Positions 1-64,000 of a stretch of 64,000 bases of DNA are shown piece after piece. A program made the translations under genes and the position numbers. The notes under the pieces were generated by a model, which ran no database searches, was not told the DNA's origin, and worked only from the letters and a program-made list of their open reading frames with translations. The first letter of the stretch is position 1. Every line of letters starts with the position of its first letter. Source of the stretch: Streptomyces olivochromogenes (GTDB taxonomy: Bacteria; Actinomycetota; Actinomycetes; Streptomycetales; Streptomycetaceae); NCBI RefSeq assembly GCF_021538895.1, contig NZ_JADDRL010000011.1, positions 1 to 64,000 of the forward strand, in the 5' to 3' direction.

Positions 1-3000
1 AGGAGACGGCGACACGGTTCGGGTCCTCGGGGGTGCGCCGCACGGTGACCGGGACGTCGACGGCCGGGGTCGCGGTCAGCCACCGGTCGAACCGGGCGCC
101 GTGCACGGCGATGGCGCGCGTGCCGGGGACGGCTTGTTCGGCCGCGTCCGTCATGTGCCGCACGATCGTGGTCGCCGGGACCACCGGCCAGCGGTCGGCC
201 ACGTCCGGCCAGCCGGGGCGCTGGGGGAAGAAGCAGTGGTCGAGGAGGTGGGGCATGGTGTCCGGGGAGACCTGGACGGTGGTGTGCCAGGTGTCGGGGG
301 CGGCCGGGGCCGCCGGGGCGGTACGGGGGCCCTCGTGGCCGGGCGGTGCCGGGGGCGCGGGCGGAGCGGTGGCGGACGGCACGGGGGCGACGGGTGGCGT
401 GGGAGCGGCGGGTGGCGTGGCAGTGGCCGTAGCCGTGGCAGTGGCCGTAGCCGTGGCAGTGGCCGTTGCCGTGGGAGCGACGGTCGCCGCACGGGCGGCG
501 CTGTCGGTCCGGTGACGTCGGTTCCCGGCGCTGATCACTGCCGCCGCCGTGTCCGCCGTGTCCCGCAGCAGGGCGCTCAGTTCGGCGGCAAGCGGATGGC
601 GGCCGGCGAGGGCGCTCAGGGCGTCGTGCCCGGGGGCGAGGGCGGAGACGGGGACGGCCGGGACGGACTCGGGTGCACCGATCCGGACGCCGCTCGCCGC
701 CCCCGGGGCCCCGGCGCGCAGCTCCGCCCGGAGCCCGTCGAGGACGCGGCCGTCGAGGGACACGAGCGCGCCACCCAGGTCCAGCCGGACGGGCAAACGC
801 CCCGCCGCCCGGCGAACGCCTTCCCGGGCCGACGCCTCGCCGTCGCCGGTGCGTGGCAGCGCGGGCGCCACCCGGGCGCCCGCCGTCCACAACGCCGTGG
901 CCACGCACCGGAGTTGGGCCAGGCCGGAGCGGTGGGGCGAGTTCGCGGCGACGGACAGGTGGTCGCGGTCGCCGAGGGTGTCGTCGACGAGGGAGGTGAG
1001 CCGGCCCGGGCCCGTCTGGACGAAGGTGCGGTGGCCGGCCGCGTACAGGGACTCGACGAGGGTCCGGAAGCGGACGGGTTCCAGCAGGTGCCGGACGAAC
1101 AGTTCGCGGACCGCGGCCTCGCCCTCGGGAAACGGTGCCGCCGTCGTCCCCGACCAGACGGGCACGGTCGGCCGGTGCAGGCGGAACCGGGCGGCGGCCT
1201 CCTTGATGGGCGTCAGGTACGGCGCCAGCATCGGGGTGTGGAACCCGGACCGGAAGGGCAGCACCTGGCACACCACGCCCTGGGCCCTGAAGGCCCGGAC
1301 GAAGGCGTCCACGGCCCCGTCCGGACCGCACACCATGGACTGGTTGGGCGCGTTGTCGTGGGACAGCACGATCCCGGTGCCCGCCCAGCCGTCGGCCAGG
1401 GCGGCGAGGACGCGCTCGGCCGAGGCCCCGACCGCGCCGAAGGTCAGGCCGGGCACGCTCACCGCGTCGGGGTCGAAATCCACCATGAAGGCGTCGACCT
1501 GCTCGGCCGAGTACAGCCCTGCCGCCGCCATGGCCGTCCACTCGCCGACGCTGTGCCCGGCCACCGCGTCCGGCACCGCGCCCATGCGGCGCAGCGCGGT
1601 GTCGAGGAGCCGCCCCACGCCGATCACGCCGAAGCCGTGCCGGGCGACGTCACCGACGCGCACCTCCGCGCCGTCGCCGGTGGGTCCGGCCAGGCCGAAG
1701 TGGGCGGCGATGTCGTCGACGCGGGGCGTGAACTCGCCCTCCAGGCCCGGGAAGAGGAAGGCGAGCCGCCCGGCTCCCGTGCCGAGGAGGGGTCCGGGCC
1801 GGAACCACACGTCGTTGCGGCCCTGCCAGGCGCGGCCCCTGGCGACCGCCCGCCGGGCCAGCGCGAGCCGCTTGGCGGTCGGGTCGACGATGCCCAGCCG
1901 GGCCGGGCCGGCCTGCGGGTGCGTACGGTCGGTGTCCAGACCGCGGGCCAGGACGGCGGTGTCGTCCGCGTCCAGCAGGGCGGCGAGCCGGCCCGGGCTG
2001 TCGGCGGCGAGCAGCAGGACGCGCTCGGGCTCGGCGACCACCGCCGTGGGACGCGGCACCCGGTCCACGGCGGAGGGTCCGCCCGCACCGGGTGCCTCCT
2101 CCAGCACCACGTGCGCGTTGATCCCGCCGAACCCGAACGCGTTCACCGCCGCCCGCCGCACCGGCCGCTCCGCGCCGGTCTCCCAGGCAACGGCCTTCTC
2201 CAGCACCCGGAACCGGGTGTTCGCGAGGGCCGGATGCGGATCGTCGCAGTGGAGTGTGGGCAGGAGGGTGCGGTGGTGGACCGCGAGGGCGGCCTTGATC
2301 AGGCCCGCCACCCCGGCGGCCGGCATGGTGTGGCCGATCATCGACTTCACCGAGCCGATCACGGCCCGCTCCTCGCCGTGGGCGTCGCCGGGCCCGAACA
2401 CCTCGGTGAGTGTGGCGAGTTCGGCCGCGTCGCCGGCCGGGGTCGCGGTGCCGTGCGCCTCCAGGAGGCCGACGGAGCCCGCGGCGGCGGGGTCGAGTCC
2501 GGCGGCTTCCCAGGCCTGACGGACGGCATGTGTCTGGCCGCCCGGGTCGGGGGTGACGAGTCCGGCCGTCCGGCCGTCGCTGGCCACGCCGGTGCCCCGG
2601 ATCACGGCGTAGACGCGGTCGCCGTCGCGTTCGGCGTCCGCGAGGCGTTTCAGTACGACGATGCCGGTGCCCTCGCCGATGAGGATGCCGTCGGCGTCGC
2701 GGTGGAAGGGGCGGATGCGTTCGCTCGGGGAGAGCGCGCGCAGTTGGGAGAAGACGCTCCACAGGGTGATGTCGTGGCAGTGGTGCACTCCCCCGGCCAG
2801 CATCAGATCGCAGCGCCCCGAGACGAGTTCCCGCACCGCTTGGTCGACGGCGACGAGCGAGGAGGCGCACGCGGCGTCCACGGTGTACGCGGGGCCGCGC
2901 AGGTCGAGCCGGTTGGCGATCCGGGAGGCCGCGAGGTTGGGGACCAGGCCGATGGCGGACTCGGGGCTCGCCGGGCCCAGGCGTTCGGTGAACGCCTCCC

Positions 3001-3508
3001 GGACTCGGGCGAGTTGACCGGGGTCCAGGTCGGGCAGCAGCTCGCCCAGGGTGCGCACGAGCTGGCCCGCCGTACGCACCCGCTGGTCGAGCCGGACCAG
3101 GCCGGGGGTGAGGTAGCCGCCCCGGCCCAGGACGACGCCGACGCGGTGCCGGTCGGGCAGCCGCTCCCCGGCGCCCGCGTCGGCGAGGGCGGCCGCGGCC
3201 ACGTTCAGCGCGATGAGCTGGTCGGGCTCGGTGCCGGGCACCGAGGTCGGCATGATGCCGTACCGGGTGACCTCCACCTCGGCGAGGTCGTCCACGAATC
3301 CGCCGCGCCGGCAGTAGACCCGGTCGGCGACGGCGGGCCCGGTGGCCGAACCGGGGCGGTAGTAGTCGGCGTCCCAGCGGCCCGCGGGGACCTCTTTGAT
3401 CGCGTCCACGCCGTCCCGCAGGTTGCGCCAGTAGGCGTCGAGGTCCGCGGCACCGGGCAGCAGCGCCGCCATGCCCACGATGGCGACGGGCGTCTGTGGG
3501 GTGGTCAT
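1..3508 (-). CDS. Type I polyketide synthase, KS-AT-(DH), 3' end outside window
   Basis: Iterative type I PKS subunit of the PUFA/glycolipid kind, probably acting on a secondary lipid together with the PKS encoded just upstream. It starts at ATG 3508, one base after the TGA of that gene, so translation is probably coupled. KS covers about residues 5-460 with Cys214 in DAACASS and the later EAHGTAT and IGHT histidine motifs. AT follows at about 560-900 with Ser653 in GHSVGEW. A Thr-Ala repeat linker leads to the start of a hotdog dehydratase-like domain near 1079, with candidate catalytic His1091 in LLDHCFF. The frame is open to base 1, so the C-terminus is missing here. No ACP is visible in the part present. 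The pathway product cannot be told from sequence. Confidence 0.88.
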   Translation of the reverse strand, partial: MTTPQTPVAIVGMAALLPGAADLDAYWRNLRDGVDAIKEVPAGRWDADYYRPGSATGPAVADRVYCRRGGFVDDLAEVEVTRYGIMPTSVPGTEPDQLIALNVAAAALADAGAGERLPDRHRVGVVLGRGGYLTPGLVRLDQRVRTAGQLVRTLGELLPDLDPGQLARVREAFTERLGPASPESAIGLVPNLAASRIANRLDLRGPAYTVDAACASSLVAVDQAVRELVSGRCDLMLAGGVHHCHDITLWSVFSQLRALSPSERIRPFHRDADGILIGEGTGIVVLKRLADAERDGDRVYAVIRGTGVASDGRTAGLVTPDPGGQTHAVRQAWEAAGLDPAAAGSVGLLEAHGTATPAGDAAELATLTEVFGPGDAHGEERAVIGSVKSMIGHTMPAAGVAGLIKAALAVHHRTLLPTLHCDDPHPALANTRFRVLEKAVAWETGAERPVRRAAVNAFGFGGINAHVVLEEAPGAGGPSAVDRVPRPTAVVAEPERVLLLAADSPGRLAALLDADDTAVLARGLDTDRTHPQAGPARLGIVDPTAKRLALARRAVARGRAWQGRNDVWFRPGPLLGTGAGRLAFLFPGLEGEFTPRVDDIAAHFGLAGPTGDGAEVRVGDVARHGFGVIGVGRLLDTALRRMGAVPDAVAGHSVGEWTAMAAAGLYSAEQVDAFMVDFDPDAVSVPGLTFGAVGASAERVLAALADGWAGTGIVLSHDNAPNQSMVCGPDGAVDAFVRAFRAQGVVCQVLPFRSGFHTPMLAPYLTPIKEAAARFRLHRPTVPVWSGTTAAPFPEGEAAVRELFVRHLLEPVRFRTLVESLYAAGHRTFVQTGPGRLTSLVDDTLGDRDHLSVAANSPHRSGLAQLRCVATALWTAGARVAPALPRTGDGEASAREGVRRAAGRLPVRLDLGGALVSLDGRVLDGLRAELRAGAPGAASGVRIGAPESVPAVPVSALAPGHDALSALAGRHPLAAELSALLRDTADTAAAVISAGNRRHRTDSAARAATVAPTATATATATATATATATATPPAAPTPPVAPVPSATAPPAPPAPPGHEGPRTAPAAPAAPDTWHTTVQVSPDTMPHLLDHCFFPQRPGWPDVADRWPVVPATTIVRHMTDAAEQAVPGTRAIAVHGARFDRWLTATPAVDVPVTVRRTPEDPNRVAVS
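417..475 (-). repeat. 18-bp tandem repeats encoding a Thr-Ala linker
   Basis: About three near-perfect copies of an 18-bp unit lie inside the second PKS gene. Read on the minus strand they give alternating Thr-Ala pairs. This is a flexible, low-complexity tether between the AT region and the dehydratase-like domain. Such repeats can change length by slippage without breaking frame. Confidence 0.7.
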
Positions 3509-3509
3509 G

Positions 3510-6500
3510 TCACCAGCTCGAGGAGGTGTGGACGACGGCACGGACCGCCGCGTCGCCCCAGGCGAGTTCGCGCAGCAGGGCCGCGGTGCCCTCCTCGGGG
3601 TCGATCAGCCGGATGCCGCGCCGGGCGTACTCCCGGCCCAGCTCCGGGCTGACCATCCCGGTGTGCCCGCCGGTGGGCGCCCATGGCCCCCAGTGCACGG
3701 TCAGCGCCCGGTTGCCGGTGCGGGCGGCCCAGGCGGCACCGAGGCTCTGCAGGGCGTCGTTGGCGGCGGCGTAGTCGGCCTGGCCGCGGTTGCCGAGCAC
3801 GGCGGAGAGACTGCCGAACAGGACGGTGAAGGCGGGCCCGGTGGGCAGTTCCTCCAGCGCCGCGAGCAGCGTCGCGGCGCCGCCGGTCTTCGTGCCGTAC
3901 ACCCGCTGGAAGGACGCGTCGGACTTCTCGGCGATCAGCCGGTCCTCGATCACCCCGGCCGCGAACACGACCCCGTCGAGCCTGCCGTGCTCGGCGTGGA
4001 TCTCCTTGACCGCCTGGAGCGCGGCGTCCTGCTCGCGGAAGTCCACGGAACGGTAGCGGACCTGGCTGCCCAGCGCGGTGAGCTGTGCGAGGGTCTCGCC
4101 GATCTCCCGCTGGGCGAGGATCAGTTCGGCGGTCCGGTTGACCTCGGCGGGGGTGAGCGAGCCACGGGCGGCGACGGCCGCGCGCAGCTGGGCCGGGGTG
4201 CGGGCCGCCGCCGTGTCCGGGGCCTCGGGGCCGGTGGGTGCGGGTGTCCTGCCCAGCAGTTCGACACGGCAGCGGCAGGCCGTGGCGAGCGACGCGGCGA
4301 CCTTGGCGGTGATCCCGCGGGCCCCGCCCACCAGCAGCACGACGGAGTCCCGGTCGAGGCCGAGCGCGGCGGCCTCGGCGGCGCCGTCGGCGGCCGGTCC
4401 CGCACCGGTGCTGCCCAGCGGGCCGAGGGGTGCCTCGACCAGCTCGAAGCCGTGGCGTCCTGCGGCGGTGCGCCGTACGACGGGGGCCGGCTCCGGTGCG
4501 AGCAGTTCGGCGAGCAGGGCGTCCGCCACGGCGGCCGGGCCGGTGTCGTCGAGGACCACGGTCCGGGCGACCGTCCGCGGGTACTCCCGTGCGACGGTGC
4601 GGAACAGGCCGTCCAGGCCCGCCGACCGCGGCGCGTCGGCGTCACCGTCCGCGGGGCGCGCGGCCAGCAGCCAGCGCGGGGCGCGGGCCAACGCGGCCCG
4701 GAACACCGGGAAGGCGTCCGGCAGCACCGGCGACTCGGCGCCCGGGAGCGCGCCCAGGTACAGCACGCCGTCGACCACGCCGTCCGCCTCGCTGAGCAGG
4801 TGCCCGGCGTCGAGGGTCACCACGTCGGCGCCGTACGGGGCGAGCCGCTCCACGATCCGCGGCGCGGCGCCCGCGCCGTCACCGAGGACGACGAACCGCC
4901 GACCGGACAGAACGGGGGCGGGATCCGCCGGGTCTTCGTCCGCCCGGTCGAGGAGCACCGGGCGGAGCTCGAAGCGCTTCGGCGCGACGCCTCTGAGTTC
5001 GGCCTCGTTCGCATCCTCGTTCACATTCCCGTTCTCGCCCACGGAAGCGGCCACGTCGGGCCGTGCGGGCGTCGGCTCCCCGGCCGCCGGTCCGATCCGC
5101 GCCGCCAGCCAGGCCGTGACCGCGGCCGCCGTGCGCGCCTTGGCGAGTTCCTCCACCTCGGCGTCGTCCAGGGCCGTCACGTCCGCCCCGGCGCCGATCC
5201 CGAGGCGCTTGGCGAGTTCGCCCGCTATCTCGGCCCGCTTGATCGAGTCGATGCTCAGGTCCGCCTCCAGGTCGAGGTCGGGCTCGATCATGTCGACGGG
5301 GTAGCCGGTGCGTTGGCTGATGATCTCCAGGACGACGCGCGCCACGTCCGTCCCCGCGCCGCCGTCGGCGGCCGACGGGATGACCTCGGGGACCGCTTGC
5401 GGGATCGCTTCCGGGTCGGCATTCGGGGCCGCGACGAGTGCGGCGGACAGGATCCGGGGCTCCGGCAGAACGCCGGGGACCGGGGGTGCCGGGAGCGGCG
5501 CGGCACCCGGAACCGCCCCGAGGTAGGTGAGCAGCACATCACGCTGGGCGGCGACCATCTCCCGGCCGGTGCGCAGGAATTCGGAGATCAACGCGTCCTG
5601 ACCGGCCGGGACGCCGTACGGGTGGTTCGTCGTCACAGTCGTCTCCACGACTCGTCGGGCCGGTGCGAGGGCACCGGGAAGGAGTTCGCCGGCGGCGGTG
5701 CGGACCAGATGTCCGTCGACCGTCCAGCCGGGCCGCTTCGGCGCCGGGGTGCGGACCGCGTCGACGGCGTCGCGGCCGCGCAGGAGCCATGCGGCGCGCA
5801 CGGGGCTTCCGGCCACGGCCAGTTGGGCGAGCGCGTCGAGCCAGCCGTGCAGTCCGCCGTCGGGGCGGGGCTCGCAGGCGACGGCGCGGTGCGGGCGGTC
5901 GCCGAGGATCCGGCCGACCAGCCGGGTCAGGACCGTGCCGGGTCCGGCCTCGACGAAGGTCCGGGCCCCGGCCTCGTACATCGCCTCGATCTGCGCGACG
6001 AAGGCGACCGGGGCACCGATCTGGGCGGCCAGTTCGGCGCGCACGGCGTCCGCGTCCGACCCGTACGGAGCGGCCGTACGGTTGGCGAAGACCGGGAACT
6101 CGGGCGGCCGTACGGTCCTGTCCCGGAGGACCTCGGCGAACCGCTCCCCGGCACCGGCCACCACGGGGCTGTGGAAGGCGCAGGCCACGGGGACGCGCCG
6201 GACGCCGAACCCGGCCTCGCGCAACAGCCGTACGGTGGTGGTGACGTCGTCCGTCGGGCCGGAGATCACCGTCTGCTCGGGCGAGTTGCGGTTGGCGACG
6301 ACGACGGAGGCGGGGGCTGAGGTGGTGCGCAGGGCGTCCGCCACGTCCTCGGCGCCGGCGGAGACCGCGGCCATGGTGCCGGGTTCGTCGCCCGCGGCCG
6401 CCAGGATGGCCGCCGCCCGCTCGCCGCTCAGCTCCAGGAGCGTCTCGGGCTCGATCGCGCCGGCCGCGCACAGGGCGACCAGTTCGCCGTAACTGTGCCC

Positions 6501-9500
6501 GGCCGCCATGTCCGGCCGTATGCCCGCGGCGGTCAGCAGGGCGTGGGCGGCGAGGCCGGTGATGCCGAGCGCGGGCTGCGCGGCCCGGGTGTCGGTGAGC
6601 GCGATCCGCTGCCGCTCCCGGCCCGCGTCGTCGAACGCGGCCGGCGGATAGAGGCGTTCGGCGTGGGCCCGGCCGAGCTCCAGCCAGTGCCGTACCTCGG
6701 GGAAGGCGACGAAGACGTCGGCGAGCATGCCGGGCCGTTGGCTGCCCTGCCCCGGGAAGAGGAAGGCGACCTTGCCGCCGTCGTCGTCGGGGGCGGTATG
6801 GATCCCGGCGGCCGGATCGTGCTCCCCGGCCAGGGCTCTGCGCAACTGGGCGGTCAGGCCCTCCACATCGGTCGCCACGACCGCCACGCGCACCGGGTCC
6901 GGTGAGGCGTCGGAGCGGCGGGCCGCGCCGAGCGCGAGGTCGCGCAGCCGCCACGGGCGGCCCTCCGACTCGGCGGCCCGCAGGAGCTCCTCGATCGCCC
7001 GGTGTGCCGCGGCCGTGTCCCTGCCCCGGAACATGAACAGTTCGGCCGGCCAGGCGTTGAGCCCCTGCTCGGGCGGTGTGCCGTCCCCGTGGGCCGCCAG
7101 CACCACATGGAAGTTGGTGCCGCCGAAGCCGAACGCGCTGACCCCGGCAAGCCGTTCGCCGGGCGGCACGGCCCAGGGCTGGGCCCGGGTGTGGAAGGCG
7201 AAGGGGCTGTCCTCCTCCTTCCAGGCCGCGTTGGGCCGCTCCATGTGCAGGGTCGGCGGCTTCACGCCGGTGTACAGGGCCAGCGTGGTCTTGATCAGAC
7301 CCGCCAGTCCTGCGGCGCACTTGGTGTGCCCGATCTGCGACTTGACCGAGCCCAGGACGCAGCCGCCCGGCCGCGCCCCGGCCCGGGTGAACACCTCGCC
7401 GAGGATGGTGAGTTCGGTGCGGTCGCCGACCACGGTCCCGGTGCCGTGCGCCTCGACCAGGCCGACCTCGGCGGGCGACACACCGGCGTTGCCGTACGCC
7501 CGCTCCAGCGCCGCCCGCTGCCCCTCGGGCCGGGGTGCGGTCAGGCCCAGGGAGCGGCCGTCGCTGGACGACCCGAGCCCCTTGATCACGCCGTACACAC
7601 GGTCGCCGTCGCGTTCGGCGTCCGCCAGCCGCTTGAGGACGACGCAGGCGACGCCCTCGCCGAGCGCGATGCCGTCGGCCGAGCTGTCGAAGGCCCGCGA
7701 CCGGCCGGTCGGGGAGAGCGCGTGCACCGAGGAGAACAGGACGTAGTCGTTGATGCCGTTGTGCAGGTCGGCGCCCCCGCACAGCACGACGTCGCTGGTG
7801 CCGGCCACGAGTTCCTTGCAGGCGACGTCGACCGCGGCCAGCGAGGACGCGCAGGCCGCGTCGACGGTGTAGTTGGCCCCGCCGAGGTCCAGCCGGTTGG
7901 CGATCCGGCCGGAGATGACGTTGGCGAGCATGCCGGGGAAGGAGTCCTCGGACAGCCGGGGCAGCTGCTCGTCCAGGGCGTCGGGCACCTTGCCGTAGTA
8001 CGAGGGCAGTACGGCCCGCAGGGTGGCGGCGTTGGAGAGGTCGCTGCCCGCCTCGGCGCCGAAGACTACGGAGGTCCGCGAGCGGTCGAACTCCCGCCCC
8101 TGATCGCCGTATCCGGCGTCCTCCAGCGCGCGCCGGGCGGCCTCCAGGGACAGCAGCTGGACGGGCTCGACGCTGCCGAGCGAGGCCGGCGGGATGCCGT
8201 AGCGCAGCGGGTCGAAGGGGATACGGGGCAGGAAGCCACCCCACTTGGACGTCGTAGCGCCATCGGCGTGGTGCACGGCCGGGTCCCAGCGGTCGTGCGG
8301 GACCTCGGTGACGGCGTCGTGTCCGGCGACGACGTTCGCCCAGAAGGTGGCCAGGTCGGGGGCCTGCGGGAACATGCAGGCCATACCGACGATCGCGATG
8401 TCGAGAGGCGCGGGCGGTTCCTGGACGGCGGCGGAGTCCGCGACCGTCTCCAGACCGAGTGCGTGGGCGCGCGCGGTGAGGAAGTCCGCGGCCCCGTCGG
8501 TCACCGAGCGGTGCAAGGCGCCGATCGTGGTCGTCGCCGAGCGCAGGACGGCCACTTCCCCGGCCATGAACATGCCCTGGTCGAGCTGGCGTTGTTCCGT
8601 GACGGGCGCGAGTTCACCGTCGGCGGCGCGCTCGACGCCCTTGCCGGCGATGCGCAGCCGGCCGACGTTGAGCCGCTCCAGCTCCTCCCAGATCCGCCGG
8701 TCCGGGACGCCCCGGGCGCGTAACTCGGCCTCGCGCCGGTGGTAGTCGAGGGTGAACGGGCTGGGGACACAGCGGGTGGCGTGCCCGGGCGCGGTCTCCA
8801 GCAACGCCGTCTCGGTGGCGGCCAGAACCTGCCGTTGGAAGAGCGGCTGGATCGCGCCCCGGCCCACCGCCTCCTCGGTGAAGAGGTAAGCGGTTCCCAT
8901 GATGGCGCCGACGGCGGCGCCGCGTGCGGTGAGCGGTGCGGCGAGCGCGGCGACCATCGCCGCCGAGCGCTCGTCGTGGATCCCTCCCGCGAAGAACACC
9001 TCCACCGCGCGCGCCGTCGCGTCGTCCGCGTCGGCCAAGAAGTCTTCCAGGACGGCGAGTTGGGCCTCCCACAGCGGGAAGCTCGCGCGGGGTCCGACGT
9101 GGCCGCCGCATTCCGAGCCCTCGAAGACGAACCGGCGTGTCCCGGCCTCCAGGAACTGCCGCAGCAGCCCGGGCGAGGGCACGTGCAGGAAGGTGCGGAT
9201 ACCGGCCCGCTCCAGCGCCTCGGCCTGGGCGGGCCGCCCGCCCGCGACGATGGCGTGGCTGGGGCGCAGCTCCCGTACGGCTTCGAGCTGGGCGTTCCTG
9301 AGCTCCTCGGGCGCGAACCCGAGCACGCCGACACCCCAGGGCCGCCCGTCCAGTTCGGCTCGCGCGCGCGTCAGCATCGCCCGCGCCTGTACGCCGTCCG
9401 CGAGGGCCAGCGCCAGGAAGGGCAGCGCACCCTCTTCGGCGACGGCGGCCGCGAATCCGGCCTGATCACTGACCCGGGTCATGGGCCCCTGCGCCACGGG

Positions 9501-10931
9501 CAGCCGGGTCCCGAGGGCGCGACTCATGGGCGAGCCGGGGCGCAGGGCTCGGGCGGGGGCCGGGGCTGAGGCCGAGGTCGGGGCTGAGGCCGGGGCTGGG
9601 GCCAGTGTGTCGGCGGCCGAGGCGGGATCGGGCCCGGCCGCAAGGTCCTGCGCGGAGTTGGTGGGCGCGGGCCTGGTGGCCATGTCCTGTGCGGAGCGGG
9701 CGGGTTCGGGCCCCGGCGTCAGGTCCTGCGTGGCCCCGGTCGCTGCGGGCCTAAAGCCCTGTGCGGCCCCCGTCGCGTCGGGCCTCGGGACCAAGCCTTG
9801 CGCGGCCCCCGTCGCTTCGGGTCTCGGGACCAAGCCTTGTGCGGCCCTTGCCACTTCGGACCTCGCGACCAAGCCCTGTGCTGAGCGGCCGGGTTCGGAC
9901 TCCGGCGACACATCCTGCGCGGCCCCCGCCACCTCCGGACTCGGGACCAAACCCTGCTCAGCCCCCGCCGCTACCGGCCCCACGGCCAAGCCCCGCGCGG
10001 AGCCGCTGCGTTCGACCTCCGGCGACACACCCTGTGCGCCGCCCATCGGTTCAACCCCAGCGAACGCTTCCTCCACGGCGGCTCTCAGCCCGCGCAGCAC
10101 CCCGCGCACGTCCCGCCAGCGCTCCGCGAAGCGGGCAGCGAGGAAGCCGTCCTGGCCGACCGGCAGGAACTGGGTGTGCGGATCCTGCGCGCCGAGCAGG
10201 GACGCGACCGCGTCCGGGTCGTCGGCCTGGGGACTCGGGACGTGGGGGCCGCGTCGGTGCAGTACCCGGTGGCCCGCCACCACGACGGTCTCCGAGCCGT
10301 CCAGGGAACGCAGCGCGGCCGCCGTCGCCTCCGGCAGACCCGACTCGGCCAGCAGGGCCAGTTGACTGTCGAGGACGACACCGGCCGCCCCGCCGGCCAC
10401 GGCGGCCGCCGCCGTCCGGGGACCGATGCCACCGCAGGCCCAGACCGGAACGTCCGGCCCCGCCTCGGCGAGCAGGTGCTGGAGCAGCACGAAGGTGCTC
10501 AGCTCACCGACGCGGCCGCCGCTCTCACTGCCCCGGGCGATGAGTCCGTGCGCCCCCGCGCGGACGGCTTCCCGCGCCTGGACCAAGTCCGTGACCTCGG
10601 CCAACACACGGTGGCGTGCGGCGACTTCGCCGATCGGCCAGGGCGCGTCCGGGGCCAGGATCACCGTGTCGGGACCGCCCTCACCCCGCTCTCCCGCCGC
10701 TTCGAGTTCCTCGGGGCGCATACGGCAGCGGCCAGTGACCCGCACTCCGTAGGGGTCCGATGCCGCTCGTCTCATGCGCCCGAGCGCCTCACGGGTTCTT
10801 CGGTCTCCCACACCCAGATCGAGGACCCCGAGTCCGCCGGCGCGGCAGGCAGCCGTGGCGAGCCGGGCGTCCGGTTCTCCGAAAGGGGTGACACAAATGA
10901 TCAATTCCAGGGCGCGCACATCAGGCGTCAT
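3510..10931 (-). CDS. PUFA-type polyketide synthase: NMO-NMO-KS-AT-ACP-KR
   Basis: About 2473 residues. ATG 10931 is preferred over the upstream ATG 10985 because GGAG lies five bases before it. Residues 1-285 form a FMN/TIM-barrel domain like nitronate monooxygenase or PfaD (VWACGGIG glycine motif). A repetitive linker (about 285-465) leads to a second such barrel (LPVAQGPMTR, GSECGGHVGPR; about 465-800). KS starts near 841 with Cys1027 in DAACASS and the EAHGTGT and IGHTK motifs. AT has Ser1480 in GHSYGE. One ACP carries Ser1896 in the PUFA-like context SIDSIKRAEI. A C-terminal KR has GGARGIT near 2207 and the YAAAND Tyr near 2389. The barrels are presumably the enoyl-reducing function, as PfaD is. 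There is one ACP where true PUFA synthases have several. Product unknown. Confidence 0.9.
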   Translation of the reverse strand: MTPDVRALELIICVTPFGEPDARLATAACRAGGLGVLDLGVGDRRTREALGRMRRAASDPYGVRVTGRCRMRPEELEAAGERGEGGPDTVILAPDAPWPIGEVAARHRVLAEVTDLVQAREAVRAGAHGLIARGSESGGRVGELSTFVLLQHLLAEAGPDVPVWACGGIGPRTAAAAVAGGAAGVVLDSQLALLAESGLPEATAAALRSLDGSETVVVAGHRVLHRRGPHVPSPQADDPDAVASLLGAQDPHTQFLPVGQDGFLAARFAERWRDVRGVLRGLRAAVEEAFAGVEPMGGAQGVSPEVERSGSARGLAVGPVAAGAEQGLVPSPEVAGAAQDVSPESEPGRSAQGLVARSEVARAAQGLVPRPEATGAAQGLVPRPDATGAAQGFRPAATGATQDLTPGPEPARSAQDMATRPAPTNSAQDLAAGPDPASAADTLAPAPASAPTSASAPAPARALRPGSPMSRALGTRLPVAQGPMTRVSDQAGFAAAVAEEGALPFLALALADGVQARAMLTRARAELDGRPWGVGVLGFAPEELRNAQLEAVRELRPSHAIVAGGRPAQAEALERAGIRTFLHVPSPGLLRQFLEAGTRRFVFEGSECGGHVGPRASFPLWEAQLAVLEDFLADADDATARAVEVFFAGGIHDERSAAMVAALAAPLTARGAAVGAIMGTAYLFTEEAVGRGAIQPLFQRQVLAATETALLETAPGHATRCVPSPFTLDYHRREAELRARGVPDRRIWEELERLNVGRLRIAGKGVERAADGELAPVTEQRQLDQGMFMAGEVAVLRSATTTIGALHRSVTDGAADFLTARAHALGLETVADSAAVQEPPAPLDIAIVGMACMFPQAPDLATFWANVVAGHDAVTEVPHDRWDPAVHHADGATTSKWGGFLPRIPFDPLRYGIPPASLGSVEPVQLLSLEAARRALEDAGYGDQGREFDRSRTSVVFGAEAGSDLSNAATLRAVLPSYYGKVPDALDEQLPRLSEDSFPGMLANVISGRIANRLDLGGANYTVDAACASSLAAVDVACKELVAGTSDVVLCGGADLHNGINDYVLFSSVHALSPTGRSRAFDSSADGIALGEGVACVVLKRLADAERDGDRVYGVIKGLGSSSDGRSLGLTAPRPEGQRAALERAYGNAGVSPAEVGLVEAHGTGTVVGDRTELTILGEVFTRAGARPGGCVLGSVKSQIGHTKCAAGLAGLIKTTLALYTGVKPPTLHMERPNAAWKEEDSPFAFHTRAQPWAVPPGERLAGVSAFGFGGTNFHVVLAAHGDGTPPEQGLNAWPAELFMFRGRDTAAAHRAIEELLRAAESEGRPWRLRDLALGAARRSDASPDPVRVAVVATDVEGLTAQLRRALAGEHDPAAGIHTAPDDDGGKVAFLFPGQGSQRPGMLADVFVAFPEVRHWLELGRAHAERLYPPAAFDDAGRERQRIALTDTRAAQPALGITGLAAHALLTAAGIRPDMAAGHSYGELVALCAAGAIEPETLLELSGERAAAILAAAGDEPGTMAAVSAGAEDVADALRTTSAPASVVVANRNSPEQTVISGPTDDVTTTVRLLREAGFGVRRVPVACAFHSPVVAGAGERFAEVLRDRTVRPPEFPVFANRTAAPYGSDADAVRAELAAQIGAPVAFVAQIEAMYEAGARTFVEAGPGTVLTRLVGRILGDRPHRAVACEPRPDGGLHGWLDALAQLAVAGSPVRAAWLLRGRDAVDAVRTPAPKRPGWTVDGHLVRTAAGELLPGALAPARRVVETTVTTNHPYGVPAGQDALISEFLRTGREMVAAQRDVLLTYLGAVPGAAPLPAPPVPGVLPEPRILSAALVAAPNADPEAIPQAVPEVIPSAADGGAGTDVARVVLEIISQRTGYPVDMIEPDLDLEADLSIDSIKRAEIAGELAKRLGIGAGADVTALDDAEVEELAKARTAAAVTAWLAARIGPAAGEPTPARPDVAASVGENGNVNEDANEAELRGVAPKRFELRPVLLDRADEDPADPAPVLSGRRFVVLGDGAGAAPRIVERLAPYGADVVTLDAGHLLSEADGVVDGVLYLGALPGAESPVLPDAFPVFRAALARAPRWLLAARPADGDADAPRSAGLDGLFRTVAREYPRTVARTVVLDDTGPAAVADALLAELLAPEPAPVVRRTAAGRHGFELVEAPLGPLGSTGAGPAADGAAEAAALGLDRDSVVLLVGGARGITAKVAASLATACRCRVELLGRTPAPTGPEAPDTAAARTPAQLRAAVAARGSLTPAEVNRTAELILAQREIGETLAQLTALGSQVRYRSVDFREQDAALQAVKEIHAEHGRLDGVVFAAGVIEDRLIAEKSDASFQRVYGTKTGGAATLLAALEELPTGPAFTVLFGSLSAVLGNRGQADYAAANDALQSLGAAWAARTGNRALTVHWGPWAPTGGHTGMVSPELGREYARRGIRLIDPEEGTAALLRELAWGDAAVRAVVHTSSSW
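9590..10045 (-). repeat. Degenerate 14-16 residue repeats in the PKS inter-barrel linker
   Basis: Between the two barrel domains the protein repeats a unit resembling SAQGLVPRPEATGA roughly ten times, with variants such as AAQDVSPESEPG and SAQDMATRPAPT. The DNA repeats visibly follow the codons. It looks like a disordered, expandable tether. It ends in an Ala-Pro-Ser-rich run just before the second barrel. Confidence 0.75.
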
Positions 10932-11004
10932 GATGCTCCGAAAGAATCGGCAAGACAGCACGGTGGGGGGTTGTGCGACATGCAAACTCTGGTGCGGCCC
11001 CCGG

Positions 11005-11033
11005 AAACTAGCGACTGCCTACTGACGGGTCAA
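11005..11033 (-). promoter_or_regulatory. Promoter of the PKS operon
   Basis: On the minus strand TTGACC (11033-11028) and TAGTTT (11010-11005) are separated by exactly 17 bases. This is a good housekeeping-type -35/-10 pair. Transcription would start near 10998, leaving an untranslated leader of roughly 67 bases before the ATG at 10931. Confidence 0.65.
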
Positions 11034-11364
11034 TAACCGCGCCGACTCTCCGCGACCTGTGGAATCGATCCGGCCAGCGGCCGGGACTCGCCGCAAGAGC
11101 CGAAAATCCGAGCAATTCCCTTCAGTCTCCCCGCGGCATCAGGCACCGCCCGCGGACGCCACAACGCCACAAGCCCGTCAAAGCGTCCGGCGCATTCACC
11201 CCGCACTCACCCGGCTGCAACGCGAAGGGTCGCGCCAAGGGGAACTGTAAAATCCGCATGACTTCGGCCAACTGGCTCGAACGGGGCGCACCGGAAACCA
11301 ATTCCCTCCGGCGAAACGCGAACCGGGAAAAATTCTAGTAAACCATTGAAGAAACGGCCGGGGA
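11034..11364. other. Intergenic region upstream of PKS promoter, no gene seen
   Basis: About 330 bases between the end of the ricin-like membrane protein gene and the PKS promoter. No convincing reading frame is present. It may hold regulatory sites for the PKS and the terminator of the upstream gene, but no clear hairpin was found. Confidence 0.5.
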
Positions 11365-13278
11365 TCATCCCTCGCCGTAGAACGGGACGGTCGCCGCCAC
11401 CCGGGACGGCAAGCCGCCGACCGCCCGCGCCGGCAGGGACGTCACCTCGTCGACCGAGGCCGGCAGGGCGCGTACGACGTCGGTGGCAGCGGGCCGCCAC
11501 GCCGCGCCGTTGTCGAAACCGACCTGTGCGACCCGTGTGTCGTAGCGCCGAGGTTCGGATTGCCCGGACTCCTCGCGGGGCGTCTCCCGCCCCGAAGGCT
11601 TCCGGGTGGGTCGCTCGATCGGGGCCGGGGACGCACCTCGCCCCTCCCCCTCCCCCGGTACCGCTCCGCGTTCCGCCGGGCCGGACCCGGCGTCGAGCGC
11701 CCAGCGCTGCCGCTCGGAGCCGTTCCGGTCCGCCACGACGACCTGGCCGCGCGCCGCGCCGGAGCCCGGGGCCACGGCGAGCCCGTCCCGCCACCGGAGC
11801 AGGAGTTCACCGCGGGCCGTGAGGTCGTAGGCCACCTCGCCCGGGTGGACGAGGCAGCCGGACAGCACGACCGTGCGGGACTCGGGGTCGGCGGCGAGGC
11901 AGAGCGTGGGGTCGGCGGCACTCCGCAGCCGCCCGTCACTCTCGTACTTCCACTGCTGCGATCCGGCGGACGAAGACCTGGACGAAGACCCGGACGAAGA
12001 GTCGGACGAAGAGCCGGAGGAAACCCTGCCGGAAGACTCCGCGGAGGAACAAGCCACCGCGACGGCCCGCACCCCCTCCTCGGCCCGGCCGCCTTCGACA
12101 TCGAGGCAGAGTCCGGTGGTGAGGCTGCGGAGCCTGCCGTGCGCGACCTCGACGGGTTCGCCCTCGGCGTCGACGGTCGACGGGAAGCCGGCGGAGGAGG
12201 ACGCATCGGCGGTGCCCGGCCGGGCCGAGGCCCCGGCGGGGGCTCCCCAGGCGACGTGCGGCCCGCCGTCGCCGTGGTCGTCGGACCAGCTCCGGGCCGC
12301 GAGCACGGTGGCGAGCAGCACGAGGGAGGTGAGGCCGACGGCGAAGGCCACCATCGTGCGGCGTCGGCCCTCGGGTGCGGTGCGGTGGCGGCCGCCGCTC
12401 GGCGGGGCCGCCGGCTCGTGGACGGGCGGCCACTGCACCGCGGCGCCTCGCCCCGGGCGGGAGTCGAGGTAGCGGCGGGCACCCCAGCCGAGCACGGTCT
12501 CCGCGAGCAGGGCGTCCAGGCCCCCATCGACGTGGCCGAGTTGTTCGGCGGCATGACGGCAGTACCGGCACCGCGTCAGATGCCGGCGGACATCCGGCAG
12601 CAGAGTGCCGCCGCGGCGAATGGGGACATCGAGGAGACGATTGTAGAAACGGCATTCCCTGGACGGCGCGAGTTCCCGGTGGGCGCGTACGAGACCCGCC
12701 CTGAATTGTTCGCGCGCCTGCTCCAGTTCGGCCGCCGCGGTGGTGGCGTCCACACCCGACAGACCAGCGGGTATGGATATCGGCTCCGCCTCCACCTCGG
12801 TATGCCACAGCAGGCATTGGGAGGTTCCCGGAAGGGCCGAGAAAGCGCGCTCGGTGAGGTGTCGCCTTTCGGGCACACCGGGGGGCACCGCGCGTAGACC
12901 GCGGCCACCGGTGGGTTTGCCCAGTTCCGGGAGCACGATGCGCACGACGTCGTCGGCGGCCCATTCACGGACCGTCTCCCGTACGGCCACGAGGAGTTGC
13001 GGGCGCAGGGCGCCGACGACGGCGCCGGCCGCCGCTCGGCCGAGCACCCGGTGGAAGGCCGCGGCGGCCACGTAGTGGACCGCGTCCGTGGCGGAGGCGA
13101 GGCAGACGACCGCGTAGTCGCACGTCGCGCGCCAGTGCCGGGCGAGCAGCAGGGCGACGGCGCAGTGGCGGCCCTCGCCCGGACCGGCGAGGCGGGCGAC
13201 CAGTTCACGGTCGGAGTCTCCCGGGGTCGCGCCGGGGTGGGGTGGGTAGGGCGGATGTGGGGGTGTGGGGGGCTGCAC
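11365..13278 (-). CDS. Sigma-like/zinc-finger membrane protein with ricin-type C-terminal region
   Basis: About 637 residues from GTG 13278, chosen because GGAAGGA lies nine bases before it; ATG 13311 would add 11 residues and lacks a clear site. The N-terminal third has an ECF-sigma region-2-like helical stretch (LARHWRATCDYA, AAFHRVLGR). Next comes a His/Cys cluster resembling an anti-sigma zinc finger (HLTRCRYCRHA, about 232-245), then one membrane span at about 310-332. A low-complexity Ser/Gly linker leads to a ricin-B-like region (LCLDVEGG, QQWKYESDGRL, RQRWALD). The protein probably senses or binds carbohydrate outside the membrane. It reads toward the PKS genes but is separated by a promoter. 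Whether the sigma-like part binds DNA or RNA polymerase is not shown. Confidence 0.75.
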   Translation of the reverse strand: MQPPTPPHPPYPPHPGATPGDSDRELVARLAGPGEGRHCAVALLLARHWRATCDYAVVCLASATDAVHYVAAAAFHRVLGRAAAGAVVGALRPQLLVAVRETVREWAADDVVRIVLPELGKPTGGRGLRAVPPGVPERRHLTERAFSALPGTSQCLLWHTEVEAEPISIPAGLSGVDATTAAAELEQAREQFRAGLVRAHRELAPSRECRFYNRLLDVPIRRGGTLLPDVRRHLTRCRYCRHAAEQLGHVDGGLDALLAETVLGWGARRYLDSRPGRGAAVQWPPVHEPAAPPSGGRHRTAPEGRRRTMVAFAVGLTSLVLLATVLAARSWSDDHGDGGPHVAWGAPAGASARPGTADASSSAGFPSTVDAEGEPVEVAHGRLRSLTTGLCLDVEGGRAEEGVRAVAVACSSAESSGRVSSGSSSDSSSGSSSRSSSAGSQQWKYESDGRLRSAADPTLCLAADPESRTVVLSGCLVHPGEVAYDLTARGELLLRWRDGLAVAPGSGAARGQVVVADRNGSERQRWALDAGSGPAERGAVPGEGEGRGASPAPIERPTRKPSGRETPREESGQSEPRRYDTRVAQVGFDNGAAWRPAATDVVRALPASVDEVTSLPARAVGGLPSRVAATVPFYGEG

Positions 13279-13693
13279 TGAACCATTTCCTTCCAAGCCA
13301 CAGGACGGCATACGGAATGGCGTCCCGTCGGAATGCAGTGCCTGATTGGTGCGTACCTGTCGGAGTCGGGCTTCCCGTACGGTCCCGGCCCGGCCCCGTC
13401 AAGAGGAGGCTCACTTTCGCACATGCGACTCAAGGGAAACAAGAAGTTCGAACGCCCCAGGCCCAACGCGCGGGAAATTCCAATAAGTTACCGACGGTAT
13501 CCGCACCCGCATTCGAAATCACCCTCGCGGAAGGGCCAACTTGTGCACGAGGAAAGCCCGATGGCACACGGAATCTCCAACTTCCCACCCCCGCAAGGCG
13601 GGAGGCGGTTCACGGCACGCTTCGAGCACGCCAACGGGGCCCGACCGCACCCGGCCGGGCCCCGCGCGTGGTCCGCCGCTCGGCGGACCGGTG
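13279..13693. other. Intergenic region, no gene seen
   Basis: About 415 bases upstream of the ricin-like gene and downstream of the DUF4442 gene. The forward frames here do not look like protein. Apart from the hairpin at 13636-13663 nothing was recognised. Confidence 0.5.
13636..13663 (-). terminator. Hairpin terminator of the DUF4442 gene
   Basis: GGGGCCCG and CGGGCCCC form a perfect 8-bp stem with a 12-base loop, about 30 bases past the stop codon at 13694. There is no T-run, which is usual for Streptomyces terminators. Confidence 0.5.
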
Positions 13694-14146
13694 TCAGCTG
13701 TTGGGACGGAGGGTCCAGATCACCGTCATCTCCGTCGTCACCGCGCCGTCCTCGCGCTGGATGGCGACGCTGACCGGAAACTCGGGGCGCTTGCCCGCGT
13801 CGAGTTCGGCGACGACCTCGGGGATGGGGCGGCCGAGGGTCGCGGTGGCCTTGACCGGGCCGAGGGCGATCTTCTTGAACGCGATCTCCGCGGTGACCGG
13901 GAGCGGCACGGCGCGCGAGAGCTGGTCGCCGAACGCGGCGAGGACGATCGCGCCACTGGCGGACTCGCCGAGGGTGAACATCGCCCCGGCGTGCGGGCCG
14001 CCGACGTGGTTGCGGTACTCGCTCTGGTCCGGCAGCGACAGCACGGCCCGCTCCGGAGTGGTCTCCAGGTACTCCAGGTTCAGGGTTCGAACCATCGGCA
14101 CCGTAGCGGCGAGCAACTCGCCGATCGACATCTGATCTGCGCTCAT
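13694..14146 (-). CDS. DUF4442/PaaI-like hotdog-fold protein
   Basis: 150 residues, the usual size for a single hotdog-fold domain. The stretch RNHVGGPHAGAMFTLGESAS matches the helix and glycine region of the YiiD C-terminal/DUF4442 thioesterase-like family. The family is presumed to act on acyl-CoA or acyl-ACP thioesters, but the substrate of this group is not established. ATG 14146 is the natural start; a second Met at residue 6 is possible. It is divergent from the membrane protein gene at 14217. Confidence 0.8.
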   Translation of the reverse strand: MSADQMSIGELLAATVPMVRTLNLEYLETTPERAVLSLPDQSEYRNHVGGPHAGAMFTLGESASGAIVLAAFGDQLSRAVPLPVTAEIAFKKIALGPVKATATLGRPIPEVVAELDAGKRPEFPVSVAIQREDGAVTTEMTVIWTLRPNS

Positions 14147-14216
14147 GCCGACATGTTACTCACGAGTAGGAGGGCTGGCCAGAGCGGGTGTGATGATCGC
14201 TGTATCGTTTCGGCCC

Positions 14217-15194
14217 ATGTGGCCAGGGGAACAGCCGCCGACGGGCGGGACGCATCCGCAGCAGAATCCGTACCAGCAGCCCGGCTACCAGCAGCCCAAC
14301 CCGTACATGGGTGCGCCGCAGCCGGCCCCGTGGGGCGCGCCGCCGCAGCCACCGACGCCGGGGCCGGGCGACGGAGGACGGCGCACCAGACTCGTGGCGA
14401 TCGTCACCGCTGCCTGCGTGGTCGTCGCGGCGGGCGTCACCGGATTCCTCGTCCTGGGCGGCGGCAAGGACGACAAGGCCGGTCCCGCCACCCCCTCGAC
14501 ATCGGCGTCCGGCAGCCCGTCCGACTCCGCCGACTCCACCGATTCCTCGGATTCCGCCACCGACAACCCGCGCTCCGAGGACGACGCCCTGAAGCCGACG
14601 GTCAAGGGCTGGAAGGTCGTGGTCAACCCGGACATCGGCGTGGCCTTCGACGTGCCGCCCGACTGGTCCCCGCGCTCCAAGAGCTGGGTCACCTATGTCA
14701 CCGACGACGCCGGCTCCGACGACGACATCCTGATCGCCATGAAGGCCCCCGCGGTCTTCAAGGAGAAGTGGTGCAGCTCCGACGACAACAAGGACGGCAG
14801 CAGCGAGAACACGTCCCTGGCGAACGTGGGCACGCGCGGCATCGCCGCCGGCCGGAGCTCGCAGCAGGTCGCCCGTCAGGACTCGGCGGAGTGGGTCTAC
14901 GGCTGGTACACCCAGCCGGACCGCAAGAAGGTCACCACCGGTCCGGTGACCCCGTTCACCACGGCCTCCGGCATCGAGGGCAGCGTCGCAAGCTCGCAGT
15001 CCTCCGGGGTCGCGAGGAAGAAGAAGTGCGACTCGGACGGCAAGGCGACGACGTTCGCCTTCAAGAACGCGGCCGGAAGGCCGCTTTCGTGGTCCTTCGT
15101 CGGTGCCAAGGGAGTCAAGGGCGAGGTTCCGGACACGACGATCCGGGCGATCCTGCGTACGGTGCGGCTGTACGACACCGGGTCCGACTCCTGA
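14217..15194 (+). CDS. Pro/Gln-rich one-span membrane protein, copy 1
   Basis: 325 residues beginning MWPGEQPP. The cytoplasmic N-terminus is rich in Pro, Gln and Tyr with repeats like YQQPGYQQPN. One membrane span follows (LVAIVTAACVVVAAGVTGFL, about residues 62-81). After it come an acidic Ser/Asp linker and an extracytoplasmic domain of about 220 residues with paired cysteines (EKWCSSDDN, RKKKCDSDG). It is a close paralogue of the next gene, sharing the start, the span, the DNPR linker and the C-terminal ATG-less GAKGVKGEV motif. Function unknown. The family is common in Streptomyces. Confidence 0.8.
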   Translation: MWPGEQPPTGGTHPQQNPYQQPGYQQPNPYMGAPQPAPWGAPPQPPTPGPGDGGRRTRLVAIVTAACVVVAAGVTGFLVLGGGKDDKAGPATPSTSASGSPSDSADSTDSSDSATDNPRSEDDALKPTVKGWKVVVNPDIGVAFDVPPDWSPRSKSWVTYVTDDAGSDDDILIAMKAPAVFKEKWCSSDDNKDGSSENTSLANVGTRGIAAGRSSQQVARQDSAEWVYGWYTQPDRKKVTTGPVTPFTTASGIEGSVASSQSSGVARKKKCDSDGKATTFAFKNAAGRPLSWSFVGAKGVKGEVPDTTIRAILRTVRLYDTGSDS

Positions 15195-15260
15195 TTCGGT
15201 ACGTCCCTGACAAGGGGCAGTGACCGAATCGTGTCCCCGGCGCGGCTAGGGTAACTGCCC

Positions 15261-16277
15261 ATGTGGCCAGGACAGCAGCCGCCCGGGGGCGAGCAGAACC
15301 CGCAGAACAACCCGTATCAGCAGCCGGGTTACCAACAGCCGAATCCGTACCAGCAGCCCGGCTACCAGCAGTATCCGCAGCCCAACCCCTATGGGCAGCA
15401 GGGGCAGTGGGGCGCTCCGTCCCCCGCGGGCGGGCCCCAGCCGCCGCAGGCCCCGCAGGGCGGTGGGGACGGAAACCGGACGAAGGTGATCGCGATCGTC
15501 GCGGCCGTGGCGGTCGTCGTCGCGGCCGGCGTGACCGGATTCCTGGTCCTGGGCGGCAAGAAGGACGACGAGGGCGGCGGTTCGGGCAAGAAGCCCAGCC
15601 AGTCGCCGACCTCGTCCGCGCCCTCCCCCTCGTCGTCCGGCTCGACCGACAACCCGCGCGGCGACGAGACCGACAAGCCGACCGTCCCGGGCTGGAAGGT
15701 CGTCGCCAACCCCAAGTTCGGCACGGCGTTCGACGTCCCCGCGGACTGGGAGGTCGAGGGTCCGGGCATCTCCATCGCCATGGAGGACCGCAAGGCCGAC
15801 AACAAGCTGCTCACCTCCGTGTCCGGCCCGGCCGAGTACAAGTCGAAGTGGTGCACGTCCGACATCGACCGGGACGGCAAGAACGAGGACACCGCGCTGG
15901 CCGTGGTGGGCACCCGGGGCGAGAGCGGCGCGAAGAGCCCGTCCGACGCCGCGGTCACGCGCGTGCCGTGGTACATCTACGGCGGCTACACCCAGCCCGA
16001 CAAGAAGAGCGTCTCCTTCGACAAGAAGGCCACCCCGTACACGACCGCGTCGGGCGTCAAGGGCGCCTACGCCTGGGCACGTTCGACGAACACCCCGCAG
16101 AAGGGCAAGTGCGCGAGCGACGGCAAGGCCATCTCGTTCGCCTTCATGAACTCGGCCGGTGACATCGTGTCCTTCGACCTCTACGGCGCCAAGGGCGTGA
16201 AGGGCGAGGTCGACACGAAGACGATCATGAAGATCCTCAGCACGGTACGGCTCCACGGGGACCCGACCGAGAGCTGA
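15261..16277 (+). CDS. Pro/Gln-rich one-span membrane protein, copy 2
   Basis: 338 residues, a tandem paralogue of the preceding gene. The N-terminus repeats NPYQQPGYQQ-type units, followed by a membrane span (VIAIVAAVAVVVAAGVTGFL), a Gly/Ser/Lys linker and an extracytoplasmic domain with matching cysteines (KSKWCTSDI, KGKCASDGK). The ATG lies shortly after TAGGGT (15247-15252), which could be a -10 with a very short leader or could supply the AGGG pairing site. Function unknown; two adjacent copies suggest partners or a recent duplication. Confidence 0.8.
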   Translation: MWPGQQPPGGEQNPQNNPYQQPGYQQPNPYQQPGYQQYPQPNPYGQQGQWGAPSPAGGPQPPQAPQGGGDGNRTKVIAIVAAVAVVVAAGVTGFLVLGGKKDDEGGGSGKKPSQSPTSSAPSPSSSGSTDNPRGDETDKPTVPGWKVVANPKFGTAFDVPADWEVEGPGISIAMEDRKADNKLLTSVSGPAEYKSKWCTSDIDRDGKNEDTALAVVGTRGESGAKSPSDAAVTRVPWYIYGGYTQPDKKSVSFDKKATPYTTASGVKGAYAWARSTNTPQKGKCASDGKAISFAFMNSAGDIVSFDLYGAKGVKGEVDTKTIMKILSTVRLHGDPTES

Positions 16278-16310
16278 GAGGCACCGGGCACGCCCCTTGG
16301 GCAAATGGTT

Positions 16311-16338
16311 TGGCACGGGGGTCCCGGGCGGCGATAGT
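16311..16338 (+). promoter_or_regulatory. Probable leaderless promoter of the MFS gene
   Basis: TTGGCA (16311-16316) and GATAGT (16333-16338) are 16 bases apart. The GTG start at 16345 lies six bases past the -10, where transcription would begin, and no ribosome site precedes it. This supports a leaderless mRNA starting at the GTG. Confidence 0.5.
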
Positions 16339-16344
16339 CGGCCG

Positions 16345-17269
16345 GTGACCTCCTCCTCCGACTCCCCCGTACCCTCTCGCCGCCCCGCCTGGGCGGGCCG
16401 CAACTACTCGCTGCTGACCGCCGCCGCCATCGTGACGAGTCTGGGCAGCAACGGCGCGCTGGTCGCCGCCGCGTTCGCCGTGCTGGACGCGGGTGGCAAC
16501 GGCGGGGACGTGGGACTGGTGGCGGCCGCCCGCACCCTCCCGCTCGTGCTCTTCCTGCTGATCGGCGGCGCGGTCGCCGACCGGCTCCCCCGGCACCGGG
16601 TGATGGTGGCCGCCAACGCCCTCAACTTCCTCTCGCAGGGCGCCTTCGCGCTGCTCGTGCTGCTCGGTGAGCCGCGGCTCTGGCACATGATGCTGCTCAC
16701 CGCGCTCGGCGGCACCGGTCAGGCGTTCTTCAGCCCGGCCGCGGAGGGCATGCTGATGTCGTCCGTCGACGGGGAACACGCCGGGCGGGCCTTCGCGGTG
16801 TTCCGGATGGGGATGCAGGGGGCGGCCCTGCTGCGGTCCTTCCTCGACGTGAGTCACATTCGGCCGCGCACACCGGGCGACGGCCTGCTCGCCGATCTCC
16901 GGGAGGGCTGGCGGGAGTTCGCGGGCCGGCCCTGGCTGTGGGGCATCGTCGTCCAGTTCTCCGTCGCCAACGCGGTCGTGGGCGCGGCGGACGCGGTCTA
17001 CGGCCCCCTCGTGGCCCGCGACAGCCTGGGCGGGGCGGGCCCCTGGGGTCTGGCGCTGGGCGCGTTCGGCGCGGGCACGGTGGCCGGCGCCCTGGTCATG
17101 ACCCGCTGGAAACCGCGCCGACTGCTCCTCGCCGGCACCCTCTGCGTCTTCCCGCTGGCCCTGCCCTCCGCCGCACTGGCGGTGCCGGTGTCGGCCGGAG
17201 CCCTGTGCGCGGTCATGTTCGCGGCCGGGGCGACCGTGGAGATCTTCGGGGTCTCCTGGATGACCGCGC
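16345..17269 (+). pseudogene. MFS exporter, N-terminal part, interrupted by the integrated element
   Basis: First 308 codons of an EntS-like (MFS_3) drug/siderophore exporter: DRLPRHRVMVAANALNF matches the loop-2/3 motif, and GLLADLREGWREF precedes the second half. At 17266-17269 host sequence stops and element sequence begins; the frame then runs to a chance stop at 17355. The missing C-terminus is at 42244-42516 and rejoins in frame, giving 397 codons. Between MGMQGAALL and RSFLDVSHI (about 16809-16845) the segment that normally holds spans 5-6 seems absent. The gene may therefore already have been damaged before insertion. Confidence 0.85.
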
Positions 17270-17291
17270 AACGCCTTGATGAACGTAACCT
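17253..17291 (+). other. attL (left junction of the integrated element)
   Basis: Left arm CTCCTGG (17253-17259) belongs to attB. The shared core GCGC is at 17266-17269, and the attP arm GAACGTAACCT is at 17281-17291. The arms match the opposite halves at attR, and both rebuilt sites are symmetric about the GC at 17266-17267. Confidence 0.85.
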
Positions 17292-17481
17292 TCCATGCAA
17301 ATTTCGATTTCTGCTTCGCCGGGTCACTTCTTTCGGAGGCAAGCCACTGCTCTAGCCATGTCCGAAATATGTCAAATTTCGTCGCGCCTTGGTCGGCGCC
17401 AAGGGGACAGTCGATACTCGCGCCCAGAGCAGACGCGATGCTGTTCACCTTGCTGTGGCAGCCCTGAACGAGTTCATCCAA
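17266..17481 (-). CDS. Candidate small ORF whose frame crosses the attachment core
   Basis: A TTG-start frame at 17481 overlaps the stop of the NB-ARC gene, suggesting coupling. It reads MDELVQGCHSK to VTFIKALR at the core. In the integrated state it runs on antisense into the MFS gene. In the excised circle it would continue across attP for six codons (TAPLRT) and stop at 42223-42225, ten bases before the integrase ATG, giving about 78 residues. It could be a small regulator or simply open sequence; no family recognised. Confidence 0.3.
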
Positions 17482-19987
17482 GTGGCCCGTGCAGTCTCTT
17501 GGCGTCTTGGTAGGCGCGGCCGAGGTTGCTTCGGCGGGTCAGGGTGTCGGGGTGGTCGGTGCCGAGGATGCGTTCGCTGTCGGCGAGGTTGGACTCGAAC
17601 AGGGCGATGGCCTGCTTGAGGTTTTTGGCGCCCTGGTAGGCGGTTGCGAGGTTGTTGCAGTAGATCAGGGTGTTGGGGTGGTCGGTGCCGAGGATGCGTT
17701 CGCTGTCGGCGAGGTTGGACTCCAACAGGGGGATGGCGCGCTTGAGGTCACCCGCGGCCTGGTAGACGGAGGCGAGGTTGTTGCGGCTGATCAGGGTGTT
17801 GGGGTGGTCGGTGCCGAGGATGCGTTCGCTGTCGGCGAGGACGGACTCGAACAGGGCGATGGCGCGCTTGAGGTCACCCGCGGCCTGGTAGACGGAGGCG
17901 AGGTTGCCTCGGCGGGTCAGGGTGTCGGGATGGTCGGTGCCGAGGATGCGTTCGCTGTCGGCGAGGACGGACTCCAACAGAGGGATGACGCGCTTGAGGT
18001 CACCCGCGGCCTGGTAGACGGAGGCGAGGTTGTTGCGGCTGGTCAGGGTGTCGGGGTGGTCGGTGCCGAGGATGCGTTCGCTGTCGGCGAGGTTGGACTC
18101 CAACAGGGGAATGGCGCGCTTGAGGTCACCCGCGGCCTGGTAGACGGAGGCGAGGTTGTTGCGGCGGGTGAGGGTGTTGGGGTGGTCGGTGCCGAGGATG
18201 CGTTCGCTGTCGGCGAGGACGGACTCCGACAGGGGAATGGCGCGTCTGAGGTCCCCGGCGTCCAGGTATGCGGTTGCGAGGTTGTTGCGGCGGGTGAGGG
18301 TGTCAGGGTGGTCGGTGCCGAGGATGCGTTCGCTGTCGGCGAGGACGGACTCCGACAGGGGAATGGCGCGTCTGAGGTCCCCCGCGGCCTGGTAGACGGC
18401 CGCGAGGTTGGTGCCGCTGGTCAGGGTGGTGCGGTGTCTCTTTCCGAGCAGGCGTTCGTGAATTTGGGCTGCTCGGCTTCCAGCGGCTGTGCCGCGGGCC
18501 AGTGCTCCCTGTTCGAGGTGGAATTGGGACGCTTTCGCCAGAAGCCGAGCGGTGGCGGCTGTTTCCGATTCCGGCGGGGTGTGATCGGTGTGGGCGATGA
18601 CATGGGGCAGCAAGGCATGCCATGTCGGCCAGGCGCCGGGGTCGTCGGCGTCTACAGGAAGGCGGGAGTACAGGGCGTTCGCTGCTACTTGTTGTGCGCT
18701 GGTGATGTCTTTGGCGCGACGGTGGTGATCCTTGGGATCGGGTGTCCGGGCGAGGGCTTGGACCAGCCGGTGCACGGTGATGATGCCGTCCTGTTCGCTG
18801 ATCATGTTGTAGGCGGCCAGCCTGCCAATCGCGGTGTTCAGCGCCTGCGGGTCAGCGAGTTGCTCCATATGGGAGCGGGCGAGCTTGAGAAGCCGGAGAC
18901 GTCGGCCAGTGACCTCCTTTGCGGCTTGAGACCGTAGCTGTGCGGCCGGCTTGCGTATGAGAGATGGATAGGCGAGGTCGTCGAGGAGGTTGCGGGGGAT
19001 ACCATCGGGCGCGTACCAGGCCAGTGCTCGTAGTACCTCTCCCGCCAGCGGGGTGTCCTTGAGCCGGTCGAGGGTGATGCTCCAGATCCGGGCGATCGTG
19101 CGGTCCACGTCTCCGCCCTCTGCGGTCGTGGCGAACATCTCGGCTGGCTTGCTGGTGAGCAGGTCCAGGTAGGCGCGGGGAGACACGCCGGTCTCGGCGC
19201 AGTACGAGGCTGCCTGCTCCACTGCAAGGGGCAGGAAGCCTACCTCCGCGCACACCTCGGCGGCACCGGTGCTGTCCCGTTGCTTCTCGTGAGTGAGGAT
19301 GCCGGTGAACAACTCCACCGCTTCTGCTTCTTCCAGGACGTCCAAGGGGACAGTGGAGGACAACTGGTGCCAGCCGGTGGCACGGCGACTGGTGATGAGG
19401 AAGCGTCCACCGTGTCCGGCCCGCTCAATGACCGGACGGACATGCTGAGGGTCGTCGACGTTGTCCAGCACGATCAGCCAGTTCCGATGAGTAGCGAGCC
19501 ACGACAGGGCCCATCCTCGTAGATCGTCGGCTCCCATCTCCATGCTCGTGAGAACGGGATGAAGAGCGACTGCGAAGTCCGCCAGCCCGGCGTCCAGGGT
19601 GGCGGGTGACTCAGCGGTGATCCACCATTGCGGGGAACTCCGTGATCGCGTCCTGGCCCAGTATGCGGCGAGCGTGGACTTACCGACACCTCCCAGGCCG
19701 TGAAGAGCCTGTACGACCACTTCTCCCGATGTGGCGAACGCCGTATCCAGCGCGTCAAGTTGGCGATCACGCCCGACGAACCCGTGCGGCCGCGGCACAT
19801 TGCTCAGACCGGCCTGCGCCTTCACCCTCGGTGCGCTCTTTAGTGCTCCCGTGGGCAACACCATGTTGTGGGTGTGAAAAGACGTGGCGCGCTTGACATC
19901 ACGGCCCGCCACGATCGAGCCCTTGTCGGCCGACAGACCCGGTGTCCCACCCCCGCGCTTTGTTCGGCTCGGTTTCCGGCGTCCCAC
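17474..19987 (-). CDS. NB-ARC STAND ATPase with C-terminal TPR array
   Basis: 837 residues from GTG 19987, whose G is shared with the TAG of the preceding gene. The N-terminus holds a short glycine-rich motif GSIVAGRDV (23-31), then NB-ARC with P-loop GLGGVGKST (97-105), the Walker B-like LIVLDNVDD, and a winged-helix/MHD-like region containing ITVHRLVQ. The C-terminal third is an array of 42-residue TPRs of the NB-ARC/TPR_12 kind (NNLASVYQAAGDLKRAI, GTDHPDTLT). Such proteins are NLR-like sensors that oligomerise on trigger binding; several in Streptomyces are defence or signalling proteins. No enzymatic effector is fused, so the coupled membrane protein may be the effector. Confidence 0.88.
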   Translation of the reverse strand: MGRRKPSRTKRGGGTPGLSADKGSIVAGRDVKRATSFHTHNMVLPTGALKSAPRVKAQAGLSNVPRPHGFVGRDRQLDALDTAFATSGEVVVQALHGLGGVGKSTLAAYWARTRSRSSPQWWITAESPATLDAGLADFAVALHPVLTSMEMGADDLRGWALSWLATHRNWLIVLDNVDDPQHVRPVIERAGHGGRFLITSRRATGWHQLSSTVPLDVLEEAEAVELFTGILTHEKQRDSTGAAEVCAEVGFLPLAVEQAASYCAETGVSPRAYLDLLTSKPAEMFATTAEGGDVDRTIARIWSITLDRLKDTPLAGEVLRALAWYAPDGIPRNLLDDLAYPSLIRKPAAQLRSQAAKEVTGRRLRLLKLARSHMEQLADPQALNTAIGRLAAYNMISEQDGIITVHRLVQALARTPDPKDHHRRAKDITSAQQVAANALYSRLPVDADDPGAWPTWHALLPHVIAHTDHTPPESETAATARLLAKASQFHLEQGALARGTAAGSRAAQIHERLLGKRHRTTLTSGTNLAAVYQAAGDLRRAIPLSESVLADSERILGTDHPDTLTRRNNLATAYLDAGDLRRAIPLSESVLADSERILGTDHPNTLTRRNNLASVYQAAGDLKRAIPLLESNLADSERILGTDHPDTLTSRNNLASVYQAAGDLKRVIPLLESVLADSERILGTDHPDTLTRRGNLASVYQAAGDLKRAIALFESVLADSERILGTDHPNTLISRNNLASVYQAAGDLKRAIPLLESNLADSERILGTDHPNTLIYCNNLATAYQGAKNLKQAIALFESNLADSERILGTDHPDTLTRRSNLGRAYQDAKRLHGPLG
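17530..18430 (-). repeat. 126-bp repeats encoding nearly identical TPRs
   Basis: About seven consecutive 126-bp units encode 42-residue TPRs that are almost the same in DNA as well as protein. The segment encoding DSERILGTDHP is repeated almost without change. This high identity points to recent amplification or gene conversion and can change repeat number by recombination. Confidence 0.85.
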
Positions 19988-20370
19988 TACGAACCTCGCC
20001 GAGCCTCGGAATCCCGGACGTCACCGTCTGCCGCGATCGACCCACCGTCAGCCAGCGGTCCGATGCCTCTTCGCGGCGGAGACGGCGAACCGGACGGAGC
20101 GGAACCCGAACCAGTGTCGATAGCCTTCGAACCACGCACACTCCCACGCGAGGCGATCGACCCACCACGCGCGACAGGTGGGGGCCCATTCACAGGCTGC
20201 TGCTGCAGATGACCCACCACCGCCAGCACGAACCCGGCCACCGTGAAAAACAGACTCAGCACGCTGCTCAACTGATCTGCCCGATCCAGCCCCAACAGGG
20301 CGAAGAACACAATCAGAGCGACCAGGCCGACAGCAGCCCCCACCCAGCGCAATACCTGCCACAACGTCAT
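19987..20370 (-). CDS. Small two-span membrane protein coupled to the NB-ARC gene
   Basis: 127 residues. Two hydrophobic helices (about 9-28 and 34-53) are joined by a short LDRAD turn. After them come a Gly/Pro/Ser-rich tail with two copies of a motif, GGSIASRGSVRGS (69-81) and GGSIAADGDVRDS (109-121). The NB-ARC partner has the related GSIVAGRDV at its N-terminus. The TAG stop overlaps the GTG of the NB-ARC gene, so the two are made together. A likely reading is a membrane effector recruited through like-with-like motifs; this is inference. The ATG at 20370 has only a weak ribosome site. Confidence 0.7.
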   Translation of the reverse strand: MTLWQVLRWVGAAVGLVALIVFFALLGLDRADQLSSVLSLFFTVAGFVLAVVGHLQQQPVNGPPPVARGGSIASRGSVRGSKAIDTGSGSAPSGSPSPPRRGIGPLADGGSIAADGDVRDSEARRGS

Positions 20371-20508
20371 GCAGACATGATTCCGAAACCATCACGCCCG
20401 CAAGCCCGTTTTCAGGCAACTGATGTGCAACAGAACACATGCATCCACGCTGTGCCCCAATGATCCAGAGTCTGCATCGCCATCAACGCTGAGTCGACAC
20501 CATCAACA

Positions 20509-20538
20509 GGTCTGTGAGCACAGCTTAACGTGGATCAA
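20509..20538 (+). repeat. Dispersed 30-bp repeat, copy 1
   Basis: Begins GGTCTGTGAGC and ends GTGGATCAA. Other copies are at 22166, 22337, 22544, 24900 and, on the chromosome, 52831. It lies about 130 bases before the transposase remnant. Confidence 0.6.
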
Positions 20539-20651
20539 ACCGTCATTCCCGATATGAGTGAGCGGTTCTTGACTATATGGGTCATTCTGGTGTCGCCTGA
20601 CGGTGTGGACGGAGACGGAACGTGCTGGTCCAATGCCGGTGGCCTGCTGGG

Positions 20652-21060
20652 ATCGGTGGGGCGAGTGAACGCAAGCCGTACCAGAGCGACTTGACGGACG
20701 AGTAATGGGCGTTGATCGAGCCGGTGCTCACGGCCTGGAAGAACCAGCACCGTTCCGTCAGCGGCCACCAGGGCCGCTACTCGATGCGGGAGATCGTGAA
20801 CTCGATCCTCTACCAGTCCCGGACCGGCTGCCAGTGGGCTCTCCTGCCGAACGACCTGCCACCGAAGAGCGCGACGTACTACTACTTCGCCGCCTGGCGG
20901 GACGACGGCACCGACCAGCAGATCCATGAACTCCTGCGCTGCCAGGTGCGGGAGAGGAACCGGCGATGAGAGGACCCGACCCTGGTGATCCTGGATACCC
21001 AGAGTGTCCGGGCGGCCACCGGGGTCCCCGCGGCCACGACGGGCAATCTCCCGCCCGTGG
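20652..21060 (+). pseudogene. IS5-family transposase remnant
   Basis: Translates as ERKPYQSDLTDE, stop, WALIEPVLTAWKNQ and on to REIVNSILYQSRTGCQWALL, the helix-turn-helix front end typical of IS5-group transposases in actinobacteria. A TAA at 20703 replaces the usual Gln codon. A frameshift near 20969 separates the next block, ILDTQSVRAATGVPAA. The catalytic DDE core is absent. Dead insertion sequence; exact ends were not found. Confidence 0.8.
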
Positions 21061-21352
21061 ACTCCTGCGCGGCCTCGCGCTGCCATCAGCAGTATCTTTC
21101 GGACGCCAAAATCCGAACGGGCAACGCGGGCTCAGGGAGCGATAGCCAAGTTAGATCACCTGTTCGAAACGAATCAGGGAGCCTCCCACTCGACTGGTGC
21201 AGCTCCGGCTGTCCTGTGCCATCGGATCTTGAGCGGGTGCCGTAGGGAAGTTTGGGCAGTGCCGACCGGACACTGCTCACCTGCCCAATTGATGGGCTGC
21301 CTGCCAGTTGCCACCATGTTCGGATTGGCCAGCGACTCACAGTGGGGGAATC

Positions 21353-22003
21353 ATGCTCAGTCTTCGGGGAAGGCCGTCTCAGAAAGGCCGAACATTTGTG
21401 GTCGTCTCCTGCGCCTTGTCCACCTTGGGGCTCATCCTCGGGACCCCGTTCATCCTGAACGTGCTTGCCCCAGATGATCTGGACTGGGGGCGGCTGAGCA
21501 ACGTCAGTCAGTCCTACGGTGCGCTGTCCGTGCTCTTTTCTGCAGCTGCACTGGCCGGAGTGGCTGCCTCGCTGTGGTACCAGGCTCGACAGACTCAGAT
21601 AGCCCAGGAAGCCGCGCGGCGCGATGCGCATCGAGAGCTGATCGTCCTGGCGCTCGGCGACCCGTCGCTCCTTCCGTGCTGGGAGCCGCCGCATACGCGA
21701 ATGACGGCCATCCGGAGGAAGCAGATCCTTTTCGCCAACCTCATCGTTACCAACTGGGAGTCCGACTTCAGGCTCGGGAACCTAGACGAGGCCGCGCTCC
21801 GGGACATGTTCGACGGCCACTTCCGCGGTGAGATCGCACGCGAGCACTGGGTGACCGGCGGTCGTGGGTGGGGGCTCTCGGCCGACCTTTCCGCGGACCC
21901 GATGCGGCGCCAGTTTGTCGAGATTGCTGGCGAACGCTACGCGCTCGCCGTCGCCGACGGCCCTCCGGTCGCTGCTGCTGAGTACTTCGAGACTGCTCCG
22001 TAG
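21353..22003 (+). CDS. DUF6082-like two-span membrane protein
   Basis: 216 residues from ATG 21353, preceded by GGGGGA. Two spans at about 13-36 and 54-74 are followed by a short basic/charged helix (YQARQTQIAQEAARRDAHRE) and a soluble domain with FANLIVTNWE. The layout matches a Streptomyces protein family annotated as DUF6082, of unknown role. It stands alone between the transposase remnant and a repeat-rich stretch. Confidence 0.65.
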   Translation: MLSLRGRPSQKGRTFVVVSCALSTLGLILGTPFILNVLAPDDLDWGRLSNVSQSYGALSVLFSAAALAGVAASLWYQARQTQIAQEAARRDAHRELIVLALGDPSLLPCWEPPHTRMTAIRRKQILFANLIVTNWESDFRLGNLDEAALRDMFDGHFRGEIAREHWVTGGRGWGLSADLSADPMRRQFVEIAGERYALAVADGPPVAAAEYFETAP

Positions 22004-22165
22004 TGAGGCCTGTCCGCTGGAGATCCGCTGAGCTTCAGTGCGAGCCAATCAAACTCCGGTGGCAGAGGCTCAAGGTTCGATGGCACGGGACATCGGCACT
22101 CCCGAGATCGGCGCACACGCAGTGTGTCGACGCCGCTCTCCTACCGTGTGCAAGCGGGACCGTAT

Positions 22166-22197
22166 GACGTGGATCATCAAGCAGCGTTCACAGACCT
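22166..22197 (-). repeat. Dispersed 30-bp repeat, copy 2
   Basis: Reverse-complement copy, GGTCTGTGAACGCTGCTTGA followed by TGATCCACGTC. It abuts a fragment coding for DUF4291 DRMTWI. Confidence 0.6.
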
Positions 22198-22214
22198 GTG
22201 CCGCCCTGTACCCC

Positions 22215-22288
22215 ATGGGTGATGCCGCCAGTTGTGCCCGGATTGCCGGTCAGGGACGCAGGTGGGCCAGGAGTTCTGCGCCGGCGGG
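22215..22288 (-). repeat. 74-bp copy of the end of the chromosomal DUF4291 gene
   Basis: By eye all 74 bases match the reverse complement of 53559-53632, covering the last codons (PAGAELLAHLRP, stop) and about 35 bases beyond. Outside this block similarity falls off sharply. Confidence 0.85.
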
Positions 22289-22336
22289 TATTCCTGCTTT
22301 TGACAGGACCATCAAGCCGGTAGCCCCGTCCCGAAA

Positions 22337-22366
22337 GGTCTGTGAGCGAGGCTTGACATGGATCAA
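22337..22366 (+). repeat. Dispersed 30-bp repeat, copy 3
   Basis: GGTCTGTGAGCGAGGCTTGA then CATGGATCAA, running straight into the DUF4291-like TWIKSPFLWM fragment. Confidence 0.6.
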
Positions 22367-22543
22367 GTCGCCGTTCCTATGGATGATCCAGGCGCACGGC
22401 AGACACCACGACGGGGCAGGGGACCGTGCAGCCCGAGTGCTCTCTCAGGAACGATCACTCCTGGAACGAACTCCTTGATCCCTCCGTTCCCGACCCCGAC
22501 GAGCCCAACGAACTGCGGGTGGGCACTCCTGAGGGACGACGGT

Positions 22544-22573
22544 TTGATCCATGTCAAGCGGCGCTCACAGACC
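22544..22573 (-). repeat. Dispersed 30-bp repeat, copy 4
   Basis: Reverse-complement copy reading GGTCTGTGAGCGCCGCTTGA then CATGGATCAA. With copy 3 it forms an inverted pair about 180 bases apart. Confidence 0.6.
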
Positions 22574-22818
22574 TTGCTGCGACTGGTGAACCCGGCGGGA
22601 TCAACGCTGGAAAGGGCGACTGCATGGGCGCTGCGACCCGGAGCGGTGATCGCTACCCTTCAGTTACGCTGACCTGCGGGGATGGCCTGAGAGTGCTGCC
22701 TTTGCCGAGTGGATATGCGAGACGGCGATTGCTGGATAGAGTCGTCTCGTTACAGCTGGTTGTGGGGACAACCAAGCTGCCTTTCGGCTGCCACCGTCCT
22801 GGGGAGGGCCTGCAGCAC

Positions 22819-24879
22819 ATGAGTCGTCGCTCTACCGGTCTTGTTGGTGTCTGGGCAGAAATGCAACGACAGCAGCAGCGCCAGCTGGAAGCCGAGGCCA
22901 GACGGCGGAGACAAGAGGAGCAGCAGGCCCGGGCCTACCAGCGCCGAGCCGCGCAGAGCCACCGCGAATATCGTCAGGCAGAAGCCCAACGTCGCACCGA
23001 AGAGCTGGACTCTCAGGTGGTGTCACTCCAAAGCTTTCTCGCTGCCGGGAGCCAGGCACCAGCCTTCACAGCGGCCGCACTGATGCGGACCGAGGAGGTT
23101 CAGCCCTTCTCGCCGGGAGCGTTGGCCTACCCCGTGCCCATGCCACGCCCGGATCAGTACCAGGCACAGGGTGGCTGGACTGCGAGCCGCCGCGCGCAAG
23201 CTCAGGCAGAAGCGCAGGCGCGTTTCGAACGGGACTGGCAGGCTGCACAGACCGCAGAGACTCAGCGCCAGCAGCAGCTTGCTGCATCTCAGAGGGAGTA
23301 CGAGCAGTGGGCCGGCACCCAGCTGGCGGAGGTTCGCAGACACAATGCCGGCGTTCGCGAGGTGACCGAGGGGGTCAGACGCAAAGACCCGGAATCGGTG
23401 GTCGAGTTCTTCTCCGCCGCTCTCTACTCGTCGACCGCATGGCCTGAGGACTTCCCTCGACAGGTGTCTGCGGCCTACGACTCAGCAGCGCGGCAGCTGG
23501 TCCTCGATTGGGAGCTCCCCGGGTACGGCGTGGTCCCCGAAGCGAAGTCCGTGCGGTATGTGTCCTCCCTCGACCAGGACAAGGAGTCCCCTCGCCCGGT
23601 GGGCCAGCGTCGGGCCTTGTACCGAGAGGTCGTCGCGCAGTGCGTGCTTCTCGTCCTGCATGAGCTCTTCGCCGCAGACGCGCAGGGGGCACTTGAGTCC
23701 GTGGCCTTCAACGGGTTTGTGGATGAACACGACCCTACGACCGGCCGACGCGGCCGCATCGTCCTCACGACTGTCATGGCGTCGCGGTCGTCGTTCCGTG
23801 ATCTGCACCTGGCGCAGGTGGACGCGGTCAGTTGCCTGACCGACGGACTGCGAGGGCAGCTTTCGGCACGGCCGGACCAGCTCACCCCAGTACGACCGAG
23901 CCGCCGGCCGCGAGACGTCGGCAACCGCGTTGTCGCTCATGGCAGCGACGAGGAACCGGACCTGTACGACATGGATCCGATCGCATTCGAGAACCTCGTG
24001 GCCGACCTCTTCCGAGCCATGGGGATGCAGGCGGTGACCACCCAGCGCTCCAACGACGGCGGTGTGGACGTCGACGCGCTGGACCCGACCCCGATTCGCG
24101 GCGGCAAGATCGTCGTGCAGGTGAAGCGCTACCGCAACACAGTGCCGCCCACCGCTGTGCGTGACTTGTACGGAACCGTGCAGGATGCCGGCGCCAACAA
24201 GGGCGTCCTCGTGACAACGTCAGGGTTCGGCCCGGGCTCACGCACCTTCGCCAACGGCAAACCGCTGGAACTGATCTCAGGAACGGAGCTCGTAGACCTA
24301 CTGCACCGTCATGGACTGCGTGGGCGACTGGGCGAAGGAAGCCGCCCCACCACGGTGCAACAGACCCCGACAGGCCCGGACACGCCACTGCCCGCCGACT
24401 ACAACATTCTGGGCATGTCATGGACCGGAAGCGTCGCCTTGGACGTTTGCGCTCTCGTCTGCCACGGCAACCGCGTCCTCAGCGATGATCATTTCGTCTT
24501 CTTCAACAACCATCAGACACCCGAGGGCATGGTGCGGGCCCTACCTCCTACTGCACCTGACAAGGCCGCGATCTGCGTCGCCTTCGACGGATTGCCAGAG
24601 GCTGCCGACCGATTCGTACTCGTGGCCGCCATCGACCCAGAGATCAACCCGGACGCGGACCTCTCCGGCTTCACGGACGCGAGCATCCGGCTTCTCGATC
24701 CAAGGATGACCGAACTGGGACGGCTTGAGGTCTCCGACGGCCGGCCCCGCGAGACCGCCTTGGTACTCGGTTCCTTCCGCCGAAGGCCCAACGGCGACTG
24801 GGACTTCGTCCTCGGCGGCAAGGGCTACATGGGCGGCCTGGAGGAACTCGTCGTGGACTACGGCGTCGAAGTGGAGTAG
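22819..24879 (+). CDS. Coiled-coil / Mrr-type nuclease / TerD fusion protein
   Basis: 686 residues from ATG 22819, ten bases after GGGGAGGG; the open frame extends upstream through non-coding repeat DNA and is not used. Residues about 10-200 are a Gln/Glu/Arg-rich coiled coil. A middle domain (about 205-370) is unassigned. Residues 380-510 are an Mrr-type PD-(D/E)XK endonuclease: Glu391 in FENLVADLF, Asp417 in GGVDVDA, Gln434-x-Lys436 in VVQVKRY. The C-terminal 155 residues (from LGMSWTG) are a TerD domain, with DDHFVFFNN and GDWDFVLGGKGYMGG. Mrr domains cut modified or foreign DNA. TerD domains bind calcium and belong to stress and phage-response networks. Likely a defence nuclease. No partner gene overlaps it. 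Confidence 0.85.
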   Translation: MSRRSTGLVGVWAEMQRQQQRQLEAEARRRRQEEQQARAYQRRAAQSHREYRQAEAQRRTEELDSQVVSLQSFLAAGSQAPAFTAAALMRTEEVQPFSPGALAYPVPMPRPDQYQAQGGWTASRRAQAQAEAQARFERDWQAAQTAETQRQQQLAASQREYEQWAGTQLAEVRRHNAGVREVTEGVRRKDPESVVEFFSAALYSSTAWPEDFPRQVSAAYDSAARQLVLDWELPGYGVVPEAKSVRYVSSLDQDKESPRPVGQRRALYREVVAQCVLLVLHELFAADAQGALESVAFNGFVDEHDPTTGRRGRIVLTTVMASRSSFRDLHLAQVDAVSCLTDGLRGQLSARPDQLTPVRPSRRPRDVGNRVVAHGSDEEPDLYDMDPIAFENLVADLFRAMGMQAVTTQRSNDGGVDVDALDPTPIRGGKIVVQVKRYRNTVPPTAVRDLYGTVQDAGANKGVLVTTSGFGPGSRTFANGKPLELISGTELVDLLHRHGLRGRLGEGSRPTTVQQTPTGPDTPLPADYNILGMSWTGSVALDVCALVCHGNRVLSDDHFVFFNNHQTPEGMVRALPPTAPDKAAICVAFDGLPEAADRFVLVAAIDPEINPDADLSGFTDASIRLLDPRMTELGRLEVSDGRPRETALVLGSFRRRPNGDWDFVLGGKGYMGGLEELVVDYGVEVE

Positions 24880-24899
24880 ATCATCCGCACTTGAGTTAA

Positions 24900-24929
24900 G
24901 TCTGTGAACGTCGCTTGATGATCCACGTC
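24900..24929 (+). repeat. Dispersed 30-bp repeat, copy 5
   Basis: GTCTGTGAACGTCGCTTGAT then GATCCACGTC, starting 21 bases after the stop of the Mrr-TerD gene. Confidence 0.55.
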
Positions 24930-25020
24930 CAGCCACGCTCGCAGCCGACTTCTTGATCCTTGGGATGTCCTGGCCCCGCGCGCAACACCTCGGTGAAAGT
25001 AACCCCTTGCCTCGCGCCCC

Positions 25021-25056
25021 GACCTTCACACCGACCTTCACACCGACCTTCACACC
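25021..25056 (+). repeat. 12-bp tandem repeat, three perfect copies
   Basis: GACCTTCACACC occurs three times without change. No function is evident. Confidence 0.9.
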
Positions 25057-25427
25057 AGCTGAGTTGCAACTTTCCCTACTGGTTCAAGGCGGCTCGCTCC
25101 GCTCACCGCGCGCGGCCCGGCCCCCGGCCGGGCCTGCGCTCCTATCTCCGCCCCGCTCCAGCCCGGCCGGCGCCCATGCCGCGCACAGCAATCAGCCACC
25201 TGATGCCAGAGGGGGGTACGTCGTGGCTGGGGCGGTCGGCTCCACGGCTTTACGGAGCCACTTTGGCGCGAGCCTCGAAGACCATGGCCCCAACGTCGTG
25301 CTTTACCGGGCAGGTCCACAGACTGCCCGACGCGCCGGAAGCTTACGGGGCCATGATCACCCGCGCCAAAGCAGCGCCACCCCAAAGCCGCTCCACCGAC
25401 CTATCCTCCGCTTCCCGAAGGTAGCGA

Positions 25428-25844
25428 TTACGCACTTTTCAGTTCGGCAACCCTCGCCTCCAGCCGTGCGACCTTTCCACCGATGCGACGCACGAATAGC
25501 CACACCATAACTTCCACGCAGAGCAGGAGAAGATAATACAGAAAGAGCGCGCCGCGAGGGATGTTAACCTCTTTGCCTGGCGATATTGAGCCCACAATTT
25601 GAATGAACGCGGGGAGCAGCAATATCAAGATCGCTGCAACCCCCACAGCAAGGCAAACGAAACCGATCCTACACCGGCGATACTTACTCGCAATCGCTTC
25701 CAGCACCGGGTAGTCAGGCGGATGAGGAGAGTCCCCCACCTTTTCATAATAGGCCCACAATGCGGAAAACGAGATCGCCAAGATTGCCACTACGGCGCTG
25801 ACCACCCCAAACAAGCCGCCCGATATCAGGCTATCTACTTTCAT
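25428..25844 (-). CDS. Three-span membrane protein with C-terminal coiled coil
   Basis: 138 residues. Hydrophobic segments lie at about 9-30, 61-85 and 101-118. A short charged helix, KVARLEARVAELKSA, closes the protein on the cytoplasmic side. The ATG overlaps the TGA of the preceding gene (ATGA), so the two are coupled. The base composition is much lower in GC than the host. No family recognised. In a defence-rich element it could be the membrane partner of the upstream gene. Confidence 0.7.
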   Translation of the reverse strand: MKVDSLISGGLFGVVSAVVAILAISFSALWAYYEKVGDSPHPPDYPVLEAIASKYRRCRIGFVCLAVGVAAILILLLPAFIQIVGSISPGKEVNIPRGALFLYYLLLLCVEVMVWLFVRRIGGKVARLEARVAELKSA

Positions 25845-26413
25845 TTCTTCGGCCTAGGCTTTGGCGTGACCTCAACTACGCCGCAAATAAAACGGTAAGA
25901 ACCATCGGGAAGTAGCACATATCCTCCTCGCCCCGAGTTGCGCAAAGGAGGCTGCCCGCCCAAGCTGATCTGTTCCTGGATCCACTTTCGAACCATCGAG
26001 GACGACAAGGGGATTTCCCAGGCTTGCGTCTTTTCCGGCAGCCATCGAACTCGGGAATCTCTAAATGCAGCCCTGACGGATCCCACAATCTTGTCGAGCA
26101 TCTCAATGTCAAAACGCGCTGCAGTTGTCTCAATGAGCCTCCTGGCTGACGAAGGCGGGATCTTGAACAGTGCCGTTACTACAATCTCAGCATTATCAGC
26201 GTCCAATTCTTTCAAAATCGATCGAACTCGATTTTGGCGCTGCTCAGTCATCGTTGAGGCTGGGGGTACTATACCGGCCGCCTGCTCTAGCGCCTCTTTG
26301 GCCACAATCTCAGCGATGAGTTTCGCGAGCCTAGACGCATCAATCTGCGATCCCAGGACCTTCTGCAGTCGATCCACTTCGCTTTGGCCGAACGATGGAA
26401 TGTCTATCCTCAT
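25841..26413 (-). CDS. Unknown soluble protein coupled to the membrane protein
   Basis: 190 residues from ATG 26413 (MRIDIPSFGQSE), with GAGGG just upstream; the longer open frame to 26599 looks non-coding. It is predicted mostly helical (SEVDRLQKVLGSQ, RVRSILKELDAD). A C-terminal part reads YVLLPDGSYRFICGVVEV. No domain recognised with confidence. It is the first gene of a two-gene unit with the three-span membrane protein. Lower GC than the host, as for its neighbours. Confidence 0.6.
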   Translation of the reverse strand: MRIDIPSFGQSEVDRLQKVLGSQIDASRLAKLIAEIVAKEALEQAAGIVPPASTMTEQRQNRVRSILKELDADNAEIVVTALFKIPPSSARRLIETTAARFDIEMLDKIVGSVRAAFRDSRVRWLPEKTQAWEIPLSSSMVRKWIQEQISLGGQPPLRNSGRGGYVLLPDGSYRFICGVVEVTPKPRPKK

Positions 26414-26888
26414 GCCCTCAGTGAGCCGTACCGCTCTCGATACCGCACTTTGTATTAGGCAACTCGAGTGAATGCGGCATGGCAAGTAGCCGCCGTAGGC
26501 CGGAAGGTTCAGTGATGCCGCAGCCGAGGAGGGAGTGCGAGCTGCGAGCTGACATGCACGGATGACATCAACAGCTCCGGGCGGGGGCACCCAACGCACG
26601 GCCCTGCGAGCTCACCCTAACTACGTGGTGGTCTCGCGGAGCCGCACTCGGATTGAACTGGCTTACGCCAACCACTGCGATAGCTCAGCAGCAGGCAGCA
26701 TGATCGATAAAGCGACCTCAGGTCCGGCCGCGTAGATCAGTTGTTGCTATGCAGCATCTGGGCCTGCCATGCACCAGCGTCGCACCCTCACGTCTTCGGG
26801 CGAGAGGGCAAGGGCTGTCCTGCTGCCTACAATGGCCGGCGCTTGCCGCACTCATTGAGACTCCACTGACGTATCATGAGGGTTCCCC
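26414..26888. other. Intergenic region, no gene seen
   Basis: About 475 bases between two same-strand units. It should contain the promoter of the 26413 gene and the end of the NACHT transcript. No clear motif, tRNA or repeat was found. Confidence 0.4.
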
Positions 26889-29800
26889 TCACTGAGCGAA
26901 CCATTTCTCTCGGTTCGCTGTACGAAGAACAGGCCTACTCTTCTTAGCAGTGGAGCGCAAGATTGTCTCGGCCGAACGCATAACGATATCCGCTGTCAAC
27001 TGCCCCGGCTGAACGAGCTGCATACATACGGGTCGAAGCATTCTCTTGTCGGCCGCCGATGAGGGAGAGGGCAAGTCACCTTGAGTCAAAACCTCGGGCA
27101 AATAAAACTTCTTCACAGCCCGGAAGAACTCGTCCTCGCTAATATGACTTGCTGCCAGTCTTTGCCAGGCGTACGAGATCAGCCGACCTGCCAGTTCCGG
27201 AGCCATGTCTTGAGTGGCGCGTTTACTCAACACTCGGTCCTTAGCAGCCCCAGCCGGGAATCTCTGGAAGAAAATAGACAGCATGCGCGAGGAAAGATTG
27301 ACTGACCGAAACCATGAGGCCGGACAACGCACTTCCTCTCGCAGGCGGTCTCGCATTACGAAACGACTTTTCTCCGCTAGCCGGAACAAGCGGTTGAATG
27401 ATGCCTGCGAGACCGCATTCAAGCAGGCTTCGAACTGCACCCAGATTTCGCTGAGAGTGGTAGCACTAGCCCAGCAATAGGCAGCAGACAGCCATCGCTC
27501 ACGCGTTTCAGCAGTACTTGCCAGCTCAAGCTGACCTAGCCACCAATCAGCCTGCTTCGATTTCCGTTTTGCATATCGAATGCAGTCACACGAAGAATGC
27601 TCTTGGGAGAACAACCCGTCAACCCCAACTACACGTTCATCATTCGCCTTTACGTGACCTGACATCAATGAAATCAGCCAGGTGTTCCACGTCGGGCCGA
27701 ATTCCCGCTCCATGTGCTCGACGTAGAAGCGCCACGCGTCTAGGTTCTCTTGAAGTGAATCAGGGTTTCTACTAACCACGAATTCGGCAATCTCAAACAG
27801 AGAAGCAGTGCAGGACTGGTCCTGGATCTGTTCACGGCGGGGTAGCTGCACGAAAACCCCAGGGGACATGCTTTGCAGCGCATACGACCACAGAGCTGTA
27901 GAAGTAATACCGAGAACTCGAGAGAGTGGTGAATCATCAGAGCTGGTGGAGTACTGGTTCGGGCTGTTGAGTACAGCTAGTACCACTTCTCGCTCTCGCG
28001 CGTCAGGTACCGTGGGGCCCGCCCAGGGGGAATTCAGTGAAGCAGCGAGCAGCTCGGAATCCTCATCAGAAGAGAAGGTACTTGGAGCAATATCAGCTTT
28101 CTGTAGTCGCATCCATCTAGCGATGTCGAGGAGCTTCATCCTCTCACTGATTCTGGCTGATCGATACTCCTCTTGCCACCGATCTCGCAAGGAATCCCGC
28201 ATGTCTACTTGCTTGCCTAGAACGTGTGCCAGCGCCCTTACATCTTCTACCTGAGCAGCTGAAAAAAGTCGACTAACCTTCGTCTCCACCAAGTACTTAC
28301 TGCCGATTTTTTTCGACAGAGCCAAATCGAATGAAATAGCTTGCCACGGCGACCTACCAAGTTGCACATCCGCCAGGTAGCTAGAGCGGATGCCATAATC
28401 ATCGAATACCTTATCGATGACCTTTTCCGTTGCTAGGTTCGACTGAGAAAATACCCAGTCCTGCAAGAGCGCCAGCGCTAGCGCACGAGGGTAGTAGTTT
28501 CCTTGCATTTCCGGTGCATCACAGAGAGAGCAAACACGTTCAGCTAGATCAAGAAGTTCGCCCTGCGTAAAGCAACCAGCAAAAAATCGAGTTACGTTCA
28601 TCCAATAAGGATTACGGGCGATGCCATCAAATCGGTCAGGCTTCGTACCGTGGCCAACACTGGTGGCCGGCACGTAGGGAGCCGTATCGTAGAGGTATCT
28701 CGCGGCAAAATATTCACGAAGTGGCTGAACTTCGAATTCGTACGTGCCCTCAACACGCGATACGAGAGCCACAACCCTTTCAACTACTCCGGTAAGAAGT
28801 GAGTCTAGTGCCCCCTCGGCCTCTTTATGCCGGACTAGGTACTCTTTTACGACTCGTGTCAGTTCTTCTTGCGTGATCCGCCCTGTGGTGCGGCTACTCT
28901 CAGCCTGTGAGTGCATGTAATACGCAAGATGCTGGTGGAGGTTGACGAGCAGAACCCGATGCTCCCGCACCACAGCGCTCTTCTCAACTTCTCGATTAAA
29001 GAAACTATCGATATAGGCGTCATAGAGCTCTGTACGCTTGTCAGGAAGACTTGATCCCCGATGGTAAATGAGACTCAGCAAAATGGATAGTTGCATGGTG
29101 TTCTTTGCCAACTCAGCCATATGTGGAGCCGACAGCTTTTGATCAAGAGTGTTCCCGATATCTTCGATATCGGCCTTTCGTAGCTTTCTGGCTTTTCCCC
29201 ATTTTTGTGCGTACGTCGAGGCGAGCCCTGTCGGGATCGGAGCAAGTGAAAGGTACTCAAATAGATTGTGCGGAAAAGACGGAGCCCCGGCGACCGCAGT
29301 AGGTCTACTTGTAACCAAAACCTTCAGATTTTCAGCGCCCTGGCGGAGACGAGCTACCCCTGCCACCACTTCTTCGACGACAGCCCGTCTATCGTCCATG
29401 TCCGCAACTTCATCGAGTGCATCAAGAATCAACAGGACTGGACGCGCTTGGATCACAAAGGCCAAATCGGCAACGTTGAAAGAGAATCCACCGGAGTACT
29501 TTTCTACGTGTCCTGCTACGGCGCCTTCGAGGGTACTCGGCTTCGCATGGGTGGTGTTAGGGGCACCGGCCCAAGGATCTACTCCTTTAATCCAGGAGGC
29601 TAGATCTCGTAGTTCAATCTTCAGTGGAAGCATGACCGCAGTCCCCTCATGTTCAGCAGGGACCCGCTTCAGGTCTTCTTTACGATCAAGGATACGAAGC
29701 CTTTGCAGTTGGGCTAGATACTGCGAAAGCGTCGTTTTTCCCTGTCCCGGTGCCCCCTCAAGTACAATGAATGGGTAGTTATCATTGAAGCGGGAATCTA

Positions 29801-30674
29801 GGAGAAGTTCCGCTGCACCGATTGACACTCCAGGACGGTTAAGGTAATTGAGAGAAAAGCCGCTCGCCACCTTTCTGCCAGGCTCGAAGTATCCAAACTC
29901 GACAAGGCGCTGCAATTCTAGGAGGTTTTCCCGTTCCTCAAGACTGCCGATGCCCTTTTGGCTTTTCCGCATCACATGGTCTACGTAACCCTTGAAGACG
30001 CCGGAAAGTTGTCCTTCCCCTGCCCCTCGGGGAAGTGCAGGAACATCGATAAAAAGATCCAAGAGCGAGCTAGGGAGCAGCTCCGCCTGCTTGAATCGGA
30101 TGGTTGAATCTTGCTCCGCTTGATGCGCGAAGTAAGCACTCAAGGCCATCTTCCGACGCGCCGTTTCTTCTTTATTGCCAAGATTTTCCCACAGGAGCCG
30201 CAACATGTCGGCTCCGGATAGCAATGTGGGATACTTCAGCTTGAGGTCAAAGTTGCTATCCAGGCGACGGTCGAGATCATCTCGCCACCAACAATATGCC
30301 TCGATAGGGATATTTTTATCCAAGTACTCATTGACCTGATCGATGGCGCCCGAATCAAGGTTTGAGGTGGGAAATGCGTTGGTGATAAGTACGTAACGTG
30401 AGGCTCCGCGATCTTTGAGTCGCTTGATCTTTTCTTTTTCTCCTTCTAGCGAGTCAATAATCCATTTTGCCGGTTTCTTGATGGCGCTCGGATTGTGCGA
30501 ATACTTCACTTGAAATACGGTTTCAAGGCGTCCCTCTGCCCGAGAGGTAGCATCACGGCCGCCATCAGCCTTACCTACGGGGAAACACTGAACGTTTTCG
30601 TACTCAGTCAGAAGAAGGGACTGGCACAGCATCTGAAATCGCTGGTCCAAAAGAGTTTCGTAGTTGTAGTCCAC
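26889..30674 (-). CDS. PD-(D/E)XK nuclease-NACHT STAND protein, candidate anti-phage sensor
   Basis: 1261 residues from GTG 30674, preceded by AGAGGAAG. The N-terminus is a restriction-endonuclease-like domain: GKADGGRDAT gives Asp41, and FQVKY gives Gln55-x-Lys57. After a linker comes a NACHT ATPase with P-loop GAPGQGKTT (about 307-315) and Walker B ILDALDEV (about 412-421). The remaining 700 residues are helical and unassigned. This nuclease-STAND layout is that of bacterial NLR-like anti-phage proteins (bNACHT and Avs groups), in which target sensing activates a DNA nuclease. Codon use is far less GC-rich than the host, a sign of transfer. It forms a single-gene unit. The exact clade cannot be set here. 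Confidence 0.85.
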   Translation of the reverse strand: MDYNYETLLDQRFQMLCQSLLLTEYENVQCFPVGKADGGRDATSRAEGRLETVFQVKYSHNPSAIKKPAKWIIDSLEGEKEKIKRLKDRGASRYVLITNAFPTSNLDSGAIDQVNEYLDKNIPIEAYCWWRDDLDRRLDSNFDLKLKYPTLLSGADMLRLLWENLGNKEETARRKMALSAYFAHQAEQDSTIRFKQAELLPSSLLDLFIDVPALPRGAGEGQLSGVFKGYVDHVMRKSQKGIGSLEERENLLELQRLVEFGYFEPGRKVASGFSLNYLNRPGVSIGAAELLLDSRFNDNYPFIVLEGAPGQGKTTLSQYLAQLQRLRILDRKEDLKRVPAEHEGTAVMLPLKIELRDLASWIKGVDPWAGAPNTTHAKPSTLEGAVAGHVEKYSGGFSFNVADLAFVIQARPVLLILDALDEVADMDDRRAVVEEVVAGVARLRQGAENLKVLVTSRPTAVAGAPSFPHNLFEYLSLAPIPTGLASTYAQKWGKARKLRKADIEDIGNTLDQKLSAPHMAELAKNTMQLSILLSLIYHRGSSLPDKRTELYDAYIDSFFNREVEKSAVVREHRVLLVNLHQHLAYYMHSQAESSRTTGRITQEELTRVVKEYLVRHKEAEGALDSLLTGVVERVVALVSRVEGTYEFEVQPLREYFAARYLYDTAPYVPATSVGHGTKPDRFDGIARNPYWMNVTRFFAGCFTQGELLDLAERVCSLCDAPEMQGNYYPRALALALLQDWVFSQSNLATEKVIDKVFDDYGIRSSYLADVQLGRSPWQAISFDLALSKKIGSKYLVETKVSRLFSAAQVEDVRALAHVLGKQVDMRDSLRDRWQEEYRSARISERMKLLDIARWMRLQKADIAPSTFSSDEDSELLAASLNSPWAGPTVPDAREREVVLAVLNSPNQYSTSSDDSPLSRVLGITSTALWSYALQSMSPGVFVQLPRREQIQDQSCTASLFEIAEFVVSRNPDSLQENLDAWRFYVEHMEREFGPTWNTWLISLMSGHVKANDERVVGVDGLFSQEHSSCDCIRYAKRKSKQADWWLGQLELASTAETRERWLSAAYCWASATTLSEIWVQFEACLNAVSQASFNRLFRLAEKSRFVMRDRLREEVRCPASWFRSVNLSSRMLSIFFQRFPAGAAKDRVLSKRATQDMAPELAGRLISYAWQRLAASHISEDEFFRAVKKFYLPEVLTQGDLPSPSSAADKRMLRPVCMQLVQPGQLTADIVMRSAETILRSTAKKSRPVLRTANREKWFAQ

Positions 30675-31269
30675 GAGCGCGCTTCCTCTGACGGGTCGAC
30701 TTGCGCTGATCGTAGCGTCAGACGCCGCTCAGTGATGGGTCAATCACTGATCTCGTCATGCACGCGGCCGTCTGGCCACCGATGCGTCTTAAGACACCCA
30801 AGCTTCCCCTGCGCAGAGCGTGGGGGGCGCGCATCGAGCGGCTGTGCAGCCCTGAGTACGTCGTCCGCCAGGCAAGCTAGCAAGGGGGACTGACAACGGG
30901 ACGGCGGCAGGGAGTTGCGGTACAGCAACGAAGTACAGCAACCCCAGCAACTGGCAGCACCCCGCACTGGCCGTCATGGGCCTCCGGGCAACCTGTATGA
31001 CCTCCACTGACCGATCTCTGTAGAGCTACGGATCAAAAGGTTGCACCCGGTAGAGACAGTTCGGGCCTCGTGCCAGGCCGTCTCAGTTTCCGTCTCATTC
31101 AGCCACGTTCACCGCCGTACAGACGGGTCCATCGGCAGCGACCGCACCGGCACTCATCCGCCCATGAACGCAGGTGAACGGCCACGGCCGCACCCTGCCT
31201 CCCCGCCAACAAACTTGGAAAGCGTGCGCCCTCGGTGCCTGACGGTCCCTGAGTACGCGATGCTTAGGT
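30675..31269. other. Intergenic region between divergent genes
   Basis: About 595 bases separating the NACHT gene from the Imm32-like gene. No convincing gene. It contains a perfect 8-bp inverted repeat near the NACHT start. Confidence 0.45.
30729..30750. promoter_or_regulatory. Inverted repeat upstream of the NACHT gene
   Basis: TCAGTGAT, six bases, ATCACTGA: a perfect 8-bp dyad 55-76 bases before the GTG. The centre contains TTGACC on the minus strand, which could be a -35 element. It could be an operator limiting expression of a potentially toxic sensor. Confidence 0.4.
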
Positions 31270-31560
31270 ATGGCCCCAGAACCTAGCGCCGCACCGTCGA
31301 TGACCACTCAGCTGAGTGCGGTGACCGACGGAACCACCAGAGTCTTCACCTGGGAGGAAGACGCACGCATCGAGGTCCGCGACCTCGGCCGAGAGATCGC
31401 CATCGAAGCCAACGCCGCCGGGCTGAAGACCCTGGCCGGCCATCTCCTCACACTCGCCCAGGACGGCACACCGGATGGCGCTCACCTCCACCTGGAGGAG
31501 CACGACGGACTCGAAGGGGGCTCCGCAAGCCTGGTCTTGGAAAGGTGCGACGACGAATGA
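31270..31560 (+). CDS. Imm32-like small protein
   Basis: 96 residues. The central pattern (EIAIEANAAGLKTLAGHLLTL then GAHLHLEEHDGLEGGSASLV) resembles the immunity-protein family Imm32, usually tied to polymorphic toxins but common as orphans in Streptomyces. ATG 31270 or ATG 31300 could be the start; neither has a good ribosome site. No toxin gene is adjacent. Confidence 0.55.
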   Translation: MAPEPSAAPSMTTQLSAVTDGTTRVFTWEEDARIEVRDLGREIAIEANAAGLKTLAGHLLTLAQDGTPDGAHLHLEEHDGLEGGSASLVLERCDDE

Positions 31561-31904
31561 CTCGTGCCAGATCGTGCGGGGAGCCACGGGGAACAGCGGG
31601 CAACCCGTCCACCGTCCACCAAGCGTCTACATCTCTCCGCCGCAGTTCAGGATCGGAGCCAGCCCTAGATGCCCTTAGCTTCCCAAGCTGATGGCTCGCA
31701 TCGCTATGCAGTTGGGCGGTCGAAGGCCGCAGATCTCTCCGAGGCTTTCGGGGCTGGGGCAGGCGTCGCAGCGGTCGAGTTGATCCGCTCTCGCACCGTG
31801 CCGCCAGACCTCTGTACGGTCAGTGGAGTGTCTGGCGCACGTGGGTTGGTCACCCGTAGGCGTGCGCTGGTTGATCGCGCGCGACTAGGGGAGCTGGTAC
31901 GGGC
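31561..31904. other. Intergenic region, no gene seen
   Basis: About 344 bases before the phosphotransferase gene. A forward frame exists but has no protein-like character. Confidence 0.4.
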
Positions 31905-32819
31905 ATGGCGGTTGACGCTGCTCGGTCGGAAGAGGGGTTCACGTCGGCGAGGGCTGCGCGGGTGATGAGTGCCGCGTGTCGGTTGGCCGGTCTGGATGAC
32001 GGAGGGGCGGAGCTGATCCGCCTAGGGGAGAACGCTCTGTTTCGTCTGGCATCAGCACCGGTGATCGTGCGTGTGGCCCGCGGGGAGGAGTGGCTACCCA
32101 AGGCTCGGGTTGAGGTGGGCGTGTCGCGGTGGCTGGCCAGCGAGGACTTTCCTGCCGCTCGCCTGGTCGATGGCTTGGAGCAGCCGTTCTTGGTCGAGGG
32201 TCATCCGGTTACGTTTTGGCGTCTCATCGTCGAGGGCGGCCGCAAGGCGACCTACGGGGAACTGGGCGGCGTCCTGCGTGACCTGCACTCCATGGCGTTA
32301 CCGGATGGACTTGAGTTGCCTTCGTTCAATCCCTTCGACAAGCAAGAACTGCGGGTCAGCCGCGCCGTGATCCCGGAAGACGACAAGCTCTTCCTCCGTA
32401 AGCGGTGGCAGGAACTGCGCGATCAGTACGAGGCGTTGGAGTTCGTGACGCACAAGGGGCCAGTGCACGGTGATGCTCATGTGCAGAACCTCATGGTGAA
32501 CGACCAGGATGAAGTGATCCTGATCGACTTCGAGGCATTCTGCTTCGATCACCCCGAATGGGACTTGATGGTCACGGCCACAGAGCATCACAGCCTTGGG
32601 TGGCAGACGGAAGCGCAGTACAGAGACTTCGTGCGTGCGTACGGCCGGGACCTGTACGACTGGTACGGATACGACACGCTTCGCAGGCTGCAAGAGTTCG
32701 GCATGACGACCTGGCTCATGCAGAACGTGCAGGAAGACCAGGAAACAGAAGCCGAGTACCGCCGGCGCATCGCTGGGTTGCGCAACGATGACGCGCCTCG
32801 AGACTGGCGGCCCTGGTAG
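31905..32819 (+). CDS. Aminoglycoside-phosphotransferase-family kinase
   Basis: 304 residues with the APH/choline-kinase fold. The catalytic loop is VHGDAHVQNLM and the metal-binding motif is LIDFEAF. The N-terminal lobe has VIVRVARG in the ATP-binding strand. The family phosphorylates aminoglycosides, homoserine, choline and other small molecules; the substrate here is unknown. GGGGAG precedes ATG 31905 by about 11 bases. It ends three bases before the end of the convergent regulator gene. Confidence 0.8.
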   Translation: MAVDAARSEEGFTSARAARVMSAACRLAGLDDGGAELIRLGENALFRLASAPVIVRVARGEEWLPKARVEVGVSRWLASEDFPAARLVDGLEQPFLVEGHPVTFWRLIVEGGRKATYGELGGVLRDLHSMALPDGLELPSFNPFDKQELRVSRAVIPEDDKLFLRKRWQELRDQYEALEFVTHKGPVHGDAHVQNLMVNDQDEVILIDFEAFCFDHPEWDLMVTATEHHSLGWQTEAQYRDFVRAYGRDLYDWYGYDTLRRLQEFGMTTWLMQNVQEDQETEAEYRRRIAGLRNDDAPRDWRPW

Positions 32820-32822
32820 CTA

Positions 32823-34199
32823 CTAGTCGTCGTCTTCGTCCAGGCGGGCGAGCGCGTCGTGCACCTTCTCCTGGAAGGCGGCCACGGCGGGGTCCGTCGT
32901 ATGGACGCTCACCTCGTTCTGGAAGTCGGTCACGTAGCGCTGAAAGCGGGTGGACTGGAGGGAGTCTCCGCCGTCGACTGCGAGGCTCGCGGTGGTGACG
33001 GCAGCTTCCAACTCACCGTTCAGTAGCTGGCTTTGGGCGAGCACCATTCGGCAGAACCCGAGTGTTCGGGCGTACTTTGGGTCTGTACTGTCGACGGCTC
33101 GCTGGGCTTGCTCAACCGCCTCTCGGCGCATCTTTAAGTCGCGGAAACAATGGCAGAGTTCGCCCATGAGTTCGGCTTCATCGAAGTAGCTGAGCCATGC
33201 CGGGTCTTCGGCGGTGTCGGCGCGTTCGAAGTGGCGTTCCGCCTCGTTCATGACGCGGCCTGCTCCGATTGGGTCGCCTGCGTTGGACAGAGCGCGGGCT
33301 TCCATGGCCGAGTAGTTCGCCATGGCGCGTGGGGTGGCTCGGCCTTTGGCTCCCTCGACTGCGGCGCGGGACAGTTGGATGGCCTGGGCGTGGTTGCCGA
33401 GGTAGTTGGCCTGGTGGCTGAGGTTGCCGAGGATGCGCGCGCCGAACATACGGTCGTCGATGACCTGGGACAGGCGCAGTGTGGACATGAGGTAGCGATG
33501 GGCGAGCCTGTGGTTTCCGGCGTCGTAGGCCGTCCACGCGAGCAGCTGGGAGACTTCGGCGGCGGCGCCGTATAACGCGGTGCCGACCTTTTCGCTGTAG
33601 CTCGCGCCCAGGAGGGGCAGTACTTCGTGGCGGAAGTAGTGGCGTAGGGCCTTGTGGCCGTGGCCTCCGCCGTACTTGAAGTCGAGTGCCATGAACGTTC
33701 CGGCGGCATCTCTGATCGCGCGGACGTCACGGATGCCGACGCGTTGGTGAGCGGGCCTGTCCTGTTGGATGCCGTCAGGTCGGGAGATCATCCATGACAG
33801 GACGGCGGAACTCAGATCGGCGTCGGCGATGGTCAGTTGGTCCGGTGCGGGGACGTCGGCACGTTCCTGGGCGAGTCCGTCAAGCATGGACAGGACATCG
33901 GGAACCATACGCGGGTATCCGACCGGCTCGGGTGCAGTCGAGTTGGTGTGATCGAAGAACCCGAGATCGCCCGGCGTGATGCGGCGTCCGAGTTTGACCG
34001 AGAGGACGGCAGCCATGATCGCCGATGTCTGAGGCTTGATGCCGGCTCCGTCGCGCCATCGCTTTACGGCAATGTGCGTGGTCCCGAGGTCGATGCCGCG
34101 CTCGGCGGCCTCGTCCGTCATGCGCTTGGCCAGCCCCTTGTTGGAGACCTGCGCTTCGTCCATGACAGCGATCAACTGCGCGTTCGGCTCTCGGCTCAT
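32823..34199 (-). CDS. HTH regulator with TPR-like C-terminal region
   Basis: 458 residues. The first about 85 residues form a Cro/XRE-like helix-turn-helix (NKGLAKRMTDEA, THIAVKRWRDG). The rest is helical repeats (LAHRYLMSTLRLSQ, AIQLSRAAVEGA, AVEQAQRAVDST), the layout of Streptomyces regulators that pair with small ATP-binding or DUF397 proteins. It is divergent from the ATP-binding protein gene at 34407. The shared region has two GTTCA/TGAAC palindromes that may be its own operators. Confidence 0.75.
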   Translation of the reverse strand: MSREPNAQLIAVMDEAQVSNKGLAKRMTDEAAERGIDLGTTHIAVKRWRDGAGIKPQTSAIMAAVLSVKLGRRITPGDLGFFDHTNSTAPEPVGYPRMVPDVLSMLDGLAQERADVPAPDQLTIADADLSSAVLSWMISRPDGIQQDRPAHQRVGIRDVRAIRDAAGTFMALDFKYGGGHGHKALRHYFRHEVLPLLGASYSEKVGTALYGAAAEVSQLLAWTAYDAGNHRLAHRYLMSTLRLSQVIDDRMFGARILGNLSHQANYLGNHAQAIQLSRAAVEGAKGRATPRAMANYSAMEARALSNAGDPIGAGRVMNEAERHFERADTAEDPAWLSYFDEAELMGELCHCFRDLKMRREAVEQAQRAVDSTDPKYARTLGFCRMVLAQSQLLNGELEAAVTTASLAVDGGDSLQSTRFQRYVTDFQNEVSVHTTDPAVAAFQEKVHDALARLDEDDD

Positions 34200-34259
34200 G
34201 CTCCCCTGCCAACCCGAGAATGACGGCGAGTGTTCATCTTGTCACAGCAGTATCGCTCT

Positions 34260-34309
34260 GGGGGGTTCATTGCTGAACCCCCTTTGCCTTTGCCCGTGTT
34301 CATCTGAAC
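34260..34309. promoter_or_regulatory. Paired GTTCA/TGAAC palindromes, candidate operators
   Basis: GTTCA-TTGC-TGAAC (34265-34278, inside a longer GGGGG/CCCCC hairpin) and GTTCA-TC-TGAAC (34298-34309) lie between the divergent regulator and ATP-binding genes. More half sites (GTTCA, TGAAC) occur around them. They are likely sites for the HTH regulator. Confidence 0.45.
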
Positions 34310-34406
34310 CCCTGGGTGAACGCTCCCGGCCTAGCCTCCCGCGTCGTTCACTGGTCTGCACAGATCAACGGGCGTTAGAGCCCGTCAGCGGCCAGGAGGG
34401 AACGCG

Positions 34407-34961
34407 GTGGAAGCGCAGCAGAGCAAACACGCAGCGAACGCCTCGACGGTGGGTGCTCATCATCGCTCGATCCACGACCCGGCGAACGGACACTTCCGCT
34501 CGCTGACTGTCTACGCCGAGTCGCCAGACTGCGCCAAAGCCGCTCGGGACATGGTCGGTTGCTATCTGCAAACCTGGGGTCTGGCACACGCAGTCGATGC
34601 CGTGCAGCTCGTCGTGTCGGAGCTGGTTGGCAACGTCGTGCATCACGCGGTTCCGGACAACCACCTGGCGCAGCCCGGCGCCGGACGTCGCATCGATGTC
34701 TGCCTGATGACGTGGCCGGAGGTGCTGGTCCTCGGCGTTTCGGATGAGGACTCCACGCCTCCCGATCTTCCGCCGGGTGACTTCGTTTCACCTGAGCTGA
34801 CGGGCGACTTTGTCGAAGCGCTGGTGCCGGATCGGGGCCGCGGGCTGCTCATCGCTCAGCGTCTGGCCGAGTCGGTGTGGTGGTCCTCCGGAGTGAGGGG
34901 CGGCAAGACCGTGTGGTCCCGTTTCGATCTCGACCAGCTGAGAGCCGACTACTCGGCCTGA
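34407..34961 (+). CDS. RsbW-like ATP-binding protein (HATPase_c_2)
   Basis: 184 residues from GTG 34407 with AGGAGGG just upstream. Motifs VSELVGNVVHHAV (N box) and DRGRGLLIAQRLAESV (G box) mark the GHKL fold of anti-sigma-factor serine kinases. Streptomyces has many of these. They bind ATP and either phosphorylate an anti-anti-sigma factor or pair with a regulator. The partner here is probably the divergent HTH protein. No anti-anti-sigma gene is near. Confidence 0.85.
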   Translation: MEAQQSKHAANASTVGAHHRSIHDPANGHFRSLTVYAESPDCAKAARDMVGCYLQTWGLAHAVDAVQLVVSELVGNVVHHAVPDNHLAQPGAGRRIDVCLMTWPEVLVLGVSDEDSTPPDLPPGDFVSPELTGDFVEALVPDRGRGLLIAQRLAESVWWSSGVRGGKTVWSRFDLDQLRADYSA

Positions 34962-35274
34962 CGGACGCCGGGGCGTCGCCCTGCTGAGCTCCCTCGCGAT
35001 CGGGAGCGGCGGCTCCCCGGCCACTGGTCGGAGCTTGACCACTCCGGCCGATAGGGCGCGGCCCCTTCCCTGGAGCCTCGCACTCCTCCTTGGTGAGGGG
35101 CCGCGCTTCACAACCCCATACCGAGACCGGGCCACCCCATCTGCCCTGGAAAGCGAAGGGTGGCCCGGCTGGGAACACGGCGGTTCCCGGTGCCTGATGG
35201 TACCGGGGCCGTCGTGCTGCGTTCTGGCCCTGGTCCAAGGAAGTTGATGACCCGTTACTTAGATCAGGGCAGAG
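34962..35274. other. Intergenic region with hairpin
   Basis: About 313 bases between the ATP-binding gene and the next small gene. It holds the long hairpin at 35056-35106. No gene seen. Confidence 0.45.
35056..35106 (+). terminator. Long hairpin, probable terminator
   Basis: GCGCGGCCCCT and AGGGGCCGCGC form a perfect 11-bp stem around a 29-base loop, about 95 bases after the ATP-binding gene. Confidence 0.45.
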
Positions 35275-35577
35275 GTGGACAAGGTGACTGGCTCCGGTGA
35301 GGACTGGCTGAACGACGGTCTCGACATGGCGGGCTCGGACTCCGGTCTCTGGGTGTCCGGCGTTGACTACATCGCGGGGTGGCGCGAGGCACATGAGGCT
35401 GCTGATCGGCTGAACCGGGCCCTCCTGGCCGTGGGCTTCGAGCTGTCCGCCGTGCGGGCCGTTGCCTCCGCGGACGAAGGCGGGCGTGGGGTCGTGCGAC
35501 TGGCGGGCCGGACCGGTGCGGTCGAGCGGCTCACCCGGCTCCTGGAGGGCAGCCGTGGTCACGGTGGTGCAGCGTGA
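35275..35577 (+). CDS. Small conserved-looking protein of unknown function
   Basis: 100 residues from GTG 35275 (GTG 35284 is an alternative). The core GVDYIAGWREAHEAADRLN followed by RGVVRLAG is protein-like and helical then sheet-like. Proteins of this look accompany transfer modules in actinobacterial elements, but no function is known. It lies upstream of, and convergent with, the GntR repressor gene. Confidence 0.5.
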   Translation: MDKVTGSGEDWLNDGLDMAGSDSGLWVSGVDYIAGWREAHEAADRLNRALLAVGFELSAVRAVASADEGGRGVVRLAGRTGAVERLTRLLEGSRGHGGAA

Positions 35578-35945
35578 GGGGTCTTCTTGCTGGTATTCGG
35601 CTGCCTGGCTCAACTCCTGCCGTGCCCGATGCCTCAGCCATAGACAGTCAGCCACGACGATGCCATGTGACGAACGGGCTGGCGCGCGTATGTCTCGCTC
35701 AGGCACCCACCGGCGGCAACCACGCTTCGCCGTTCTGGATCGTCGGGGCCGGTACCGCCCGAGTCTCGGCACCGATGGTTGGTCAGTGCCTTGACTCGTT
35801 GGGCGTGCTGCGGTCGGGGGCGCTGGCCGTCCGGACGGGACCGGCGGTCACGCCGCACGCCCGGCCGGGGCGGCCGGGCGTCCCGGCGCGCCGCAGGCGC
35901 GCCCTTGAGGAAGTGAAGGCGGTTTCGACCGATGCCCGTTGCTGC
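35578..35945. other. Convergent intergenic region
   Basis: About 368 bases between the 35275 gene and the convergent GntR gene. It contains two hairpins near 35857-35903 and no gene. Confidence 0.5.
35857..35903. terminator. Two adjacent hairpins between convergent genes
   Basis: ACGCCCGGCC, five bases, GGCCGGGCGT makes a perfect 10-bp stem (35857-35881). GGCGCGCC, GCA, GGCGCGCC follows (35885-35903). They sit 43-90 bases past the GntR stop and could end transcription from both sides. Confidence 0.6.
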
Positions 35946-36725
35946 TCAGGCGCGGGTGCGTCGCGTGGGCTCTTTGTCGGCGGTGATCCGGTAGGCGAGT
36001 TCGGCACGGTCCGCGCCGAAGCGGAGCTCTTCGAGGATCAGGGGGCGGTCGTCGCTGCCGTGCGCGACGCGGAAGACATGCAGGACCGGGGTCGCGTCCG
36101 GGAGCTGGAGCGTGGTTCGTTCGTCGGGCAGAGGCATGCGGGCTCGTACCGTCTCGGTCCAGGACAGTTTCTGTCCGTCCTGGGTGAGCAGCCGGTAGAT
36201 CGCGGCTGGGCGCTTGCAGGGCTCCTCGGCGAGCAGGGGGACGGTTTCGGCGACCTCGAAGGGGATCAGGGTGCGGTGCATGGCCCGCGTCCCGGTGGTC
36301 GGGTCGACGAGCAGTCGGTCGCACCCGAACAGTGCCTCCTCCTCGGCGAGTTGGAGGAGTCGGCCGGTGGCCTTGGTGGTGCGGGTGCGGTAGGTGCTGG
36401 GCTCCTCGGCCTCTTGCCAGATGTCGCCGTTGGGCATGACGAAGCGGCCGTCGGTGGTGCGGCTGATGCGGCGCTCGATGGTGAGGGCGGGCTGTCCGTC
36501 GGAGCGTACGAAGCTGCCTTTGCCGTGGCGGACGTCGATGAGCCCTTCCGCGCGCAGGGCCGCGATGGCGTTGCGGACGGTGGGGCGCGATACCCCGTAA
36601 CGCGTCATGAGCTGGGCCTCGGACGGAAGCAGGGAGTCGGGCGCGAACTCGCCGGACAGGATCGCTTCGCGGATCGCGGCGGCCACCTGCTGGTAGAGGG
36701 CTCCGGGGCGCTGGATCTCTGACAT
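35946..36725 (-). CDS. GntR/HutC-family repressor of the transfer module (KorSA-like)
   Basis: 259 residues from ATG 36725 (MSEIQRPGALYQQV). The winged helix reads LLPSEAQLMTRYGVSRPTVRN. The C-terminal half is a UTRA ligand domain (RADRAELAYRITADKEP at the end). In pSAM2 the homologous KorSA represses pra and so keeps the element silent. Position here is the same: divergent from an SCO3933-type gene that heads the transfer genes. An earlier Met ten codons upstream is possible. Confidence 0.85.
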   Translation of the reverse strand: MSEIQRPGALYQQVAAAIREAILSGEFAPDSLLPSEAQLMTRYGVSRPTVRNAIAALRAEGLIDVRHGKGSFVRSDGQPALTIERRISRTTDGRFVMPNGDIWQEAEEPSTYRTRTTKATGRLLQLAEEEALFGCDRLLVDPTTGTRAMHRTLIPFEVAETVPLLAEEPCKRPAAIYRLLTQDGQKLSWTETVRARMPLPDERTTLQLPDATPVLHVFRVAHGSDDRPLILEELRFGADRAELAYRITADKEPTRRTRA

Positions 36726-36889
36726 CTCGGCATCTCCGGGTGAGGTCGTAGGCACGTCGCACGCGCGACATCACTCGTCAGCATAAGTAGTTGCATCCCC
36801 GTCGTACAGGACTTCATAGTCATAACTCGTTAGGACAAGTGACGTCAGGTCGAGTCTGACGTCGTGAGTGGCCAAGGAGGCCAAAGAAC
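36726..36889. promoter_or_regulatory. Divergent control region of the transfer module
   Basis: About 164 bases between the GntR gene and the 36890 gene. It is AT-richer than its surroundings. Two similar blocks, GTACAGGACTTCAT and GTTAGGACAAGTGA, resemble GntR half sites. GGAGG lies nine bases before the 36890 ATG. Confidence 0.45.
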
Positions 36890-37240
36890 ATGCAGTCCAT
36901 TCCCGTGGACACGGCGCGCCTGGGCGTACTGCGGTGCGCCATCGCGCCCGAAGCGAAGATCACCAACTCCGAGACACAGGAGGTGAAGAGGGACCGGGAC
37001 GGCAACCCGGTCTGGACCGTCGCCGTCACCGTCCGCCAGGACGGCCGGCGCATCTCTGTCATCGAGATCGCCGTCAGCGGCCAGCCCAAGGGCATCGAAG
37101 AGGGGCAGATCGTCAAGGTCACCGGCCTGACGGCGTTCATGTGGTCGATGGGCGACCGGCACGGCGTCAGCTTCCGCGCCGACGCGATCACACCCGTACA
37201 CGGCGGCCCGGCGGCGCACGCGAAGGGCGGTGACGCGTGA
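36890..37240 (+). CDS. SCO3933-family regulatory/transfer protein
   Basis: 116 residues, mostly beta (VWTVAVTVRQDGRR, ISVIEIAVSG, GQIVKVTGLTAFMWSM). It matches the small protein that precedes the tra gene in many Streptomyces integrative elements and is annotated as SCO3933-family regulatory protein. Strong ribosome site. Its TGA overlaps the GTG of the translocase gene, so they form an operon. Confidence 0.75.
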   Translation: MQSIPVDTARLGVLRCAIAPEAKITNSETQEVKRDRDGNPVWTVAVTVRQDGRRISVIEIAVSGQPKGIEEGQIVKVTGLTAFMWSMGDRHGVSFRADAITPVHGGPAAHAKGGDA

Positions 37241-38541
37241 TGGGGCCGATCCTGCTCGCCTTCGCGCTCGCCGTACTGGCCTGGCTGCTCGTCCTCGGTG
37301 ACCTGGTGCGCCGGCACCGTCCGGCCTGGCACTGGTACCTGATCGGCTACCCGGCCACCACGTTCCGGGTGCTGGTGACCTGGCGAAAGGTCGCGCTGCT
37401 CAACGACCTCACCGTCTCCCACCGCCCGTCGCGTGGGCTGCTCGGGGACCTGGTCGTCAAGGGCGATCCGCTGCGGCCGGTGACTCCGCGGCTGTCCTTC
37501 CCCAGGGCGAACCGCCTTGGCCTGACCGTGGCTGTGCGCCTGCACGCGGGTCAGACTCCGGCGACGTACATGAAGGCGGCGGACGCGCTGGTGCACGCGT
37601 GGAAGGTCCACGCGGTCCGGGTCACCTCACCGGAACGTGGGTTCGTGTTGCTGACTGCCACGGCGACGGATCCGCTTCAGCGGCCGGGCTTAGCCACGGC
37701 TCCTGCCGAACTTCTCTCGGCGCTCATCGGTGTTCTGGAGAGCGGCGGGGCCTGGGTGATGAACCTGCGGCTCGTGCCGCACTGGCTCATCGCCGGGGCC
37801 ACCCGCTCGGGTAAGTCCACCCTGCTGGCCCGGCTGATCACCCAACTCGCGACGCAGCGGGTCGCTCTGGTCGGCATCGACTGCAAGGGCGGCATGGAAC
37901 TCGGCCTGTTCGCGGGGAGGTTGAGCGCGCTGGCCACCTGCCGCAGGGAAGCGGTCGCCGTGCTCTCGGCCCTGGTCGTCGACATGCAGGACCGGATGAG
38001 CGCGTGCCGGTCGGCCGGAGTCCGCTCGATCTGGGAGCTCCCGGACAAGCTGCGGCCGGTACCGGTCGTCGTGATCGTCGACGAGATCGCGGAACTGTAC
38101 CTCGCCGACGGCACCCGCGAAGGCAAGGCAGAGGCGGAGCAGTGCTCGACGCTCCTGCTCCGCCTGGCGCAGCTCGGTGCCGCGCTCGGCATCCACCTGG
38201 TCGTCGCCGGCCAGCGAGTCGGCTCCGACCTCGGCGCCGGCGTCACCGCCCTGCGGGCCCAACTCGGCGGCCGCATCTGCCACCGCGTCAACGACCCCGG
38301 CACCGCCGAAATGGCCTTGGGTGATCTGAACAAGGACGCCGTGGCTGTCGCCCAGTCGATCACGGCGCAGGAACGCGGCGTGGCCGTGTGCACCGGGCCG
38401 GACGGCGGTTGGAGCCGCGCTCGCTCCCACCTCACCTCCACGGATGAGGCCGTGGCGATCACGAGGAAGTACGCGGGGATGACCCCGAACCTGCCCGCAG
38501 TCGGCGCCGCCCTCGCGGCCCTGGAAGGAGACGGCAAGTGA
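37237..38541 (+). CDS. FtsK/SpoIIIE-type DNA translocase (TraB/TraSA-like)
   Basis: 434 residues (GTG 37237 or ATG 37240). An N-terminal membrane span (ILLAFALAVLAWLLVLGDLV) is followed by a RecA-like motor: Walker A GATRSGKST, Walker B VVVIVDEIAE. In actinobacterial elements this single protein forms a hexameric pore and moves double-stranded DNA to the recipient; no relaxase is needed. The size is at the small end of the family, as in pSAM2-type elements. Start and stop overlap both neighbours. Confidence 0.9.
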   Translation: MMGPILLAFALAVLAWLLVLGDLVRRHRPAWHWYLIGYPATTFRVLVTWRKVALLNDLTVSHRPSRGLLGDLVVKGDPLRPVTPRLSFPRANRLGLTVAVRLHAGQTPATYMKAADALVHAWKVHAVRVTSPERGFVLLTATATDPLQRPGLATAPAELLSALIGVLESGGAWVMNLRLVPHWLIAGATRSGKSTLLARLITQLATQRVALVGIDCKGGMELGLFAGRLSALATCRREAVAVLSALVVDMQDRMSACRSAGVRSIWELPDKLRPVPVVVIVDEIAELYLADGTREGKAEAEQCSTLLLRLAQLGAALGIHLVVAGQRVGSDLGAGVTALRAQLGGRICHRVNDPGTAEMALGDLNKDAVAVAQSITAQERGVAVCTGPDGGWSRARSHLTSTDEAVAITRKYAGMTPNLPAVGAALAALEGDGK

Positions 38542-38735
38542 TCAGCACCGGTACGGCCGTGTCCCTCGTGGTGGTCTTCGGGATCATCACCTTCCTCCTC
38601 GTCCGCTCCCGCGACGTACGCACCTGGGAAGCGGCCTGCATCGCCCTCTTCGGCATGTACCTCGGCCAGACCCCGGTCAGCCTCACGATCAACGGCTTCA
38701 TGACCTGGGTCCTCAGCGGCTTCGCCCACTTCTGA
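38538..38735 (+). CDS. Small Spd-like membrane protein
   Basis: 65 residues from GTG 38538, overlapping the translocase stop (GTGA). Two hydrophobic stretches (VSLVVVFGIITFLLV and ACIALFGMYL/GFMTWVLSGF). By position it corresponds to the spread genes that help plasmid DNA move between hyphal compartments in Streptomyces. Confidence 0.65.
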   Translation: MISTGTAVSLVVVFGIITFLLVRSRDVRTWEAACIALFGMYLGQTPVSLTINGFMTWVLSGFAHF

Positions 38736-38754
38736 TCCGGAAGGACGCACGGCT

Positions 38755-38868
38755 ATGCCTATGCCTCGCGTGAGGTGCCCGCACTGCAAGGGCGACGGAG
38801 CCCGCAAGACCTGGACCGGCCGCGTTAGGCGCTGCCGTGTCTGCCGGGGCACCGGCACCATCCGCTGA
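38755..38868 (+). CDS. 37-residue double CxxC zinc-ribbon protein
   Basis: Reads MPMPRVRCPHCKGDG, then CRVCRGTGTIR. Two CxxCxGxG units like the DnaJ zinc-finger pattern are packed into 37 residues. AAGGA stands eight bases before ATG 38755. Tiny proteins of this kind sit between spd and rep genes in such elements; the role is not known. Confidence 0.65.
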   Translation: MPMPRVRCPHCKGDGARKTWTGRVRRCRVCRGTGTIR

Positions 38869-38905
38869 ACCAGCACCACCCGACCACCCACCGGAGGTGA
38901 TCCCC

Positions 38906-40404
38906 ATGGACACCGGCGCACCACCACCCACCACCGACCATGCCGCTTCGGCGGCCCACCCCGGAAGGTCACCACCATCACCCCGGACTTCACCCCGGCT
39001 GACAGGCGCGCCGCCCTCGATCGCGCGGCGCGCCTGCGTCAGCTCCCGGAAACAGACCGCGACGCCATCCACCTCGCCCAAGGCCCGAACTTTCCCCGAC
39101 TACTGGAGCAGATCACCGCAACCGGCGGCTGCTCCCACCCCGTCCACCTATCCGGCTCCACCACCACCCTGGACGGCACGACCGGCGAGCTCCTTCATCA
39201 CTACGACACCAGTGACGAACCCGGGGAACGCCTCCTCGTCCGCTGCCGCAACCGACGAGCAACCGTCTGCCCAGCCTGCTCCCGCCTCCACGCCGGAGAC
39301 ACCTTCCAGCTGGTCCGCGCCGGCCTCCTCGGCGGCAAGAACATCCCCGCCGCAGTCCGCCACCGTCCCCGGCTCTTCGTCACTCTGACCGCCCCCTCCT
39401 TCGGCCCGGTCCACCGCGCGGGAGAGCCGTGCCATCCCCGCAGGAATGGCGGCGTCTGCGAGCACGGCTGGCCCCTCGGCTGCGGCGTCGTCCACGCCCC
39501 GGATGCCCTGCTCGTCGGCCAACCGCTCTGCCCCGACTGCTATGACTACTCCGCCCATGTGCTGTGGCACGCGCACGCCTCCAAACTGTGGGACCGATTC
39601 GTCATCGACGTCCGGCGGCGCCTCGCCTCATCCGTCGGCCTCGTACAGTCCCACTTCGCCCGACACGCCCGGCTGTCCTTCGCCCGCGTCGCCGAATACC
39701 AGAAGCGGGCGGCCGTCCACGTGCACGCCGTGGTTCGCCTCGACGGCCCGTCTGGGCCCGACGACGAACCCCCGGTCTGGGGCACCCCGGAACTGCTCAT
39801 CGACGCCGTACGCGCCTCCGCCCGGCGCGTCCTGGTCCGCACGCCCTACAACCCCGCCGTGGGGGAACTGGAACTCCGCTGGGGCGCCCAGCTCGACGTC
39901 CGGCCACTTCGCGCCAAGAGCAATGGCCCCGATGACGACGCCGTGGCCGCGTACGTGGCCAAATACGTCACCAAGGGAGCGAGTGAGACAGGCGCCGGCC
40001 TCGACCACCCGCTCACCACCTGGACCGACATCACCACCGCATCGGTCAGTACACACGTGCGCACCCTCATGCGCGCCTGCTGGCGCCTCGGCGGCCTACC
40101 CGAGTACGAACCCCTCCGCCTCCGGGCCTGGACTCACACTCTGGGCTACCGCGGCCACATCCTCACCAAATCCCGCGCCTACTCCACCACCTACGCGGCA
40201 CTCCGCGCCGAACGAGCGCACCACATGGGCCACGACCACGTCCCCGGCGCGGTCACCGAACGGCAATGGCGCTACGCGGGCTCTGGCCACACCCCCGGCG
40301 CAGCCCTCATTGCTGCCGGTGTCGCCGAAGACATCGCCACGAATCGAGAGATCACCAAGTCCCTGGCGGCTGAGTGGGGGTGGCTGGGTGCCGCGTCCGC
40401 ATGA
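38906..40404 (+). pseudogene. RepSA-like rolling-circle initiator, frameshifted near its start
   Basis: ATG 38906 has a strong site (GGAGG, eight bases) but its frame holds only to about 38970. The Rep body lies one frame back and is open from there to TGA 40404, with no ATG or GTG before 39559. It reads DRAARLRQLPETDRDAIHLAQ, RCRNRRATVCPACSR, and the HUH-like VHVHAVVRLDG, then AYVAKYVTKGA with the likely catalytic Tyr. A one-base loss in the GGCGGCCCACCCCGG stretch explains it. A true -1 ribosomal slip or a sequencing error are alternatives. If real, conjugative replication would be impaired. Confidence 0.8.
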
Positions 40405-40555
40405 CGACCACGAAGATCAGGACATGGTCTGGGCTCGGGCACACGCGCGTAGGGCTCCCCGTTGGTCAGATGCGCAGTGGCGTCGCATGAATGCTGCCCT
40501 CGGCCTGGAGGTCTCCACACGCGACGGAGCCCGTCACCGCCGACCTTCGCGATGA
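40388..40555 (+). CDS. Small protein after rep, unknown function
   Basis: 55 residues from GTG 40388, overlapping the end of rep by 17 bases. It reads HEDQDMVWARAHARRAPRWS then AQWRRMNAALGLEV; a compact basic helical protein. GGGGG lies six bases upstream. Position between rep and int is where elements of this class often carry an excision factor, but no helix-turn-helix is evident. Confidence 0.5.
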   Translation: MPRPHDDHEDQDMVWARAHARRAPRWSDAQWRRMNAALGLEVSTRDGARHRRPSR

Positions 40556-40578
40556 CGGGCACCTGTTGCTCCTGACTC

Positions 40579-42213
40579 CTACTCCTCGGCCCAGACCGGA
40601 ACCAACCGGTCACGCAGGGGCACTCGCCGTCCACTCCCGACAGGCAGCGCAACCAGGGCCGTCAGCGTCCTCGCGACGTATGACCGACGCTCAGCCAGTG
40701 TGATTCCGTCCCTGTCCCACTCCTCGGCCATATCCACGGGCTCGCCCTGGTCCACGAGCATCTTGCGCTGCCACGCGTTGCGCTCCCTCTTTAGCCGCTG
40801 CTCCTCGGCCTCGTACTCGGCGAGATCGGAGTAGTACCGTTCGGCGCTGATCTTCCGATCACGGCGGGCCTTCTTGAGGTCGGAGAGGTCCTCACGGACC
40901 AACGCCAGTTCGGCCTCCTTCGGCCACACCTCCGGCGCCTTGACGGCTTGCCGCTGGCTGGCTTCTTCCTCGTACCTCGCGATCACCAGTTTGCGGATTA
41001 GTTCGTCTGTCTCTGGCCCGGGGAGCTTGACCCCGCCGCATCCCCTGCCCGTGGTCTTCGCCGGGCAGACGTAATAGAAGTAGCCTTCCGGCTTGCCCCG
41101 GCTCGGCGCAGCCTTCATCGCGCGCAGCAACGAGCCGCAGCCCTCCTTGCCGCAGCGAAGGGTGCCGCTGGCAAGGTAGACGCGTGTGTTGTGGCTGCCC
41201 CCACGCATCGGACCGTCGCCGATGATCTCTTGGATAGCCTCCCACTCGGCCACCTCCAAGATCGGCGTCCACTGGCCCTTGACCGGCTCGCCCTGGTCAT
41301 CGTGCGCGGTCGTCAGATGCCTGATTTCTCGGCCTGACTCCGGATCGAACTCGATCACGACGTGAGATCGATAGCCGCACAGCCGCGGATTCCGCATCAT
41401 GTCCCTGAGACCGATCCACGTCCACGGGTTGCCCTTGGACGTGGTGATCCCCTGGCGGTTCCAGTCGGCTACGATCGCGTGCCACTCAACGCCCAGGATG
41501 ATGCGCTTCACCGCTTCCCGGATGTGCTGAGCCTCGCGCGGGTTCAGGGTGCGCTTGTCCTCATCCCACCCGAACGGGCGAGTGCCGCCTACTGGTATGC
41601 CCCGGTCCCGCCTCGCCTTGTGGTTGCGGCGCACTCGGCGGGCCGTGTCGGCGGACTGCTTGTTGGCCATGGCGACCACTACGCGGGCCATGGCTCGCCC
41701 GTTGTCGGTCAGCAGGTCCAAGGTGCCTGTGATGTCGATGATCGGCCGGTGGTAGTGCTCCACGGTCTCGATCGCGTCTTCGAGGTGCCGGGGGTCGCGG
41801 GTCAGACGGTCGATGTCGTAAACGATCAGGCCGTCGATGCGCTCGCCATTTGGGGCCTTCGCCTGCTTCAGGTCCTCCAACGCGCCCTCGTACACGGGCC
41901 GTACGACGCGATACCCGATGCTGCCGTCCGGCAGGCGCACGCGCCGGCGCTTCCATGCCGAGGTGTCCGGCTCCATGTACGTGTACACGTACCGTCCGCC
42001 TCGGCTCTCGACGAACTGACGGCCGTCCCTCTCCTGCTCCTCGGTGCTCTTGATGTCCCTGCCGGTCATGAACCTGGGGCCGGAACGCCCTTCTAAGCTG
42101 TCGTCAGAAGCAAGTTCGCCCTCAGCTTCCTCGGTCGACAGACGGGCCAGCCCTGCCCAGTTCTGGCCTTCGAGGTTTCCCCAGTGCGCTCGCTGTACCA
42201 AGTCGTCAGACAT
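40579..42213 (-). CDS. int: Large serine integrase
   Basis: 544 residues. The resolvase-type catalytic domain has Ser26 in ARLSTEEAEG, then YDIDRLTRDPRHLED and GTLDLLTDNGRAM. The recombinase domain follows (GGTRPFGWDEDKRTL). A zinc ribbon (LRCGKEGCGSLL ... CPAKTTGRGCGG) precedes a long coiled coil (about 440-505) and a basic C-terminus. Such enzymes join attP to attB through a 2-bp centre without other sequence match. The ATG at 42213 lies seven bases from the attP arm, with no good ribosome site. Integration moves its upstream DNA to the other end of the element. Confidence 0.93.
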   Translation of the reverse strand: MSDDLVQRAHWGNLEGQNWAGLARLSTEEAEGELASDDSLEGRSGPRFMTGRDIKSTEEQERDGRQFVESRGGRYVYTYMEPDTSAWKRRRVRLPDGSIGYRVVRPVYEGALEDLKQAKAPNGERIDGLIVYDIDRLTRDPRHLEDAIETVEHYHRPIIDITGTLDLLTDNGRAMARVVVAMANKQSADTARRVRRNHKARRDRGIPVGGTRPFGWDEDKRTLNPREAQHIREAVKRIILGVEWHAIVADWNRQGITTSKGNPWTWIGLRDMMRNPRLCGYRSHVVIEFDPESGREIRHLTTAHDDQGEPVKGQWTPILEVAEWEAIQEIIGDGPMRGGSHNTRVYLASGTLRCGKEGCGSLLRAMKAAPSRGKPEGYFYYVCPAKTTGRGCGGVKLPGPETDELIRKLVIARYEEEASQRQAVKAPEVWPKEAELALVREDLSDLKKARRDRKISAERYYSDLAEYEAEEQRLKRERNAWQRKMLVDQGEPVDMAEEWDRDGITLAERRSYVARTLTALVALPVGSGRRVPLRDRLVPVWAEE

Positions 42214-42219
42214 ACAAAG

Positions 42220-42258
42220 AGGTTACGTTCGCAGGGGTGCTGTGCGCTGCACCAGGAG
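42220..42258 (+). other. attR (right junction of the integrated element)
   Basis: AGGTTACGTTC (42220-42230) is the exact inverse of the arm at attL. The core GCGC is at 42244-42247 and the host arm CCAGGAG at 42252-42258. Confidence 0.85.
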
Positions 42259-42516
42259 ATACCCGAGGACAAACTCTCCCGCGTCTCGGCCTACGACTGG
42301 TTCGGCTCCGTCGCCCTGCTGCCCCTCGCGATGGCGCTGGCGGGCCCCGCCGAGCAGGCGTTCGGCCGCACGGCCTCGCTGTGGGGCTGCTCGGGGCTGG
42401 TCGTACTGGTCACGGCGTCGGTGCTGACCGTGCCGGACGTACGGAATCTGACCCTGCGCACCAAGCACGCCACGGACAGCCGCGGGGCCGCCCGCGCCGA
42501 CGCCCGGGTCGAGTAG
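42244..42516 (+). pseudogene. MFS exporter, C-terminal part
   Basis: Reads ALHQEIPEDKLSRVSAYDWF then SVALLPLAMALAGPAEQAFG and two more hydrophobic stretches to a TAG at 42516. It completes the exporter whose first 308 codons are at 16345-17269; GCG (Ala) is the shared codon. It has no start of its own. Confidence 0.88.
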
Positions 42517-42582
42517 CGGACGGTCGAGAGGCGGGGGGTCGAGCAGCGGGCGTCGGCCGCGCGTCGGGGTCCGTCGGCGGGG

Positions 42583-42762
42583 TCAGGCCGCCTCGATGAT
42601 CTCGTCCCGTACCGCCTCGGCCCACTCGACCACCAGCAGCTCGTACTCCGCGCGGTCCTGGGCCGAGAGGTATCCGCCCGCACGCAGCCACAGGGCCCGG
42701 ATCTGCTCGTTCACCTGGGCAGCAGACCGCACGGAACCAGGGGTCGCGGATTCGGGGGACAT
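42583..42762 (-). CDS. Small acidic helical protein, unknown
   Basis: 59 residues from ATG 42762. Helical, with AAQVNEQIRALWLRAGG and YELLVVEWAEAVRDEI. TACCCT lies eight bases upstream with no ribosome site, so a leaderless start is possible. A longer form from 42792 is open but less likely. Convergent with the broken MFS gene. Confidence 0.6.
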   Translation of the reverse strand: MSPESATPGSVRSAAQVNEQIRALWLRAGGYLSAQDRAEYELLVVEWAEAVRDEIIEAA

Positions 42763-42848
42763 GCGGACAAGGGTAGGCGCAGGGGCTGACACTGCGCTAC
42801 CGGACCGCTACGCAGACCGTATGGGGTTGGTCACGGCTCCCGGCGCCG

Positions 42849-43724
42849 CTACTCCGCCACCTCGGCCGCGTGCGGGCTCAGCACGCCCGCCGTCACCAGT
42901 CCGATGATGACGACGCCGAGCGCGACGCGGTACCAGACGAACGGCATGAAGCTCTTGTTGGAGATCCACTTCATGAACCAGGCGATGACCGCGTACCCGG
43001 ACACGAAGGCGATCACCGTGGCGAAGAGCGTCGGGCCCCACGACACGTCGTCGCTCTCCATCGCGTCCTTCAACTCGAAGAGCCCGGAGGCGAGTACGGC
43101 CGGAATGGCGAGCAGGAAGGAGTACCGGGCGGCCGCCTCGCGCCGGTAGCCCATGAACAGGCCGCCGCTGATCGTGGCGCCGGAGCGGGAGACGCCCGGG
43201 ATGAGGGCGCAGGCCTGGCAGAGGCCGTAGATCAGGCCGTCCTTGACGCGCAGGTTCTCCAGGGTCTTGCGCTGCTTGGGCGCCCGGTGCCGGCCGCCCG
43301 TCTCGTCGCGCGCCGCCAGCCGGTCGGCGATGCCGATGACGATGCCGACGACGATCAGCATCGTCGCGGTGACCCTGAGATCCCGGAACGGCCCCTCGAT
43401 CTGGTCCTTGAGCGTCACGCCCAGCACACCGATCGGGATGGAGCCGACGATCACCAGCCAGCCCATCTGGGCGTCGTGGTCGCCGCGCATCGACTTGTCG
43501 ACCAGGGACCGCGTCCAGGCCGCGATGATCCGGCCGATGTCCTTGCGGAAGTAGATCAGCACCGCGGCCTCGGTTCCGATCTGCGTGATCGCCGTGAAGG
43601 CCGCGCCGGGGTCCTCCCAGCCCGAGAAGGCCGCGGTCAGCCGCAGATGCGCGCTGGAGGAGACCGGGAGGAACTCGGTCAGCCCCTGGACGAGTCCGAG
43701 GACGAGGGATTCAAACCAAGACAT
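42849..43724 (-). CDS. uppP: Undecaprenyl-diphosphatase
   Basis: 291 residues, full length for the BacA/UppP family. LTEFLPVSSSAHL is the first catalytic motif and IPGVSRSGATI the second; eight or so membrane spans. It removes a phosphate from undecaprenyl diphosphate outside the membrane so the carrier can be reused for peptidoglycan, and can give bacitracin resistance. Confidence 0.95.
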   Translation of the reverse strand: MSWFESLVLGLVQGLTEFLPVSSSAHLRLTAAFSGWEDPGAAFTAITQIGTEAAVLIYFRKDIGRIIAAWTRSLVDKSMRGDHDAQMGWLVIVGSIPIGVLGVTLKDQIEGPFRDLRVTATMLIVVGIVIGIADRLAARDETGGRHRAPKQRKTLENLRVKDGLIYGLCQACALIPGVSRSGATISGGLFMGYRREAAARYSFLLAIPAVLASGLFELKDAMESDDVSWGPTLFATVIAFVSGYAVIAWFMKWISNKSFMPFVWYRVALGVVIIGLVTAGVLSPHAAEVAE

Positions 43725-43919
43725 GGAGGTACGGCGTCCAGTTGCTGATCGGGGAAGGGGCGGGTCGAACGACGAACGGACGTGCGATGATCATGAATAT
43801 GGTGATCATTCGTGTCCCCGGGCAGCGTAGCGCCCCGCTGTGACGGGCCGGACACAGGGGTTCACCGGTCGCCCACGGCCGCGGAGTTGACGGGAGCGCT
43901 CACCCCGTCGCGTTCACCG

Positions 43920-44390
43920 TCAGGCCGCCGTCGGCCCCGCCACCGTCCAGCCCGGCGCCTGCGGGTGGGCCGAGACGTCCTCGTGGCGCACCTCGTCGCC
44001 GCAGACCGAGCAGGTGACGACGGGGAGCAGTTCGTTGCCGCAGATGTGCTCGATCACCATGGGGCGGTCGTCGTCCTTGCGCAGATGGCGGTCGCCCCAC
44101 GCCATGAGGGTCATCAGGACCGGCTCCAGTTCGAGCCCCGCGCGCGTGGGCCGGTACTCGAAGCGCTGCGGCCGCTCGCTGTAGGCGCACCTGGTCAGGA
44201 TCCCGGCGTCCACGAGCCGGCGCAGCCGGGTGGCCAGGATGTCGCGCGGCGCGCCGATGTTGCGGACCAGCTGGTCGAAGCGGCCGTTGCCCAGGCACAC
44301 CTCCCGCAGCACGAGGAGGGAGTACTTCTCGCCGACGAGGGCGAGGGCGTCGGCGATGGAGCAGGGGCGCGGATCCTTCGTGGCGGCCAT
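43920..44390 (-). CDS. HxlR-family transcriptional regulator
   Basis: 156 residues from ATG 44390 (MAATKDPRPCSIADAL). The winged helix has LVGEKYSLLVLREVCLGNGR and DILATRLRRLVDAGILTR. A C-terminal CSVCGDEV could be a small metal or redox site. It is divergent from the thiolase gene and probably controls it through the repeats at 44412-44460. Confidence 0.85.
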   Translation of the reverse strand: MAATKDPRPCSIADALALVGEKYSLLVLREVCLGNGRFDQLVRNIGAPRDILATRLRRLVDAGILTRCAYSERPQRFEYRPTRAGLELEPVLMTLMAWGDRHLRKDDDRPMVIEHICGNELLPVVTCSVCGDEVRHEDVSAHPQAPGWTVAGPTAA

Positions 44391-44411
44391 GGCGCCCAGT
44401 CTAGGGGAGGG

Positions 44412-44460
44412 TTTGATTTTCCAACTCATCGAGTTATGGTGAGTTTGAATTTCCTACTCA
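44412..44460. promoter_or_regulatory. Two 17-bp direct repeats between HxlR and thiolase genes
   Basis: TTTGATTTTCCAACTCA (44412-44428) and TTTGAATTTCCTACTCA (44444-44460) match at 15 of 17 bases, 32 bases (three helix turns) apart. They are AT-rich in a GC-rich region and are likely operators for the HxlR protein. Confidence 0.6.
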
Positions 44461-44507
44461 CCGGTAATCGCGCCGGTCACCGCCCGGCGGCCAAGGAGGC
44501 CCGCACC

Positions 44508-45677
44508 ATGCGTGACGCAGTCATCGTCGAAGCCGTACGCACCCCCATAGGCAAGGGCAAGCCGAACGGCTCCCTCGCACACGTCCACCCCGTGGAGCTC
44601 CTCGCCCACACCCTGCGCACCCTCGTCGAGCGCTCCGGCGTCGACCCGGCGCTGATCGACGACGTCATCGGCGGCACCGTCGACCAGGTCGGCGAGCAGG
44701 CCATGAACACCACCCGCTACGCCGTCCTGTCGGCGGGCTTCCCCGAGACCGTCCCGGCGACCACGGTGGACCGCCAGTGCGGCTCCTCCCAGCAGGCCGT
44801 GCACTTCGCCGCCCAGGGCGTCATCTCGGGGGCGTACGACCTGGTCGTCGCCTGCGGTGTGGAGTCGATGAGCCGGGTGCCGATGTGGTCGAACGTGCCG
44901 CCCGGCAAGGACCCCTTCGGCCCCGGAGTGGCCGAGCGCTACCCCGAGGGCCTCGTCCCGCAGGGCATCAGCGCCGAACTGATCGCCGCGAAGTGGTCCA
45001 TCACGCGCGAGCAGATGGACGCCTTCGCCGTCTCCTCGCACCACAGGGCTGCCGCCGCCTGGGACGCGGGGCTGTTCGACGCCGAGGTGGCGCCCCTGGA
45101 CGGCGTGGCGCGCGACGAGTGCGTACGGCCCGGCAGCACCCCCGAGATCCTCGGCGGCCTCAAGCCGGCCTACTACGACCCCGGCTTCGCCGAGCGCTTC
45201 CCGCAGATCGAGTGGAACGTCACCGCGGGCAACGCCAGCCCGATCAACGACGGCGCCTCCGCCGTGCTGATCACCTCCAGCGAGACCGCGGCCCGCCTCG
45301 GCCTGCGCCCGCTGGCCCGGCTGCACAGCTTCGCCGTCACCGGCTCGGACCCGCTGCTCATGCTCACCGGCGTGATCCCGGCGACCGAGAAGGTGCTGCG
45401 CCGGGCCGGCCTGAACATCGGCGACATCGACCTGTTCGAGGTCAACGAGGCGTTCTCCAGCGTGGTCCTGGCCTGGCAGCAGGAGACCGGCGCCGACCTC
45501 GCCAAGGTCAACGTGCACGGGGGCGCGATCGCCCTCGGTCACCCGCTCGGCGCGAGCGGCACCCGGCTGACCACCACCCTGGTGCACGCCCTGCGCGAGC
45601 GCGGCGCCCGCTACGCCCTGCAGACGATGTGCGAGGCGGGCGGACTCGCCAACGCCATGATCCTCGAAAACGTGTGA
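44508..45677 (+). CDS. Thiolase (acetyl-CoA acyltransferase)
   Basis: 389 residues from ATG 44508 with AAGGAGG upstream. Catalytic Cys91 in DRQCGSSQQAVH, His345 in GHPLGASG and Cys375 in MCEAGG. It cleaves or forms 3-ketoacyl-CoA. The size and GGTVDQVGEQA context fit the degradative FadA-like group. Substrate chain length is not clear. Likely regulated by the divergent HxlR protein. Confidence 0.92.
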   Translation: MRDAVIVEAVRTPIGKGKPNGSLAHVHPVELLAHTLRTLVERSGVDPALIDDVIGGTVDQVGEQAMNTTRYAVLSAGFPETVPATTVDRQCGSSQQAVHFAAQGVISGAYDLVVACGVESMSRVPMWSNVPPGKDPFGPGVAERYPEGLVPQGISAELIAAKWSITREQMDAFAVSSHHRAAAAWDAGLFDAEVAPLDGVARDECVRPGSTPEILGGLKPAYYDPGFAERFPQIEWNVTAGNASPINDGASAVLITSSETAARLGLRPLARLHSFAVTGSDPLLMLTGVIPATEKVLRRAGLNIGDIDLFEVNEAFSSVVLAWQQETGADLAKVNVHGGAIALGHPLGASGTRLTTTLVHALRERGARYALQTMCEAGGLANAMILENV

Positions 45678-45684
45678 CGGAACG

Positions 45685-46467
45685 TCAGCTCGCGCGCAGG
45701 TGGTGGCGCTTGCGCCAGGCCACCACCGCGCCCACCACGGTCGGTAGGGCGATGCACGCCATCGCGATCAGGAAGGCCGGCGAGGTCGGCGACGAGGCGC
45801 GGGCGCCCGCGACCGCGTAGGCGGCGGTGTTCGGTACCGAGCCGAGCGCCGTCGCCAGCAGGAACGGCGACCAGCCCATGCGGGACACGGCGGCGCAGTA
45901 GTTCGCGGCCCAGAACGGCACGCCCGGGAACAGCCGCGCCGCCATCATCGAGCGGAAGCCGTGCCGGCTGAGCTGGCCGTCGGCCGCCTTCAGCCAGCGG
46001 CCGCGCAGCAGCGGTCGCAGCGCCTCCTGGCCGAGCATCCGGCCGAGCCCGAAGGCGGCCGCGCCGCCCAGCACGGTGCCCGCGAGCGAGGCGCCCAGTC
46101 CCAGCTGGGAGCCGAACAGCGCGCCCGCCGCCAGGTTCAGCAGGGGCCGCGGCACGAACGCCACCGTGCACACCCCGTACAGCATCACGAACGCGGCCAC
46201 CGCCGCGCTCCCGCCGAACTGGGGCGGCCACCCGTGGGTGATCAGCTTCTGCGGCTCGAACAGCAGCACCGAGGAGGCGGCGGCCGCGAGCAGCACGACG
46301 AGCAGGGACAGCCGCGACCAGGGCGACAGCAGCACGCGCGTGCAGCGCGCCGCGAGAGTCGCGCGCGGCACGGGCGCCGCCGTGGCGACGGCGGCGGTGA
46401 GCTCCGTGACGGCGGCCCGGGGACAGGCCGTCGCGGTGCCCCCAGAGCGGTTGGTGGCATCGAGCAT
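45685..46467 (-). CDS. TVP38/TMEM64-family membrane protein
   Basis: 260 residues with five or six spans. The family signature is visible: FVPRPLLNLAAGALFGSQLG, GGAAAFGLGRMLG, and MMAARLFPGVPFWAANY. DedA-superfamily members move or flip lipid carriers or support membrane potential; the specific role is unknown. It converges on the thiolase gene with seven bases between. Confidence 0.85.
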   Translation of the reverse strand: MLDATNRSGGTATACPRAAVTELTAAVATAAPVPRATLAARCTRVLLSPWSRLSLLVVLLAAAASSVLLFEPQKLITHGWPPQFGGSAAVAAFVMLYGVCTVAFVPRPLLNLAAGALFGSQLGLGASLAGTVLGGAAAFGLGRMLGQEALRPLLRGRWLKAADGQLSRHGFRSMMAARLFPGVPFWAANYCAAVSRMGWSPFLLATALGSVPNTAAYAVAGARASSPTSPAFLIAMACIALPTVVGAVVAWRKRHHLRAS

Positions 46468-46516
46468 CCGGTGACACTAACCGACGAAGATGTCTGATCG
46501 CCGTATGGTTCGTCTC

Positions 46517-47239
46517 ATGACCGTCACAGGTGCGGGCCCGGTGGACGTGCCCCACAGCGCCCTCGCCGACACGCTGCTGGAGCGGCTCACCGGCGCGTAC
46601 TCCGCGGCCGCCGACCCGGAACGCGCCGCGGCCATGCGGGCGTACATGAAGGACGTGGCCCCCTTCCTCGGGATCCCCACCCCGGACCGCCGTGCGCTGT
46701 CCCGCGCGGTGCTGGCGGGCACCCCGCGCCCCGACGAGAGCGACTGCACCGCGCTCGCGCTGCGCTGCTGGGAGCTGCCCGAGCGCGAGTACCACTACTT
46801 CGCCGTCGACTACCTGCGCCGGCACGCGGCCCGCTGCTCGTCCGGCTTCCTGCCCGTGGCCCGCCACCTCGTCACCACCGTCCCCTGGTGGGACACGGTC
46901 GACCTGCTCGCCGCGCACCTCGTCGGCGCCCTCGTCGCCGCCGACCCCGAGCTGGTCGCCGACATGGACCGGTGGATCGCGGACGACGACCTGTGGGTCG
47001 CCCGCACCGCCCTGCTCCACCAGCTGCGTCACAAGGAGCGGACCGACGCCGACCGGCTCTTCGCCTACTGCCTGCTCCAGTCCGGCCACCCCGACTTCTT
47101 CATCCGCAAGGCCATCGGCTGGTGCCTGCGCGAGTACGCCAAGACCGACCCGGAGGCCGTCCGGGACTTCCTGGCGCGCGAGCGGGGCCGGTTCGCGCCG
47201 CTCACGGTCCGCGAGGCCCTGAAGAACATCGGGGTCTGA
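46517..47239 (+). CDS. AlkD-like DNA alkylation repair protein
   Basis: 240 residues of HEAT-like helices. VPWWDTVDLLAAHLVG carries the Trp/Asp pair typical of AlkD, and HPDFFIRKAIGWCLREYAKTDP the basic DNA-binding helix. AlkD removes cationic alkyl purines such as N7- and N3-alkyl adducts without base flipping. TATGGT ends seven bases before ATG 46517, so the message is probably leaderless. Confidence 0.88.
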   Translation: MTVTGAGPVDVPHSALADTLLERLTGAYSAAADPERAAAMRAYMKDVAPFLGIPTPDRRALSRAVLAGTPRPDESDCTALALRCWELPEREYHYFAVDYLRRHAARCSSGFLPVARHLVTTVPWWDTVDLLAAHLVGALVAADPELVADMDRWIADDDLWVARTALLHQLRHKERTDADRLFAYCLLQSGHPDFFIRKAIGWCLREYAKTDPEAVRDFLARERGRFAPLTVREALKNIGV

Positions 47240-47372
47240 CCCCGCGCATCGCGGCGGCCATCCGGGGCGAGGGCGCGCCGCCGGGCTGCGCGGAGCTGCG
47301 AAAAACCATTCGACGGGGGGCCGGGCGTCGGCGATGATCGGCGTCATGTTCCGGTACGCCTTCGTCCTCGCA

Positions 47373-47392
47373 GCATCCGCGGTCGCGGATGC
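47373..47392. promoter_or_regulatory. Perfect inverted repeat upstream of the EF-Tu gene
   Basis: GCATCCGCG, two bases, CGCGGATGC. It lies about 150 bases before the tuf-like start, inside a 300-base gap (47240-47539) with no clear gene. It could be an operator or a structured leader element. Confidence 0.45.
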
Positions 47393-47539
47393 TCCGAAGG
47401 CTGCCGTGCCGATCTTCCTGGCCGCCGTCGACGGCGCCCGAAGCTGACCCTCTCCGGAACGTCCGGCGGACCCCGCAGGGGGAGGGTCGGCGAGTCCTTG
47501 GGGTCCCCGTCACCACTTACGAGGCTTCGAGGTAGAGCC

Positions 47540-48709
47540 ATGCCCAAGACGGCATACGTCCGCACCAAGCCGCACCTGAACATCGGCACGATGGGTCACG
47601 TCGACCACGGCAAGACCACCCTGACCGCCGCCATCACCAAGGTCCTCGCCGAGCGCGGCACCGGCACGTTCGTGCCGTTCGACCGCATCGACCGCGCCCC
47701 GGAGGAGGCCGCCCGCGGCATCACGATCAACATCGCGCACGTCGAGTACGAGACCGACACCCGGCACTACGCGCACGTGGACATGCCGGGCCACGCCGAC
47801 TACGTCAAGAACATGGTCACCGGCGCCGCGCAGCTCGACGGGGCGATCCTCGTCGTCTCCGCGCTCGACGGGATCATGCCGCAGACCGCCGAACACGTGC
47901 TGCTCGCCCGGCAGGTGGGCGTCGACCACATCGTGGTGGCGCTCAACAAGGCCGACGCGGGCGACGAGGAGCTGACCGACCTGGTGGAGCTGGAGGTACG
48001 GGAGCTGCTCACCTCGCACGGCTACGGGGGCGACTCCGTGCCCGTCGTACGGGTCTCCGGGCTCAAGGCCCTGGAGGGCGACCCGCGTTGGACGGCGTCG
48101 ATCGAGGCGCTGCTCGACGCCGTGGACACCTATGTGCCCATGCCGGAGCGGTATCTGGACGCGCCGTTCCTGCTGCCCGTCGAGAACGTGCTCACCATCA
48201 CTGGGCGGGGCACGGTCGTCACCGGCGCGGTCGAGCGCGGGACCCTCCGGCTCGGGGACCGGGTCGACGTGCTCGGCGCCGGCCTGGAGAGCGTCGTCAC
48301 CGGCATCGAGACCTTCGGCAAGCCGATGGAGGAGGCGCAGGCCGGGGACAACGTGGCGCTGCTGCTGCGGGGCGTCGCGCGGGACACGGTGCGCCGCGGC
48401 CACGTGGTGGCCGCGCCGGGGAGCGTGGAGCCCCGCCGGCACTTCACGGCGCGGGTGTACGTGCTGTCGGGGCGCGAGGGCGGCCGTACGACACCGGTGT
48501 CGAGCGGTTACCGGCCGCAGTTCTACATCCGTACCGCGGACGTGGTCGGGGACGTCGACCTCGGTGAGGTGGCCGTCGCGCGGCCCGGGGACACGGTGAG
48601 CATGACCGTGGAGCTGGGGCGGGACGTGCCGTTGGAGCCGGGGCTCGGGTTCGCCATCCGTGAGGGCGGGCGGACGGTCGGTGCGGGGACGGTCACGTCC
48701 GTGGGCTGA
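47540..48709 (+). CDS. tuf3: Elongation factor Tu, divergent second copy
   Basis: 390 residues from ATG 47540. GTPase motifs: [22 protein letters not shown] and SGLKALEGD; effector loop RGITINIAH. The main EF-Tu has DCPGH, NK(C/V)D and SALKALEGD, so this copy has diverged at usually fixed positions. It matches the stringent-response-linked tuf3 of S. coelicolor and relatives in size and character. No fus or rps genes are next to it, which also rules out the main str-operon copy. Confidence 0.88.
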
Positions 48710-48790
48710 CCGTCGCACCAGGGGGAGCCGCGCGGCCGGTCACGCGGCTCCCCCGCACGCGATGTCACCGGTCACCGGCACAATGGGGAC

Positions 48791-49636
48791 GTGAGCGACC
48801 CGATACCCGTACTGCGCACCACCGACCACGGCACCGCCAAACTCATGCCCGACGTCGACCGTGAGCGGGCCTGGCTGCTCACGGTCGACGGGGCGCCGCA
48901 GTCTTACGTCGACCTGGACGAGCCGACGCATCTGGAATTCGAGTACACGCGCCGGCTCGGGTACGTGCTGGACACGGTCGGCGAGCCGGGGCGGCCGCTG
49001 GAGCTGGTGCACCTCGGCGGCGGCGCGCTCACGCTGCCCCGCTATCTCGCGGCGACCCGCCCCGGCTCCCGGCAGGACGTCGTCGAGGCCGACGGAAAAC
49101 TGCTGGAGCTGGTCGCCGAGCACCTGCCGCTGCCGCGGGGCGCCGGCATCGCGCTGCACCACGCGGACGCCCGCGCCTGGATCGAGGCCGCGCCGGACGA
49201 CTCGGCCGACGTACTGGTCGCCGATGTCTTCGGCGGCTCCCGGGTCCCCGCGCACCTCACCTCGCTCGCGTACGCCCGTGAGGCCGAGCGCGTCCTGCGG
49301 GCCGACGGTGTCTATCTGGCCAATCTCGCCGACGCGGCGCCCTTCGCCTTCCTCCGCTCCCAACTGGCGACCTTCGGGGCCGTGTTCGAGGAACTGGCGC
49401 TGATCGCCGAGCCGGGCGTGCTGCGCGGCCGCCGGTTCGGCAACGCGGTCCTCGTCGCCTCGCACCACCCCGTCGACACGGCGGCCCTGTCCCGGCGCGC
49501 CGCCTCCGACGCGTTCCCGGCCCGCGTCGAACACGGCACCGCGCTCAGGGAGTTCATCGGCGGCGCCCGGCCGGTGCGCGACGAGGACGCCGTGCCGTCG
49601 CCCGTGCCGCCCGACGGGGCGTTCGGCATCGGCTGA
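48791..49636 (+). CDS. Spermidine-synthase-like methyltransferase-fold protein
   Basis: 281 residues from GTG 48791. The Rossmann core has LELVHLGGGALTLPRYLAA, VVEADGKLLELV and ADVLVADVFGG, as in the soluble domain of actinobacterial spermidine-synthase-like proteins. No membrane part. Whether it makes polyamines is doubtful; the family is often only fold-related. Confidence 0.8.
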   Translation: MSDPIPVLRTTDHGTAKLMPDVDRERAWLLTVDGAPQSYVDLDEPTHLEFEYTRRLGYVLDTVGEPGRPLELVHLGGGALTLPRYLAATRPGSRQDVVEADGKLLELVAEHLPLPRGAGIALHHADARAWIEAAPDDSADVLVADVFGGSRVPAHLTSLAYAREAERVLRADGVYLANLADAAPFAFLRSQLATFGAVFEELALIAEPGVLRGRRFGNAVLVASHHPVDTAALSRRAASDAFPARVEHGTALREFIGGARPVRDEDAVPSPVPPDGAFGIG

Positions 49637-50370
49637 ACCGTCCGGCGCGGCGGTACCGCGCCCGTCGTGTAGGAGGCGTCCGGCGACAGCAGCCAGGAGA
49701 TCGCCGCGGCGATCTCCTCCGCCCGGCCGGGGCGGCGCAGCGGGACCGTCTCGGACATGCGGTGCGCGCGGTCGGGGTCGCCCATCGCCGCGTGCATCTC
49801 GGTGTCGATCACGCCGGGGGCGACCGCGTTGACGCGGACGCCGTCGGGGCCGAGTTCCTTGGCCAGGCCCAGGGTCAGGGCGTCCACGGCCGCCTTGGTG
49901 GCCGCGTAGTGGACGTACTCGCCGGGGCTGCCGAGGGTCGCGGCCGCCGAGGTGACGTTCACGATCGCGCCGCTCCCCCGCGCACTCATGAGCCGGGCGG
50001 CCAGGCGCGAACACAGCAGTGTGCCCAGCAGGTTGACGTCGAGGACCCGGCGCAGGACGGCGGGGTCGGTGTCCGCCAGCCGTCCCAGCGGTCCCGTCAC
50101 CGCCGCGTTGTTCACCAGACCGGTGACCGGCCCCAGCTGCTCCTCCGCGGAGGCGAAGAGCCGTTCCACATCGGCTTCGACGGCGGTGTCCACCCGCACG
50201 GTCACGGCACGCGCCCCCGCCGCGCGCACGCCCTCGGCCACCGTCTCGGCGGCCTCGCCGTCACGGACGTACCCGACCACCACGTCGTGCCCGTCGGCCG
50301 CGAGCCGCAGGCAGGTCGCGGCGCCGATCCCCCGGCTGCCGCCGGTGACGACCGTGACGAGACGTTTCAT
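49312..50370 (-). CDS. Short-chain dehydrogenase/reductase with lost natural stop
   Basis: The true SDR spans 50370 to about 49640: TGGSRGIGAAT cofactor loop, NNAAVTG, and catalytic Tyr-Lys in YAATKAAV. Related enzymes end right after SYTTGAV plus about eight residues. Here the frame reads on through Pro/Arg-rich antisense of the neighbouring gene to 49312, overlapping it by 325 bases. A small C-terminal deletion is likely. AGGAGG precedes ATG 50370. Confidence 0.7.
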   Translation of the reverse strand: MKRLVTVVTGGSRGIGAATCLRLAADGHDVVVGYVRDGEAAETVAEGVRAAGARAVTVRVDTAVEADVERLFASAEEQLGPVTGLVNNAAVTGPLGRLADTDPAVLRRVLDVNLLGTLLCSRLAARLMSARGSGAIVNVTSAAATLGSPGEYVHYAATKAAVDALTLGLAKELGPDGVRVNAVAPGVIDTEMHAAMGDPDRAHRMSETVPLRRPGRAEEIAAAISWLLSPDASYTTGAVPPRRTVQPMPNAPSGGTGDGTASSSRTGRAPPMNSLSAVPCSTRAGNASEAARRDRAAVSTGWCEATRTALPNRRPRSTPGSAISASSSNTAPKVASWERRKAKGAASARLAR

Positions 50371-50455
50371 GGAGACCTCCTGGTGCGGCGGACGGACACG
50401 AAGATCGACTCACTCTACGACCGCGGGACCCGCCCCGTCCGGAACGGTTCGGGGC

Positions 50456-50735
50456 TCAGGCCCGCAGGTGTCCGACCGCGTCGTCGCCCAACGGACAGGG
50501 CCGCTCCACCGGCAACAACGCGGTCGCCCGGCCGAGTTCACCCGCCCTCACCAGAGCGTGCACCGGCGAGGCCCAGCTGGAGGGAGCGATACGGCAGCGC
50601 GTTGAGGTGCAGATCGCGCTCCGGGTCCCACTGCCGACGGGCACGTGATGCGACAGACAGGCATGACGCAGCGCCCACCCGAAGCCCGCACGGTCGATCT
50701 CGACGGCGAGGACGGTCTCCTGACCCTCACAGCGG
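50456..50735 (-). pseudogene. Degenerate DUF4291 gene fragment
   Basis: Reads EGQETVLAVEIDRAGFGWAL RHACL, then after a frameshift RQWDPERDLHLNALPYRSLQ LGLA, then VHALVRAGELGRATALLP and HLRA, stop. Each part matches the intact DUF4291 protein encoded at 53004-53597. The N-terminal third is missing. Dead paralogue. Confidence 0.75.
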
Positions 50736-50985
50736 TCTGTCGCCGCTCGTCGTGCCGGCGACGGTTCCCCCGGAGGGAGGGAGTCCGAAGGCTCGAAGTT
50801 CCGAGCATGCGCTGCGAGCGATGCCGACATCGGATCGGGACTCACGGCGTCCGGAGGGTGCGATCGCCAAGCGGAGGAGGCACCGGACATGCAACTGTTC
50901 GGGACCGGCAGGAGTCTAGCGATCGAAGCGATGTACCCCTGGAAGACACCGTCCGATTACCCGCGCTCCAACAGAGGTGCTCTCG

Positions 50986-52173
50986 ATGCCGATGCCCCCG
51001 CACATCCGTCGCGCCTTCCGTGTCGCTGTTGCCCCCTTCGGCGCTGCTGGCCTGATCGCGCTGGCCGCGGCTCCCGCCGCCTTCGCCGATGAAGCCGCAC
51101 CCGAATTGGTCATTGGAGGCATCGGGCCGATCGACGGGGTGAAACCGGGGAGCACCTTCGATCTGCCGGTCACCGTAGCGAACAAGGGCGCCGGAGCCGC
51201 CGAGAAGGTGTGGGTCACCTACTCCGTCACCCGGGGACTCGACTTCGCGGAGGTTCCCTCCAACTGCCGGACACAGCACGTCCGGCCCTACGACGAGATG
51301 CCCGAGAGGTGGACCATGGTGTGCGCGTTCGACCAGGCGGTGGAGCCGGGCGTCGTCTACACGCCCGACAGGCCTCTCCGTGTCAAGGCACTGGACCGCG
51401 CGCTCAACGACGAGCTGCGCCTGCGTGTCGGGGAGGACGATCCGGGGGCGGACGACAACGGCACTCCGCCGGTGGCGGGAACCGCACCGGCGGTGAAACT
51501 GGTCGAAGGACAGGCCGGGGGCGAGGGGTCCGCGCAAGTGATCGATGTGCCCGTCACCTCCATCAACACGGCCGACTACCAGGTGACGGGTGCCGCGTTG
51601 AAGGGGCGTGTCGGTGAAACGGTGCCGATGAAGGTGGAGTTCACCAACGCCGGGCCCGCCTGGGTCATGGTCAAGGTGGGGGACCGGTCCGTGAGGGTCA
51701 TGATCAAGCCGCCCGCCGGAACGTCGGTCGTCAAGACCCCCGGGTTCTGCAAGGCCAAGGGTGAGGCGTACGACTGCGGCACGAGCGAGCGGGCTCTCTA
51801 CGAGGGCGGACGAGAGACCTACACCTTCGAACTGAAGATCGACAAGCGGGTGGCGCACACCAAGGGCTCGGTGGCGCTGAGCACCGAGGCGCGGCCGTTC
51901 GACCCCGACAAGGGCAACGACAAGGCCGACATCACGCTGGACGTCACGGACGGGGGGCCGACCGGCTCGACGGGCAGCTCGACCAGTGGCTCGGGCGGAT
52001 CGGCCGACGGATCGTCGTCGACAGGCGACGACGGGACGACGGCGAATGGCGGCAGCCTGGCAGAGACCGGGTCCTCGGCGCTGCCGATCACGGGCGTGGC
52101 TGCCGCGGCGGTGGTCACGGGTGCGGGCCTGCTCGTCATCGTGCGCCGCCGCCGGTCCCAGAGCCTGAGCTGA
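50986..52173 (+). CDS. Sortase-anchored surface protein with LAETG motif
   Basis: 395 residues. Signal peptide with AGLIALAAAPAAFA, two repeats of an Ig-like/DUF11-type extracellular domain (TFDLPVTVANKGAGAAEKV; TVPMKVEFTNAGPAWVMVKV), a Ser/Gly/Thr linker, then LAETG, a hydrophobic span and RRRR tail. LAxTG is the class E sortase signal in Streptomyces, so the protein should be linked to peptidoglycan. AGAGG stands eight bases before ATG 50986. Confidence 0.88.
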   Translation: MPMPPHIRRAFRVAVAPFGAAGLIALAAAPAAFADEAAPELVIGGIGPIDGVKPGSTFDLPVTVANKGAGAAEKVWVTYSVTRGLDFAEVPSNCRTQHVRPYDEMPERWTMVCAFDQAVEPGVVYTPDRPLRVKALDRALNDELRLRVGEDDPGADDNGTPPVAGTAPAVKLVEGQAGGEGSAQVIDVPVTSINTADYQVTGAALKGRVGETVPMKVEFTNAGPAWVMVKVGDRSVRVMIKPPAGTSVVKTPGFCKAKGEAYDCGTSERALYEGGRETYTFELKIDKRVAHTKGSVALSTEARPFDPDKGNDKADITLDVTDGGPTGSTGSSTSGSGGSADGSSSTGDDGTTANGGSLAETGSSALPITGVAAAAVVTGAGLLVIVRRRRSQSLS

Positions 52174-52306
52174 CGACCGTCCGACGCGAGCGGTTGTTCC
52201 CGCCCCGGGCCGCTGGTCCGGGACCTCCGCGCTGCCTTGATCGATGGCGGCTCCGGCGGTTCCCGGATCCAGCCGACTCCCGTTCACGTGGCCGGTCCGA
52301 ACGCTG

Positions 52307-52591
52307 TCACCCGGAAGCCCCCACTTCGCCGGCCATGACCTCGGGAGGGTTGGGAAGCACGGACGCAAGGTTCTCCCGCACGAAGTCCGCAGCCCTGGAG
52401 ATCGATTCCTCGGCACCGGCCTGGTCCTGGAAGACACTGGTCGAGACCACCACCCCGTCCCCGGCATCGATCCAGTAGTAGGCCACGAAGCCGGAGACCT
52501 GGCGCATGAGCGGCACGAACCCCTCGTTCACGAGACGCGCCGCCTCGGCCGGATCGGTCACCCCTTCGTATCGCCGGACTGCTGCGTACAT
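52307..52591 (-). CDS. Small ABM-like (dimeric alpha/beta barrel) protein
   Basis: 94 residues from ATG 52591, with GAGGAG upstream. The pattern MYAAVRRYEGVTDPAEAAR, MRQVSGFVAYYWIDAGDGVV, STSVFQDQAGAEESISRAAD is that of single-domain antibiotic-biosynthesis-monooxygenase-like proteins. They fold as ferredoxin-like dimers. No catalytic role shown. Confidence 0.75.
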   Translation of the reverse strand: MYAAVRRYEGVTDPAEAARLVNEGFVPLMRQVSGFVAYYWIDAGDGVVVSTSVFQDQAGAEESISRAADFVRENLASVLPNPPEVMAGEVGASG

Positions 52592-52830
52592 TCCCAAGCT
52601 CCTCACGGCATTCTGGGTTCGTCCTCTGCTGAGACGGCGTACCCCTGCGACAGCTGCCTGGCCCATGAGACGTCCGGCAATCACCTGAAGGGCAGCCTTG
52701 GGTGATCCGAACGGCAGCCGCCGACCCGGACGCAAGGCCCTCCGCGGGTGAGCCACGAGACAGCCTCGACGTGGAGTGGAGCAGCCTGGGCTGGGCGGCT
52801 GCCCGCAGCACGGAAGAGGCTGTGACGCGG

Positions 52831-52864
52831 CTTGATGACCCAGGCCAAGCCTTGCTCACAGACC
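52831..52864 (-). repeat. Chromosomal copy of the dispersed repeat
   Basis: Reverse complement reads GGGTCTGTGAGCAAGGCTTG then GCCTGGGTCATCAAG. It lies about 140 bases before the intact DUF4291 gene. The other five copies are inside the integrated element. Confidence 0.5.
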
Positions 52865-53003
52865 CTTTGGCCAGACCGTGTGTGACGCTGATGTGGATCG
52901 CACGGGCGACTGCCCGCCGCCCGCGTCCGGCGTACTCCGTCGGATCGAGCAACAGGTCGAAAATCGGTGGTCACCTGAGCTGACCGAGCCCACGCTGGAC
53001 GCC

Positions 53004-53597
53004 ATGGAAGAACCGCACCGCAGGATCCGCGCGCTCCACACGGCGTCCACGCTCACCGTCTACCAGGCGTACTCCCCTGAGATCGGACTGCCCGCCATCC
53101 GAGACGGCCGCTTTCCGGCCGCGTGGAAGCCTGACCGCATGACGTGGATCAAACCCAGTTTCCTGTGGATGATGTACCGCTCCGGCTGGGGCACGAAGGA
53201 GGGTCAGGAGACCGTCCTCGCCGTCGAGATCACTCGCGACGGCTTCGACTGGGCGCTGCGCCATGCCTGCCTGTCGAGTTACGTTCGCGCACTGCATCCC
53301 GATCGCGGCACCTGGCAGCGTGACCTCAAGCGCGCACCGGCCCGTGTCCAGTGGGATCCCGAACGCGATCTGCACCTGCGTCCCCTGCCGCACCGTTCGT
53401 TGCAACTGGGCCTCTCGGGTGAGGCATCGTCGCGTTACGCGGACGAGTGGATCGTGTCCATCAGCGACGTGACCCCGCTCGCCGACGAGATCCACGCACT
53501 CGTCCGGGACGGGGAACTGGACTCAGCCACCCGACTGCTCCCCCAGGAGCAGGATTACCCCGCCGGCGCAGAACTCCTGGCCCACCTGCGTCCCTGA
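53004..53597 (+). CDS. DUF4291 family protein
   Basis: 197 residues from ATG 53004. Signature stretch RMTWIKPSFLWMMYRSGWGT, followed by VLAVEITRDGFDWAL, RVQWDPERDLHL and RSLQLGLSGEA. Family of unknown function, common in Streptomyces and fungi. Its last 35 or so bases and the flank recur in the integrated element. A degenerate paralogue is at 50456-50735. Confidence 0.88.
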   Translation: MEEPHRRIRALHTASTLTVYQAYSPEIGLPAIRDGRFPAAWKPDRMTWIKPSFLWMMYRSGWGTKEGQETVLAVEITRDGFDWALRHACLSSYVRALHPDRGTWQRDLKRAPARVQWDPERDLHLRPLPHRSLQLGLSGEASSRYADEWIVSISDVTPLADEIHALVRDGELDSATRLLPQEQDYPAGAELLAHLRP

Positions 53598-53725
53598 CCG
53601 GCAATCCGGGCACAACTGGCGGCATCACCCATCTCGAACAGGGTCGGGGCTCCCCCGGCTCGAACACCACTCAATATCGGCGCAAGCCTCTTGGCTCCGC
53701 CCGCGCCGTGCCCAACACTGTGCCG

Positions 53726-54220
53726 ATGACGCAGCGCGTGGAGCTCGCGACCGTGTTGGACCGACTGGCCGTGGACGGGCTGGTCACGGAGTACGCGGTG
53801 GCGGTGGACGACGGTGACTGGGCGGCGTATCGACGGCTGTTCACGGCGGACGGGCGGGCGGACTACCGTTCGGCCGGCGGGATCGAGGGGGACGCGGGGC
53901 AGGTCGCCGCGTGGCTGACGGAGAGTTTGGGGCTGTTCTCGATGCGCCAGCATCTGATCGTCAACCGGCGGCTGCGGTTCGGGATCCTGGAGCAGGACAC
54001 CGGGGACACCGCGCGGGTGCTGGCGGACTACGTCAATCCGATGCGGTTCGCGGGGGACGGCGACGGCGGCTCCACGGCGCCGGACTTCGTGTGCGGCGGC
54101 CGGTACTCCTTCGGGCTGCTGCGGACGGCCGAGGGGTGGCGGCTGCGCGAGGTGGTCGTCCAGGAGAAGTGGCGCCGGCTCGACGGAACCGGCCCGCGCC
54201 GCCCGGCCCCGGCCGAATGA
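53726..54220 (+). CDS. SnoaL-like/NTF2-fold protein
   Basis: 164 residues from ATG 53726 (GTG 53708 possible). The fold pattern LVTEYAVAVDDGDWAAYRRL FTADG, VNRRLRFGIL, GGRYSFGLLR and GWRLREVVVQ is that of SnoaL_4 proteins, which act as small isomerases, hydratases or ligand-binding subunits. No pathway neighbour. Confidence 0.8.
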   Translation: MTQRVELATVLDRLAVDGLVTEYAVAVDDGDWAAYRRLFTADGRADYRSAGGIEGDAGQVAAWLTESLGLFSMRQHLIVNRRLRFGILEQDTGDTARVLADYVNPMRFAGDGDGGSTAPDFVCGGRYSFGLLRTAEGWRLREVVVQEKWRRLDGTGPRRPAPAE

Positions 54221-54329
54221 GCCGCCGCGCCGCCCGGCCCAGGCCCCGGCCGAATGATCCGAGGCCCCCTGTCGGAGATCCGCTTCCCGTGCGCACACTG
54301 GAGGGACCAGCCGGGTAGGGAGGCGACGT

Positions 54330-55904
54330 ATGAAGACGTTCGACCGGTGGCTCACCTCCCCGTGGCGTCGCTGCGTCGTCGCCGCGCTCGCGGGTGCCCT
54401 GCCGGTGTTCGCCTTCCCGGCGCCCGCGCTGTGGTGGTTCGCGTACGTCGCCCTGGTCCCGTGGCTGCTGCTCGCGCGCTCGGCGCCGACCGGGCGGCGG
54501 GCGCTGTACGACGGCTGGCTCGGCGGGTTCGGGTTCATGGTGGCGATGCACCACTGGCTGCTGCCTAGCCTGCACGTCTTCATCTTCCTGATCGCCGCGC
54601 TGCTCGGCGCGCTGTGGGCACCCTGGGGCTGGCTGACGCGGCGGTTCCTCGGCGGCGTGCCCTCGCCCGGCCGGTGCGCGGCCGCGCTGCTGGTGCTGCC
54701 GTCCGCCTGGCTGGCGGTGGAGCTCGTCCGGTCCTGGCAGGGGCTCGGCGGCCCCTGGGGCATGCTCGGCTCCAGCCAGTGGCAGCTGGAACCGGCGCTG
54801 CGGCTCGCCTCGGTGGGCGGTGTGTGGCTGCTCAGCTTCCTGGTGGTGGCGGTCAACGTCGCGGTCGCCGCGCTGGTGGCGGTGCGCGCCGCCCGGATAC
54901 CCGCCGTCGCCGCGCTCGCCGCCACGGCGGCGGCGACCTCGGCGGCCTGGGTCTGGTCGCCCCGGCCCGATGTCGACGGGCATGTGCGGATCGCCGTCGT
55001 CCAGCCCGGCGTCATCGGCGGTCCGGACAGCGCGGGGCTGCGCTTCGACCGGGAGGAGCAGCTGACCCGGCGGCTCGCCGGGCAGCACCTCGACCTGATC
55101 GTGTGGGGGGAGAGCAGCATCGGCTTCGACCTCGGTCAACGGCCCGACCTGGCGCGGCGCGTCGCGGCCCTGTCCCGGGAGACCGGCACGGACATCCTGG
55201 TCAACGTGGACGCCCGCCGCTCGGACCGGCCCGGCATCTACAAGAGCTCGGTCCTGATCGGCCCGCACGGCCCGACCGGCGCGCGGTACGACAAGATGCG
55301 GCTGATCCCGTTCGGCGAGTACATCCCGGCGCGCTCCCTGCTGGGCTGGGCGACCTCCGTCGGCAAGGCGGCGGGCGAGGACCGGCGGCGCGGCACCGAG
55401 CAGGTCGTGATGGACGTCGGGCACGGGATGCGGGTCGGCCCGCTGGTGTGCTTCGAGACCGCGTTCCCGGACATGAGCCGCCATCTCGCCGAGGACGGCG
55501 CGGACGTGCTGATCGGCCAGTCGGCCACGTCGACGTTCCAGGGCAGCTGGGCGCCCGAGCAGCACGCCTCGCTCGCCGCGCTGCGCGCCGCCGAGACCGG
55601 CCGGCCCATGGTGCACGCGACGCTGACCGGGGTCTCCGCCGTCTACGGGCCGAGCGGACAGCGCCTGGGCCCGTGGCTCGGCACCGACGCGAGCACCGCC
55701 CGGGTGTACGAGGTGCCGCTGGCGCACGGCATCACGCCGTACGTCCGCTTCGGCGACTGGCCGGTGCACGGCGCGCTGCTCGTGCTGGTGGCCCTGTGCG
55801 GCACCGAGGGCGTGCGGGCGCTCAGGCTGCGCCGGACCGGTCCTGAACCGCGCGTACCACCCGCTCGCACAGTGCGTGAGTCTCCAGTGCGTCACGGGCA
55901 CTGA
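54330..55904 (+). CDS. lnt: Apolipoprotein N-acyltransferase
   Basis: 524 residues. Six or so N-terminal spans are followed by a nitrilase-fold domain with the Glu-Lys-Cys triad in VWGESSIG, YDKMRLIPFGEY and VCFETAFPD. It adds the third acyl chain to lipoproteins on the outer face of the membrane. GGGAGG lies upstream of the ATG. The 3' end overlaps the convergent oxidoreductase gene by 83 bases. Confidence 0.92.
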   Translation: MKTFDRWLTSPWRRCVVAALAGALPVFAFPAPALWWFAYVALVPWLLLARSAPTGRRALYDGWLGGFGFMVAMHHWLLPSLHVFIFLIAALLGALWAPWGWLTRRFLGGVPSPGRCAAALLVLPSAWLAVELVRSWQGLGGPWGMLGSSQWQLEPALRLASVGGVWLLSFLVVAVNVAVAALVAVRAARIPAVAALAATAAATSAAWVWSPRPDVDGHVRIAVVQPGVIGGPDSAGLRFDREEQLTRRLAGQHLDLIVWGESSIGFDLGQRPDLARRVAALSRETGTDILVNVDARRSDRPGIYKSSVLIGPHGPTGARYDKMRLIPFGEYIPARSLLGWATSVGKAAGEDRRRGTEQVVMDVGHGMRVGPLVCFETAFPDMSRHLAEDGADVLIGQSATSTFQGSWAPEQHASLAALRAAETGRPMVHATLTGVSAVYGPSGQRLGPWLGTDASTARVYEVPLAHGITPYVRFGDWPVHGALLVLVALCGTEGVRALRLRRTGPEPRVPPARTVRESPVRHGH

Positions 55905-56733
55905 GCACCTTGCCCGCGCGCACGGCGTCGAGGAACGCGCACACCGCCTGCTCCATGCCGCGCTGCCGGGCGACCGGCACCCAGTCGCCGCGCCGGCGCA
56001 CCGTCGGCTGGCCCTTGTGGTCGATCACCTCGGCGAGGTTGACCACCTGACGCTTGGTGTCCTGCCCGGAGACTTCGAGGATCTCCTCCGCCGAGCCGCT
56101 GCGCCGGTTCATCACGCCGAGCGCGGTGAAGCCGTCCCCGGCGAGCTGGAGCACGACGTGGTGCAGCAGGCCGTCCTCGACGCGGCTGCGCACGCCGACG
56201 TCGTCGATCGCGCCCGGCGCCAGGAAGCGCAGGGTGTCCACGACGTGGATGAAGTCGTCGAGGATCATCGTGCGCGGGTCCTCCGGGAGCCCGATGCGGT
56301 TCTTCTGCATCAGGATCAGCTCGCGCGGATGGTCGGCGCACTGCGTGTAGCCGGGCGCGTGGCGCCGGTTCAAGCCGACGGCGAGGGATACGCCGCGCTC
56401 CTCGGCGAGCACCACGAGGCGTTCGGAGTCGGCGAGTTCGTAGGCGAGCGGCTTGTCGACGTACGTCGGTACGCCCGCCTCCAGGAGCCGGGTGACGATC
56501 TCCGGGTGGGCGGGGGTGGGCGCGTGCACGAAGGCGGCGTCGAGGTCCTGGGCGAGCAGGGAGTCCAGGGTCGTGTGCCGGCTGTCCTCGGGGAGGCGGA
56601 GGCCGTCGGCGACCCGGGCGAGCGTCCCGGGCGTGCGGGTCTGCAGGTGCAGCTCGACGTCCGGCCGCGTGCCCAGCACCGGCAGGTACGCCTTCTGCGC
56701 GATGTCGCCGAGTCCGATGCAGCCGACCTTCAC
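55822..56733 (-). CDS. Gfo/Idh/MocA-family oxidoreductase
   Basis: 303 residues. N-terminal NAD(P)-binding motif GCIGLGDIAQKAYLP, then VPTYVDKPLAYE with the conserved Lys-Pro, and a C-terminal domain with DDFIHVVDTLRFL. Members oxidise sugars or polyols; the substrate is not known. Convergent with lnt. Confidence 0.85.
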   Translation of the reverse strand: MKVGCIGLGDIAQKAYLPVLGTRPDVELHLQTRTPGTLARVADGLRLPEDSRHTTLDSLLAQDLDAAFVHAPTPAHPEIVTRLLEAGVPTYVDKPLAYELADSERLVVLAEERGVSLAVGLNRRHAPGYTQCADHPRELILMQKNRIGLPEDPRTMILDDFIHVVDTLRFLAPGAIDDVGVRSRVEDGLLHHVVLQLAGDGFTALGVMNRRSGSAEEILEVSGQDTKRQVVNLAEVIDHKGQPTVRRRGDWVPVARQRGMEQAVCAFLDAVRAGKVLSARDALETHALCERVVRAVQDRSGAA

Positions 56734-56830
56734 GTGCCCTCCCCCAGCGGTTGACCGACGATGTCTGCTGGAAGCATACGGCGGCCGTAATTGCCTGGTG
56801 GGGCGGAGCGAGGTGGGTCAGGATGCGGCT

Positions 56831-57343
56831 ATGACGACCGAGCGCCGTGAACCCGCCCAGAACGCCGACGAACGCGCGATGCTGGAGGGCTGGCTGGACT
56901 ACCACCGGCAGACGCTGGCCCACAAGTGCGAGGGCCTGTCCGACGAGCAGTTGCGGACCGCGTCGGTTCAGCCGTCCCCGCTGTCGCTCATGGGGCTGGT
57001 GCGGCACATGGCGGAGGTGGAACGGGGCTGGTTCCGCAAGGTGCTGGTGGGCGACGACCCGGGGCCGATCTACTACAGCGACGAGGACCGGGACGGCGAG
57101 TTCCATCTCACGGAGGCGGACACCTGGCGGGAGGCGTACGGCACCTGGCAGGCGGAGATCGCCGTCGCCCGGCGCCACGCGGCCGGACTCGCCCTGGACG
57201 ATCTCTCCACGGGGTCGAGCCACTTCACCGACGAGCCGTTCAGTCTGCGCTGGATCTACACCCACATGATCGAGGAGTACGCCCGGCACAACGGCCACGC
57301 CGACCTGATCCGCGAGCGGATCGACGGCGCCACCGGCGACTGA
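56831..57343 (+). CDS. DinB/DUF664-family protein
   Basis: 170 residues, four-helix bundle. Metal ligands fit His in LVRHMAEVERGWF, and EEYARHNGHADLIRE at the end. The family includes thiol-dependent (mycothiol, bacillithiol) transferases. Function here is not known. ATG 56831 follows AGGA by a few bases. Confidence 0.88.
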   Translation: MTTERREPAQNADERAMLEGWLDYHRQTLAHKCEGLSDEQLRTASVQPSPLSLMGLVRHMAEVERGWFRKVLVGDDPGPIYYSDEDRDGEFHLTEADTWREAYGTWQAEIAVARRHAAGLALDDLSTGSSHFTDEPFSLRWIYTHMIEEYARHNGHADLIRERIDGATGD

Positions 57344-57414
57344 CGTCAGCCCGGGCGGCGCGGCGCCCCTCGTACGGGGAAGGAGATCACCCGTGCGGGG
57401 CATCATCCGCCTGT

Positions 57415-57924
57415 GTGCTGTACCCCGGCGGGCGCCGACGCAGCAGAGTTGCGCGGGTGCATCGAACGACGACCACCGCAACGCTTCTGGTCACCGTGGC
57501 CGTCTCGGCCCTCTCCGGCTGCGTGACCGTCCAGCGCCCGCCGGCCCCCGGTCCCTCCGTCGGTACGGTACCGTCGCCGGCCTCGGCGCCCCGGCCGGAC
57601 GGCAGTGCCGAGCCGAGGGTCGTGCAGGCGCCGGCGCGGGAGGCGCTGGAGATGGTCGGCCCGGCCCGGCGGCCGACGCGCGCCGAGACGCCGCAGTCGC
57701 GCCGGCCCGCGACCAGCGCGACACCCCACCGGCTCTCGCCCCCGCGCGCACACCCCCGTCCGCAGCCGCACCGGCAGGCGTCCCCGCGGCCGCAGGCCGA
57801 GATCCCCGACGTCTCCCCCGCGCTGCCCGCGCCGTCGGACGTGTGCGCGCTGGGCAGGCAGTACGGCGGCTGGCGGCCGGACAGCCCGGAGGCGGCGATC
57901 TGCGCGCGGACGTACGGGCGTTGA
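57415..57924 (+). CDS. Small putative lipoprotein
   Basis: About 169 residues from GTG 57415, or 155 from GTG 57457. The signal segment TATLLVTVAVSALSGC ends in a lipobox Cys. The mature part is Pro/Arg/Ala-rich and finishes with a small domain DVCALGRQYGGWRPDSPEA and a Cys in AICARTYGR. Just past the stop, about 25 bases are tandemly repeated. Function unknown. Confidence 0.65.
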   Translation: MLYPGGRRRSRVARVHRTTTTATLLVTVAVSALSGCVTVQRPPAPGPSVGTVPSPASAPRPDGSAEPRVVQAPAREALEMVGPARRPTRAETPQSRRPATSATPHRLSPPRAHPRPQPHRQASPRPQAEIPDVSPALPAPSDVCALGRQYGGWRPDSPEAAICARTYGR

Positions 57925-57978
57925 GGCCGCGCGGACGTACGGGCGCCGAGGCCGCGCGGACGGGCACGCGGTGAGTGC

Positions 57979-58545
57979 CTACGTAGGCCGCTGGCGCGGC
58001 GGCCCCCAGGGCTGGGGGCCGTCCTCGCCCAGGCGCAGTTCCAGTCGGCTGATCGCCGCCCGGACCCCGTCGCCGTAGCTGTCGTCGGGCAGGGCCACGG
58101 CCGCGCCGCGGGCCCGGTGCAGATGGCTGCGGGCGGCTTCGGGGCGGTCGAGCTTCATGTAGTCGGCGGCGAGGTTCAGGTGCAGGGAGGGGTAGAAGGC
58201 GCGCAGCGCGGCGGTCTCCTGCGCCGTGCGCTCCTCGGTCGTGTCCTGTGCCGCCGACAACGCCCGCAGGTCCCAGGCCAGTTCGTCCGAGGGGTCGTCC
58301 TGGGTGTCGGCCAGGTAGTGCGCCAGGGTGCAGCGGTGCAGCGGCTCGCCGTCGTGGCCGATCTCCGCCCACAGGTCCAGCAGACGGCGCCGGGCCTCCT
58401 CGCGGTCCCCGGCGTGATGCAGCATGACGACCTGCCCGATCCGGGTCAGTACGGCATCCGGTGCCGCCTGCTCCTGTCGTTCCGCCACCGCGCCCTCCGC
58501 CACCTCGTCGGCTGTCCCCCCGACGCTATCCGGCGGCACCGGCAA
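57979..58545 (-). CDS. TPR-like helical protein, unknown
   Basis: 188 residues, helical. LTRIGQVVMLHHAGDREEAR, LHRCTLAHYLADTQDDPSDE and YPSLHLNLAADYMKLDRPEA read as TPR-like pairs. Found widely in Streptomyces next to ung. No function assigned. Confidence 0.75.
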   Translation of the reverse strand: MPVPPDSVGGTADEVAEGAVAERQEQAAPDAVLTRIGQVVMLHHAGDREEARRRLLDLWAEIGHDGEPLHRCTLAHYLADTQDDPSDELAWDLRALSAAQDTTEERTAQETAALRAFYPSLHLNLAADYMKLDRPEAARSHLHRARGAAVALPDDSYGDGVRAAISRLELRLGEDGPQPWGPPRQRPT

Positions 58546-58596
58546 ACCCGGTCAGGCGGCCCCGTACGACACAAGGCCGCGCCGCCGAAGGGCCGG

Positions 58597-59280
58597 TCAG
58601 CCCAGGTTCGGAACGGTCCAGTCGATCGGCTCGTGGCCCTGCCGGGCGACGGCCTCGTTGATCTGGGTGAACGGGCGGGAGCCGAAGAACTTCTTGGCCG
58701 ACAGCGGCGAGGGGTGCGCGCCCTTGACCACGACGTGCCGGCTCTCGTCGATCAGCGGGAGCTTCTTCTGCGCGTAGTTGCCCCACAGGACGAAGACCGC
58801 CGGATCGGGGCGGCCGGCCACGGCCCGGATCACCGCGTCCGTGAACTTCTCCCAGCCCTTGCCCTTGTGCGAGTTCGCCTCGCCGGCGCGCACCGTGAGC
58901 ACCGCGTTGAGGAGCAGGACACCCTGCTGGGCCCACGGCATCAGATAGCCGTTGTCCGGGATCGGGGTGCCGAGCTCCTCCTGCATCTCCTTGTAGATGT
59001 TGCGCAGCGAGGGCGGGGTCTTCACCCCGGGGCGGACCGAGAAGCACAGGCCGTGGCCCTGGCCCTCGCCGTGGTACGGGTCCTGGCCGAGGACGAGGAC
59101 CTTGACCTGGTCGTACGGCGTGGCGTCCAGCGCGGCGAAGACCTCGTCCCGCGGCGGGTAGACGGGACCCTTCGCCCGCTCCTCCTCGACGAACTCCGTC
59201 AGCTCCTTGAAGTAGGGCTGCTGCAGTTCGTCGCCCAGAACCCCGCGCCAGGACTCGGGCAGCATGGCGATGTCGGTCAC
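58597..59280 (-). CDS. ung: Uracil-DNA glycosylase
   Basis: 227 residues from GTG 59280, eight bases after AAGGA. Family-1 motifs: LVLGQDPYHGEGQ (catalytic Asp), LLLNAVLTVRAGEANSHKG, and HPSPLSAKKFFG. It removes uracil from DNA and starts base excision repair. Confidence 0.95.
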   Translation of the reverse strand: MTDIAMLPESWRGVLGDELQQPYFKELTEFVEEERAKGPVYPPRDEVFAALDATPYDQVKVLVLGQDPYHGEGQGHGLCFSVRPGVKTPPSLRNIYKEMQEELGTPIPDNGYLMPWAQQGVLLLNAVLTVRAGEANSHKGKGWEKFTDAVIRAVAGRPDPAVFVLWGNYAQKKLPLIDESRHVVVKGAHPSPLSAKKFFGSRPFTQINEAVARQGHEPIDWTVPNLG

Positions 59281-59380
59281 GTCAACGTCCTTACGGTGTG
59301 CGGTCACTTGCGGTTGGTGCAGGTCTCAGAACCTACAGGCGACCACTGACAACCGCCCTCCTGCCCGAGGAACAGCCCGG

Positions 59381-60955
59381 CTACCAGCTGGTCTTCCTCG
59401 ACAGGTCCCACATCATCATGATGGCCGACGGGTCGAGCGAGCGCTCCGCGCCGGAGATGTCGGCGCTCGCGGCCAGATACTGCTTGCCCTGCCACAGCGG
59501 CAGCAGCCGCGCGTCGTCCGCCAGGATCGACTGTGCCTCCCGGAACTCCTTCACCACCTGGGCACGGTCGCTCTCCCGGCGGGACTGGGGCAGCAGGACG
59601 TTCGTGATCCGGGGCGACGCGTAGGGCGTGCCGACGGCGTTCTGCTCGCCGACGAACGGCGCGATGAAGTTGTCGGCGTCGGGGAAGTCGGGGGACCAGC
59701 CGCGGCCGAACACCGGGTACTCGCCCTTCTGGTAGCCCACCACGTACTTGTTCCAGGGGCGGCCCTGCAGCGTGACGGTGAACAGGCCGGACGCCTCCAG
59801 CTGGCGCTTGATCTCCCGGAACTCCTTCGCGGTCGCCGAGCCGTAGCGGTCGGTGGTGTACCAGAGGGTGAGCGGCACCTTCTGGTGGATGCCCGCGCCG
59901 CTGAGGATCTTGGCGGCCTTGGTGACGCTGGGGTCGCCGAAGTCGTCGAAGAAGGCGGTGCTGTGCCCGGTCAGGCCGGCCGGGACCATGGAGTACAGCG
60001 GCTCGACGGTGTCCTTGTAGATCCGGTGCGCGATCTCGCTGCGGTTGATCAGCTGCGCGATGGCCCGGCGGACGGCGGCCTTGCCGACCCAGGGGTCCTT
60101 CGGGTTGAACACCAGGTACTCGATCTCGATGCTCGGACCCTCGATGAGGTCGATGTCCTTGGCGCCCTGCCCCTGGAAGGCGATCACGTCGTCGGCGGCC
60201 AGGCCGCGGAAGGTGAGGTCGAGCTTCTTGTTGCGCAGGTCGTCGGCCAGCGCGCCCGAGTCCTGGTAGTAGCGGATGGTGACCGCGTTGTTCTTGCGGT
60301 CCGCGAAACCCTTGTAGTGCTTGTTCCCGACCAGGACGGCCTGCTTGCCCTCCTGGTAGGACTGCAGGTTGTACGGCCCGGAGCCGAGCACCTTGCCGTC
60401 CTTGCGCAGCTTGTCGGCCGGGTACTCGGCGGGGTCCACGATCGACATGCCGGGTGTGGCCAGCACGAACGGGAAGGTGGCGTCCGGCTTGTTCAGGTGG
60501 AAGACGACCTGGCGGTCGCCCAGCGCCTGGACCCGGTCGAGGCTGCCCAGCAGGCCGGCGGGGCCGGTGCTGACGTTGATCTTCTCGATCCGGTCGATCG
60601 AGTACTTGACGGCCTGCGCGTCCAACTTGTTCCCGTTGGAGAAGGTCAGGCCGTCGCGCAGCTCGCAGGTGTAGACGGTGTTCGACTGCGAGAAGCTGCA
60701 CTTCTCGGCCGCGTCGGGCTGCGGGGTGGTCGCGCCGTCGGGGTAGCTGAGCAGGGTCTGGTAAATGTTGCGGAAGAGCTCCCAGGACTGGTCCCAGGAG
60801 GCGGCAGGATCCAGCGTGCTGGGGGCACTGGTGGTGCCCACGACGATCGGGTCCTTGCTGTCCGGGCCACCGTCGGAAAAGACGCTGCACCCGGCCACCA
60901 GGGTTATGGATGCAACCGCCGCCGCACTTTGCAGGCATCGGTTCCGGTTGAACAC
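59381..60955 (-). CDS. Peptide/nickel-type ABC transporter substrate-binding lipoprotein
   Basis: 524 residues from GTG 60955, seven bases after GAGGAG. The promoter lies over the longer open frame, which excludes the ATG at 61021. Signal peptide with lipobox LVAGC. SBP_bac_5 fold: PSTLDPAASWDQSWELFRNI, LRDGLTFSNGNKLDAQAVKY, LGSGPYNLQSY. It binds oligopeptides or similar ligands outside the cell. No permease or ATPase genes are next to it. Confidence 0.9.
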   Translation of the reverse strand: MFNRNRCLQSAAAVASITLVAGCSVFSDGGPDSKDPIVVGTTSAPSTLDPAASWDQSWELFRNIYQTLLSYPDGATTPQPDAAEKCSFSQSNTVYTCELRDGLTFSNGNKLDAQAVKYSIDRIEKINVSTGPAGLLGSLDRVQALGDRQVVFHLNKPDATFPFVLATPGMSIVDPAEYPADKLRKDGKVLGSGPYNLQSYQEGKQAVLVGNKHYKGFADRKNNAVTIRYYQDSGALADDLRNKKLDLTFRGLAADDVIAFQGQGAKDIDLIEGPSIEIEYLVFNPKDPWVGKAAVRRAIAQLINRSEIAHRIYKDTVEPLYSMVPAGLTGHSTAFFDDFGDPSVTKAAKILSGAGIHQKVPLTLWYTTDRYGSATAKEFREIKRQLEASGLFTVTLQGRPWNKYVVGYQKGEYPVFGRGWSPDFPDADNFIAPFVGEQNAVGTPYASPRITNVLLPQSRRESDRAQVVKEFREAQSILADDARLLPLWQGKQYLAASADISGAERSLDPSAIMMMWDLSRKTSW

Positions 60956-60993
60956 GCGCACGCTCCTCGATCTGCCATACCAAGGGTCGGCCG

Positions 60994-61021
60994 ACCATAC
61001 CGCAGCAACACGCCGGGTCAA
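60994..61021 (-). promoter_or_regulatory. Promoter of the substrate-binding protein gene
   Basis: TTGACC (61021-61016) and TATGGT (60999-60994) are 16 bases apart on the minus strand. The leader would be about 32 bases long. Confidence 0.65.
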
Positions 61022-61096
61022 CCTGCTTCGTACACGGGCTTGATCAGCTTGTTTCTGACTACGTTGTCATGGGGCCGTGATCCCCTGAAACGATGA

Positions 61097-61133
61097 CAAG
61101 GGCGCCGTTTCCGTCAAGGAAACGGCGCCCTTG
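61097..61133 (-). terminator. Strong hairpin terminator after the SDR gene
   Basis: CAAGGGCGCCGTTTCC and its exact inverse form a perfect 16-bp stem with a five-base loop, 46 bases past the stop of the 61179-61931 gene. It may also protect the promoter of the binding protein from read-through. Confidence 0.85.
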
Positions 61134-61178
61134 TGCGCCCGATCGTTATGCCGCGCGGCGGTCGGCCCAAGCGGTTGC

Positions 61179-61931
61179 TCAGACGACGCCGGCGTTCAGG
61201 AAGATGCCGCCGTCGACGACGAGCGTCTGGCCGGTGATCCAGTCGGACTGCTCCGAGGTGAGGAACGCGGCGGCGCCGCCGATGTCGGAGGGCACGCCGA
61301 GCCGGGCGAGCGGGTAGGCCGAGGCGGCCTCCTCCTCGCGGCCCTCGTACAGGGCCTGGGCGAACTTGGTCTTCACCACGGCCGGGGCGATCGCGTTGAC
61401 CCGCACCTTGGGCGCGAACTCGTGCGCCAGCTGCTGGGTCAGGTTGATCATCGCGGCCTTGCTGACGCCGTACGCGCCGATGAACGGCGACGGGGCGAGG
61501 CCCGCGATCGAGGCGATGTTGACGATCGCGCCGCCGTTGTCCTTCTGCCAGGCGTGCCAGGTCTTCTGGGCGAAGCCGAGCGCGGAGATCACGTTGGTCT
61601 CGAAGACCTTGCGGGCGACGCCGAGGTCGAGGTCGGCGATCGGTCCGAACACCGGGTTGGTACCGGCGTTGTTGACCAGGAAGTCGACGCGTCCGAAGGC
61701 CTCCATGGTGCGTTCGACGGCCTCGGCCTGGTGGTCCAGGTCGTGGGCCTTGCCGGCGACACCGATGACCCGGTCGGCGCCGAGCCGGTCGACGGCCTCC
61801 TTGAGGGCTTCCTCGTTGCGGCCGGTGATGCAGACGCGGTCGCCGCGCGCGACGAGCGCCTCGGCGACGCCGTAGCCGATGCCTCGGCTGGCGCCCGTGA
61901 CGAGCGCGACCTTGCCGGAGAGTTCAGTCAT
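61179..61931 (-). CDS. SDR family oxidoreductase, FabG-like
   Basis: 250 residues. TGASRGIGYGVA cofactor loop, NNAGTNP, catalytic Ser in IASIAG and Tyr-Lys in YGVSKAAM. It ends DGGIFLNAGVV. Downstream partner of the next SDR, 11 bases away, so the two form an operon. 3-oxoacyl reductase is the likely activity; substrate not known. Confidence 0.88.
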   Translation of the reverse strand: MTELSGKVALVTGASRGIGYGVAEALVARGDRVCITGRNEEALKEAVDRLGADRVIGVAGKAHDLDHQAEAVERTMEAFGRVDFLVNNAGTNPVFGPIADLDLGVARKVFETNVISALGFAQKTWHAWQKDNGGAIVNIASIAGLAPSPFIGAYGVSKAAMINLTQQLAHEFAPKVRVNAIAPAVVKTKFAQALYEGREEEAASAYPLARLGVPSDIGGAAAFLTSEQSDWITGQTLVVDGGIFLNAGVV

Positions 61932-61942
61932 GTCCGTGATCC

Positions 61943-62704
61943 CTAGTCGAGCGGTCCGCCGGCGACGTACAGCACCTGGCCGGAGACGAAGCCGGCGGCC
62001 TCGCCGGTGAAGAAGGCGATGGCGTTGGCGATGTCCTCGGGCTCGCCGACGCGCTGGACGGGGATCTGGGTGGCGGCGGCGGCCTTGAACTCCTCGAAGC
62101 CCATCTTGACGCGCTCGGCCGTGGCCTTGGTCATCTCGGTGGCGATGAAGCCCGGGGCGACGGCGTTGGCGGTGATGCCGAACTTGCCGAGTTCGATGGC
62201 GAGGGTCTTGGTGAAGCCCTGCAGACCGGCCTTGGCGGCCGAGTAGTTGGCCTGGCCGCGGTTGCCCAGCGCCGAGGAGGAGGACAGGTTGACGACGCGG
62301 CCGAAACCGGCGTCGACCATGTGCTTCTGGATGGCCTTGGTCATCAGGAACGAGCCGCGCAGGTGCACGTTCATGACCATGTCCCAGTCGGACGCGGTCA
62401 TCTTGAACAGCAGGTTGTCGCGGAGCACGCCCGCGTTGTTGACGAGGATCGTCGGCGCGCCGAGCTCCTCGACGACCCGGGCGATGGCGGCCTCGACCTG
62501 GGTCTCGTCGGAGACGTCGGCGCCGATCGCGACGGCCCGGCCGCCGGCCGCGGTGATCTTCTCGACGGTGTCCTTGCAGGCGGCCTCGTCGAGATCGATG
62601 ACGGCGACGGCGCGGCCCTCGGCTGCCAGTCGTACGGCGGTGGCGGCGCCGATGCCGCGCGCGGCACCGGTGACGACGGCGACCCGCTGCTCAGTGGTGG
62701 ACAT
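61943..62704 (-). CDS. 3-oxoacyl-ACP reductase-like SDR (FabG family)
   Basis: 253 residues from ATG 62704, preceded by GAGGAG; the open frame runs further upstream over the promoter. TGAARGIGAATA, NNAGVLRDN, Ser in NLSSSSALG, YSAAKAGL. C-terminal GFVSGQVLYVAGGPLD. First gene of the operon. Controlled by the promoter at 62776-62804 and probably by a TetR-type regulator. Confidence 0.9.
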   Translation of the reverse strand: MSTTEQRVAVVTGAARGIGAATAVRLAAEGRAVAVIDLDEAACKDTVEKITAAGGRAVAIGADVSDETQVEAAIARVVEELGAPTILVNNAGVLRDNLLFKMTASDWDMVMNVHLRGSFLMTKAIQKHMVDAGFGRVVNLSSSSALGNRGQANYSAAKAGLQGFTKTLAIELGKFGITANAVAPGFIATEMTKATAERVKMGFEEFKAAAATQIPVQRVGEPEDIANAIAFFTGEAAGFVSGQVLYVAGGPLD

Positions 62705-62743
62705 TGCTGTTTCTCCTCGCCCTTGAGAAAGCCTGATCTGCGG

Positions 62744-62757
62744 TGAGCGACCGCTTA
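62744..62757. promoter_or_regulatory. Candidate TetR-type operator
   Basis: TGAGCG-AC-CGCTTA, a near-perfect dyad between the promoter and the start of the FabG-like gene. Similar TAAGCG/CGCTTA boxes are common for fatty-acid or acyl-CoA TetR repressors in actinobacteria. Confidence 0.45.
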
Positions 62758-62775
62758 GTACCTTCAGCAGACGTG

Positions 62776-62804
62776 ACGCTAGAAGCCCTGGCACCCGGTG
62801 TCAA
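62776..62804 (-). promoter_or_regulatory. Promoter of the FabG-like operon
   Basis: TTGACA (62804-62799) and TAGCGT (62781-62776) are exactly 17 bases apart on the minus strand. A leader of about 65 bases leads to ATG 62704. Confidence 0.7.
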
Positions 62805-62829
62805 CGGCACACCCGGTGCATGTGATCCA

Positions 62830-63279
62830 TTACCTCACCAGGAGGTCGAGCAACCGTCGCGTCTCGGCCGCCGGGTCGGCGGTGAGCCCGGTGTGCACCG
62901 GACCGGGCTGCACGACGGTCGAGCGGGGCGCGATCAGCCAGCGGAAACGCCGCCCGGCGTCGTCGTCGGCCGCCTGACCGGCCGCCGCCCCGCCGCCGCA
63001 GACACCCTCGACGGCACCCAGCGCGGCGCGCACACCGGCCACGTCCGCGTCCGGGTCCAGGGCCAGCAGCCTGGCCTCGTCCAGATGGGTGCGGGCGCCG
63101 AGGTACGCCTGGGCGCGGCAGTACACGATCACGCCCGCGTTGATGCACTCGCCGCGCTCGACGCGCGGGACGACCTTCAGCAGGGCGTACTCGAACACGT
63201 CCCGGTCGCCGCCCTGATCCGTCCGGGTGATGTGACGCTCGGTCACATGGCCGGCCATGTGGATGAGCCGCTCGCTCAC
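62830..63279 (-). CDS. DUF3037 family protein
   Basis: 149 residues from GTG 63279, which overlaps the TGA of the HipA-like gene (GTGA). FEYALLKVVPRVERGECINA GVIVYCR is the family signature. It ends LLDLLVR. Usually encoded right after a HipA-like kinase, as here; joint function unknown. Confidence 0.88.
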   Translation of the reverse strand: MSERLIHMAGHVTERHITRTDQGGDRDVFEYALLKVVPRVERGECINAGVIVYCRAQAYLGARTHLDEARLLALDPDADVAGVRAALGAVEGVCGGGAAAGQAADDDAGRRFRWLIAPRSTVVQPGPVHTGLTADPAAETRRLLDLLVR

Positions 63280-64000
63280 TTGCCCTCCTCGATGCCGGTG
63301 ACGCGTTCGTGGACGGTGCCGGCCCGCGCCAGCAGCGGCCGCGCGTACGCCCGCCGCAGGTCGTCCGGGGTGTCGAAGCCGGGCTCGTCGGCCAGCCAGG
63401 CGTCCGGGATCTCGGCGGTGACCTCGGCGAGGAGGTCCTCGGTGACGCGCGGGCCGAGGTCGGCGGCGGCGCCCGCGACATCGGGGCCGAAGCGGGCGAG
63501 GGCGTGGTCCGAGGCGTCGTACGGGCGGGCGGCGGAGGCCTCGGCGCCGGGCCAGTTGTGGTGCCAGATCATGGTCGCCCCGTGGTCGATGAGCCACAAC
63601 TCGCCCTGGTGCATCAGCAGGTTGGGGTTGCGCCAGGACCGGTCGACGTTGTTCACCAGCGCGTCGAACCAGACGATCCGCCCGGCCTCTTCGGGGCTCA
63701 CCGGGAAGGCGAGCGGATCGAAGCCGAGGGCGCCGGAGAGGAAGTCCATGCCGAGATTGGTGCCGCCGCTGGACCGCAGCAGTTCCTGCACCTGCTGCTC
63801 CGGCTCGCCGAGCCCGAGGACCGGGTCGAGTTCGATGGTCACCAGGCGCGGCATCCGGAATCCGAGCCGGCGGGCCAGCTCGCCGCAGACCACCTCGGCG
63901 ACCAGCGTCTTGCGGCCCTGTCCGGCGCCGGTGAACTTCATGACGTACGTCCCGAAGTCGTCGGCCTCGACGAGTCCCGGCAGCGAGCCGCCCTCACGCA
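63276..64000 (-). CDS. HipA-like kinase-fold protein, 5' end outside window
   Basis: The frame is open to the window edge: REGGSLPG and VEADDFGTYVMKFTGAGQG precede Met at 63941, and these are normal parts of the protein, so the start lies beyond base 64000. ALVNNVDRSWRNPNLLMH and LWLIDHGATMIWHHNW hold the catalytic loop and metal-binding motif. Family HipA_2-like; target unknown. Coupled to the DUF3037 gene by a GTGA overlap. Confidence 0.85.
   Translation of the reverse strand, partial: REGGSLPGLVEADDFGTYVMKFTGAGQGRKTLVAEVVCGELARRLGFRMPRLVTIELDPVLGLGEPEQQVQELLRSSGGTNLGMDFLSGALGFDPLAFPVSPEEAGRIVWFDALVNNVDRSWRNPNLLMHQGELWLIDHGATMIWHHNWPGAEASAARPYDASDHALARFGPDVAGAAADLGPRVTEDLLAEVTAEIPDAWLADEPGFDTPDDLRRAYARPLLARAGTVHERVTGIEEGK

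What the first reader, a model, noticed from the sequence alone, without database searches (positions are those of the whole stretch)
17253..42258. Exact ends of a 25-kb serine-integrase element, with attB and attP rebuilt
Joining host flanks gives attB with CTCCTGG and CCAGGAG arms 14 bases apart. Joining element ends gives attP with perfect 11-bp arms (AGGTTACGTTC at 42220; GAACGTAACCT at 17281) 28 bases apart. Both are centred on the same GC dinucleotide within the shared GCGC. The break restores one MFS reading frame. The target is a protein gene rather than a tRNA, and the carrier is a pSAM2-like element, which normally uses a tyrosine integrase.
Basis: partly seen in the sequence, partly recalled or inferred. 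Interest (0 to 1): 0.85.

Follow-up and report, generated by a model that had tools for sequence, protein, structure and literature searches.

The report
Serine-integrase element with symmetric joining point
A 25-kb Streptomyces mobile element sits inside a transporter gene with exact serine-integrase ends; because the two DNA bases at its joining point read the same on both strands it would likely insert in either direction, and a third end inside it suggests that it was likely built in more than one step.

Summary
The ends are real. Joined flanks give attB, joined element ends give attP; both centre on GC at 17266-17267/42244-42245. The MFS gene is uninterrupted in 30 of 30 loci read, 7 with the identical 28-bp attB core. 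S. bicolor and S. luteolifulvus carry related elements at the same site and breakpoints. The carrier is a pSAM2-like AICE (RepSA, FtsK-type Tra, GntR) with a serine integrase; serine-integrase AICEs in protein genes are already in print.

Two things were missed. (1) Every 2-bp overlap possible in the shared block (GCGC; CGCGC in S. luteolifulvus) is palindromic, whereas serine-integrase orientation is normally fixed by an asymmetric dinucleotide. GC is the start of a conserved alanine codon. A decayed copy in S. sporangiiformans looks inserted the other way round; four sibling elements with core CT all face one way. (2) The island is composite: a third, hybrid B-GC-P' site lies at 24980, scoring like the true ends. 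S. luteolifulvus has one further clear internal site and one marginal one.

Best reading: an orientation-tolerant serine-integrase AICE whose left end keeps scars of successive insertions. Orientation freedom rests on one decayed copy plus published rules; nothing was tested at the bench.

The parts
16345..17265 (+). N-terminal half of the interrupted MFS transporter gene (lacks 31 residues present in relatives)
42246..42516 (+). C-terminal remainder of the MFS gene
17253..17265 (+). B half-site (arm CTCCTGG) on the MFS N side
17266..17267 (.). attL core dinucleotide GC, first two bases of a conserved alanine codon; shared block with attR is 17266-17269 GCGC
17268..17291 (+). P' half-site with arm GAACGTAACCT (outer left end)
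17474..19987 (-). NB-ARC/TPR protein, cargo of the 7.7-kb left module (17268-24979)
22426..24879 (+). Mrr-type nuclease plus TerD domain protein (PADLOC type IV restriction model, 3.5e-58), cargo
24967..24979 (+). B''-like half-site (TCCTGG in the same register as attB) left of the internal core; 76% similar over 111 bp with a site in genome G032
24980..24981 (.). internal core GC of the hybrid B''-GC-P' scar
24982..25005 (+). internal P' half-site, score 19.7 against 20.3 and 23.3 for the two outer ends; 41 bp 93% identical with the S. bicolor left end
26889..30674 (-). NACHT-domain protein, cargo
31905..32819 (+). APH-family kinase-like protein
32823..34199 (-). NsdA-family regulator
35946..36755 (-). 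GntR/UTRA regulator (KorSA-like by position; name recalled)
37237..38541 (+). FtsK/SpoIIIE-type DNA translocase (Tra)
38869..40401 (+). RepSA replication initiator open stretch (no ATG/GTG/TTG before 39559)
40579..42213 (-). large serine integrase, 544 aa
42220..42243 (-). P half-site with arm AGGTTACGTTC, 6 bp before the integrase start
42244..42245 (.). attR core dinucleotide GC
42246..42258 (+). B' half-site with arm CCAGGAG

Best explanation
This is a pSAM2-like integrative element whose large serine integrase likely joined attP to attB at a palindromic GC in an alanine codon of an MFS gene, so that insertion would be possible in either orientation. The join point, the arms and the empty site are shown by sequence. 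By the published rule that the central dinucleotide alone sets orientation, P and B halves with a GC core are predicted to pair in parallel or antiparallel with equal right; the decayed S. sporangiiformans copy, with integrase and rep reversed and a P'-like arm joined to the MFS C half exactly at GC, is the one natural case that looks like the antiparallel product. The island is composite: a second hybrid attL (B''-GC-P') at 24980 splits it into a 7.7-kb left module and a 17.3-kb unit that carries the integrase, Tra and Rep. Inferred: the newer unit entered a secondary attB'' inside an older element, and either integrase-mediated exchange of that attL with the old attR plus re-entry, or homologous recombination between the two alike right halves, removed the rest and left the old left end as a scar.
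For: attB/attP dyads on one GC; three elements, same breakpoints, shared blocks GCGC, GCGC, CGCGC, in which every 2-bp overlap is palindromic; uninterrupted MFS in 30 of 30 loci, GC kept in 27. Reversed copy: int fragment and rep in reverse order and strand between host flanks, arm-GC-MFS join; arm nearer P' than P by 3.6 to 7.6 nats, mismatches 6, 6, 5 to P' against 7, 7, 9 to P. Sibling elements in a K+-channel gene with core CT: 4 of 4 in one orientation. Internal site: 19.7, not used to build the matrix, against 12.8 for the best match without att context in 1.16 Mb of held sequence; only three sites with at most one mismatch in the window's 10.25-Mb genome, the third being this one; TCCTGG register found at 16 of 15,062 GC sites. 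S. luteolifulvus: further sites at L047 3002 (14.0) and 3680 (12.9). Rule: symmetric core mutants of A118 gave both deletion and inversion products (PMC3556126 section 13; PMC3783163 passages).
Against: Only one reversed copy, decayed: integrase N part, the other junction and most of the MFS N half are gone, 3.4 kb is inserted, and a separate 7-kb host inversion starts just beyond it. The window's P-side attR aligns without gaps to its arm over 246 bp at 80%, and P and P' differ little, so the arm call is moderate. Three of four copies face the same way. S. luteolifulvus 3680 scores barely above background. Excision, the RDF and expression were not examined. Two distant relatives may also have palindromic cores (TA in L103, CG in L108), read from one end only.
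Confidence: 0.62

Rival explanations
1. An ordinary serine-integrase AICE that integrates in one orientation; the GC core is a harmless accident and the S. sporangiiformans remnant is a normal insertion scrambled later by an inner inversion and deletions.
For: Three of four copies share one orientation; the remnant is decayed and its neighbourhood carries a separate 7-kb inversion; its arm is only moderately closer to P'.
Against: The remnant's junction is exactly at GC, no integrase start follows its arm, and both int and rep are reversed. No source of orientation other than the core is known in the papers seen.
Confidence: 0.26
2. The site at 24980 is not a scar of integrase action but a chance or recruited look-alike, and the 25-kb island moves as one unit.
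For: The outer ends 17266 and 42244 alone rebuild a perfect attP; S. bicolor has no second left site above 4.9.
Against: Score 19.7 against 12.8 for the best match without att context in 1.16 Mb, third best in its own genome after the two ends, with an attB-like half on the other side and 41 bp matching the S. bicolor end.
Confidence: 0.05
3. The left modules are cassettes in their own right, mobilised in trans by the integrase, with a conserved 3' end, as in integrons.
For: Window 24900-25008 and a site in genome G032 share 111 bp at 76% around the B''-GC-P join although the genes before them differ.
Against: The two S. luteolifulvus segments (753 and 678 bp) do not share that 3' end on inspection and hold no clear gene; a shared secondary attB would look the same.
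Confidence: 0.07

Closest known systems
pSAM2-type AICEs (actinomycete integrative and conjugative elements)
   Same: RepSA initiator, FtsK/SpoIIIE-type translocase, GntR regulator, integrase next to one end
   Different: Serine instead of tyrosine integrase, MFS gene instead of tRNA, 4-bp instead of long shared att block
Serine-recombinase AICEs of Mycobacterium, Segniliparus and Frankia (e.g. Faln2929; PMC3218068, passages)
   Same: Serine integrase on an AICE, inserted in a protein gene in several cases
   Different: Their core dinucleotides and orientations were not seen by me; here the core is palindromic and the island composite
Large serine integrases such as A118, Bxb1 and phiC31 (PMC3556126, PMC3783163)
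   Same: Resolvase, Recombinase and zinc-ribbon domains; imperfect inverted-repeat attB and attP with a common 2-bp centre
   Different: Those have asymmetric cores (A118 GG, phiC31 TT in the texts seen; Bxb1 GT recalled); here GC. Nearest phage matches are about 31% identical
Composite SCC islands of staphylococci (Ccr serine recombinases; recalled)
   Same: Successive elements stacked at one target with internal att sites
   Different: Different recombinase family and host; NCBIfam CcrB model matched only far below its cut-off (32 of 900 bits)

Membership tests
Large serine integrase | Resolvase N domain, Recombinase domain and zinc-ribbon domain | tested here: met
   Pfam Resolvase 49.8 bits, Recombinase 44.9 bits above cut-off; Zn_ribbon_recom 24.9 bits, just under its 25.3 cut-off
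Large serine integrase | attP and attB as different imperfect inverted repeats sharing a short centre | tested here: met
Large serine integrase | Asymmetric central dinucleotide that fixes orientation (usual, not definitional) | tested here: not met
   GC at the dyad centre; all overlaps in GCGC/CGCGC palindromic
Large serine integrase | Zinc-ribbon motif 5 bp nearer the centre in attB than in attP (A118 rule) | tested here: inconclusive
   Simple identity at shifts 0-10 showed no clear peak at 5
Large serine integrase | Integrates attP into attB and excises with an RDF | not testable with these tools
   needs bench work
AICE (pSAM2 type) | RepSA-type replication initiator | tested here: met
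   PF20199 500 bits, E 7.5e-150
AICE (pSAM2 type) | FtsK/SpoIIIE-type translocase | tested here: met
   PF01580 93 bits
AICE (pSAM2 type) | Site-specific integrase of tyrosine or, less often, serine type | tested here: met
   serine type; serine AICEs in PMC3218068
AICE (pSAM2 type) | Insertion at a tRNA 3' end (usual for the tyrosine type) | tested here: not met
   0 tRNA genes in the window
AICE (pSAM2 type) | Conjugative transfer | not testable with these tools
   needs mating tests

The most novel reading that the evidence does not exclude
A natural serine integrase that has given up orientation control: by choosing the GC of a conserved alanine codon it inserts either way round, and its loose use of secondary GC sites lets successive elements stack up and leave P' scars at one locus.
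Probability: 0.45. Interest if true: 0.75.

Novelty: new variant of a known kind. Interest (0 to 1): 0.55.

Why it matters
The rule that a serine integrase's two central bases alone set orientation comes from engineered sites. A native palindromic core would be a natural experiment on it, and a simple two-plasmid test decides it. If true, orientation control is dispensable in nature, directionality tools could be checked against a wild case, and the scars give a readable history of element succession at one locus.

Tried and rejected
Zinc-ribbon shift test: no clear peak, not used. Search of viral contigs with the integrase found no relative; phages and plasmids gave only matches under 60% identity. 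The second genus search with another centre drew the same genomes under new handles (against 17) and adds nothing. Cores read from one end (20 loci): GC in the three MFS elements and in the SnoaL-like remnant L034 (a second register gives AC there); non-palindromic GG, CT (four K+-channel loci), GG, GA, AA, CT (a second register gives AA), AA, GA, GG, AG in the others; TA (L103) and CG (L108) would be palindromic; L104 had no usable register there and is dropped. Far ends (8 relatives and 3 controls): firm for L100 (AA) and L101 (GA), 19 of 24; L005, L106 (15 of 24), L098 and L099 (14 of 24) have the right core but scores that chance windows also reach; L013 and L104 gave only weak core matches. 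So palindromes may not be rare in this family. K+-channel empty site: my pattern picked out 1 of 12 loci. Integron-like cassettes: considered, see rivals. Pattern search for att half-sites: 76 of 179 genomes match with up to 2 mismatches, most of them 2-mismatch hits that I take for chance; of the 1-mismatch hits outside the window I looked at G032 and both of G040, not at G125. MFS loci with odd frames: G119 is uninterrupted, G063 is broken elsewhere.

Full report
Observation. The window's left junction reads CTCCTGGATGACC-GC-GCAACGCCTTGATGAACGTAACCT and the right one AGGTTACGTTCGCAGGGGTGCTGT-GC-GCTGCACCAGGAG. Joining host flanks gives attB with arms 14 bp apart, joining element ends gives attP with perfect 11-bp arms 28 bp apart, both centred on the first GC of the only shared block, GCGC. 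Random joins at GCGC words gave such arms in 2 of 400,000 trials; one unrelated perfect 11/28/11 repeat occurs at 3136. The joined MFS reads through in one frame.

Empty and filled sites. A genus search with the MFS N half matched 133 of 199 genomes at E up to 1e-40. In the 29 best relatives' loci plus L049 the gene is uninterrupted in 30 of 30; the core position is GC in 27, AC in 2, TC in 1, and 7 have the rebuilt 28-bp core exactly. GC is the start of the alanine codon in W-M-T-A-L-H-Q-E. Integrases 89% and 95% identical in S. bicolor and S. luteolifulvus sit at the same place, integrase start next to the MFS C half, with shared blocks GCGC and CGCGC. Close relatives are few in the genomes reached: 29 of 392 genus genomes have any integrase match at 1e-60, most of them at 34-58% identity; 12 of 394 family genomes at 1e-90; 8 of 296 relatives at 1e-70. 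A protein search listed 120 of 260 hits, the nearest a 93% cluster of 42 sequences without context.

What it is. The element carries a RepSA initiator (PF20199, 500 bits), an FtsK/SpoIIIE translocase, a GntR regulator and a three-domain serine integrase: a pSAM2-like AICE. Cargo includes NB-ARC/TPR, Mrr-TerD and NACHT proteins. Serine-integrase AICEs in protein genes are described in PMC3218068 (passages only), so this part is not new. The same rep/tra backbone, 86% identical over 4.8 kb, occurs in L006 with an integrase only 58% identical and another target: integrase and att sites are exchanged as a module.

Palindromic core. In GCGC and CGCGC every 2-bp overlap (GC, CG) is its own reverse complement. 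PMC3556126 section 13 (read) reports that A118 sites with a symmetric core gave 64.5/35.5% and 52.5/47.5% deletion/inversion, and concludes that the native asymmetric GG alone sets direction; PMC3783163 (passages) says the sites synapse equally in both alignments but only the parallel one yields products.

Natural test. In S. sporangiiformans (L008/L094) the host genes upstream and the MFS start are followed by integrase residues 236-544 on the MFS strand (two frames), 3.4 kb of other DNA, rep on the opposite strand, then AGGTTACATTCCACGAGGTGTTGT-GC-GTTGCATCAGGAG and the MFS C half. In the window int and rep have the reverse arrangement. The arm has 6, 6 and 5 mismatches to the three P' halves and 7, 7 and 9 to the three P halves (log ratio 3.6 to 7.6 nats), and no integrase start follows it. 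I read this as an insertion in the other orientation that later lost its left junction. Against: it is one decayed copy, BLAST pairs its arm with the window's P side, and a 7-kb host inversion (window 42583-49642) begins just beyond. As a contrast, four elements of sibling integrases in a K+-channel gene have core CT, read from both ends, and 4 of 4 share one orientation.

Composite island. Scanning for half-sites found a third site in the window at 24980: GGGATGTCCTGGCCCCGC-GC-GCAACACCTCGGTGAAAGTAACCC. It scores 19.7 (ends 20.3 and 23.3) against at most 9.4 in 20 shuffles and 12.8 for the best match without att context in 1,162,177 bases of fetched, partly overlapping sequence. In the whole 10.25-Mb genome only the two ends and this site match with at most one mismatch. 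Its left half has TCCTGG in the attB register (16 of 15,062 GC sites), and 41 bp match the S. bicolor left end at 93%. So it is a hybrid attL. S. luteolifulvus has two more in the same direction, 753 and 678 bp apart, scoring 14.0 and 12.9; the second is marginal. S. bicolor has none. The window's site shares 111 bp at 76% with a site in genome G032, so B'' may be a recurrent target. How the older right half was lost (site-specific exchange or homologous recombination) is not shown.

How general. Cores read from one end in 20 loci are mostly non-palindromic, but TA and CG appear in two distant relatives; among far ends sought in 8 relatives only AA and GA are firm. A close P' with core TC lies in another gene of G040. 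Palindromes may thus not be avoided in this family.

Verdict. What is of interest is the native symmetric core and the scars, both directly testable.

Noticed in passing
38869-40401: The RepSA frame has no ATG, GTG or TTG before 39559 although the Pfam match begins about 39091; the same layout is seen in L048 and L004. A rare start codon or a frameshift from the overlapping ORF is possible.
   Followed up: partly
16345-17262: The MFS N half lacks 31 residues present in three relatives, in frame: decay after the insertion.
   Followed up: yes
17474-30674: NB-ARC/TPR, Mrr-TerD and NACHT proteins side by side: likely defence cargo.
   Followed up: partly
L006 against window 35586-40351: Rep/tra backbone 86% identical while the integrases are 58% identical and the targets differ: integrase/att module swapping.
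   Followed up: partly
L034, L126, L127: A P half-site with core GC and the integrase start survive in a SnoaL-like gene in three genomes: remnant of an older insertion at a second target.
   Followed up: partly
L093 15023-15346: A second, diverged K+-channel gene lies inside the element that interrupts the K+-channel gene of G183; it may replace the broken host gene.
   Followed up: no
L094/L113: A 7-kb host segment (window 42583-49642) is inverted in S. sporangiiformans just beyond the MFS C half.
   Followed up: partly
L191 2877-2902: A P' half-site much like that of S. bicolor but with core TC in another gene of G040.
   Followed up: no
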